Assembly: GCA_950295325.1 (NCBI GenBank)
Contig: OX485804.1
Coordinates: 5,270,001 to 5,334,000, forward strand
Direction of reading: 5' to 3'
DNA: 64,000 nucleotides
From: Polytrichum commune
Lineage: Eukaryota; Streptophyta; Polytrichopsida; Polytrichales; Polytrichaceae
A program made the translations under genes and the position numbers. This document shows, one piece after another, positions 1-64,000 of the stretch. Numbering within the stretch: position 1 is the stretch's first letter; every line of letters begins with the position of its first letter. The notes beneath the pieces were generated by a model, which ran no database searches, was not told the DNA's origin, and saw nothing but the letters and a program-made list of their open reading frames with translations.

Positions 1-347
1 AAAGTAGGAGGCAATCTACAAACAGCCTAGACTCTTGTCAATGGACGGTGGCCACTCAAAATTCCCTCGTCATTACATGAATTGAGTCAGCAATATAAGA
101 TTCATATTGTCTTTTTCAATATAAAGGGTCTTGTCATTCACATTGATTGCATTGTGTATCTATATCTTTAACCACTAATGTCTTGCCACCTAGCACAAGT
201 ACACTATGCACGACTACTTTGTAAGCACCCACCAATGCACTATTAGTAGATAGATAGATAGAAACTCCGGTCCCTTTTAAGGGCTGCACTATTGGTACTA
301 ACTATGTATCGCTTTATAATTGCCAATCAATGGTTGTTCACTTGGTT
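1..347. other. Intergenic AT-rich sequence
   Basis: No coding signal was seen. It contains a short GATA run near 246-260. An 18-bp string (GAAACTCCGGTCCCTTTT, 261-278) recurs exactly near 57565, so it may be the edge of a dispersed repeat. Confidence 0.5.
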
Positions 348-881
348 TCATTGATTGAATTTAATGCGTTTTGGTTTGCCCCTTGCCATTTTGGCGTAAC
401 TACGAACCTCCGGCTCCACTACAGGACAAACTACATTCACGTCCATTTTCGGCACCACACTTGGCATTTGTCCTAGGTGGGAACGTTTCAACAATGGACC
501 TCGTCCCCTCAACCCACTAAGTGTTTCCCGGGAATAAGTTCCCGGGGGGATTTTTCCAACCTTCGAGTATGCATGAGGTGGCAAGGGCACCTCCACCTTC
601 TCCTCAAAAACCAAGGTGTCACTAGTATCCTGTGCTGGTGAAGGGTCTCCTCTCGGAACTAATCGGACCTCGAGATCCCCCATCACTTCAAGCCCCTGGC
701 TACAAACCTCCACCTGCTCTTCTTCCCCACCCTCCACATATGGTTGAAATGGGCCTACACAGTCACCAAGTGAAACAACAACACCTCTGTCCTCATCCAT
801 AACCCTAGTAGTAGATAGCCCAACCCTATAGTGATTAGGTAGCAAAAAATCAATCGAAAAAAAAAAAAAAAAATCGACCAT
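348..881 (-). CDS. Unidentified 177-codon ORF, possibly retroelement-derived
   Basis: An uninterrupted minus-strand frame of 177 codons that is visibly richer in G+C than its flanks. Its N-terminus is a run of Phe created by a 17-bp A-tract (857-873 on the plus strand), so the true start is probably an internal Met such as the one in VMDEDRG (about residue 28). The middle is acidic and proline-rich; the C-terminus is basic (MARGKPKRIKF). I recognise no domain, zinc knuckle or catalytic motif. The neighbourhood (retroelement ORF and LTR-like blocks on the same strand) suggests a piece of a retrotransposon ORF, but a chance ORF cannot be excluded. Confidence 0.3.
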   Translation of the reverse strand: MVDFFFFFSIDFLLPNHYRVGLSTTRVMDEDRGVVVSLGDCVGPFQPYVEGGEEEQVEVCSQGLEVMGDLEVRLVPRGDPSPAQDTSDTLVFEEKVEVPLPPHAYSKVGKIPPGTYSRETLSGLRGRGPLLKRSHLGQMPSVVPKMDVNVVCPVVEPEVRSYAKMARGKPKRIKFNQ

Positions 882-1588
882 AGCCCAAGGTTATATATCC
901 CTGAGAAAGGTGTTTGGCGCCCTTGAGAAACGACCTTCGAAGAAATAGATGATACTCATCCTGTAGAAGACAACGAAAACATACCCGTTAAAAAAAATTG
1001 CTTAAATCAACCAATATTACTGGAAAGTGAGAGCACGGTAATAGGCAAAAAATAGGAAATTTTCAATCTTTAAATCCCTTGGGTCCACGGTTATAGGTCT
1101 CAAAAATAGGCCAAAAATAATGATATTCTTTGAATATTTCTAAAATATATTCCAAACTGCTAAATTTTACGAGCTAAATTTAGCAAAAATGTCTATATTT
1201 GGATTATGGTCTCCATTTTTTGCTCTCCGCTCTCCAATTCTCCGCTTTCCGCTCTCCGCCCATTGCTCGCATACAAGTCTCGTCCCTCACCCCTCTATGT
1301 CTACCCTCTAGAATAGGTGGTTTCTTCCGGTGAAGACGTCCCTTATAAGATTGGAATCCGGAAACTCTCTCACAATCAATCCGGATTGATCAGATCCGTC
1401 TTGGCATGTCACACTGTCACCAAAAAGCCTCCACCCTTCAATTTCGTCATAGCCCGAATGGAGAAGTTTATAATGACATGTAGAGATTTCTTTCTTTGTA
1501 ACACAATGTATGATTCCAATCTATCGTTGGAATATACGCAACTTAGCCAAGTCTATACTATGTCTTCTTACACTCCTTAATCTCGAAG
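882..1588. other. Non-coding stretch with CTCTCCG repeats
   Basis: No gene was recognised. Around 1218-1265 the pentamer-like unit CTCTCCG or TTCTCCG recurs several times. The short ORFs here have no recognisable protein character. Confidence 0.4.
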
Positions 1589-1944
1589 TTTGGAAGTTTG
1601 GACACAGTCTCGGTTTTTTGGCTCTCAAAAATTCATATGAAGTCCAAAAAATGAATTCTTGGTATCGATGGATAGGTAATGAAGTCCTCTACATGAATAT
1701 GCAATAATATTTCTACTGCCACAAAGTATATGGTCGCAATTCTACGCTGTTCTCTTTGAACCTACATTTTTTTACTAGTTTTTGGAAGTTTGGACATAGT
1801 CTCGGTTTTTTGGCTCTCAAAAATTCATATGAAGTCCAAAAAATGAGTTCTTGGTATCCATGGATAGGTAATGAAGTCCTCTACATGAATATGCAATAAT
1901 ATTTCTACTACCAAAAAGTATATGGTCGCAATTCTACACTGTTC
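1589..1944. repeat. 164-bp direct duplication (two copies, period 192 bp)
   Basis: Copy 1 spans 1589-1752 and copy 2 spans 1781-1944; they differ at only about seven positions, roughly 96% identity. Both begin TTTGGAAGTTTGGACA. The 28-bp spacer is unrelated. High identity implies a recent local duplication. No coding potential is preserved between the copies. Confidence 0.85.
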
Positions 1945-2149
1945 CCTTAAGAGACTTTGCACATCCGTATAAGTATAAGGCTAATCAATGTAAATCCAAG
2001 TACTCAAACAAAGCCATAAATTGAACTTTAAATCATTCACGCCCAACTATTACTAACAAGAGGTCAAGCCCTCTTCAAGGCCAACTAGCCTTAGCTCCTA
2101 ATCTTACACCCATGCACACACACGTGCTCTTATCTTGCTTCTCACGCAC

Positions 2150-2581
2150 CCACACTTATAACACGTGGGGTGCCAAGGAGCACGAAGGAAAGAGAGGAGG
2201 ATTGAGGAAAGAACGAGGTCTTAAATAATGAGTTTGAGGAGGTGAGCACCCTCAAGGCTCACGATAAGCCTTCGAAATCTCCTCCTACTTTATAGGCTCT
2301 CATCTTATCTCTTGAGCCTTTTTTCTAAAACAAACACCAAAGGTCCTAATTCAATCATTTAAGTACACTTGGGTCTCTACCTACTACGCTCACCAACTAC
2401 GGAGCTTCATTTTACTACTACACTTTTAATCAATCCACTCCAAATGAGCCTAATGCTTAAACCTAGCTTCTTTCAAGCTTCACTTTTTTATATTTTTGTA
2501 AATAATCATAAAATACTAAAACATCACTTGTAATGGTTTACAAGAGTTAAAACAAACATGTGGGCCCATTTTGGGCTCACA
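2150..2581 (-). mobile_element. LTR-like sequence (5' end at 2581, other end not found)
   Basis: Read on the minus strand, the block begins TGTGAGCCCAAAATGGGCCC at 2581, a TG start typical of LTRs. It closely resembles the start of the LTR-like block at 7777 (TGTGAGCCCAAATTG, then CCCACATGT in both). A TATA-like GTTATAAGTG lies at 2162-2153. Its first bases supply the stop codon of the adjoining retroelement ORF. The lower end and a target duplication were not located; the start coordinate given is arbitrary. Confidence 0.35.
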
Positions 2582-3725
2582 GATGCGACTTGTTGACGAT
2601 CTCTGCCGGATGCCCCACCAGCTCTCGGATCCGGCTGAAGAGCACTGCCTGCTCCGCGTGATACTTCCGGATCTCTTCGCTCTTCTGACTCAGCTCCTGA
2701 GTCATGGCCGCTACCTGCGCGGTGAGGTGAGCATTCTCCGTCTTGGCCTGCTTGAGCTCCTTCCTGTCCGCCCTTTTGGCCAACTCCCGGAGAATATTTC
2801 CGGGTCCGCAGTCGTCCAGGGCATGGTTCGCCCCTCGGACGATGTGTTCCAGTCGGTAGTACTGGTTCTGCAGGTCTTCCATCCCCTCCTGGACCCGCTT
2901 GAAGGGATTTTCCGGAAAGTCCCAAGCGGATAGATCCACATTCCGCCATGTGGTCTCCCGGCAAGGTCCGGCTTCCGGATGATGAAGAGGAGGAGGAGAA
3001 GAGAGTGGCCTCAAGATGGTTGGCGACGGGCTTCCGGGTAAGGAGGGAGGTGCTTCCGGAATGATTGGGTCGCTGGAAGTCTCCGTCTCGAGGTCTCCGG
3101 CTTCCGGGAGGAGCTTGTAGGTGACCTCCTCCGCCGCTATCGTTAGCAGGTCCTCCTCCTCTGCCAAGATGCAGTCGAAATGCTGGTAGAGATGCAGAAT
3201 GAAGGGGGAGAGGAAGGAGGGTTTCCGGCCAATATGGGGGAGGGCCCGCCCTATTATTTCATGGATAATCAACCCCCAGTTCACAGGCCGGACTCCGGAC
3301 ATAGCACCGAACAGGGTGTTAGCCATGGTAAGGCTAATCCGCTTCGGCTTGTCCGGGTTAAGGATAGGCAGGAGGAACTCTAACACCCTTCGCTCTCTCA
3401 GGTTCCGGCAGTTCCCGGGGTGGAAGCCGTCCTTCGGATCCGCATCCCCTCTAAATTTTCCGGCAAACAGGCCGTCGCGGCGGCCGGCCCACCCCTCTGC
3501 AATCCCCCTAGGAAACCCGTAGACCCTATTCCAAGTATCCGGAGTCCAATTTTCCGGATCCCTCCTCTTTGTTCCTAGCCCCTGATTTCCTCTCTCGAAT
3601 TTGAATTCTCGGAGGGTATCTTCTGCTCGGAGGTTCCAGGGTTTGGCGAGCAACCCCGCGCAGCCCATAAGCCGGAGATCTTCCGCGAGCTTCTGCAGCT
3701 CCCTATCCTCCCTCGGGATTGCAGG

Positions 3726-4442
3726 TGTTACGAACCTCTCACCAGTTGGCAATTTGTTTCTTGACAATAAAATCTCAAAGTAAAGAATTGAAACAAATAC
3801 CAATTTTATTTCTTCTTCTAAGTACAAACCACAACCAAATAAAGTTTGGTCAACGAAGCTCTACCACCCGACCATAGGAGAGATACAAAAAAGATCCTCT
3901 CTCCTCCCCCGAGCTTCCTCTTATACCGAAATACTAATTTTACTTTCTATATTTACATATAGTAAAAGTATTCTATTCATAGCTCTATCTCATAGTTCTA
4001 CTATGAATCTTCTATCTTTGGTTCTTCTAGAACCTTCTTCCATCTCTTATTTCAATTCCATTCTTCCAATTGGAACTGTCTAATTCCAATTGGATTCATC
4101 CATTCTTCTTTCTAGTTGGAACTGTCTAATTCCAACTAGCTTTATCTATTCATTGAGAGTTGTCTAACTCCAATGAATAACTTCCAAATATGGAGTGGTC
4201 TAACTCTTGTGCACCTCATCGAGAGTTGTCTAACTCACATGCACATGTTCTCAATTGGAATGGTCTAGTTCCAATGCACTAAATGCGGAGCTGTCTAACT
4301 CCAGTGCACATGTTGTCAATCTGGAGTTGTCTTACTTCTTTCCATTCATCCTCAACTGAGAGTTGTCTAGCTCTCATCTTTCTCTGCTTACACACTGACA
4401 CATGTAGTTAGAATATTCCTTAATAATTCTAGTTACATTACA
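3726..4442 (-). mobile_element. Solo LTR (717 bp) with perfect 5-bp target duplication
   Basis: The block begins TGTTACGAACC and ends TTACATTACA on the plus strand, giving TG...CA ends. It is flanked by identical GCAGG at 3721-3725 and 4443-4447. On the minus strand it has a TATA-like GGTATAAGAGG followed by AAATAAA-type signals, and it ends GGTTCGTAACA, the usual U3-R-U5 order, so the LTR points in the same direction as the ORF it interrupts. No internal retroelement sequence remains: recombination between two LTRs left one copy. Its U3 contains nine short dyad repeats, described separately. The LTR supplies an in-frame start and apparent codons to the disrupted ORF. A copia-type origin is a guess. 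Confidence 0.85.
4070..4380. repeat. Nine dyad-symmetric repeats in the U3 of the solo LTR
   Basis: The consensus is GGAGTTGTCTAACTCC, an inverted repeat of five or six bases around a TGTCTA/GTCT centre. Copies have their TGTC/GGTC core at 4077, 4123, 4161, 4197, 4227, 4261, 4292, 4328 and 4364, so spacing is 30-46 bp. Several copies carry compensating changes in both arms (GGAAC...ATTCC, GAGTT...AACTC), which keeps the dyad. Position in U3 upstream of the TATA-like box suggests enhancer repeats; the binding factor is unknown. Confidence 0.75.
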
Positions 4443-4528
4443 GCAGGGGTGAGGGCTTTGAGCAAAATCGAGATGGGTTCCCTCTGATCCTCTTCCCGCG
4501 CTTCCGGCATTTTCCTCTCCTTTCTCAT

Positions 4529-5127
4529 TTTCCGGCTCGACTACGGAAACTCTCTCTCCTCCGGATTCCCTCTCTTCCGTCTAATTGCTACAGAGTCCCG
4601 GCAAGCCAACTGCCGGTGACTGGAAAGTGCGGAGTCCCAGCAATCCAACTGTTGGCGGCTTGAAATGACGACAAACTCACCACTCGTTCTCTCAACAAGT
4701 TGCCTTTTGTGAACAGAGAAAAAAAAGTGGGAAGGAGAAGGAAGGGACCCTTAAATATCCTTCCTCCCTCTTCCTTCCCCTATTACCGTTTGGTTTAACG
4801 GAAAACGGTTGCCAACCGTTTTCCAACGGTTTTCCCCCAACCGTCATAAACCCGTTGTAACCGCCACTTTCGGACCGTTGGCTAATCTTGGCGCGACCGT
4901 TACTTGGTCCGGACCAGCGGTTCGGACCATGATTAAACGGTCCCCTAATCCAATTTCACGGACCAGTCATAATACTACTTTTTATCCTTTTTATTGCGCA
5001 AGGCGGGTTTAGAATGCCTTATTTCCTAGTACAATTAATTTATCCTAAGAGACCCTATTACTCTCATACAAGCAGGGTAAAATATGGAAAATGAATCCGT
5101 ATTTCCGTATTTTCGTCGAATTTGGAC
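4529..5127 (-). promoter_or_regulatory. Possible promoter/leader of the retroelement ORF
   Basis: No ORF was seen. Upstream of the interrupted ORF (minus strand) there is a TATA-like GGATATTTAAGG near 4763-4752. Beyond it are many copies of AACCGTT/AACGG in both orientations between about 4787 and 4950, similar to Myb-type sites. A degenerate direct repeat (GGAGTCCC.GCAA.CCAACTG) occurs near 4590 and 4630. The regulatory role is inferred only from position and motifs. Confidence 0.3.
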
Positions 5128-5965
5128 TCCCACAAATGTGGCGGCGTGGGCGGCCTTGTTCGTCTTCACCGCCTTGGCTTCCGCCCACTTAGTTAAGTAC
5201 TCGGTTGCGACTATAATGTAAGTCATACCCTTTGAAGAATGGGGATGAACCTCACCAACATAATCAATTCCCCATTTCTCAAAGGGAACTAAAGGTAAGG
5301 ATATGTGAAGAGGCATCTCCATGCGGAGGTCATTCCTCGCATACCTCTGACAAGCATCACATTTTCTAACATATTCTTTAGCATCCTTGAACAAGTCCGG
5401 CCCAAAGTAACCTGCTCTAAGTACTTTTTGGCCAGTGAGCAATCTTGAGAGATGCCCACCACATGCACTATCATGGCAAGCTGCCAATATCGAGGGGGCC
5501 TCGATCTCTGACACACATCGTCATAAGATCCCATCCATTCCCCTCCTAAATAATATATAGCCTATAATTATGTAATGCTGACTATTCACTCTAACCTTTC
5601 TCCTTTCCTCCCTTGTCCAATCCACAGTCAATTGTTGAGTCGTGAGAAATTCCACGATGCCCAAGTACCAATCCGCTCTAGCCGTGACCAAGAAAATGTT
5701 GTCATCCCTCAAACTGTCGTCCACGAGACTGTCGCCCGCCTCATTAGACAACCATGATAAATGGTCAGCTTACATGTGCATATAACCAGGTTTATACTCA
5801 ACCGTGTAGTCGAACTCTTCCAAGAGTAGCACCCATCTAGCCAACCTACCACTCAACTCCGCTTTGTTGACCAAGAATTTGATCGCCATGTGATCGACAA
5901 AGAAAACTACCGGATTACACATAAGGTAATGGCGAAATTTCTTGACCGAGAAGACCATGGCCAAG
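5128..5965 (-). pseudogene. Ty3/gypsy pol remnant: RNase H end plus truncated integrase
   Basis: One minus-strand frame carries gypsy pol order. It starts with the RNase H-like block (LAMVFSVKKFRHYL, VFFVDHMAIKFLVNK, LARWVLLLEEFDYTVEYKPG). A linker follows, then the integrase H2C2 zinc region (HDSACGGHL...CDACQ) and the start of the catalytic core (WGIDYVGE, ATEYLTKWAEA). Two in-frame stops break it: TAA just after the RNase H block (where the family has ADHLSR) and TGA before the integrase. Similarity stops abruptly after HAATFVG, so the rest of the core is missing. At the other end it begins abruptly at LAMVF, abutting an LTR-like block. It is inactive debris. Orientation matches the surrounding LTR-like sequences. 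Confidence 0.9.
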
Positions 5966-7777
5966 TGTCAGCCCTAAACCTCCACCTTTAAGCGTCGTAA
6001 TCTAGGTGGGAGAGTAAGGCTACACATGCTCTTATTGAACCTCTTTTCCATTCCCTTTGTAACTCACGCGTAAATCACATTCACATTCAATTCCTAGCTT
6101 TATTCAATCAAATGAGCACGAAGCATTTAGAAATACTTTACACCACTCAACTCAACTAATGACTAACAACCTAGCTAACTTTAATCACTATTCTAATCGC
6201 CATTGTCCGGTCATTAACACCAACCGGCACTATAATTAAATCAGTGGATCCCTAACCCCCTGTTCAACTGCAACCACCTTCTAACCCAGCAGGCCTCCTC
6301 CCCATCTAATCTAATGGCTGCCTTCTCTAAGCCCCTGTTGCCACTTGCCCTTCCGACAGCAGGCCTTTCTCCCGGCAGTCATCCCTCTGCAGTGTCCACT
6401 CCCTCCTTCAGATCACCTTCCTGGGCCGCTCCAGCTGCAATGCTGTTGAGCTTGAAGGCAGGGTCCTAGCCCAATATCGCCCCTGGTCTGGCTTCTGGAG
6501 CAACCTGAACCAGCTCGATCCTTGACCTCAGACTAGGATCCCTCTTGGACCTAGCACAACTGAAAAGTTGAATCCATTCCCTGCATCCGCCACTCTGGGC
6601 CTGATTCTTCATCCCTGCTGAATTTTCCACACTTCCTCAACCATCAATGTGAGCTTTATTACCTGTCGAGACCCAACATTCGGTTAACTTTGTTATGCCT
6701 AGTAGTGCCGCCCATGTTCCTTCCTTCAGCAGGCCGACACCAAGCGAGGAAACCGTCACAATCTAAGAAAAACACATTGCACTGGTGAGCGGCTGGTGAT
6801 TCCTCACGCATGTTGCCGACTGCCGCCTCGAATCACACATGACCCTCCTCCTTATGGTTTCTCCCAGTGATTGCGCATGATGATCCGAAGGCCCTTGCCC
6901 AGGACCCGAATCTCCCATGTTTTCCGCCCAGACACACAATGTCCAGGTTGTAGCATTCACTGACTTTTCCCTCCCAGCTCATTTTTTTTCCTTTTTCTGT
7001 AAATCCCGTTAGCTGCCTCGACCTCTTCTTCAGATCTCCTCCGTGCTACCCAGTGCTTCATCACATTGTAGCCTCTAGCCGCAGATCCTCAAAAACCTGA
7101 AAAAACCACACCCTACTCCTTGCGGCGCCCTCCTCTTCTGTGCAGCAACTGCCGAGAGTTCCCTTCCCGAAGAGAGGACCCCTCCATTCCCAGGTCCCGG
7201 AAATATGGCGGTTTTCTTATCTTTCTTAGCAGCAGTCCCGTTAAACGGACACCTTCTCATCCCAGAACGACCACCCTTTGGCCCAGTAGCTAACCCAACC
7301 CTTAAGTGGCACCTCCATTAGCCTAAGTTCCCTAACTCAAGTCAAGGCCCGCAAGCTCGGGTCCTAACTATTAATTGAATCCTAAACTAGCCATAACACC
7401 AAGCAAAACAAAATCCACTTCTCACTTTCTCCTAATTGTGGCTTCACCCCTTGAATAAACAACCCTCTAGCCCTATTGCAACTACCCACAATCCCTAAAC
7501 AACAGTGAGTTGGCCTAAGCTGAACCCTTCCCTCAACCTAATTAAACCATTCACCCCGTGTAACTCTAAACTGGCATTGTTCTCATGACCATTTTAATTC
7601 CACACTCCCAAATAAAATGTCGACACGAGTCCTATCCTAACCTTAAACTTCAATTGCCCCTCTAAACACCCACTTCACTCTTTTTATGTTTTCTGTCATA
7701 ACAAATAAAATTTAGGTCCTAAGTCTTAATGATTTCTAATCCTAACACACATGTGGGCACATCAATTTGGGCTCACA
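5966..7777 (-). mobile_element. LTR-like block, 1.8 kb, boundaries tentative
   Basis: The block is bounded by TGTCAGCCC at 5966 and GGGCTCACA ending at 7777, giving TG...CA ends with short inverted termini (TGT.AGCCC). On the minus strand it starts TGTGAGCCCAAATTG, matching the LTR-like start at 2581. It separates the pol remnant from unrelated sequence. The inside is non-coding, more C-rich than the flanks, with no intact ORF above 65 codons. No target duplication is present, as expected if deletions or nesting removed partner sequences. It could be the 5' LTR of the gypsy remnant after an internal deletion, or a different element inserted there. Confidence 0.35.
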
Positions 7778-10041
7778 CACTCTCTCTCAATGCCATGTTA
7801 CACAAAAAGTTTCAATTTTAAAATTTTACACTAAAGCACCTAACAATGAGCATCTTTATAAAACAAATGATTATAAACTCAAAGGATCCTAAATCTACAT
7901 ACATGGAAAGAAATCATACTTACCATGAAGTGGATGTAACAAAGATGTAGATGAACATGGTAAAGTAACCAGGGTAATAGACGGGACCCACGTCTCTAAT
8001 CTATGGTAAAAATAGGGCTACGATAACTTACCATAGGTAAGAACTCCAATATAAACCCTTAACCCTAATTTTTTTGATACCATTCACACAAGTGAGAGGT
8101 GCGGCGGGCCTTGTGTATACGCATCAGGGTAATAAATACGTGCTAAGAGTAAGAGAGAAACTAGGGCTCGTCACCAAGAGGAGTATTCTACTTGGAGTAA
8201 CCCAATCATGGCCAAGGAACATGTTTGAACACTCATATGTTGTTTTACAATGAGTGTTGTATTGTGAAATACTCCGGTGCATTTGAAATGGATTATGTGT
8301 GTGCGACATGGATAAGAACTGGGTCCTATTGTTATTTACCTTGTGTACGTAATCAATCCCTCAATTATTTGTTGGTTGGTTGCATGGGCACAGGTGAGGT
8401 AGGCCCTTCACACATTCAATGCAGTGATGTATTATGATTATGACATTTTATGCACTTCTATTGATTGAGGTTACTAGGAACATCTCCTTTGTAAGTACCC
8501 CATACATGTGGTGGATTAATTAGATGTACTTTGTAGAGAAGCAAGAAGATTAGCTTCCAAAGCATGGGACAATCAATATCAAACACTTGATGGTGGATAC
8601 CATATGGTAGCAAATACTCTAAGTAAGGTGCATATTATTGCAAAGCAAGATAGATTATGACACAAAATGACTATGTGGTACAACACATCCAATTAGGCAT
8701 ATTTGCAAGTAACTTGCTTATGCAAAATATGATTATGCTATCAAATAGGAAGATGCAAAAGACATAGAAAGAGTCTAGTGGATGTTCCCACCCACCCACC
8801 CTTGTATTGCAATGATGAAGAAATTGAAGGATTTGGCCTCTGAAAAGAGGAAGTTCAAACTTTGTAACGGTTTTGAAAAAATCATCTCTCTCTCTCTCTC
8901 CCTCCATGCATTCCTTATGTCCACTTCTCCTCATATATATATTGCTCATTAACCCTTTATATGCCCCATGGTGCATTCCAAGGAACTTGGAGATTTCATA
9001 CTACCCTTGATGTCGAGGGCATTTGAGTCCATTATCATCAAAACTTGTTTTGTTTAGCCACTTGCATGTAGAAGCTAACTTCATAATGAAAACATGGCAA
9101 CACAAAATATTATCATTCCAACAACATTTGAGAAGATCCTAGGATATTGTAGAGATTGAATCACCAATAGAATTGCAATTACCTCACTCAAAGCAACGAT
9201 TGTTCAGAGCATTTGAAACAAAGAAGCGATGTTGTTTCGTAGATCTAATCATTCAAGAAAGTGCTTGACCAATCAAGGGTTAAAAGTCTAGTGAGCAATG
9301 TGGTGTGCACGGATAAAGTGGTTGACATTCTTAAGAGTACATCAAGTCACATCGTCTGAGGTTTTAGGAGCATTCATATAGATATTCAATATATGTCAGT
9401 TCAATTTCAATACTAACTACCTCATATTCTTAATAATTTGATTGTCTTTCAAAACATATTCATATATAAACACCTTATGGCTCTGCAAAGTCTTAAATGC
9501 GCATAGTTGCACTTAATTAGGCTTTATTAGTTTGAAGGTGTATGAAATATTGTAGAAACTTAGGTCTTGCACTGAATTAAGCTCAGTTAGGCTTCATTGT
9601 TTTTAATCGCGCTTAATGAGTTTGAATGTGTATGAATACTTGTAGAAACTTAGGCCATGCACTGAATTACGCTCCACTAGGCTTAACTACATTTAATCAA
9701 GCTTAATTGGTTTGAATCCTAGTTCAATGTGTATGAATACTTGTGAAAGGAGAAGGCACTGATTTAAAAATTACAAAATGAACCATCTATGACTAGAAAA
9801 TTATTTTAATGTCAATTCAAAAAGTAATAAAGCTCCTTTCAAATGGGAAGTAATTAAATCATGACCTCAATGTTAACGCGGAATTTTATATTTCGAATCT
9901 CCAAGTTAATTGCACGCTTTATTGATGGCTGCACTATGGAAATGAAATCCCAATTAATTTTATATTTACTAAGTGAAAGTGAATATATAAATTGGATTTT
10001 GGGCCTTGAAGGTGAGGTGTTCTAAAATGGGTTTTGTGAAC
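7778..10041. other. Gene-free AT-rich stretch
   Basis: No gene or RNA was recognised. Minor features are a TC run at 8885-8902 and a short CCCACC run near 8789-8800. A degenerate ~100-bp phrase recurs at about 9490-9580, 9580-9690 and 9650-9750 (TAGAAACTTAGG, GGCTT-ATT, TTTGAATGTGTATGAATAC). The longest ORF (101 codons, 8671-8976 minus) has no domain character. Confidence 0.4.
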
Positions 10042-10266
10042 CAGTTAACGGGGAGAACCGACCACTAGCTATAGATGAACTGGTTAAATTTTAAAAATAA
10101 TTGGTTGAATTTCAAGACTTCAAAAAAATTACCGATCATTTCAGGGGAACTTATGTAATATACTCAAATTAATAAAGAAAAACCGAAAGATGTGAACATG
10201 TAACCTGTTGGATTTGGAAACACTAAGATCTCGATCGGTTATGCCCAAAAATCTCTCCGGGCACTG
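10042..10266 (-). mobile_element. hAT-like MITE, copy 1 (WDR74 promoter region)
   Basis: A 225-bp non-autonomous element in reverse orientation. It is bounded by CAGTTAACGGGGAGA at the left and CTCTCCGGGCACTG at the right, and flanked by TTGTGAAC (10034-10041) and TTGTGGGC (10267-10274), an 8-bp target duplication with two mismatches. The inside has the family's GATCTCGATCGGTTATGCCC region. It ends 260 bp upstream of the WDR74 start codon, so it may lie in the promoter. Confidence 0.8.
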
Positions 10267-10526
10267 TTGTGGGCAGCGAGGTCCAGCGGGCGGGCAAGGC
10301 GGGCAGGCAGGGCGGGCGGGCAGAGGCGTCGCCTTCTTTTGAGGAGCCGTAGTGACGAGGGCTGGCAGGAGAAGGAATTCGCCGTGAGAGTGTTGAAGGT
10401 TTGAAATCACTCGAGCGTTGTTTGGAATTTTGTTAACGGATTGACTCGCAGCAGAGCAGAGAGAGGGAGAAAGGGTGAAAGAGAGAGAAAGAGAGTCCGC
10501 CCTGGTGCATTGCGTGTCAAATAGCA
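10267..10526 (+). promoter_or_regulatory. Probable promoter/5' leader of the WDR74 gene
   Basis: Between the MITE and the start codon there is a GGCGGGC-rich stretch (10285-10330) followed by a GA-rich tract (10452-10497). GA/CT tracts near the transcription start are common in plant housekeeping genes. No TATA box was seen. The transcription start cannot be placed from sequence alone. Confidence 0.4.
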
Positions 10527-13500
10527 ATGCCTCGCTCCAGCAAGGTGGAGCTCCCCGGCTGCCCTGCCTTTCGAGCTCTCTGCTGTGACAATCTCGGCTA
10601 CACCAAAGGTAACAAATGAAAACCACTTCACTTTTCTAGCAACAATGCAACGGCGTCAGATTCTTTCTTTTGTAGTTCCAGGCGGAGTCTGTTTCTCAGA
10701 TTGTGTTGCGTGCTTGCAGTGGTGGACCTTGACCCTGGAAAGGGGACGCCTCAGGTAATTAGTCGCTGGGGACAGCCGGATGGACATCAAGGAATTCTGT
10801 GCACTTCTTATTCCGATGACAACTCACAGCCGGTGAGACACTGGTCTTGACTCGTTTTACAAGTCTCGCCAATTTAGGGTTTAGGGTTTTAGGGTTTAGG
10901 AGGTGTGCAAGAATCTTGTGTGCATTTCGTTGTGGAGTTTCCTTGTAGGTTGATTGAATTCAAGGTTGTTAAGGGAGATTGCTAAAAGGTTTTGGATTCT
11001 GGCCTGATTTTCGTTGTGCAGGGTTTTGCTGTGGCAAGAAAGAATGGCAGGGTGAGATTTTCTTCTTATGTCCATATTCATTGAAAGCTAGTTTTTGTGC
11101 ACAGCTTAGGGTATAGTGCACTACATCACTCCTTTTTCGCCAAGAGAACAATCCTGTTGGTGACATAGAACTAAGCTGCACTACACATGTCTACCAAAAG
11201 CTAGTAGTTTGTGAAACATAACATCTTTGTTGCCAGGAGAGTGTGACTGGAGATCACTCACAATGTTAATTTTTCACAACCTCATTTCTTTTCTGCAGGG
11301 AGAGTGTGAGTGAACTTACATAATCTAGTAATAAGCATTTTGGCTACTCAAGGTGATTCAGAATCAAGTTGTCGTTGCATTATCAGGTTGAGGCTTTAAT
11401 TGCTGTCTCCATCTTCACCATGAGAGTGGAGGTCCAGATTTTAGTTACATGCATCTCTGTGACTCGATTGACAGGAGAAATTTTTTAATGCTTTTTCAGG
11501 TTGAAGTGTTGCATCCTGTTTCTGGAGTGGTTCTTGCTAATGTAGGAGTGCCCACCTTGGCTGACTCCGCCATGGGAGGGAGCAAAAGGACAAGAGAAGA
11601 TGCTAGCACCTCTGTCTGCGGGATTCATCTTTTCAAGAAGAGTAGTTTCTGGTAAGAGCTTTCTTCTGAGCCAGGCACTTGTAGTCATCTGAAGTTGGCC
11701 GGTGTGTGGTCACTCCTATTGCACTGATATAAACCACATCAAAGGTCAAATTTCACTCCCTTTCTGTGCTATCCCAAGGACTTAAGAACTTAAGAAGCAC
11801 TGGAATGTTTTTGAAACGTTCTTGAAACCACCCTTCAAATGCGAACTACTTCTTCCTTCCTTCCTTTCAGTCAGTAACTGACAGAAAAATACCAAGCTTT
11901 GGGTGGGTATGGTAGTTCTGAGGAAACTTGCTGTTTCTCATCCAGATATTCTTAATTTGATGCTTAAAATCTTGTTTGCAAGGTTTTTTTAATCATTTGA
12001 AGTTGGCTGGGGTGTGCTCACCCCTTTTTTTATGACATAAGGCAATTAAAGGTCAAAATTCATTGTGTTCTGTGGCTTTCTTTGGGTGCAAGAGCTTGAG
12101 AAGCACTAAGATCTTCACGAGTAGGTGTTACTTTCGTCTCATTCTGTCTATGCAATATGCAGGGGTACATCTGTGCTCACTTGCACAGAGGAGGGTGTAG
12201 CAGCAATTCAACGCATCTCGTATCAAGATAAAGAGGGAGATGATAATATGGATGTTTGTACAACTCACAAAGATGTTGTTGATGAAGCGTCAACAAGTTG
12301 GAGTGTGACTGAGTCAGGATGTGTCTTGTGCTTACAAGTTGATGGCACTGAAAGTTATGCCATCTTTGGAGGGTAAGCCCTTGCTTACGAGTCCAAGTTT
12401 TCTTCATGGCAATGTATTATATATATGTTACTGCATTGCATGTTGCAGAGTTCTTCTAAACATCTCCAACACCGACCTTCTAGATTTCTTTGTAAGCAGA
12501 TAGTTTACACCGAATTCAGAATCTCAGTATGGGATTAATGTTGGCCATGTGCTCATAGAAATATCCTTGGAAATGTTTTGTCCCTGAGCTTTGCAGCCCC
12601 TGGAAACCACCTGGTGTCTGCACATTGAATATCTCATATACAGAAACAGGAATACGCAGTTATCTTCAAATGCCATATTCTATTGGAATTCATGTCCACT
12701 TTTCTTGATGATTTTTCCGAGGTAGTTGTATCATCTGCATACCTAAATGCTTATAAAAGTCATGTGCTTTTCTTCATGGAAGGTACACAAGTTATTTTTC
12801 AGGAATGAAATTCTATCACTGCATACATTTTCAAATAAACACTTCACCTTAACTTTGCAGGAAAGGTGTGGATGTGAGCCTTTGGGACCTTAAAAAGTGC
12901 TCCCAGATATGGAGTGCTAAAAATGTAAGTCACTAGTTGTAATGACTTGTTGATTTTTGTTCTAACGTTCTGGTTATTTGATGTTATTTGGTGATGTTTC
13001 AAGTCACCTTGTTGCAATAATTTGTTGTTTTGAGGTTCTCTTGTGGTTGTTAGTTGAAGTTTCAAATGTCTAGTTAATTTTGCAGTCTCCTTCAATCTGC
13101 CAGGAAGAAATTTCGTTGATGTGCACTTGAAGGAACTTTGCAGTTCAATTTTGTGTCTGTACAAGTTTCATGTGTTTCTTGCTGGCTATGGTGATATGGG
13201 CTAGTGACTAAACTTACTACCATGTCATGAAATCCTTTCTTGCATGATCTTGCAAGGTTTAGGATTGTTATGAGGGTTAGGTGTTAGGGGTTCAGATTGT
13301 CCAAAGAATGATATCTTAGTGCTTATTTGTTTTATGCAATTGGCAGCCAAGAAGGGACAATTTGGGGTTAATTGCTCCATCATTTGTCACCTCATTGACA
13401 TTCTTGTCCAAAGATGATCATCAAAAGTTCGTTGTTGGAACTGGCCAGCACCAGGTACTACATTTATTTCAAACAGATGTCACCTACTTGGGAAGATCTA

Positions 13501-15346
13501 TATAGTGCATCATGCATCAGTATGTTAAATCGTATTTGATAATTTATAACAAATATTTTATTTTGAGGGTTTCTTAAATTGAGTGCAATAAATATTTCTG
13601 TTAATGTGGTGTTCCTAAGTCCCATTTTTTTCAATTTTGTGCAGATTCGACTATATGATGCAAAAGCACAACGGCGACCAATCATGTCTTTTGATTATGG
13701 TGAATCACCAATCAAGTCTATTACATCCGATGGTGATGGTTACACAGTTTATGTTGGAACTGGAAACGGAGATTTAGCATGCTTTGATATGCGCAGTGGT
13801 GAGCAACTGAATATTGACACAGTGGGTTAAATAAGTCACAATTTAAATTAATGTGAATATAGTGAGGACTACCGACATGTACATTCAATACCGAAATGTT
13901 TTGAATTACTAGGGATCGTATATCTATTTCCTAGTCAATTTTAATTTCTGGAGGGGATGCAGGTCAAAATGTTGGAGGTTTCAAGGGAAAAATAGCCGGG
14001 AGCATTAGGTCGATATCTCGGCACCCAACCTTACCCCTGATTGCATCATGCGGTATGTGGAAGATTCCTATTGGTCCAAAGTCTCTTACATTTTGATCTT
14101 TATCTTGTTTGTTTCAAGTTACTACACGTTTGTGCATAATTAAAAAGTGCGCCAAATTTCACCAAAGTACTGAATTAGTAAAGAGGACCTTGTGTTTACT
14201 GGGGATTTCATATTTGGTGTAGTTTATGTTCTGGTTTGATCCTATGACATGTGCAGGACTGGATCGGTTTCTTAGAATCCATCACACAAAGACAAGGCAG
14301 CTTCTCTCAGTGGTCAGTCTCTATTGATCTTTTTATTATAATAATATTTAACAAGTAGCTTATGGACAGAAATGATACGAATCAATCAGTCATGTAGCAT
14401 TAACAAGTATTATCCTATTTGCACCGCATAGGACATGCATTGGTTCCACTTTTTCTTAGGCAACTTGGATGTACCTAGCGCCAGTTTAGATTGGGAATAT
14501 TGTTCATTCTTGTAAGCTTGTTCTTATCAAACTAAAGTTGAGATTGATTTAAGTAATATTCTGATATTTCCTGTGTTCAGTACCAAATAGATGGGTGGGA
14601 AACTCAATAAAATCATGGTCTCATGTTCATAAGGGTTAAAATAAATGCTATATTGTGCAGTTATTCTTGAAGCAGCAATTGGTCAGTACGGTGTTCTCAA
14701 GTATCCAACCGCCACTTCCACCATCAGATTCAACAGAAAAAGGTAATCTTATTGATCAATGTTGATTAATTCTTAAAAATATATTGGAATATGGTATCAC
14801 AAATTCCAAAGTTTTCCAACATGAAATATGCCTACTTTTCCCTATATATTTCCTGTTAAATCATAGTTGGAATTGTGTTATGTAGAATCACATCCAAGGT
14901 AGACAAGTTAGTAAATTTCATCCATAGTCGACTTGCTTAGAGATTAGTTATTTGTGTACATTGATTGGTGCTGGGTTGAGGTTTTTACTTCTGAAATAAT
15001 TTCAGATCTAAAACTCTTGTGGAGCTCATCATGGGTGTATCCATTGACAAGGGAGTTGGCTTCTCCAAATTCTGTCTTACATGAATTCCTTTAAAAAGTT
15101 TGATATTCTCAGCCGCTAAATCTTTTCTTGACTTCAATGTTTGCAGAAATATTAGAGTCCTCACCCATGGAGGAAATCAAAGAGACGGAGGCAGCTAGAG
15201 AAGAACTGGGGAACGGGAACAGTGAGCCCAGTAAAACATCAAAAGCAAAGAGGATCAAATCTTCGAAAACAGGAAAACCTGAAGGTTTGAATAAGCTTAG
15301 TAAGACAATTAAGAAGTCCCGGAAATTGAAAAGCAGTGGACCATAG
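10527..15346 (+). CDS. WDR74: WD40-repeat ribosome-assembly protein, WDR74/NSA1 family
   Basis: Exons: 10527-10608, 10720-10832, 11022-11051, 11500-11651, 12163-12372, 12861-12924, 13347-13454, 13645-13798, 13963-14052, 14257-14312, 14661-14742, 15147-15346. All introns are GT-AG, phases agree, and the product is 446 aa. It begins MPRSSKVELPGCPAFRAL. WD40 landmarks follow in order: VARKNGRVEVLHPVSG, LTCTEEGVAAIQ, FGGKGVDVSLWDLKKC, FVVGTGQHQIRLYDAKAQRR, YVGTGNGDLACFDMR, SIRSISRHPTLPLIASCGLD and RFLRIHHTKTRQLLS. The tail is a Lys-rich low-complexity region (SKTSKAKRIKSSKTGK), a likely nuclear/nucleolar signal. The order and length match the plant family related to yeast Nsa1 and human WDR74, which act in nuclear pre-60S ribosome maturation. 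That role is known for the family and inferred here. Confidence 0.9.
10873..10900 (+). promoter_or_regulatory. Telo-box cluster in intron 2 of the WDR74 gene
   Basis: Four abutting TTTAGGG-type units lie about 40 bp inside intron 2. Telo-boxes (AAACCCTAA) near the 5' ends of plant ribosome-biogenesis genes are a known cis-element class. Here the position fits a regulatory role, but that is inference. Confidence 0.6.
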
Positions 15347-16559
15347 TGACAATACCATTCAAAGACTGGTTCTTCGTTGTTTGTCACAATTTTGACCTTA
15401 TAACAAAGATATGCAGAGGCAACTGCTAACAGGATATATTGTTTTTGAGACAAGCATTTGTGTGACTTTCTGAACCAGGGATGCACTTGCCTTTGTAGGT
15501 TATGAACCTAGGATTATCATGTCCAAGGAGTTACTTGTCAAATTGCAATTCGAACAAAGTCATGATTACTCCTATCCAACTAAGTCATCCTTATCCGAAT
15601 GGTATTCAACAATCCAGCATATGCTATAAGCTTTGGTCTTTAAGTTTCCTCTATAAAGTGTATAATAATACAGAAACTAAATTTGAATTAATAATTCTAT
15701 AAACATTTCTTCAATTTGATAAATGATATTTTGAAGGAATATTTAAGAAATGAATGATCGTTTATAGAATGATCGATTTAATATTCAATTTCAACGTATA
15801 CAACGCATCAATATTATACTTTCATATCTTAAGAAATATGCTACAATCAAAAATCTTTCAAAATCAAGGGGATTGCTGATGAGTGTGAACTTAGGCTGGC
15901 CCACTTGGCATGGTCAATGTGTTAGATCTACATTGATATTAATGACGATCAGTAGTACAACAAGTATAGATAGCCACAAAACTGCATACATGCAATTAGG
16001 TTGCCTCACACTAATTTACTGAGTTTCCACGCTATTTTGAACATTTGTTACCATAGTAGCAAAATGCAAGAACAAATCTTTTAATGTGGTTTCTATAGAG
16101 AAATTGCTGGAGTGAGGACCAACAAGATTTGACACATCAACACCACTCCATTTTGTTTTATACCTTAGACCCAACCCATGTGTCCGTGTCCACATTTGAC
16201 ACGTGCGAAGAACTTGATGAATCCTATGACGAAATTATATTTTGGCACTTAAAGCGCTAAACTAGACATCATCATGTAGCCGTAATGGGCATACCGCATT
16301 TTATAAACATGAAGTATTAATGATGGAGCTGTGCCTAAACATTTGATTTCGTGAAGCATACCAAAGGCTTCATCATGACTCAACCTGCACAATGTTCGAG
16401 GGATTGACATTAGTGATTTATCTCTCACTCTGGCCCGTCACAAGGCACATCTCTTTGTTGCCATTGAGGAGTTGATAAGCTAGATAAGCTAGACGGGCCT
16501 TGAATGGATTCTATTTTTTGACTAGGCCACTTCTACTAGGATATGAAAACAAGTAATTC
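15347..16559. other. WDR74 3' flank and gene-free sequence
   Basis: The stop at 15346 is followed by AT-rich sequence. No canonical AATAAA was noted close by, so the 3' end is not placed. No other gene was seen. Confidence 0.4.
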
Positions 16560-17994
16560 GGGCCACTCCACACCCGAGCCAAGAGCCGTGACCATGAAAT
16601 TGTGAGAGCCCAAGAGAAAGTGTTCAAAGGCCGTCCAAAGGCACCTCCAAAATCATGTAGTGTGGTCACGGATCCTCTAAGTGTCGCGCACCTCTCCATG
16701 AGGAGTGCCCGAAACACCATGGGCACAAGGGGGGCCCCGGAGTGACACCCGGGACTTGTGGTGCCGTTGGTGAGAGGGCCCAAGTGATCCTAGTGTGGGT
16801 GAGGGCCCTGGGCGTTGGGAGCGCCTCCCACCCACGAAGACTAGGAGGCACGAGGGTAAGACCATGAGCTATGCGTAGCTTATGGCATGTAGATTCTAGA
16901 ATGCTCAAGAACACCTTAGTCGGAGGTGTGAGCTAGGAGTTATGGCAATTTGAGTGGGGCGTTATCCCGGGACATCGCCCTGGTACAGCAGTGCCTGGGA
17001 GTGATTCCCGGGACTGCCAAGGTTCGAACATGCATAACTCCCTCAATACTTACTTGAATGGGGCAAGTGAGGAGTCCATGGGCATCTAAGTGAAGCGTAG
17101 ATGAAGATGGAGTGGTTGTTTGTTAGCATCAAACATCATATAAGGAAGTTATGATGGTTTGAAGCTGCTGAGGGCTTCTAGGCCCAACAACTAAGGGAAA
17201 ATGTCTACTTGGCCCCAGCTCTTGGTAGAGAGACATAAGGTTTCTTGACGGTGGTGAAGGGGCCCCGCTTAGAGTCCTAGAGGCTTATATGGGTGAGGTG
17301 GTGTGGCCTCACCCACCCGAGGCTGAACGGCACAACCTCCATGGGCTTTGGCCCATTGTGAGGCCATAGTTGCCTAGTATGATTCGTGTTGTTGTAGTGT
17401 TGCTCCGGCAATGCGATGATCAACATAAGATTGGACTTTCATGGACGGAAGTCCACATCTAAGAATTGGTTACCGATTAAGGGGTGAGTCCCGAAAGCAA
17501 AGTAGGAGGGTTGGTTCCCCTCCTATCAACTATAAGGTCCGGGGTAGGAGGAGCTAACCATTAGCATGGCGGAATGCAAAGGGTTAACGCTCGTAACCTT
17601 TGCTAGAAATGAAAATAGGCAAGATTGTTAAGGGGGCTAGCAAGGGTTGCGACACTAAGTGTAGTGTAAAGTCATATTCATGCGAGTCCTCACACATGGT
17701 AACATAGAATAAATCAACAGTTGTGAGCATTCGGAGTGCCATGGTCTCGCGGTTTTGTGCTAGGTCTACCTCCAAGAGGTGGTTTTTGAAAATAATCCAA
17801 GTGACCATGAAACATGATCCATTCGATGTCATGTAGGAATCCATGTAGACTTTACATCCATCTTGCATTCACAACCTCTGTTGGTCCCTCAAGCGTAGTG
17901 TGAAGTGAACTTGGACCGGCTTTGCCTTGTCCACTAATGAGAGTGCTTGAAGTGTAATGGTCATGGGCTCTTAGTCTTGTGTGTGAAGTGGCCC
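16560..17994. mobile_element. PIF/Harbinger-like TIR element, 1435-bp copy
   Basis: The ends are inverted repeats. The left end reads GGGCCACTCCACACCCGAGCC; the right end is the reverse complement of GGGCCACTTCACACACAAGAC. The flanking triplets TTC and TTA are consistent with a decayed 3-bp target site. Outer ~120 bp and ~340 bp segments match the 476-bp element at 55239-55714. About 960 bp in the middle is unique to this copy, GC-rich in part, with no transposase ORF. It is therefore non-autonomous, with either foreign filler or residue of a larger parent. Confidence 0.65.
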
Positions 17995-18006
17995 TTAGTT
18001 CGAGCT

Positions 18007-18579
18007 AGTTAGGAAAACCAAATTGAGCATGTAGCCACTTTTCTAATGTGTTTCGGAGCTCATAAGAATAAGATAGCTTATTCAATATCAAAGTGAAGAT
18101 ACTTGTTCTCATTGAATGGTCATATAGGTCCACCCACCCCCAATGAAGTTGACTATTGAGTTAGAATGGTTATCTTATTTTGAGCACATAGTCCCAATTT
18201 TTTTAAACACTTGTCTTTTTTGTAATCATTTTTGAAGCCACACCTAACCACACATCACTCAAGTATATGTGTGTAATCAAGATAAGTAACCAAATTAGGC
18301 ACGTCTACCTTAAATTTTAGCTTCTTATGGGGCCACCTCTAATTGGTATGCAACAATGAAGCCTATCCTAGGTATGAAGAAAACAATAATAGACATGCCT
18401 AAGTCAATTACTTCTCTTCATTAGACACCCATATTTGAGTGGTATGTGGTTTGATGTGGCTCCAACAATGGATAACGTTGAGCATGAGAATATTCACTTT
18501 GATAATGAATAAGATATTCATATGAGCTTTGAAAATCATGAGGAAAGTGGCTACAACCTCAATATGGGTTTGCTAACCA
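18007..18579. mobile_element. Foldback element with ~90-bp terminal inverted repeats
   Basis: The left arm (18007-18104) and right arm (18480-18579) are imperfect reverse complements. Shared strings include TGTAGCCACTTT, AGCTCATA and ATATCAAAGTGAA. The inner part has TTGACTATTGAGTTAGAATG. Partial relatives occur in a LIG1 intron (24080-24400) and in phototropin introns (about 33420-33610 and 34690-34900). It begins 12 bp after the preceding TIR element. No ORF; no clear target duplication. Confidence 0.6.
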
Positions 18580-19514
18580 TCTCATGCTAATTGCTTGTTT
18601 CATGTCCTAGGAGAAGTGGTCTAGTTGAAAAAATAACCATTTAAAATCCATCTACCTATATACTAAGCTTACGGAGCGAAGCCTGATGTGAATGTTAAAA
18701 ACATGGCCAAATTTCCCTTTGTAATTTGAGGTACCCGTACTTTGTGTAATGCACCCCATGTATTTTGGAGTGCATTATGATTCTAGGTTAGAGCAACCGT
18801 TGAATCACCTCCTTGGACCTTTACGTTTGGTAATGCATTTGGGGGAGTGCATTATAATAAGGGCGTCGCCAACCTTGATTTAAAAGGTAGGCTCGCTCGG
18901 GAAATCGAATTTAATCTAGTGCATATTTTTTCAAGAACAATTCATTTTCTATATATGACCTAGGCTTTCAAGTGGGCTTTCGGGCCCAAGGTAGGTCCAA
19001 CCAGTCTGGGCCTAGGCTTGGTGACACCCCTGCATTATAGGGGACGCGGACAACCGATGCTCAACTACTGCCTTGCACGGTGTCCTTAGGCCCAACTCAA
19101 CAAGCCCACGGACAAATCGTGAATAGTGACACCTTGGCTAATCTTTCGTTCCCCCCAAAGTGCTTCATCAGATGCGGCTTTAGACCTGCCGACAACCCTT
19201 ATCAGCTCCAATTGAACAAGCTGGAACATTCCTCTACTGAAGAAGTTTGGAGTCATCCCCAAACATAACCCACAACTTCTCCATCTTGTCCACTGAGGTG
19301 GCTACATTAGTTGGTGACATGACGGATTAACGAAATGGACAAACTCTGGACTTGAACAACACACTGGATGAAGTTGTTGTTTCAGCCAATGACCTTTGAC
19401 AATCTTTTGTTCAAGCGCTCGTCTGAACCGGGCCTTATACCCCATTATGCTCTTCCCCTCATGCATTACGTATTACGCACAGAATATCAACTCCTCCCGC
19501 GTGATGTGGCTTGC
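18580..19514. other. Gene-free sequence before LIG1
   Basis: No gene was recognised. A 62-codon ORF at 19080-19268 lacks domain character. The sequence approaches the LIG1 leader. Confidence 0.4.
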
Positions 19515-19819
19515 AGAGAAAGAGAGAGAGAGAGAGCGAGCGAGAGAGAGGGAGAGATGGGAATGGTCTTCGAGGTTCCTTGAACATTGTGCGTGGAGAC
19601 GCTTGAATCGTTCGTTGATTGAGTAAGTTAAGAAAGAAATAAGAGTAAGAAAGAAGAGTGAGAGTGAAGAGTCTTCCTGATGAAGCTCCTGGTGTGCCCT
19701 TCCTTGCGCCCCCTGCCATGCGCCTTCTTCAGGGCCCTCCGTCTCCCCTCCTCTCCTGCCCAAAATGCCCACCTCCCATGGCCTCCTCCTCCTCCTCGTC
19801 ATCGATCATCATTATCAAG
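19515..19819 (+). other. Candidate LIG1 leader exon with GA microsatellite
   Basis: A GA tract (19515-19556) precedes a Ser- and Pro-rich coding-like stretch with ATGs at 19718, 19765 and 19778 and a good donor at 19819/19820 (CAAG|gtaact). Joined to the acceptor at 20853, none of these ATGs stays in frame with ligase. Joined to an acceptor at 20864, ATG 19765 would read through and add 18 residues. It may be a 5' UTR exon, or it may encode an alternative N-terminus like the longer organellar form known for Arabidopsis LIG1. The splice choice needs transcripts. Confidence 0.4.
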
Positions 19820-19844
19820 GTAACTAGTTACATCAAAAGTCTCC

Positions 19845-20812
19845 TCAACAAATCCATTTCCTGCATTGCCATTGTTGTTTGCCTCCTTGCTGGCTTGCTG
19901 GCTTGCTGTGTTGGAATCCACAGGGAAGGAGGTTTGTTTGTACACACATTGGAGCTCTGAATGTGCAATGCCTTGGAGAATTTGTCTTGTTTGCTTGTTT
20001 GTGTGTTTGTTTGTTTGGTGTTTTAATCGTGCCTGAACCGTTACTTTAAGCGCTGAGGATAGAGACTATTATGAATGAGATAGATGAGTTTTGAATGATT
20101 CTTGTTAGAAATTGACAGGGGATTCCAACGCACCAAAGCATGTCTTATTTGATTTCCGTATGTGATAGTTATAATAGTTCAAAATTTCATTGGTAGATGT
20201 TCCAAAACCATTAACACGGGAGCCTGACGGTAAGGTGGTGAAAAACATTCTCATAATCACTGTGCACGATTTCAGGGTGTGGGTTTTAGCACCATCTACG
20301 TTAGAGAATTTCTTACCACAATTCTCCTTCACAATTCCATTTCCTACACTGCCATTTGGTTTGCCGCCTTGATTGCTGTGTTGGGAGCCACCTGGGAGGA
20401 GGTTTGTTTGTACACACGTTGGAGCTCTGAGTGTGCAATACCTTGGAGAGTTTATTTGTGTGTTTCCTTGGTTGGTGTTGTATGGGGCTGTGTTGACAGC
20501 AAGGGAGGGTAAGGTAGATGGTTCTAAAACCGTCACTTCTATCGCTGAGTATATTATGAGATAGTAGAGTTTTGAATGATTCTTGAATGATTCTTGTTTG
20601 CAATTGACAGGGGATTCCAACTCACCAAATCATGTCTTGTGAACTCCATATGCAAAAGTTATAAGAGTTTAGAATTTCATTGGTAGATGTTCCAAAACCA
20701 TCAACCCAGGACGGGAGCGTAAGGTGATGGATATTCTCATAATCATTATGTACTTATTGGGCAAGATTTTAGGCTGTCGCATTGGTTTTAGCACCATCTA
20801 CCTTAAAAGAAT
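19845..20812. repeat. ~484-bp tandem duplication in LIG1 intron 1
   Basis: Two diverged head-to-tail copies (about 19845-20325 and 20329-20812). They share TCCATTTCCTGCATTGCC-like starts, GGAGGTTTGTTTGTACACAC, TTGGAGCTCTGA.TGTGCAAT, the ATTGACAGGGGATTCCAAC block and TTTTAGCACCATCTAC ends. Identity is uneven, so the duplication is not recent. The second copy contains a TIR-bounded 296-bp element (20510-20805). Confidence 0.75.
20510..20805. mobile_element. MITE-like element with 22-bp TIRs in LIG1 intron 1
   Basis: Ends are TAAGGTAGATGGTTCTAAAA at 20510 and the reverse complement of TAAGGTAGATGGTGCTAAAA ending at 20805, one mismatch across 22 bp. If the target site is TA, the ends would be TA-flanked. 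A related end occurs at 56527 and a related inner block plus end at 58375-58592, so the family is dispersed. Confidence 0.6.
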
Positions 20813-20857
20813 TTTGTGCCTGTGTGATGGAATTTTGTTGTTTGCCAAAACAGTACC

Positions 20858-23800
20858 ATGGCAGGGAAGAAGTCGGGGTATGAGAAGATGATGGAGCAAG
20901 CCCGGGTAGGGCTGAAGGGGAGAGGGCGAAGGCCGGCTTCCTCAACAGCGAGAACGAAGGAGGCTGTGAAGATGGAGGCATCAAAGGCAAAGAGTGGAAC
21001 TACCACTAAGGAGGATGTGAAGATGGAGGAAGAGATGGAGGAGGACACGAAGGTGGCAACCACATCTTCGGTGGGGCAGTCGGTGGCGTTTTTGTTGAAG
21101 AAGGAGACAGAGTTTGACCCTCGTTTGGCTGCCTATTGGAAGCCCGGGGAGCATGTTCCATTCACCTTTCTAGCCAGTGCATTTGATAGTAAGTCAAATA
21201 TCTAACCTCATTGAGTCATGGGTCATAGAGTGTCTGTGATGATATTCTTCTTCATTCCCTCATCGTGCAATGAATATCTGGGTTGTCTGAATTTGTACCA
21301 GAGAATGCTGAGATTGACTGAAGAAAATAGTTCCCATGTTGATCATCACAAAGTTGCATATCTCAGAGAATCACAAATCATAGAGTGTCTGTGATGATAT
21401 TCTTCTTCATTACCTCATCAATCAATGATAGCCACGGGTTTTCTGTATACCAGAGAATCTTGAAATGAACTGTTCATGCCTGCAATCCACACAAAATTCG
21501 TTCTACAAGAACAGCAAGATTGGATATGGATGGTACTGGCAAAATAGCACAAAGTTCTTGGATGGTGGATTCTGTGTATCCTTGAGTATCTCCAATGGAG
21601 AAGTCTTATCACATATTTTGATAGTTATGTAAATTTGGTGCTATGTCTAGTGATTTGGTTGGTAGGTTGATACTGTTCTGTATGCTCTTCAAATTGGGAA
21701 GCTGCACAAAATTAACACCACCAGCAAATATCTCATAGTTATGTAACTCTTGCTCTTCTTGCTTAAACCCTAAACCCTAAACCCTCAACCCTGTTATCAG
21801 GAAGTGTATTCCAGGAAGAGGCATGATGGTTGCACTTCTTAAAACGGTTCCATTACTAGTTTGCTGACGTTGGGGGTTGCAGATGCTACTCTTAAGAGAC
21901 TTACTTTTTTTAGTAATTGATCCAGATGTGAATACTTATGAAAGAGATGTGTTATCGATGAGATTTCAGTCATTTAATGTTTACTAAGACTTCAATGCAT
22001 ATTGGGATTTTTTAAAAATAAAATTTCATTTTCATCTGGCTTGTCATTTTGTGCAGTGATATCAAACGAGTCAGGGAGGCTGGCAATGACAAACATACTC
22101 TGCAACGTGTTCTGGACAGTCATTGCAACTACACCCAAGGACTTGTTGGCTGTTGTGAGCCTGTCAGCAAATCGAATTGCGCCAGCTCATGAGGGGGTTG
22201 AGCTTGGTATTGGTGATGCATCCTTAATCAAGGTCCTCACAGAGGCATATGGGAGAAAAGAAGACCAAATAAAAGCACAGCTGAAGGTGTAGTTTATGTT
22301 CTTATGCCAATTTCTGGGTACTACCTAGTTGACCCCATCACTTAACCACAATGATGTTTGATTTGTCTCTCAATCTGGTCTGCAATTTAACATGTCTTTG
22401 ACATACAAACACATCTCTGGGGCAGCTAAGTGTGTATTCTATGCAATTTATAACATTGACGTGACTTTCTCAGTGATCAGTCCTGAGGTAGTACATGTTT
22501 GCCAATTTTCCAGTCAAGGAATTTCATTCTGAGCACTCAAGTGTGTTTTGGAGATTTCGTCAGATTTGGACCCATTCATGTTTTTTGGAAATATCATTGG
22601 TTGATAATGAAGCAAGTCCTTTACACAGTCTTGGAGAAACTCAGTTCAGTCAAGTATCCATTTTTTGGAATCTAGTCATTATTTGAATTTTTACTTCACG
22701 GTACTGCTAGAGGTATTTAACTTTGCAGCTGCATTATGAAGAATTGTTCATGGATATTATCATGAATATTAAGCTACTCAAAAGACATTGTAAGTTGCTG
22801 GGCATGTCTAATCCCTATGTTTGATGCTTTTTGACACAGGAACACATGTGGAATTATTTATATGCTGTTGGAAAAATTTAATGTGGCTTCAATTTGTGAG
22901 TCTCGACAATCTCTCTCTGAGCAGTGGTGCATGTGAATGATTGCAGACATTGGGTGACTTGGGTCTTGTTGCAAAGGCCAGCCGCACCTCACAGAAGGTC
23001 ATGTACAAGGCACCTACTTTGACATGTGTTAAAGTGCTGGAAACCTTCCGTGAGATTGCAAAGGTTTACCAAACTTCCCCACAATCATCTTGATGGTTCC
23101 GGTCATGTTTTTTCCTCTGGCTTCCTTATTTGCAGCTACATTCAGCATCTCATTTTTCTTGTTGGAGTGTTGTCATTGCGCTTCTGATTGATGAAGAGTT
23201 TGGGATTGAAATCTTATTGCCTTTTTTTTTCCTGGTTATTAAAGTCATCCATAAAGTCATCCTGTATTTTAAGGGAATCCGGGCCCTCTAAGCGAGTTTC
23301 TCCTGAAAGTAAAGGCACTTGAGGCATTTCTATATGTAACTCGTGCAGCCTGGATCATGGACCCTCGTTTAGACTCAAATAACAAGAAGGTGACATCATT
23401 TTGGCCTAGTAAGGATTGTGGTGTCTCCTTGGCCCACATGGAGGAGGGTGATGTCTTGCCTGGGGGTAGTCATAAATACTCTGTTCTTCACACAAAACTC
23501 AGTCTTCCTTGAGTTTTTTCAGGACTTAATAGAGGATACTAAATATGGTAATCTGAGAGGATTCCTTCAATTTTTATGGTTTCATGATGGGATGAAAAGT
23601 TTTAGAAATATTAAGCACTATTTGAATCCATGTGTCAGTTATGTGTGCTTCTGTGACTGCAGGATTCTGGCAAGGAGAGCCAAGACAAGAAACGTGGGCG
23701 TATGAAAGCTCTCCTCGTCGCAGCTACAGACTGTGAACCCCTGTATGTGGTCCGCCTACTTCAGGTCTCAGCTACCCTTTCTGGCCATGGACTGTCAATG

Positions 23801-26800
23801 CAGATTTATTGGTCATTGGCATTCTTATTTTACCTTCAACATAATTTTTCTATGTGCTTATAGTTTTTCTGGGTTCTTTGTCCACAGTCAAAACTGCGCA
23901 TAGGACTTGCAGAGAAGACAGTGCTGGCAGCATTGGCACACGCATCAGTGCTATCCGAGGACCCTCCTGTACCTGCCTCTCAGCTCCAAGCGCGGTTGAA
24001 TGAGGTAAACATTATAGCCAACAAAGTGTTCAGAAGTATTTAAGGTAGATGAATTTTAAATGGTTAACTATTTCTGAATTACCCACTTCTTCTAGGATAT
24101 TAAACATGTGATTAGTATGAGAGGATTAGCAAATCCAATTTGAGGTCATAGCCATTTTTTATATAATTTTCAGAGCTCATATGAATCTCTTATAATTTTC
24201 AAAGTGAAAATTCTTGGTCTTGAATGATTGTTTAGGTCCCCTCGATTATGTTGGCTATTGAACCTAGAACAATCTCTTTTGAACACATGTCTTTCTAGTG
24301 TCCGTTCTTAGATCCACACCTAAATATAGGTGTCCCGATTATGAATTAGGACCACTTACATTATACCACACCTATACTTTGTTTCCAAAAAATGAGGCAA
24401 GTCAGGGCCGATGTTAGTTTATTTTCACTGTTCATTTGGTTGTGGTTTGAGAGTAATGAAGTCATTTTGTTCATGTTATTTGTCATTACTCTAGTTCAAG
24501 GGAGGGAGGCATGAAGGTTGTTCAGTCATTCGAAAATGACACATCATAAGTGAATACAAACAGCAATGGTGCCTTTTGCTTAAAGTTTATCAACCTTTTA
24601 AGAGTTGCTAGAAGTGCAGGATTTGTACTTCAATATCAATTTATAGTTCTTAAGGCTTATAATTGGTGGCTGGGTGCAGGCAGAGGAAATTATGAAAAAT
24701 ACGTACTCTGTACTTCCATCATATGAGAAGATCATAAGTGCTATTGTGCAACATGGCATCCGCAACCTATCAGATACCTGCAAGTTCACTGTAGGTGTTC
24801 CCATTGGGCCCATGCTGGCTAAGCCTACAACAGGTGTCTCGGAAGTTCTTAACAAATTCCAGGACATGGAGTTCTCCTGTGAATACAAGTATGATGGAGA
24901 ACGAGCACAGGTCATAGTTCATTTGAATTCATCGTGCCAGTAAATGCTCTTCTGATGGCTTGGTAACTAAGCTTCTGTTCTGTTGTTGATCGTATGGCTA
25001 CTGATGGCACCAAAGCCTGCCTTGGTTCTCAAGTGACTACCATAAAGTGCTTCCTGGTTCATCCTTTTTGATGCTGAACTATGATTTCCGCATGGGATCC
25101 ATGTGGACTTAACCCATGTAATACTGCCATGTGGCATTACATCAAGAATACATATTTATTTAAAGGCCCAGCAAGAAGCACTTTGTGATATCTGTATAAT
25201 TGTGGATCTAGTTCGATAATCTAGTCCAGAAGTATTTTTACAGTCATCCTTGAAACTGCAGGTGCATTTTCTGGAAGGTGGGAAAATTGAGATTTATAGT
25301 AGGAATGCTGAACATAATACTGGAAAATTCCCTGATATAGTTGGAGTGATGCCTAGGTACGTATGATCCTCCTTCCTCATCTGTTTATTGTACAAGTACA
25401 TCTGTAACTACTTCTGAAACTCTTCTGGGATTGAATGGGTTTAACACTATATTACAATGATGTGGTACTCTTGTTGTTCTATACCTTGCTTTTTCCAAGT
25501 TAAGCTTCTCAGGTTTTAAGGATCCTGGTTTCATTCTAACGACGTAGTTGTCATCTATTCTTTTGAAATATGGAGGCTTAGCATTTAGAGCTTGCTCATG
25601 AAGGAAGGAAATAGACAACCCTGTTATCTAAGCCACTTGGCTGAAACATCAAAGTTATCCTCTAACTCAACGTGACTTTTGGTCGGGAGTTGGTTGTTTT
25701 GCATACAAGATCTTCCATCTTCCTTTTTTGGAAAATTCTTGGTGTATGCTCGGAGGTAGTATAACTACTAGAAATGTGGTAGTTTCATGGCACAACAATC
25801 TAACAAGAAGTGACCAGAATGACATGGGCTGGTGTCATTCGCGGTCACTTCTTCTTAGATTGTCGTGCCATGACAATACCACATTTCTACAAGTGTGTGG
25901 ATGTTTGAACAAAGAACATTCTATATTGGTTCATTGAGAGTCAAACTCATTTTGGCACGCCAAGACACGCTAAAATAGGTTGCACTTCATTTATATTCAA
26001 ACACTACATACCTCCGAGCAAGAATCAAGAAATTATTGATATTGTGTGCAAAACAACCGATGGAAAAGTATAGGGACCAATCCCTGACGAAATGTCCCAT
26101 TGAGTTAAAAATAGCTCTATTAAAGTGTAAAAGGGATGGTATGTATATGCTTTTTTTTGAACAGTTGATATTGCCGGACTTTTCGCTGATGAGGACTGCT
26201 ATCAGTGTGCAGGTGCATGAAACCAGGGGTGAAGAACTTTGTACTTGATTGTGAAGTGGTGGCTTATGACCGGGAGAAAAACAGGATATTACCCTTCCAG
26301 GTGGGTTTCAAACTCTTTTTTGTGTTACCATCAGGATGCACGTATGCTGAAGAAATCTTGTCAGCAAAACAGCTGTATTTCCATCAAGTTGGCTGATTGG
26401 ACATGCCTTGAGCAGATCACAGATTGACTTGATCAAATTACTACGTTAGCACAGCTATCTATCTATCTATCTATCTATATATGTCTCTAAATAATCTATT
26501 TTGCAGCTACACCTAAATTTATCCTTGATGAGGTACATGCTATTTTATGTGAATGTGCAGATTCTGAGTACAAGGGCAAGGAAAGGTGTTGTGCTAAGCA
26601 GCATCAAGATCCAAGTGTGCCTTTTTGCATTTGACCTTCTGTACTTGAATGGTCGTTCATTATTACAGGAGCAGCTCAATGTGCGGAGAGAGGTAGGTGA
26701 TACCCAACTTCAACAAGTCTATAGCCGTACTCCTTTTTAAATGTGGAGTAGTTCTTGGTGATTGATATGAAGATTTGATTCACATGGGTTGCTCTTCATT

Positions 26801-29591
26801 GTCCAGTTGATGTATTCTTCGTTTCAAGAAGTGGATGGAGTGTTCAAGTTTGCAACTGTGAAAAACTCTAATGACCTGGAAGAAATCCAAAAATTTCTTG
26901 AAGATGCCATTAATGCCAGGTATGTAATGACAACTAATTGGTTTCCTTTAATGCATCAATGCATGATGTATGCAAAGAACATTGAAGTATACTGCTTTGC
27001 TTCTCGTTATCTAATAACTTTTGAGTGCTTAGGTAATAGGGGCAGATGGATGACCAAATGCATTTTTCCTTTGTGGACTTTGACTATTCTGGAGTTTTAA
27101 TATCTTGGCGGCAGTTGCGAGGGCTTAATTGTAAAGACTTTGTCCAAGGATGCAACATATGAACCTGCCAAGCGCTCAAATAACTGGCTCAAGCTCAAGA
27201 AGGACTACATGAACACGTACGCTCACAAATATTGTTCAAATAATTTGCTGCTTTATATAAAACACTAGTTTTTGGATATGCCAAGCCTGCTACGTTATTT
27301 GCATCTTAAATCGCTTATCAATTATGTTTGTTAACTAGCTGTATATGGAGTTACCCTGGTTGACAAACGACACAAGTCCTGTATATGAGTGCAAAGTGCT
27401 GGAATTCATTAACAGTTCCAATGTCCACCTTTTGATTTGATCCATCATGTTGAATGAGTACACTAAAGTGCTCTTCCAAATTATTATTAGAAATTCTGAT
27501 TTGACCAGTGATATTCCTTGGCTGAATTCTGAAGAGGATGTATTTTTGCAGAACTGGAGACTCGCTGGATCTGGTGCCAATTGGAGCATTTTATGGCCGC
27601 GGAAAACGTGTTGGTATGACTAACTACATCTCGGTATCCCTAGTTTAGCAGAAGTATTATTGAGAGATGCCTTGCAAAACCTCTCCAAATACTTTTGAAG
27701 ATTTGATTATACTGTTTACTCTTTTTGAAGAATGTTGGAGGGATGTCAGTAGTGCACAAAGTGACCACGCTTTGCTGTTAATTGTGCGAGTTCTATTCCA
27801 TGTTGCAGGTGTATTTGGGGCATTTTTACTGGCTTGTTATGACGAGGAGCATGAGGAGTTTCAAAGTATTTGCAAAATCGGTAAAGTTTGAAGCCTGTTG
27901 TGCCCCTCATCTTGAAAGTGACTCTGAAAAAAATGACAAACAAGGAAGTAATTGTAAAGTCACCACTATGAGATAATTTCTCATAGGTCTTCTGATGAAG
28001 TTTCTTGGTTATGTCGTCAGGAACTGGTTTTTCAGAGGCAGTACTTGATGAGCGTTCTGTCTCGCTACGTAGCCATATTATACCTGAACCCAAGGTACAC
28101 AAATGGAATACTCTCAAAAACTTTACGATGATCCAAGTTTTAATTGGTTTACTTCACATAAGTGAAGTTGGTCTAGAATGGATGCTTTTAGCTCTGGACT
28201 CACTTCTCATGGATTTAACCACTTTCTTTGTTTCTGTTGTTAGGAACTTTTACTAGATATGTATTTCAATAATTGCTATATACCGTGTTGATATCCATTG
28301 AAGTTTGTCATTTTCTCTGCATGAACGTTGTTGTTTGCCTTGTAGAAAATGCGCAAAGTAGGTAGTCTAATTTAATGCACTTGGGACTGTCATCTGTTGC
28401 ATTCTGTGCAGTCATACTACCGATATGGGGATGTTGGAGTAGATGTCTGGTTTGAGGATGTTGAGGTATTTATTGCACATTCTAATTCACTGTCTTAGAT
28501 AAACTGTTTCATCAGTTTATATGCAAGTAGGCAACCTATTTGTCATAATTCTTTTTAGCGTTGTGGCATAGATGTGGAGAACTTGACATGGAATATGACA
28601 ATTTTAAAGTTTGTCTTCAAATGTGGAGTAGAATTGCAACTGCAGTTAAGGGTAATCAGTGCAACTGTATACTTTGCTTTTACAGGTATGGGAGGTAAAA
28701 GCTGCTGATCTAAGTATTAGTCCTGTACATCGAGCTGCCCTGGGTTTGGTTGATACCAACAAGGTGCACATTCTTACAAATTACTAAAGAAAGAGTTCAT
28801 GTTAAAGTTATTTGTGTTCTTTCCTTATGTTGCTTTACCATTAAGCAAACCTAATTACTTATTTGTCAATTGAGCAAACCTAATCCATTGTTTTCATATG
28901 TTGCTTTACCTCGCTGAATTCGAGTGCATAAACCCATATTATTGTTCATCATTTTTTTGTTCAGGAATGGGAGTAGGTTTGACCAATGAAATAAAAATAA
29001 AAATGGTGTGATAAACAATGATACAACAAATCACTGTTTCTCAATCAAATAATTTTGCTCAATTCATTGTTTATCAAAGAATGTGGTCTGACTAGAAAAC
29101 TTTCTGAACCTTTGATTGCAGGGCATTTCGTTGCGGTTTCCAAGGTTGGTGAGACTAAGAGAAGACAAAACACCTGTTGAGGCAACCTCTTCTATACAGG
29201 TCTGTTGAACAAATGACTTAGGACTATAGTGTGGGTGGGTATAGTTTCAAATATGGTTAATAGATGCATTCGCATTCCGCCTCAAAGGAAAGTTTCTGAG
29301 TTGGAGAGGGGACATTCAGTGAAAGCTATTTATGGTCATATGATTGGGAATGTCAGTGACATCAAGATTTGTAGTATAGAAACATTGGAACAATTATAAT
29401 CTGTTTTATTAATTCCCAAATACACACTGGTTTAATCCCTTTCTGATCACACTGTACCTTATTGCCTTACTGGTTTTTAATTTGTATTGACACTCCTATT
29501 ATCAAATCTGTTTTGTCAGGTTGCAGAGATGTACCGGGCTCAGAAGTTCAATCATGGCGCAGGTACTAATGATGCTGATGACAACAATTAG
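20858..29591 (+). CDS. LIG1: ATP-dependent DNA ligase 1
   Basis: Coding exons: 20858-21188, 22057-22286, 22947-23063, 23663-23764, 23888-24004, 24680-24910, 25262-25356, 26213-26300, 26561-26692, 26807-26919, 27115-27216, 27552-27613, 27809-27880, 28021-28094, 28412-28465, 28686-28763, 29122-29199, 29520-29591. All introns are GT-AG and phases agree: 715 aa from ATG 20858. The N-terminus is basic and low-complexity. DNA-binding domain landmarks are [15 protein letters not shown] and [14 protein letters not shown]. Catalytic motifs: [11 protein letters not shown] (nucleotidyl Lys369), [13 protein letters not shown], IIIa [32 protein letters not shown]. The OB-fold region ends [17 protein letters not shown], then GISLRFPRL. 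The enzyme seals nicks in replication and repair, making a ligase-AMP intermediate. Start at 20858 gives the nuclear-type form ([16 protein letters not shown]); a longer form may use the leader exon upstream. All motifs are intact. Confidence 0.93.
21762..21792 (-). promoter_or_regulatory. Telo-box cluster in an early LIG1 intron
   Basis: Three tandem CCCTAAA units plus a variant lie in the intron after the first ligase coding exon. The class matches the TTTAGGG cluster in WDR74, in opposite orientation. A role in proliferation-linked expression is known for telo-boxes in other plants and is only inferred here. Confidence 0.55.
24080..24400 (+). mobile_element. Partial foldback-element copy in a LIG1 intron
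   Basis: Matches the left half of the 18007-18579 foldback: GGATTAGCAAATCCAATTTG, CAGAGCTCATATGAAT, CAAAGTGAAAATTCTTGG, then GGCTATTGAACCTAGAA. It continues with GTGTCCGTTCTTAGATCC, which is also found in reverse in a phototropin intron near 33430. The right arm was not seen. Confidence 0.55.
25736..26031 (+). repeat. TIR element with a 56-bp-stem hairpin in a LIG1 intron
   Basis: Outer 23-bp inverted ends (25736-25758 and 26009-26031) share TTCTTG and TGCTCGGAGGTA. Inside, 25769-25824 pairs with 25833-25889 around the 8-nt loop TGGGCTGG. The stem is about 56 bp with few mismatches, closing on GAATGACA/TGTCATTC. The host intron is on the sense strand, so the hairpin is transcribed with LIG1 pre-mRNA. 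This could be a MITE that folds like a microRNA precursor; processing is not shown. Confidence 0.7.
26455..26480. repeat. TATC microsatellite in a LIG1 intron
   Basis: About six TATC units, 80-105 bp upstream of the exon at 26561. Confidence 0.8.
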
Positions 29592-32129
29592 ATTAAATCA
29601 ATAACTTACGACCAAGGTATTATTCTGTGGAGGCTCAATGGAGTTCTTCATGTGTTTCTTGTACACTCACATTTGGTGAGTATAGTGCACTTTCTGACAT
29701 TAGTCAGTCAGAAATTTGTGTAGGTTTGTAATTGTGGTGCACTTTTTGAGGGAAGGTAAGGTGACTCAAGATACACGGATGGATGTATTAAAATGTATGC
29801 CTTAGTCACTAGATTCTACACGTTTCTCTGGCTTTTGATAGTCATTGTTGTTTAAAAGATTGAGTTTTCTTGTATAGATACAGGGATAATACATCATAGC
29901 TAGAAAATAGTTGTTAGACAAATTACCCAACCATACAGCTTACTCAGAAGTTCAGAAAGCTGGTGACGTTCTGTTTATTGATCAAAGTGAAAGGCTTTCA
30001 AAGAAGTGATTCCAAAGCTCAACAATTCGCTGACAGTTATGTCTTGAAACTATACTAAGAGTCCAGGGCAGGTTTTCAGTGCTTCATCTCATTGAATAGG
30101 ATGAATTCAAACTTTGGTTGTACATACGTATATCTTGGTAATACTGTTGAACACACATCTCCCTGACTTGTTATTGTCTGTGGTTGGTCACTCAATGGAT
30201 GCATTTATTGATTGCCGGTTTTGTTCAAAACCGAGCCTCACATGCACTTGCTGTGACAGTTTTTGTACTTTCAATGATGTAATATATGTGAATGTCACAC
30301 AGATGTTTAGTCTATAATTTTTGTAAAGCACAAAAAGTATGTTCTGTACCGAGAAAGTTTTTTTGCAAGTTGTGAGCTTCTGTGAACTTAGGTTCAGCAC
30401 TGGTCTAGGGCAGTCATAGTGAACGCACATCCCCTGACCTTGCACCCATTTTTGACAAGTTAGCATCATTTATCTTGCCCATTAATTACGACAACATGAC
30501 TTAAGAACATTGGAATGTGCAAAAAGATTTACGGTCATGGAGGTTGACTATAAATCTTGTTTTGAGAGTGATTCATTGTGAAATGAAAGTATGCAAGTTG
30601 AAAGTGTGATGTGTCCGTATTCAAGTGCTCTCAACCGTTCTATTCTAATAATATCATTACACTATTGTATGTCACCTTAGTTTTTCAACTTGAATTTGTG
30701 AATGCAGTGCTATGCTATGAGAATAAACAAAGTATAATTTTGAACAAAATCTAGCTCATTCCTGGCTCCACCTAACTTACAGACTCAACTGAACAATGTT
30801 ATGCATCTCCTCAATTATCTATCTATCTATTTATTACCTAAATAGAAACCAACTACTGCAAGGTAGGCAATAAACCCCATCATGTACCAAGGGGACTCTT
30901 GAGTAGGACAAAGCCAATGGGTTCAAATTCATGTCAATGTTATTTTTTCTTTTCTTCTCTTTCTAAATCTTTGAGTAACGGGCTTGTCTTCTCTTGTCCT
31001 AGATTAATCTTGTGTGTGGGATGTATGGAGCTTGGAGAGAAGGATTGCAGAGGAGTTGTCTTAAGATGAATTTTGTTTTACTGAAACAAAGCACACAACC
31101 ACATGGCACACTTGGTAGGTAAGTTTGTTTCACAACTTCCAAGACTTTTTCTATCTCAACACATGTATCCTTGTAAGTATGAGTTTCACACGGATGCTGG
31201 ACCGGTATATAGGTCAATCCCTAAAATCAATACATAATATTGATATTGGCATCTAAATAACAATCTACAGATTGGTATCAAAATTGTGATACTAGATAGT
31301 TATTGCTAATTGGTGAGACTTACATAGGGTAAGAAAACCTTTGCATACTCAAATCAATATTCGGATCAATGTCATTCTAATACCGTATTGCACATGTATA
31401 TTGAAGGATGGTATAAAAAACAAAAGTATTCTCAAATATATGTACCCTACTTGTATCAAAAAATGTATAATTCTTGTTATATATTCCCAAACTATGGCAA
31501 CTGATACTTATAGGTAAAGGTAAATAATACCTCACTACAAATAAGAATAAGGAGAGATAGTTAAGCCAAAGCAATCAAAACAAAACAAATAATGAACAAT
31601 TCACAATATTGTTTTGGAACATACCAATATTGACTCGTTACAGTTGCTCTCCTCTTTGTCAATTTCGTTTGTGTGTTTGTGTATGTGGGCGGGTTTCGCA
31701 AGAAGCAAAAATCTCCAAAATTATACAATAAGTGGTTGTGATTCCTGTAGAGGTCACAAATTTGCACAACAAATTTTCTTACTCGCCTTGGAAATGTGGT
31801 CTATTGTAGGTTTCCCCTTGCCTGTTGAGTTTTTTTTATTTACAAGAAAATTTATGAAATTTTTCTCAACCCATAACATTGTAACCTCCATAAGAATGTA
31901 TTGGAAGAGCAGGTATCAAAGGCCACGGAGACCTTATGTGATCACTTGAAGAGAGAGAATTCTCATTTTGCCTCTTATAAGATTGAATGCAACTCAATTT
32001 TGATTCTGAAACTTAAAACGACAGTCTACATGATTTACAAATGTGAACCAAACGTAAACAATTCCCAATTCAATCCGATGCTCAAAATAGTTTGTGGAAG
32101 TGCCCACAATACAATAAGAGCCACACACC
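29592..32129. other. Convergent intergenic region between LIG1 and PHOT
   Basis: Holds the 3' ends of two genes facing each other. AT-rich, without a recognisable ORF, RNA gene or complete element. Polyadenylation sites could not be placed. Confidence 0.5.
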
Positions 32130-48585
<16,456 letters not shown>

Positions 48586-49187
48586 CAGTTTATTGGCATT
48601 CACATCTCGGGGTGCCAATTATTAGATCAATTGCCCTATTAGATCAGTTGTTTCTAAATCAGTGCTTCGAGTACCTGTAATGAAATGATGATTTGTTCTT
48701 TCAACAAATAGGAGAAACATGCCTGGAAAGAGGGCATTGAGTGTATTTCACAAATGTGTCATTTTGCACTTTCGAAAGTCAATTTTATACTAATTAGATG
48801 CAAGGGGCCACCATCCAGGCCCCTTAGGTGTTGAATTTCACTCGTAAAAAAATTTACAAAATTTCATAGAATTCAGTCTTAACAATGCTTATAATGGGAA
48901 AGTGGAGCTCTCCCAAATGATGCTTCTCAGAAATGGGTTAGCAGCTCCAAACCATGTTCTAACTCACAGACGGTGACCCCTGCAAGTGCTACAGATAGTT
49001 GAATGTCACATGACATTCCCGATGAATAATTTGGTGACAAACAAGAGTCTTAAGTACCAATTTGAGATGGAAATGGGGGCACTATTACAAGAAGTGGAGA
49101 TCCAAAAACAGTTTGAAAAATGTGTGATATGAGATAGCTTCGACTGACTTCGCCAACTGAGAAGAGTTACTTACTGGCCTCGCGGTC
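48586..49187. other. Upstream region of PHOT
   Basis: Contains the probable promoter and leader of the phototropin gene. No TATA box or light-responsive element could be assigned with confidence. No ORF of interest was seen. Confidence 0.4.
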
Positions 49188-49220
49188 ACCTCGTCAAATC
49201 CTCGAGGGATTTGACGAGGT
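49188..49220. repeat. Perfect 14-bp inverted repeat
   Basis: ACCTCGTCAAATCC (49188-49201) and its exact reverse complement (49207-49220) flank the 5-nt loop TCGAG. It may be the centre of a decayed foldback element; no wider symmetry was followed. Confidence 0.8.
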
Positions 49221-49922
49221 AGGGGTTACAGGTAGGGGTGGTCAGTCGCAATGTGAGATGGGACTTTCTGAAAATGGGGGCACTATCTAGAAGAATCAGA
49301 GATCTACAAACACGAAAAGGAAAAAGAAAATCGGCGAGATGTGGGAGAGACAACTTCGACTTATCTATGTCGTGGAGTGGTGGATATTATCGTGACCTGG
49401 TCAATGCAGGTTTAAGTTATTGACACTCAAATCCTCGGTGAATGAAAATGTGAGCCTACGGGGTTATTGGAAATGAGGCTTGAGAAGAAGCAAACATCAC
49501 AAACCACCCTGCTAGTGGTGGTGGGTTCATTTGTTTAACCAGGGAGTAAACAAGGAAGCGCCCTTTGCCGCAAGTTGAATTTGAAGCGAACACTCCTGAA
49601 GATGCTTGAGAAATGGAAGGCTGGCGTTTGTGTGCACTCATAATTAGAGATCGCAACCTTCAGGAGCAACATTCTTCATCTCTTTTGTACTTGTTTTATC
49701 GCAACTAGCTGATTCCACTTGAGCAAATGTGGCGATGGATTCAGGCTGGTCTCATTTTTCAGGCTTCCACTGCTTAAATCCTTGGTAATGAATCAATTAT
49801 CCTGGTAATGTATCAAGTTTCCATAAGGTTCCATAGACAGAGGACCCGAACAACGAAATAATTGTGCACAGAGATGGTGAACCGTAACAGGACCGAATAT
49901 TGTCACAGTTTAACAATCTTAC

Positions 49923-50906
49923 CTCGTTCGAAGCTGAATTAGTACGCAACTTGGTGTGCGAGCTACTCACACTAGATGAATTAGACATCAAGGGCCTGGA
50001 AGAAGAATTTTTCTTTCCGTGCAACCCTTCCACCACCATCGCCCTGTCGGAGATGGACTTTTCAATCTGCGCCAGCTTCAAGCTACTAAGTTGTGCAGCA
50101 GACTTGGAGGATTTGAGATTCCCGGGCGCCTTCTGGTGCAATTGTGCAAGCGACACGTCCACTCCCACCCATAGTGCACCTTGGGACGACGATGCAGCGG
50201 CTCCTGCAGCATCAAATTTCCAGTTCAAGAAATCATCATAACTCTAGTATAAATGGTTTTATTCATTGTTAAATTCACTCGGAGGTAATGCTTGAATTGA
50301 ATGAAAATCACCCTATGTTGGTCTATTGCGGACCACATCATTTTAGCACCAACTGACTTTCACCCTCAACGAACTGATAAAGGAAGACTTGTTTTCTCCG
50401 TTCCAACCTCCACACTACCTCCAAAGGTTAGGGTAACTCTAATAATATCAACAATGTGTTGCATCCACTTGTGGCGCACTGACGCTCGAAGGTAATGTTG
50501 AATTGAATGAAGAGCGACCAGTTTTGGTTCATTGAGGGCCGGATCATTCCAGCTTCAAGTTTACTGAATTTTACCCTAGATGAACTGATATACGAAGAAG
50601 ACTTTGTTCGTTCGTTAATGTCAGATTGTTTTTGTTCTAAAAAATTTCCAGTTTCTTCTGCAGGCACCTGGGGGTAATGGATCTTGCTCTGCATCCACTT
50701 GCGTCCATGAGCGAGAGACATGATGATGTTGGCGACCTGCTGCTGCTTCTGATTCTTGAAGAAGACGTGGAGCCCCGCCGAAAACTTCAATTGAACCTCG
50801 AGAGGTCCGACTGCCTGACTCCGACCTCGATTTCGCGTCCTTCCAATAACTTAATGCTGTGCGTCGGCTCGACGACGGCTCCGAAGTAGTGGACATGTCG
50901 ATTCTC
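49923..50906 (-). pseudogene. Unidentified gene or pseudogene with an apparent frameshift
   Basis: Exon-like segment 1 (50906-50668) is coding in two frames. First it reads ...HYFGAVVEPTHSIKLLEG and VGVRQSDLSRF, ending at a TGA (50789-50787). From about 50793 the neighbouring frame continues sensibly (QLKFSAGLHVFFKNQ, QQQVANIIMSLAHGRKWMQS) to a donor after 50668. Segment 2 (50243-49923) has an acceptor TACTAG, compatible phase and 107 codons (SYDDFLNWKFDAAG, a Ser-rich middle, NSASNE) with a GTAAG donor. The reading is protein-like over both exons, but joining needs a one-base shift near 50793. No clear ATG or last exon was found. I do not recognise the family. It could be a recent pseudogene, or a sequencing error could break a live gene. 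Confidence 0.5.
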
Positions 50907-50979
50907 CTGCTCACGTTGCTCTGTTCATCAACCTACACACGACAGACATCGCCGACTCTATCTTCACTGCACTTCAGTT

Positions 50980-50980
<1 letters not shown>

Positions 50981-51010
<30 letters not shown>
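50981..51010. repeat. AG microsatellite
   Basis: Fifteen AG units just upstream (minus strand) of the unidentified gene, where a leader would be expected; compare the GA tracts before WDR74 and LIG1. Confidence 0.9.
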
Positions 51011-51013
<3 letters not shown>

Positions 51014-51089
51014 ACACCAAAAGATTAAGCAAAACAATTTGGTATCTCAGGAATGGAATCTCCGATAGTATTTGTACTGGAGGTTTGGT

Positions 51090-51885
51090 ACACATTAGTG
51101 CGGTCCAGCTCGTCAATCGTGGGCGATTTTCCCCAAATATATATTGAGTCTCCTGTGGGATATTAAGTGAGATAATATAGATCTCTCCGGACTGAGTCGT
51201 CCAAACCACAGGAGGAAAGTAACCATTTGTTATTTCGTGCAGCGGCTGCAAAAATTTCTGCAATCTCGTATCTATCTATCCTGGACGTCCAAGCAAGCCG
51301 TACTTGACTTTGGTTAGAAGCTTACACATGAATAGTACTGTCCAGCTCTCAATCGTTGGAGATCTTCCCCAAATTTATTTCCTGTGAGTATTTTAAGTGA
51401 GTGATTATGAATCTCTGTATCCTCCGAACTGAGTCGCCTAAACCGCAAATGTAAGTAGGTAATTGAGTTGTTATTTCGTGGAGCAGCTACGACGATTTTT
51501 GCAATCTCGTACCTATCTATCTATCGATCTATCCTGGACGTCCAAGCAAGCACGAAGGGAGGTTATTAAATTACATGAGTACTGTCCAGCAAGAGAGACA
51601 ATCCTTGGAGATCTTCCCCAAATTTATTGCATTGAATCCTGTGGAATTTTAAATGAGAATTTTTTTTCAATCTGTGTAATATCATCAGCATTTAGAGTGA
51701 CTTGCGAGGTTTGCCAATTTGGCATTCCATGAAGAATCTGCATCTATACTGGGTGTTCAAGCAAGCAGATTAAGACTAGAAGGTGTACACATTGGAATTT
51801 AGGACAGTCCAGCGAGACAATCGTTGGAGATCTTCCCCAGATTTATTGCATTTCCTGTGGAATTTTAACCGAGAAATAACCAAGC
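51090..51885. repeat. Four-unit tandem array, ~230-bp period
   Basis: Diverged units begin at about 51090, 51325, 51575 and 51790. Each carries GTCCAGC followed by CAATCGTTGGAGATCTTCCC and CAAATTTATT-like sequence. The first three end CCTGGACGTCCAAGCAAGC or a variant; the fourth is short. TATC runs lie inside units 1 and 2. The array is non-coding and sits upstream of the minus-strand gene. Confidence 0.75.
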
Positions 51886-53424
51886 TCTCAACCAGAAATT
51901 CTCAGGCAGAAGATTAGGAGCTTACATATTAGGAGTGCCAGTGTCTTCAATCCCCGATCTTGTTCAAAAACTTTGTTTTCTCCTTTGAAACTGACGAATC
52001 CGAAATTGCTTGCACTGGCTCGGGACGATATGATCGCCAGACTAACCTCCCAATTGTAACTGATAAGTCATCTCAAAGCCCTCACGAGAATACACAAAGC
52101 CTTCCAGGCAGCCTGAAAGCATAAACTGTCATCGTCCGTACTGATAAGTTCTCACATTGAACGTCCTTTGAGATCCTACAAGTTTCTGCAGGAAGTTGCA
52201 ACTAAGGCTCACAAATTAAATACAAAAGCTCAATTATCTGCAACCTGCTAATTCAGTCATCCACAAAATCTTCATAATTCAATTCACACGTGTTAGTAGC
52301 ACACATAGGTATTTCACTGGAAATTCCACAAATGTCAAATTCTTGGAATTGAAAGTTTCCCATGGAAGATATATAGTACATAACCCGTGCAGTGTTTCAG
52401 ATCATTAGTCGATGTGACCTACTAATTCCTGTCTCTATAATTTCACGACAAGCCAAGCTCTTGAGATTTGCACAACTCCCCAAAAATGCTGCAACTACGC
52501 ATTATCTGACTTCACTTTTTCTTCTCTTCTCTCAAATTGGAGACAAAAGAAACATGTTGTACATTCCATTGCCAACAAAAACCACAAGAAGACCACCAGA
52601 ACCCCAGATTCTGCTCCCTAGAGTGGATGCATTACCTTCTGAGTTGAAGTTCTTAGTACAAAATTACATCTGGCCAGAAAATGCTCTCAAAAGTGAGACG
52701 TACGCACTACGAGCAAGTCCTCCTTGGATTCTACTAAAACAATTCTAGCTCAAGTAATTTTCTCTAACATGTCAACCTTGAAATTGGTCGCACACTAGCA
52801 CTACTGCCTGCCTGCCTGCCTCAACCCAATATTTCAGCTGCCAATAATCCATTAATTTAGTCTGTCAATCCTTTACTTCAAACTCAGAGCACGTGAAGAT
52901 TGCTCATCATATAGGGGAGTATGGTGCAAAAGTGGCCCGGTTGATGGAACTTTTGCTGCTTTCGTAGGACTCTTTATTTCTCTACCCAAGATGTTATCTA
53001 AGTAGTTCCATCCGACCGATCCATAATAAAAACAAAAAACTTTGGAGAGTTGATGATGATGGTGTGGGCCACGATGCATGTGAACACTAAGCATGTGAGG
53101 TATAGTAGCTACCCCCCTTCTTCTTTTTGACAAGGCTAGGCTAGGTTAATCTATTTTCTAATGTGCAGATGACTGATTTGTGGTCATGAATTTTCTTTTG
53201 GGGCTTTGTCCCGAAGCACACCACGCGTGTGAGGCTGGTAAGCTAGATGAACGTGCGGTAGGGCCAGGCCAGCTTTTAATTTGGCACAAAGTGCGACGAA
53301 GTATATGCCATGAATGAGACTCGGGAGTTGAATTGAGTCACTGGCGTCTATTGTTGCTTGTCATGGGCCATCAAATTCAACCACTACAAACTGGGTAGTT
53401 GGATGATGTGAGGAGCTTTTCCAC
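51886..53424. other. Gene-free sequence
   Basis: A 118-codon ORF at 52392-52748 (+) has no recognisable domain or start context and is treated as chance. A CTGC-type short run lies at 52805-52820. No RNA gene or element was recognised. Confidence 0.4.
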
Positions 53425-53525
53425 CAGTGTCCAGGGAGATTTTTGGGCATAACTTTAATCAGATGAGTCCTTCCATGTCCAACCGGTTACGTATGTTAAC
53501 ATCCTTTATGTTCCATCCTCATTTA
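53425..53525 (+). mobile_element. hAT-like MITE, copy 6 (partial)
   Basis: Starts CAGTGTCCAGGGAGATTTTT and keeps GGGCATAAC and CCAACCGGTTACGTATG, then loses similarity after about 100 bp. The right end is missing or too diverged to see. Confidence 0.7.
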
Positions 53526-53825
53526 TAAAAAAGCTCCAGTAAAGTCATTTCATCTCGCCACTATGATTTGTTCTTGTTATAGTGGTGAAGATCAACGTTG
53601 GATTGGTACACCCTAAACTCCATAGTATCAACCTCCATGATGTCACACACTCTCTTATATCCCGAAACCCTAGGGAACGGATGTTCGTAGTTCAAATCTC
53701 ACTCCTTATATATTGTCACATTTCTCTCCCTTATATCATGAAATTTGTCATTAATGCAAACTATTTAAAAAGTCAGCCCACACCTCACATTGCGCCATGT
53801 GTCAACATGTGGAGTGTCACCTTCT

Positions 53826-53859
<34 letters not shown>

Positions 53860-55238
53860 CTTATGCCACTTGTTGAATGTTGGTGCATGCATCCGCCACA
53901 TCGCTCAAGAAAGGCCAAGTGGAGTGGACCACACTAGTGAAGGTGATGGGAGAACAAATTCAAATTGTCCTCACATCTCCTTTGTGTTATTCCATAATGT
54001 CACATGCTACAGTAACTCTATAGTACCACACATCCATGTTGACATTACAAAACTCCGTAATATCACGTGCACTTTGGTTGCCACAGGTGTGATGCTACAA
54101 ATTTTAGAGTGTATTGTCTTGTCTTTTTCTTTTTCTTTTAAAAACAAATTGGGTATGTATAATAAGGAGTCCGTAATTTTTGATACTATTAGGGTAATGG
54201 TATTTGACGACATTTTTGTTTTTGTTATCATTCGGGTCTATTTACCAACAAGAATCTTTCATATCTAGTAAAATTTACGTAGTATCTTATGGTTTAGAAT
54301 AGCATTGACCCAAATAAAAACTCATGTATACAAAGATTTTCTCTCCTTGACACACCTACCAAATATCAATATTCAACTAACAATATAATATTTATACCCA
54401 GAGTTTGGTTCTATGATACCTTTATCGATGGTTATTATAGATACATATGCATTCACTTAATATTTACATGTCCAACATTGGTGAACACCATCGTTTCTAG
54501 GACATGTTGAGTTGCATCTTCTCCCATAGGCAAGCATCCTATCTCCCACATGTATATTGGATAAAAATGGGAAGAATTTGCTTCAGAGTAGAAATTCGGT
54601 TGGTGGTTGTGATTGCTCAGGTGCCTCAATTTCTTTAAAATGATAATAATAATAAGACAAAGACTCGGAGGACTCTAGCATTCACCAAGAACCAACATGA
54701 ATTATAAGCTCATTGTCACATGTTTGTTCAATGATTGGATTGTGTGCTACGGGTTAGTTTCCATGTAGGTTGCTCACCCACCAAATTCTAGTGGGAATAA
54801 GGACAAACTCGTCCAAATGTAGATGGAATCTTGTGGAGTAGGGTTCATATGTGCCAACTAGCTACTCTCATTTTCTCAAATCCCGGCCCACCTACTAACT
54901 TTCTTCTCTAGGTTAAAACCACCTCCTCCTCCTAAAACCGGTATTCAATCCTTTGGTGACCAACACTTGTAGGTGAAAAGGTGCTTTAGTGGACACATGG
55001 GAGTCTAGCGGCTTATGTCCACGGCCCTCCACACTTCTGTAGCCCACCAAAATATGGTTGGTTGATGGCTTGTGCTTATCTACATGTAAACACCTCCAAC
55101 TCACTATCTCTAGAATTTGGTGGGCGAGCGGCCGACATGGAAAGTCACCCTATGCAAGTGTTGCCTCCATCACAATGGTGAGCACATTATTTTTATTATT
55201 TTTTAAGTGCATGTTGCAACCTCCATGTCTATGTCTAA
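53526..55238. other. Gene-free sequence with TTG microsatellite
   Basis: A TTG run (53828-53859) lies inside a 228-codon ORF (53582-54268) whose Leu tract comes from that run; the rest has no protein-family character. Otherwise nothing was recognised. Confidence 0.4.
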
Positions 55239-55714
55239 GGGCCACTTCACACATGAGCCAAGAGCCGTGACCATGACATTGTGAGAGCCCAAAAAAAAGC
55301 GTCCAAAGGCCGTCCCAACACACCTCCAAAATCATGTAGGGGGGTCACGGATCCTCAAGTGTAGTGTGAAATCATATGTGACCGGGCCATCAACCAAATG
55401 CTATTTCATTCAATTTCTATTCATGCAGGGTCCTCACACATAATAAAACATAATAAATCAACGGTTGTGAGCGTTCGGAGTGCCATGGTCTCCCAATTTT
55501 GTATTAGACCTACCTCCAAGAGGTGGTTTGTTGAAAATAGTCCAAGTGACCATGAAACATGAACCATCTGATGCCATGTAGGAATCCATGTAGACTTTAC
55601 ATCCATATTGCATTCACTTATGTACTTTGTTGGTCCCTCAAGCGTAGTGTGAAGCGAGAGTGCGTGAAGTGTAATAATGCTCACGGGCTCTCAGTCTCGT
55701 GTGTGAAGTGGCCC
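55239..55714. mobile_element. PIF/Harbinger-like MITE, 476-bp copy
   Basis: Starts GGGCCACTTCACACATGAGC and ends with the reverse complement of GGGCCACTTCACACACGAG. Flanked by TAA (55236-55238) and TAA (55715-55717), the 3-bp target site typical of PIF/Harbinger. Its whole length matches the two outer parts of the 1435-bp element at 16560-17994, so this is an internal-deletion derivative, or the other copy gained an insert. Confidence 0.8.
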
Positions 55715-56526
55715 TAATTAACCCAGGAATTCACCACGGCAACTTTGAACGTCACCCCCACCTCAACATTCTTAGTAGAAAAATTGAAGTCGGGTCATTC
55801 TTGTGGCAACCACAAATGTCAACCACCAATGTACTATGAGTGACCATACACTTTTTTTTCATCAGTATGCATGGATAATGCATGGAAGTTGCGATTCGAG
55901 AAACTTTGGTTGGCTTGCAGCAACATGAGACATGTGGTCCGGTATGATTTTGTGCGCTTTTCAAATGTGAGAAAGGATGTGTCAAATGCATGGTGCGAAC
56001 TCATTTTGTCCCCGTGACCATTATTGGTTGCACTTGAAACTGGAGTAAGGTAGAAATACCATAACCCGTGAAAATAAGGTGATTCACATTGAAGATCTGG
56101 TCTGATAATCATGAGATAATTTTCCAAGATAGACGAGAAGGATTCATGAAGAATGCAAGTTGTTTCATATTTTTTTGCCCTATACAAAAAATGCTACAAT
56201 TTTTCAAAGTGGAAAGTTGTCCAAATCCCTACTCATTCACTAGATTTTTCCTACACCAAACACGGTAATCGGCATTTCCATACAGTACATTGCTTAAATT
56301 GGTTACCTCATGAGTGCATTAACACTTGACTCCCATTGGCTACATTAAGTGTACACGCACTGAAGTTGCCGCCAAGCCATGATCGGTTTTAGAAATGGCA
56401 CTTCACCATTATGACGGCGGTCTAGTGCACGGCTAGCGGGTGGTTAATGGGTTATGGTTTTTCTACCTTAGCCGATGTAGTAGAGTAGCAGCCTAGCTGG
56501 CTAGGTTCACGAGTGGCCGAAGCTAG
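55715..56526. other. Gene-free sequence
   Basis: No gene, RNA or complete element was recognised. Confidence 0.4.
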
Positions 56527-58592
56527 TAAGGTAGATGGTGCTAAAAACCCCTTTGGGTTGGGGGGGGGGGGGGGCTGAACTCTTCATTGGAAACCTAAGT
56601 GACGTGCGGGTTGGGGTGAGAGTTTAGGCATCCAACAAGGAACGAGTGTATGGGTTGTTTCGCCCAAATCGTGACGTGCGTGGGCCACTATGAATTTAAA
56701 CCCCCTATATACAAGAAATTTACTGAGGAAAACAAATGTATACGTATTAATGGTAGGCTGGAAAATGGACTCAAGCTTTTCATTTTCATGTGATGAATGT
56801 CTCCTCCACATATATAGAATATCAATTAGGAAATAAATTGGTCCTTATTACATATTATACAATCCACTTTCACATTCCAACGAGAAAGTCATCAAACACT
56901 TTTCCATACATAAGATGTAAGTCAAAGATTGCATCAAACAAACGAAGAGAAGAGCACAGTAACTTAGCCACAATTTGGAAAGCAAACTTGAAGGGAGGCG
57001 ATGAGTGCACCAAGAGTCTCCGAGTTGTAAAAACCCCAAACCCATATGCAAAATTTGACAAGAATGGATAGGGTAGTCATTAGGGATTGTTACCATATGA
57101 CAACAATGGATGAAAACATAAATTGGACGAAACCAACACTTATAGTATATAAATAATTCTCTAAACCCTAAGACCCCGCCTTTTGTACATGTACCTTTAT
57201 TTCAACATTTTACTAGTCTTTTTAAATGTACGCACTAGTGGGAAAAAAAATAAAACCGCCTCTTATGTGTACTATGATGTACATCGTAATGCCTTCATTT
57301 ATACCCCTTTCTACACGCACGTTAGTTCATACATGGTATGAAAAGGCCACCCCCCGAGTAAAAACCGTCCCTTTGATTCTTATTAAAGACATTTTTTAGC
57401 TCATTACTCCCAAAATTTTGGCCTAGAGGGAAATGAGGGGTGAAGCATTTTCTAAGATGCACTATGAAATAACAAATTTGACAGGGGTTGCTTGAGAACT
57501 GTTACAAGAATAAAGAAGTTGTGAGACACTATTGAAATATCACATCCAAAGAAAGAAAGAACCAGAAACTCCGGTCCCTTTTTAGCAAGGGGCCGGCGTG
57601 AATAAAGTGTCCGTTCGTAATGCCAGTGAACCCGATGGCCACTGGACAAGGGGACACTGGGACAATACTACTCTCCCCTTTCGAGGATGGACACTATGTG
57701 ACACACTATACTAGTTCCTAGCTAGCCACTAGTGCCTTGAAGATACCGGACATGGTATCCCCCCAAAGGGCTTTGAGGTACCCATACAACAAGGTCCAAG
57801 GACCCCCCACCATAGTTGGGTGGACTAAGGTGGTGAGCACCACGCCGGCATGGGGAATAGAACCCACAACCTCCTCATTGGGGGCCATGAGCCTAACCAC
57901 CAAGCCAAGGCCCGTGGTGCCCTGATCACATCCATATGTTTATGATCACAACTAATAGGTTTGGTATCTCTTTATGATGAATTCAAGAGGAAGTTGATTT
58001 GCAATTCATCATTTGTGTGATGAGAAACTTGATTAGATTGGTTGAATTCCCAAATATTATATATCAAATTGGTGGAGAGCATAATATGATCTTGAAGTGA
58101 TCACATCTGTCAAAATGTCTCTTGAGATGTGAACACTTCATGAGGTACAAAGAGTGTACATGCATTCAATTTTATAATCAAGCTTTGGGGGGTGACAAAC
58201 AATTTTAATAGCTATGAGTGAATTCTAGGAAGAAAATGGCTAAAAACTATTTATTTTTTAACATGACCCATGGTGTGTTGAAGCTATGGACAAAATGTCC
58301 TTGTAGCCCTTTAGGGGTCAAGCCTAGATACTATTATTAGATGAAAATTAAATAATTTTTCTTAACATTTGACAAAGGGATTTCCACACATCAAAGCAAA
58401 TCTTCTTTGAATTCCATATGCAAAATCTATAACTTAGGATCAATGTATTAGTGATAGATGACCCAGACCAACTTTCGAACCTTATTGATAAGGTGTTGGA
58501 CATGCTCATACTAGGCAATATATACGTCTTGTGTGATACTCTTAGGATTCAGGTTTTGGATAAGGTGTTAGTCATTAGCACCATCTAAGTTA
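56527..58592. mobile_element. Possible 2.07-kb TIR element, tentative
   Basis: The left end TAAGGTAGATGGTGCTAAAA (56527) is opposed at 58575-58592 by the reverse complement of TAACTTAGATGGTGCTAA. These ends resemble the TIRs of the MITE in LIG1 intron 1. The block at 58375-58592 also matches that intron's inner sequence (GAATTCCATATGCAAAA, GGTTTTGGATAAGGTG). A 15-bp G run sits at 56560-56574 just inside the left end. No transposase ORF was seen; the two ends may belong to different copies. Confidence 0.3.
57725..57922 (-). mobile_element. tRNA-derived SINE candidate
   Basis: On the minus strand a box-A-like TGGCTTGGTGGTTAGG (57907-57892) is followed about 30 bp later by a box-B-like GGTTCTATTCC (57864-57854), the spacing of an internal Pol III promoter. 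The head reads GGCACCACGGGCCTTGG. The non-tRNA body runs on for about 130 bp; the 3' end and target duplication were not established. Confidence 0.45.
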
Positions 58593-59945
58593 CCATATTG
58601 CCCTATAACTTTTAGTTGAACCATCTGATTATCCCAATTATTAGGTGTTACTAATCGGAGTTACACAATGCAATAATGTCTTACTTAGGAATTCAATCTT
58701 TACTAACGAAAGTTCAACAAGTTGTTCAAACATTAGAGAACATCAATGACTTTGCTTGGTGATATATTACATCCTCATTAAGTAGTTATAGCATTGCATA
58801 ACTCCAAATAGTAACACACGCTAATTGGGGTAATCCGCATAGCTATGGTTAAGTTTAAAGTTAAGTTGGTCAGAAATTAATTGGATGGGATGGAATGCCT
58901 GCATTGGAGGCCTAGTGACCATCATGAAAGATGACAAGAAAGGGGGAAAGACGACGGCAAAATTTGTCCGTCATGAATGAGAGCCCATTTAATATGTAAG
59001 TGACCACTTAATATATGCCAGTATTTGGATGAGCATGGATGTTGCCGAGATTCATCTATGTAATTGGCTTCATCATCACTACATTTAAAATTTGTCAACT
59101 ACACCAAACATTGTGTTTGGTGTCACTCATTCTATTTGTGTTGCTCGATTTACTAATTGTAAACCACCCATGTAGTGTCACCACCATCAAATGTAAACCT
59201 AACGTTACTTGTCATTCCTTGTATAATGTAACAATTATTCTCATTCATTGATGATTTTTCATCTACTACAATATTTCATTACATAAACGTTAGAATACAC
59301 AAAACACCAAGAGTAGATGAATAAAAAATAAGTTGGGTTGGCAGTAGTTGTAAACTTGTTCATAAGAAGTGTCATAAGAAAAGTTACCACACAATGACAT
59401 GAAATATGATACGACACATAATGCCCCCTCCCCACCTGACTTTAGCTAAGCCCAAAAGTTGGTTCTAAAAACATGGCCTTCACACCATCGGCATTACCTA
59501 GTGCCGAGTCTAGCTGGCAAATGATGTGGCATGGATTAAAAGTGGAGGTTTTAAGCCTCAAGTACCGACCCTCCCATCGGTACCTAGACATGAGGCAAGA
59601 ATGTAGGACCTTTACAAGTGTCGCCTCCCGCCCTTGTGATTAGTTGCTTTAAGTGTTAGCTATGAGGGCACGAGGAACTCCATTAACAAAACCGATAGTA
59701 AAATAGGTGAGTAGTAAGGCATTTGGGGATGGGACAAAAACTATCCAACATTCATTGCTTGATAGACTTAAAAAAAAACAATGAACATGTGTGAAAACTA
59801 CTTAACCAAAACCTACTCGAAAACCTCTAGAACAAGTTCTTGTAGGTGCTTTGGGATAGCCGGATGCCTCTGCTATAACCGAGGGAACTTTACCCGGTTT
59901 TTAGGAAAGACTTTGATTATTTGGTAAAGTCAGGTGGGAAGGGGA
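58593..59945. other. Gene-free sequence
   Basis: No gene or complete element was recognised. Short ORFs are AT-driven. Confidence 0.4.
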
Positions 59946-60170
59946 CTATGATTGGAGAGAACCGGCAGTTAGTTACAAATGAACAGTTGAGTTCGAAAAA
60001 TAACCGGTTGAAGTTCAAGACCGCAGGAAAAGTACCCATCATTTTAGAAGAATTTATAGAATATACCCCAATTTAATAAAGGAAAACCGGAGGATGTCAA
60101 CCTGTAACCGGTTGGACTTGCAAACACTAGAATCTCAGCCGGTTATGCCCAAAAATCTCCCCGATCACTG
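59946..60170 (-). mobile_element. hAT-like MITE, copy 7
   Basis: 225 bp in reverse orientation, CTATGATTGGAGAGA to CTCCCCGATCACTG. Flanked by GAAGGGGA (59938-59945) and GAAAGGGT (60171-60178), 6 of 8 identical. The inside retains two ACCGGTT motifs. Confidence 0.8.
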
Positions 60171-61949
60171 GAAAGGGTCATAAAGACAATGGTTATTGTA
60201 GTTAGGTCCCCTCGTAGATTTGGAAGAAACTTTTCAATTGTAGAACGTTACGACTCGCATGTGTAAAGGGCACCAGCTTTCGACAACATCAATGCAAGGG
60301 CAGCCTGCATGAGTAGAAGCCCTGTTGGGAGCTCAGAATTTGATGCCTCGAGGGTGAACTTTTACATGTACTTATACTCGAGTCTGTATATGAATGAGAC
60401 TAAGGCATCTGTTGTCTGAATGGCCGAACCACAAAAACTTTAATAATCGTACGAGAGCCACAGTGGCCGATCTACTAGCTTTTGTAAAGTATGAATCGTG
60501 TAGACACAAATATTCGAAGCAAAAGTGAATAGATTACTGTAGGTCTGAAGAACAAGCACTACGGATGGAGAGAAGGGAATTATCATCATCTACGAGCGCG
60601 CCTCTCATTCATCCAACGTAAAAGCTTTGAAATAGTATGCAACGCAGAGGTTACTTTTTTGGGGTTGATTTGACACCAGTATTAGTTCTATAGACTTTGA
60701 ATTAGTCGAGTCCAAGTCGATTGAGATGAATCGGTCATAAAATTATAGGGTGTCAGGTTTATATGTTGGATGGATAAGAGGTACGCTCATATGGCAATCA
60801 TTCCCTCTCTCCAAGCACTATAAGCATACGGGTCTTGGAAAAGTGTCTTGTGGCACTAGGAATCTTGTAAATCTATCCAAATGGTAGATTTGGGAGATTT
60901 GGGAGATTTGTTCAAGTGAAACATGTTGGTTGCCTAGGCCTTAGATGTTGGGCAATGAGGTCGTTATAAATTCAGCTCTAAAGTTATGCAAAGGAATGGG
61001 CCAACAATGTGCAAGTATGACGCAATTCTTATTAAACTTTGCCCTCTCATGATTTTTGCATAGTCTTGTTGGGTAATACTGCATGGAATGGCCCTGATCA
61101 GTGCATTATATAAATGTACTACATTCCACATGCAAGAACCACCGTTGGACTAGTATATATGTTAAATTACAAGGTATCAAAGAACCTATCATCCTAGTAT
61201 CAAAATTGTAATACCAATCAAAATATTGATATTTGGTAGACATCACAAGATGAGAGAACTTTTGGATCAACCTAATGCCATATTGATGGTAGGGTAGGTT
61301 TTACCTAGGTATGAAGGTTCTTGGATGGTATATAGACCCGCATGGTATCAAAAACAAATAAGTCTTTAAATACCCATACCCTACCAGTATCTACAAAATT
61401 CAAATCCTTGGTGTATAAGGTTTGTGGGTGTAATTCAATTTGTTTTAAATACCTCATCAATGTTCCCTACTTCTACCAAATAAATTCACACAACAAAAAT
61501 TATGTTGCATTTGCAAATCTATGATGAACCATCGACAAAAACTAGATGGAAAATCATAGCACAATGTTCCTTTACCTAGTTATAACAACTTGTTGGAAGT
61601 GCATATTTGTTGTTTCCATAATTGAATACATAGATCCTCTCAATCGTGTTCACTATTGAGTGTGGAATAGTTGACATAATTTGTAGACATAGTCCAATCT
61701 ATTTCAAACATGTGCATGTATGATGTTTGTTCTTTGATCCTCACCTAATCATACACCAACCAGATGCAGGTGTCCCGAATAACAGTCTTACACCAGTAAG
61801 AGCCCTATCAGAACAAACTTACGAGTGAAAGGGCATGAGGGTCTGTGCATCACCCTATACTTTCAAAACCATACTTGAGTGATATTATAGGCATCAACAG
61901 TGTGAAGCAGCATCATTTATGAAAGACTTTTGGAAGGGTGCAGCTGGAA
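60171..61949. other. Gene-free sequence
   Basis: No gene was recognised. Around 61600-61790 there is weak resemblance (CACTATTGAGTGTGG, AGGTGTCCCGA) to the foldback family seen in LIG1 and PHOT introns. Confidence 0.35.
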
Positions 61950-62062
61950 ATTAATTCAATTCATCGTTTCCAAAATTCAGCTCAACATCATTTGGATCAT
62001 TGCTCTCCGACATCAATCTGATGGCATTATAGTTCCTAGCAGTAATTGTGTACTAAAGCTGT
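61950..62062 (-). CDS. Possible 3'-terminal exon of an unidentified gene
   Basis: On the minus strand an acceptor-like TTTAG precedes about 34 codons reading YTITARNYNAIRLMSES then NDVELNFGNDELN and a TAA near 61950. The start phase is 0, the same as the end phase of the exon-like segment at 63848-63695, so the two could splice together. The residues are protein-like and acidic at the end. No family is recognised, and the same frame upstream contains a TAG, so a degenerate retroelement frame is an alternative. Confidence 0.3.
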
Positions 62063-62399
62063 GAAGATTGGCCACTATCATCATTTCTATCAGAAGGAGA
62101 ACACCAGACTTTTGCCTCAGAGTAAATTGATGATAAAATTGTTTGATAGCGTTGGGTGGCTTAAACCCAAGGTCTTACCACAGATCTCATGAGAACTCTG
62201 AGGTTAAGCCACCTAAGGCCGGAATAGTACTCAGATGAGAGCACCATACTAACACTTGATTTCTAGTGCATCCTATCATCTATGCTCCATCCAATAATAA
62301 TGGGGATGTTAAGAAAAATAGATATTTTCAACCAACCATGTGGGAACCTAGGGACTTGCCTTTGGGGAAGATAAGTGCTTGCTAACTTGTCTGTGCCCG

Positions 62400-63615
62400 T
62401 TCAAAGTGTTCACCTTTGAAAGGAGGCAATATTCTTTGAGGGCTCCTCTAATTCTTATACTGCCCGTTTTGAGATTACATATAGACTTAGAATAACTCAA
62501 ACAAAGCAACACCATAATTCACCCCGGTGGCAACATTGGAGTCGCCTTTTTTTCCTTTCTGATAGCCTTCTACAATATTTCACATCGCAATGGCTTAGTT
62601 GCAGAGACCTAGAAACACAGGATTGTGAGTTACTGATGAGGCTATCTATAATTTAGAGTAACTTGAAGAGACTGTTGAAAGAATCAACATGCAGTACCAA
62701 GTCCATTTCACCTTGCTCACTGTCTTCCCTGATATGGTGACGACCACTAAATTATGTAATGTTACTGGGTCAGCGCCTTATTTGTGAAGAATTGGTCACA
62801 CAATGAATAATGCATGTCAATAAATGACAGCTTGACAGAAACTATCAAACTACCGAACTTCTCTCAATGCCTCGCTGCTTCCTCTAGCATGAAATTAGCA
62901 TCAGATTTCAGTGATTCTTAACAGATTGAAAGATGCTATCAAATTCTTGGGATTGAGTGCAGCTGTGTAAATGGCATTGATTCTAACCCCCTACCATATT
63001 GCAATTATGTTACTGGCAAAGCTTCAAGAAATTGATGAGCAAAAAATCATCCTCCATTTTCAACCTTCAGTCGATGTGTTGGTGCCGGTGCTTGGTTTCT
63101 CATATTTTGGGCGACAGTCGAGTGTTTGCAAGTAAATCGGTGATTGCATCTCTAACAGTCTGGACACCTGTTAGACAAGAGGACAAATTAGTCAAAGATT
63201 TGGGCCAAGGACCCAAATGTGATGTACCCATTAGGAAAACCGATCAGAGAGCCCTACACCAAAAGGTCACAGTAGCCTGCGGAAGAAGAAGAGGCTCTTC
63301 CCAATCCGAGGCCCCACCCAATCATAGAGGGGGTATCTGAGTAAACCGGATGTCTTTCAACCAATACCGGTGTGTCATAGCCACCATCCAAGGTGTTGAC
63401 CTTTGAAAGGAGACAATAATCTTCAATGGTCCTCTAATTCTCGTGATGATTGTTTTGTGATTACATATAAGCTTAGATGAACTCGTAGATGAAGCAACAT
63501 CAAAATTTACGTCGGTGGTAACATCGAATCATCTTTCTTTCATTCTTCTTGGGACAAGCAATCATAGAGCCCTTCATCAATAGGTGATAGTATACTGCAG
63601 GCGAAGAGGCTCTTC
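62400..63615. repeat. Diverged ~1-kb direct duplication of probable retroelement sequence
   Basis: The block at 62400-62560 (ACCTTTGAAAGGAGGCAATA, GAGATTACATATA, GGTGGCAACAT) recurs at 63388-63551. A second phrase (AGAGCCCT.CA.CAA.AGGT, GAAGAGGCTCTTC) recurs at 63247-63300 and 63567-63616. Reading frames are broken, so no protein is claimed. Confidence 0.55.
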
Positions 63616-63694
63616 ATTTATGCTTGTTTCCATAGGAAGCGATTATATCTATCTCTTTATCTAGGAGAAGCAAATGTGTCAATGCCAAACTTAC

Positions 63695-63848
63695 CGCACG
63701 ACGGAAGGCAAACATCTCCTCTCGTCCTGAATGGATGGATTGGAGACCGATCCTCTCAGTCCGTGTGGAGCCTACTGGAGCTACACCACCTTGCACTGTT
63801 ACATCTCTGCGTAATCGGCTGCCTTCTGCTTCAGTTTCAAACTGTAAG
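63695..63848 (-). CDS. Possible exon of an unidentified gene leaving the right edge
   Basis: A minus-strand exon-like segment with acceptor CTGCAG (exon from 63848; an alternative CTTACAG gives 63841) and donor GTAAG after 63695. It reads FETEAEGSRLRRDVTVQGG then STRTERIGLQSIHSGREE and MFAFRRA. The frame is open and the composition coding-like. Upstream exons would lie beyond 64000. I do not recognise the family; a link to the 61950-62062 segment is suggested only by matching phase. Confidence 0.4.
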
Positions 63849-63932
63849 CTGCAGATTGAGGAAAAAGTATGATCAATCAAATGATGTATTAATACAGTTT
63901 CAAACTCACCACTACAAGTCAAATGGTGCATA

Positions 63933-64000
63933 TAAGAGCATCTCCACTTATGGAGCCAAAAACAGACCTCTGCAATTGGCTTTTTTTTGTTCTTTTCAAG
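63933..64000. mobile_element. Edge of a foldback element cut by the window end
   Basis: TAAGAGCATCTCCACTTATGG at 63933 onward, then GAGCCAAAAACAGACC, resembles the left arm of the foldback in PHOT intron 21 (32797). Only the first ~68 bp is in view. Confidence 0.5.

Follow-up and report, generated by a model that had tools for sequence, protein, structure and literature searches.

MITEs of the hAT superfamily occur in nearly all plant genomes surveyed, according to PMC12550479, and several described systems are close to the one reported here. In the Ac/Ds system, 8-bp target duplications, 11-bp TIRs and small non-coding members such as Ds1 (about 400 bp) are reported, and the Ac transposase binds subterminal AAACGG repeats cooperatively (PMC3260210). 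BniHAT-1 and BniHAT-2 of Brassica nigra were recognised as hAT MITEs by their 8-bp duplications and have TIRs of 25 and 12 bp, respectively (PMC7385995). The Drosophila hAT MITE Mar has 8-bp duplications and an 11-bp TIR starting with CAG, and some of its copies lie in or near genes; the same paper gives a range of 5-27 bp for the length of hAT TIRs (PMC3517528). Hermes prefers nTnnnnAn targets, and its BED domains bind some of the subterminal repeats at its left end (PMC10368747), while the subterminal hexamer repeats of Kat1 have a different polarity at each of its two ends (PMC4763223). For hAT-derived CGG-binding proteins, PMC8097297 reports CGG in the majority of the binding motifs, with some being GCGC or AT-rich.

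The window analysed here, the whole 64,000-nucleotide stretch of Polytrichum commune DNA, contains a repeat family that we identify with high confidence as a non-autonomous DNA transposon (MITE) of the hAT superfamily. BLAST reproduced the six full copies exactly at the coordinates given in the original prediction, with lengths of 225, 215, 216, 224, 220 and 225 bp (Table 1). Their pairwise identity is 67-80%, and they lie in both orientations. In an HMM built from these six copies, each of them spans model positions 1-225 with at most one end position missing. Two partial copies were also matched, and the remaining eight HMM matches listed had E values of at least 1.9. The predicted partial copy at 53425 was thus recovered, but the predicted total of seven copies has to be corrected to six full and two partial ones, the minus-strand fragment at 39770-39690 having been overlooked.

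We considered whether the two partial copies could be longer relatives that share the left 80-90 bp with the full copies. Using six tip pentamers, no right tip with a flank match of at least 5/8 was found within 6 kb of copy 53425, and the same 6-kb scan for copy 39770 returned a single 5/8 right-end candidate, which was 5.3 kb off and not credible. Both copies are taken as truncated. The family as a whole has the traits of a MITE: it is short and non-coding, has inverted-repeat ends, and is present in six copies of similar length (215-225 bp). Eight copies per 64 kb suggest that it is abundant genome-wide. Only one ORF with a length of 150 aa or more overlaps a copy (10144-10635, at copy 10042), and it has no Pfam match. 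One conserved right-end stretch, compared by exact match, had no matches in viral contigs and none in prokaryote genomes, as expected for a plant element.

Table 1. Coordinates of the MITE copies and associated features (positions are those of the window; fractions give matching flank positions).
Feature	Coordinates	Strand	Remarks
Full MITE copy	10042..10266	-	225 bp; flanks TTGTGAAC / TTGTGGGC (6/8)
Full MITE copy	40693..40907	+	215 bp; flanks GTCAAAAG / GTCAAAAT (7/8); gap between phototropin LOV2 and kinase exons
Full MITE copy	44164..44379	+	216 bp; flanks ATAGGAAG / ATGGGAAG (7/8); gap between phototropin LOV1 and LOV2 exons
Full MITE copy	46719..46942	+	224 bp; flanks ATAATATG / ATATTGTG (6/8); intron within the LOV1 coding region
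Full MITE copy	47725..47944	-	220 bp; flanks GACTTGTG / GGCTCGTT (5/8); LOV1 intron shared with copy 46719
Full MITE copy	59946..60170	-	225 bp; flanks GAAGGGGA / GAAAGGGT (6/8)
Partial MITE copy	53425..53507	+	HMM model 1-82, E 6.5e-10
Partial MITE copy	39690..39770	-	HMM model 2-92, E 1.1e-7; intron in the phototropin kinase region
Tandem duplication, first unit	46943..47234	+	71% identical to 47291-47599; alignment starts at the MITE right edge
Tandem duplication, second unit	47291..47599	+	without MITE
Paralogous unfilled target ATAATATG	47291..47298	+	in the second unit; the first unit carries copy 46719
Host phototropin gene	32214..50243	-	firm matches 48153-33194; outer limits weak

The flanks of the six full copies show a clear duplication length. 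Pooled flank identity is 37/48 (77%) at a length of 8, as compared with 17-38% at lengths of 4-7 and 9-12, where the highest value is 23/60 at a length of 10 (17/54 at 9). In controls, 265 mis-pairings of the flanks gave a maximum of 20, and 100,000 random placements gave a maximum of 27, with none reaching 37. When both boundaries were moved in step, the flank score fell gradually from 35 to 21, and unequal shifts gave at most 21. In coordinate order the 8-mers match at 6, 7, 7, 6, 5 and 6 of 8 positions, which is the same set of values as originally claimed, and at the six full copies in the window we found neither boundaries that failed to coincide with the element ends nor flanks that failed to match as 8-mers. 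The full copies are old, differing from the consensus by 10-16%, and we infer that they are now immobile. Since two 8-mers decaying like the copies are expected, by simple arithmetic, to agree at about three quarters of their positions, the imperfect matches are what such an age predicts. The nTnnnnAn target pattern is partly visible in the duplications of only six insertions (T2 in 8/12 and A7 in 5/12 flank copies), whereas the Buster pattern nnnTAnnn has T4 in 5/12 and A5 in 2/12. The target pattern hence leans to the Ac type and against the Buster type, six sites being too few for either.

A paralogous unfilled site was found within the window itself. The intron that holds copies 46719 and 47725 also contains an old tandem duplication, in whose second unit the 8-mer ATAATATG at 47291 is present singly. 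It agrees at every position with the left duplication of copy 46719 and at 6/8 positions with the right one, and the homology between the two units runs on rightward from it. To the left of this 8-mer, 4/7 aligned bases match before the alignment stops, so that the alignment itself marks the right MITE edge and the evidence for the left one comes solely from the 8-mer. The window contains ATAATATG four times, 12243 and 58081 being among the sites, and what gives the match its weight is its location at the precise point where the duplicated unit picks up again. Because just one of the two units holds the MITE, copy 46719 was most likely inserted after the tandem duplication had taken place.

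At its tips the element has an imperfect inverted repeat, CAGTG-NN-CGGGGAGA, which spans 15 positions and beyond which there is no clear similarity between the two ends; the CAGTG-type ends proposed earlier are present as a shared TIR. The end pattern CAGTGNNCGGGGAGA is found with 0-2 mismatches at 10/12 ends of the full copies and with one mismatch at 53425, and decay has put the ends at 44164 and at 59946 beyond the reach of a scan allowing three mismatches. Such a scan of the window gave 25 matches, as compared with 8.45 expected by chance. Fourteen of them lie elsewhere in the window, with 2-3 mismatches, and the pattern by itself is therefore not specific.

The 8-bp duplications, the short CAGTG-type TIR, the length of 215-225 bp, the lack of recognised coding sequence and the independent insertions together support the hAT-type MITE reading. 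The superfamily is assigned because of the duplications and the ends, as it was for BniHAT-1 and BniHAT-2 in PMC7385995. The original prediction saw no autonomous parent in the window, and in agreement with it Pfam detected no hAT domain in any of the 64/64 stop-to-stop ORFs with a length of 90 aa or more, a search that short, spliced or decayed pieces could escape. Pfam matches were found in six of the 64 ORFs, two of them (MIEAP and Pkinase) only below the Pfam cut-off. Two pieces of hAT protein had no match in the window beyond chance (best E 0.62). In the mechanism that we propose, a presumed hAT transposase encoded elsewhere would recognise the element by binding to the repeated CGGT motifs and the tips. 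It would then cut at the CAGTG tips, excising the 225-bp element, and insert it elsewhere by way of cuts staggered by 8 bp, which would leave one 8-bp target duplication per insertion.

A phototropin gene houses five of the copies, four full ones and a fragment, all of them situated between its exons. For the first LOV1 exon there is a match to the solved LOV1 structure of a phototropin-1 (E 6.5e-18), and the second LOV1 exon contains a Pfam PAS domain (E 5e-10). Further exons, which we take to encode LOV2 and the kinase, were identified by matches to consensus pieces. Of the outer limits of the gene, that at 32214 is set by a 12-residue match (E 0.21) and that at 50243 by an apparent resemblance only. 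The two LOV1 exons (48007 and 46169) flank copies 47725 and 46719, and fragment 39770 has a kinase exon on either side (39847 and about 39508); in both cases GT/AG dinucleotides are found at the inferred intron ends. An insertion preference for this gene was considered and rejected as not convincing: with the wide limits of 32214-50243, which make up 28% of the window, P is 0.045 for 5/8 copies and 0.057 for 4/6 full copies. Together with the paralogous unfilled site, the copies in the phototropin gene provide a small relative chronology of intron growth.

The repeated internal motif that had been noticed as ACCGGTT is real. The 225-bp majority consensus contains eight plus-strand CGGT sites, three of them within palindromic ACCGGT. 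Counted on either strand, CGGT occurs 35 times in the 1,325 bp of the six full copies (26.4 per kb) and 179 times in the other 62,675 bp of the window (2.9 per kb), the copies being ninefold denser. ACCG ranks first among the 4-mers of the consensus (11 occurrences vs 2.08 expected, 0/1000 shuffles) and AACCG first among the 5-mers (8 vs 0.79 expected, 0/1000 shuffles). In single shuffles, some other k-mer reached a count of 16 (4-mers) or 9 (5-mers); raw counts therefore do not single out the motif, but the motif-by-motif comparison does. By analogy with known hAT systems, the repeated CGGT is a putative transposase-binding motif.

The arrangement of these sites provides a further lead. Seven YCGGT sites share one reading direction, the three palindromic ones being readable both ways, and their successive spacings of 31, 21, 51, 31, 21 and 22 bp are near whole turns at about 10.35 bp. 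In phasing tests, all of them post hoc, the seven sites gave an R of 0.95 (reached by 4/10,000 random sets), all eight CGGT sites including the off-phase site at 203 gave 0.83 (83/10,000), the five CGGTT sites gave 0.95 (154/10,000), and the seven sites plus CGGG at position 8 gave 0.94 (0/10,000). Single copies, which carry indels of their own and have 3-6 sites apiece, gave R values of 0.67-0.93 at 10.35 bp, lowest in 59946 and 47725. Three sites, at 30, 61 and 82, have counterparts at 133, 164 and 185, and this common shift of 103 suggests a possible internal direct duplication, for which a direct test on the consensus was no more than suggestive. The best self-diagonal has an offset of 103 and a score of 14, with a mean of 8.4 and a maximum also of 14 among 200 shuffles, and plain autocorrelation ranks an offset of 125 (z 3.89) above 103 (z 3.75). 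Identity at an offset of 103 is 38/71 over positions 26-96 and 24/56 outside the motifs. With a null containing an internal duplication, 231/20,000 sets reached the phasing value of the seven sites, and we treat the helical phasing as a post hoc lead, owed partly to the possible duplication.

It is conceivable, though we think it rather unlikely, that the entire element is an array of transposase-binding sites in helical phase, derived in part from an old duplication with a 103-bp offset. If so, bound transposase subunits would align on one face of the DNA. Such a minimal, "saturated" substrate for a hAT enzyme could explain the success of the element as a MITE. Once confirmed on many genomic copies, a phased array would provide a natural test of the number and spacing of subterminal sites needed by a hAT transposase, and of whether a high concentration of binding sites is what makes MITEs succeed.

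P elements, Merlin and Mutator-like elements can make duplications near 8 bp, and the family could instead be a MITE of one of these superfamilies, moved by its own transposase, which we consider improbable. The pooled duplication length is 8 and not 9 or 10, and a short TIR tipped with CAGTG is in keeping with hAT, set against the ends and duplication lengths usual in the other superfamilies. With no transposase recognised in the window, however, the ends and the duplications have to carry the whole assignment, and P-element MITEs are among those reported in plants in PMC7385995.

Segmental or tandem duplication, in place of transposition, might be suspected as the way in which the copies multiplied, since 5/8 of them lie within a single 18-kb gene, where one intron holds two copies along with a tandem duplication. 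The clustering in the gene is weak, though, and each full copy has a distinct flanking 8-mer, the alignments between copies end at the element ends or within about 3 bp of them, and the second tandem unit is without the MITE, which contradicts this origin for the six full copies and makes it extremely unlikely. We give equally little credence to an immobile host element conserved for a regulatory or RNA role. Such an element would account for an array of eight CGGT motifs per 225 bp with seven near one helical face, but not for target duplications and copies in both orientations. A hairpin or RNA function was rejected, as Rfam had no match in the window and the fold of copy 44164, the one copy folded, was no better than shuffles (z -0.57). 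Consensus CpG positions have changed more (29/129, 23 of these being C>T or G>A) than other positions (146/1191), an excess that would be consistent with methylated, unconstrained transposon DNA.

Among the literature matches listed, covering titles and abstract openings, no paper describes this MITE family. By these matches the family would be new but of a known kind, and repeat databases may already catalogue it; with hAT MITEs as widespread in plants as PMC12550479 indicates, it is ordinary as a kind. Set against the cited descriptions, it resembles Ac/Ds, and Ds1 in particular, in its 8-bp duplications, short TIR, small non-coding form and repeated CGG-containing motif, at about half the length of Ds1 (about 400 bp). 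It differs from Ac/Ds in that the motif is YCGGT/AACCGGT and extends over the whole element, that the TIR has another sequence, and that no autonomous partner is known here. BniHAT-1 and BniHAT-2, compared by description, are longer (673 and 666 bp vs 225 bp; PMC7385995). Its CAG-tipped TIR of 15 positions falls within the hAT range of 5-27 bp (PMC3517528), while Mar, described in the same paper, differs in its length of 610 bp and in its Buster-type target nnnTAnnn, a pattern not visible here. Like Hermes, the element has multiple short internal repeats, although the Hermes motif, AAGT, is different and the likeness is one of DNA motifs (PMC10368747). Unlike the hexamers of Kat1 (PMC4763223), the motifs of the array described here all run in one direction.

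Two members of the hAT-type MITE family lie in opposite orientations in the LOV1 intron of the phototropin gene, one on either side of an old tandem duplication. The LOV1, LOV2 and kinase exons of this gene are dispersed across about 15-18 kb of the window.

A second dispersed repeat, distinct from the MITE family, occurs in two places; it is almost uninterrupted at 55 kb and is interrupted by about 0.9 kb of additional sequence at 17 kb. An inverted repeat was found among its ends. The near-palindrome is possibly another hairpin-type MITE. The integrase zinc-binding domain probably represents a retrotransposon remnant, and the ORF at 2580-3860 had no Pfam match. Further duplications, inverted repeat pairs and a DNA ligase gene are listed in the table.

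Repeats, genes and domains in the window
Feature	Position	Strand	Details
Direct duplication, tandem or nearby	1589-1948		96% identity
Direct duplication, tandem or nearby	19834-20814		72% identity
Direct duplication, tandem or nearby	51089-51875		70-84% identity
Direct duplication, tandem or nearby	62402-63544		76% identity
Inverted dispersed repeat pair	18487-18664 / 24035-24214		80% identity
Inverted dispersed repeat pair	45298-45423 / 59098-59226		78% identity
Second dispersed repeat	16560-17995 and 55239-55715		78-89% identity
Near-palindrome	25769-25889		about 121 bp; 85% match to its own reverse complement
Old tandem duplication	46943-47599		within phototropin intron; unit about 350 bp
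Integrase zinc-binding domain	5038-5520	-	PF17921, E 6.4e-11
ATP-dependent DNA ligase gene, exons	21978-24940	+	Pfam DNA_ligase_A_N and DNA_ligase_A_M
Phototropin gene	32214-50243	-	LOV1, LOV2 and kinase exons; outer limits weak
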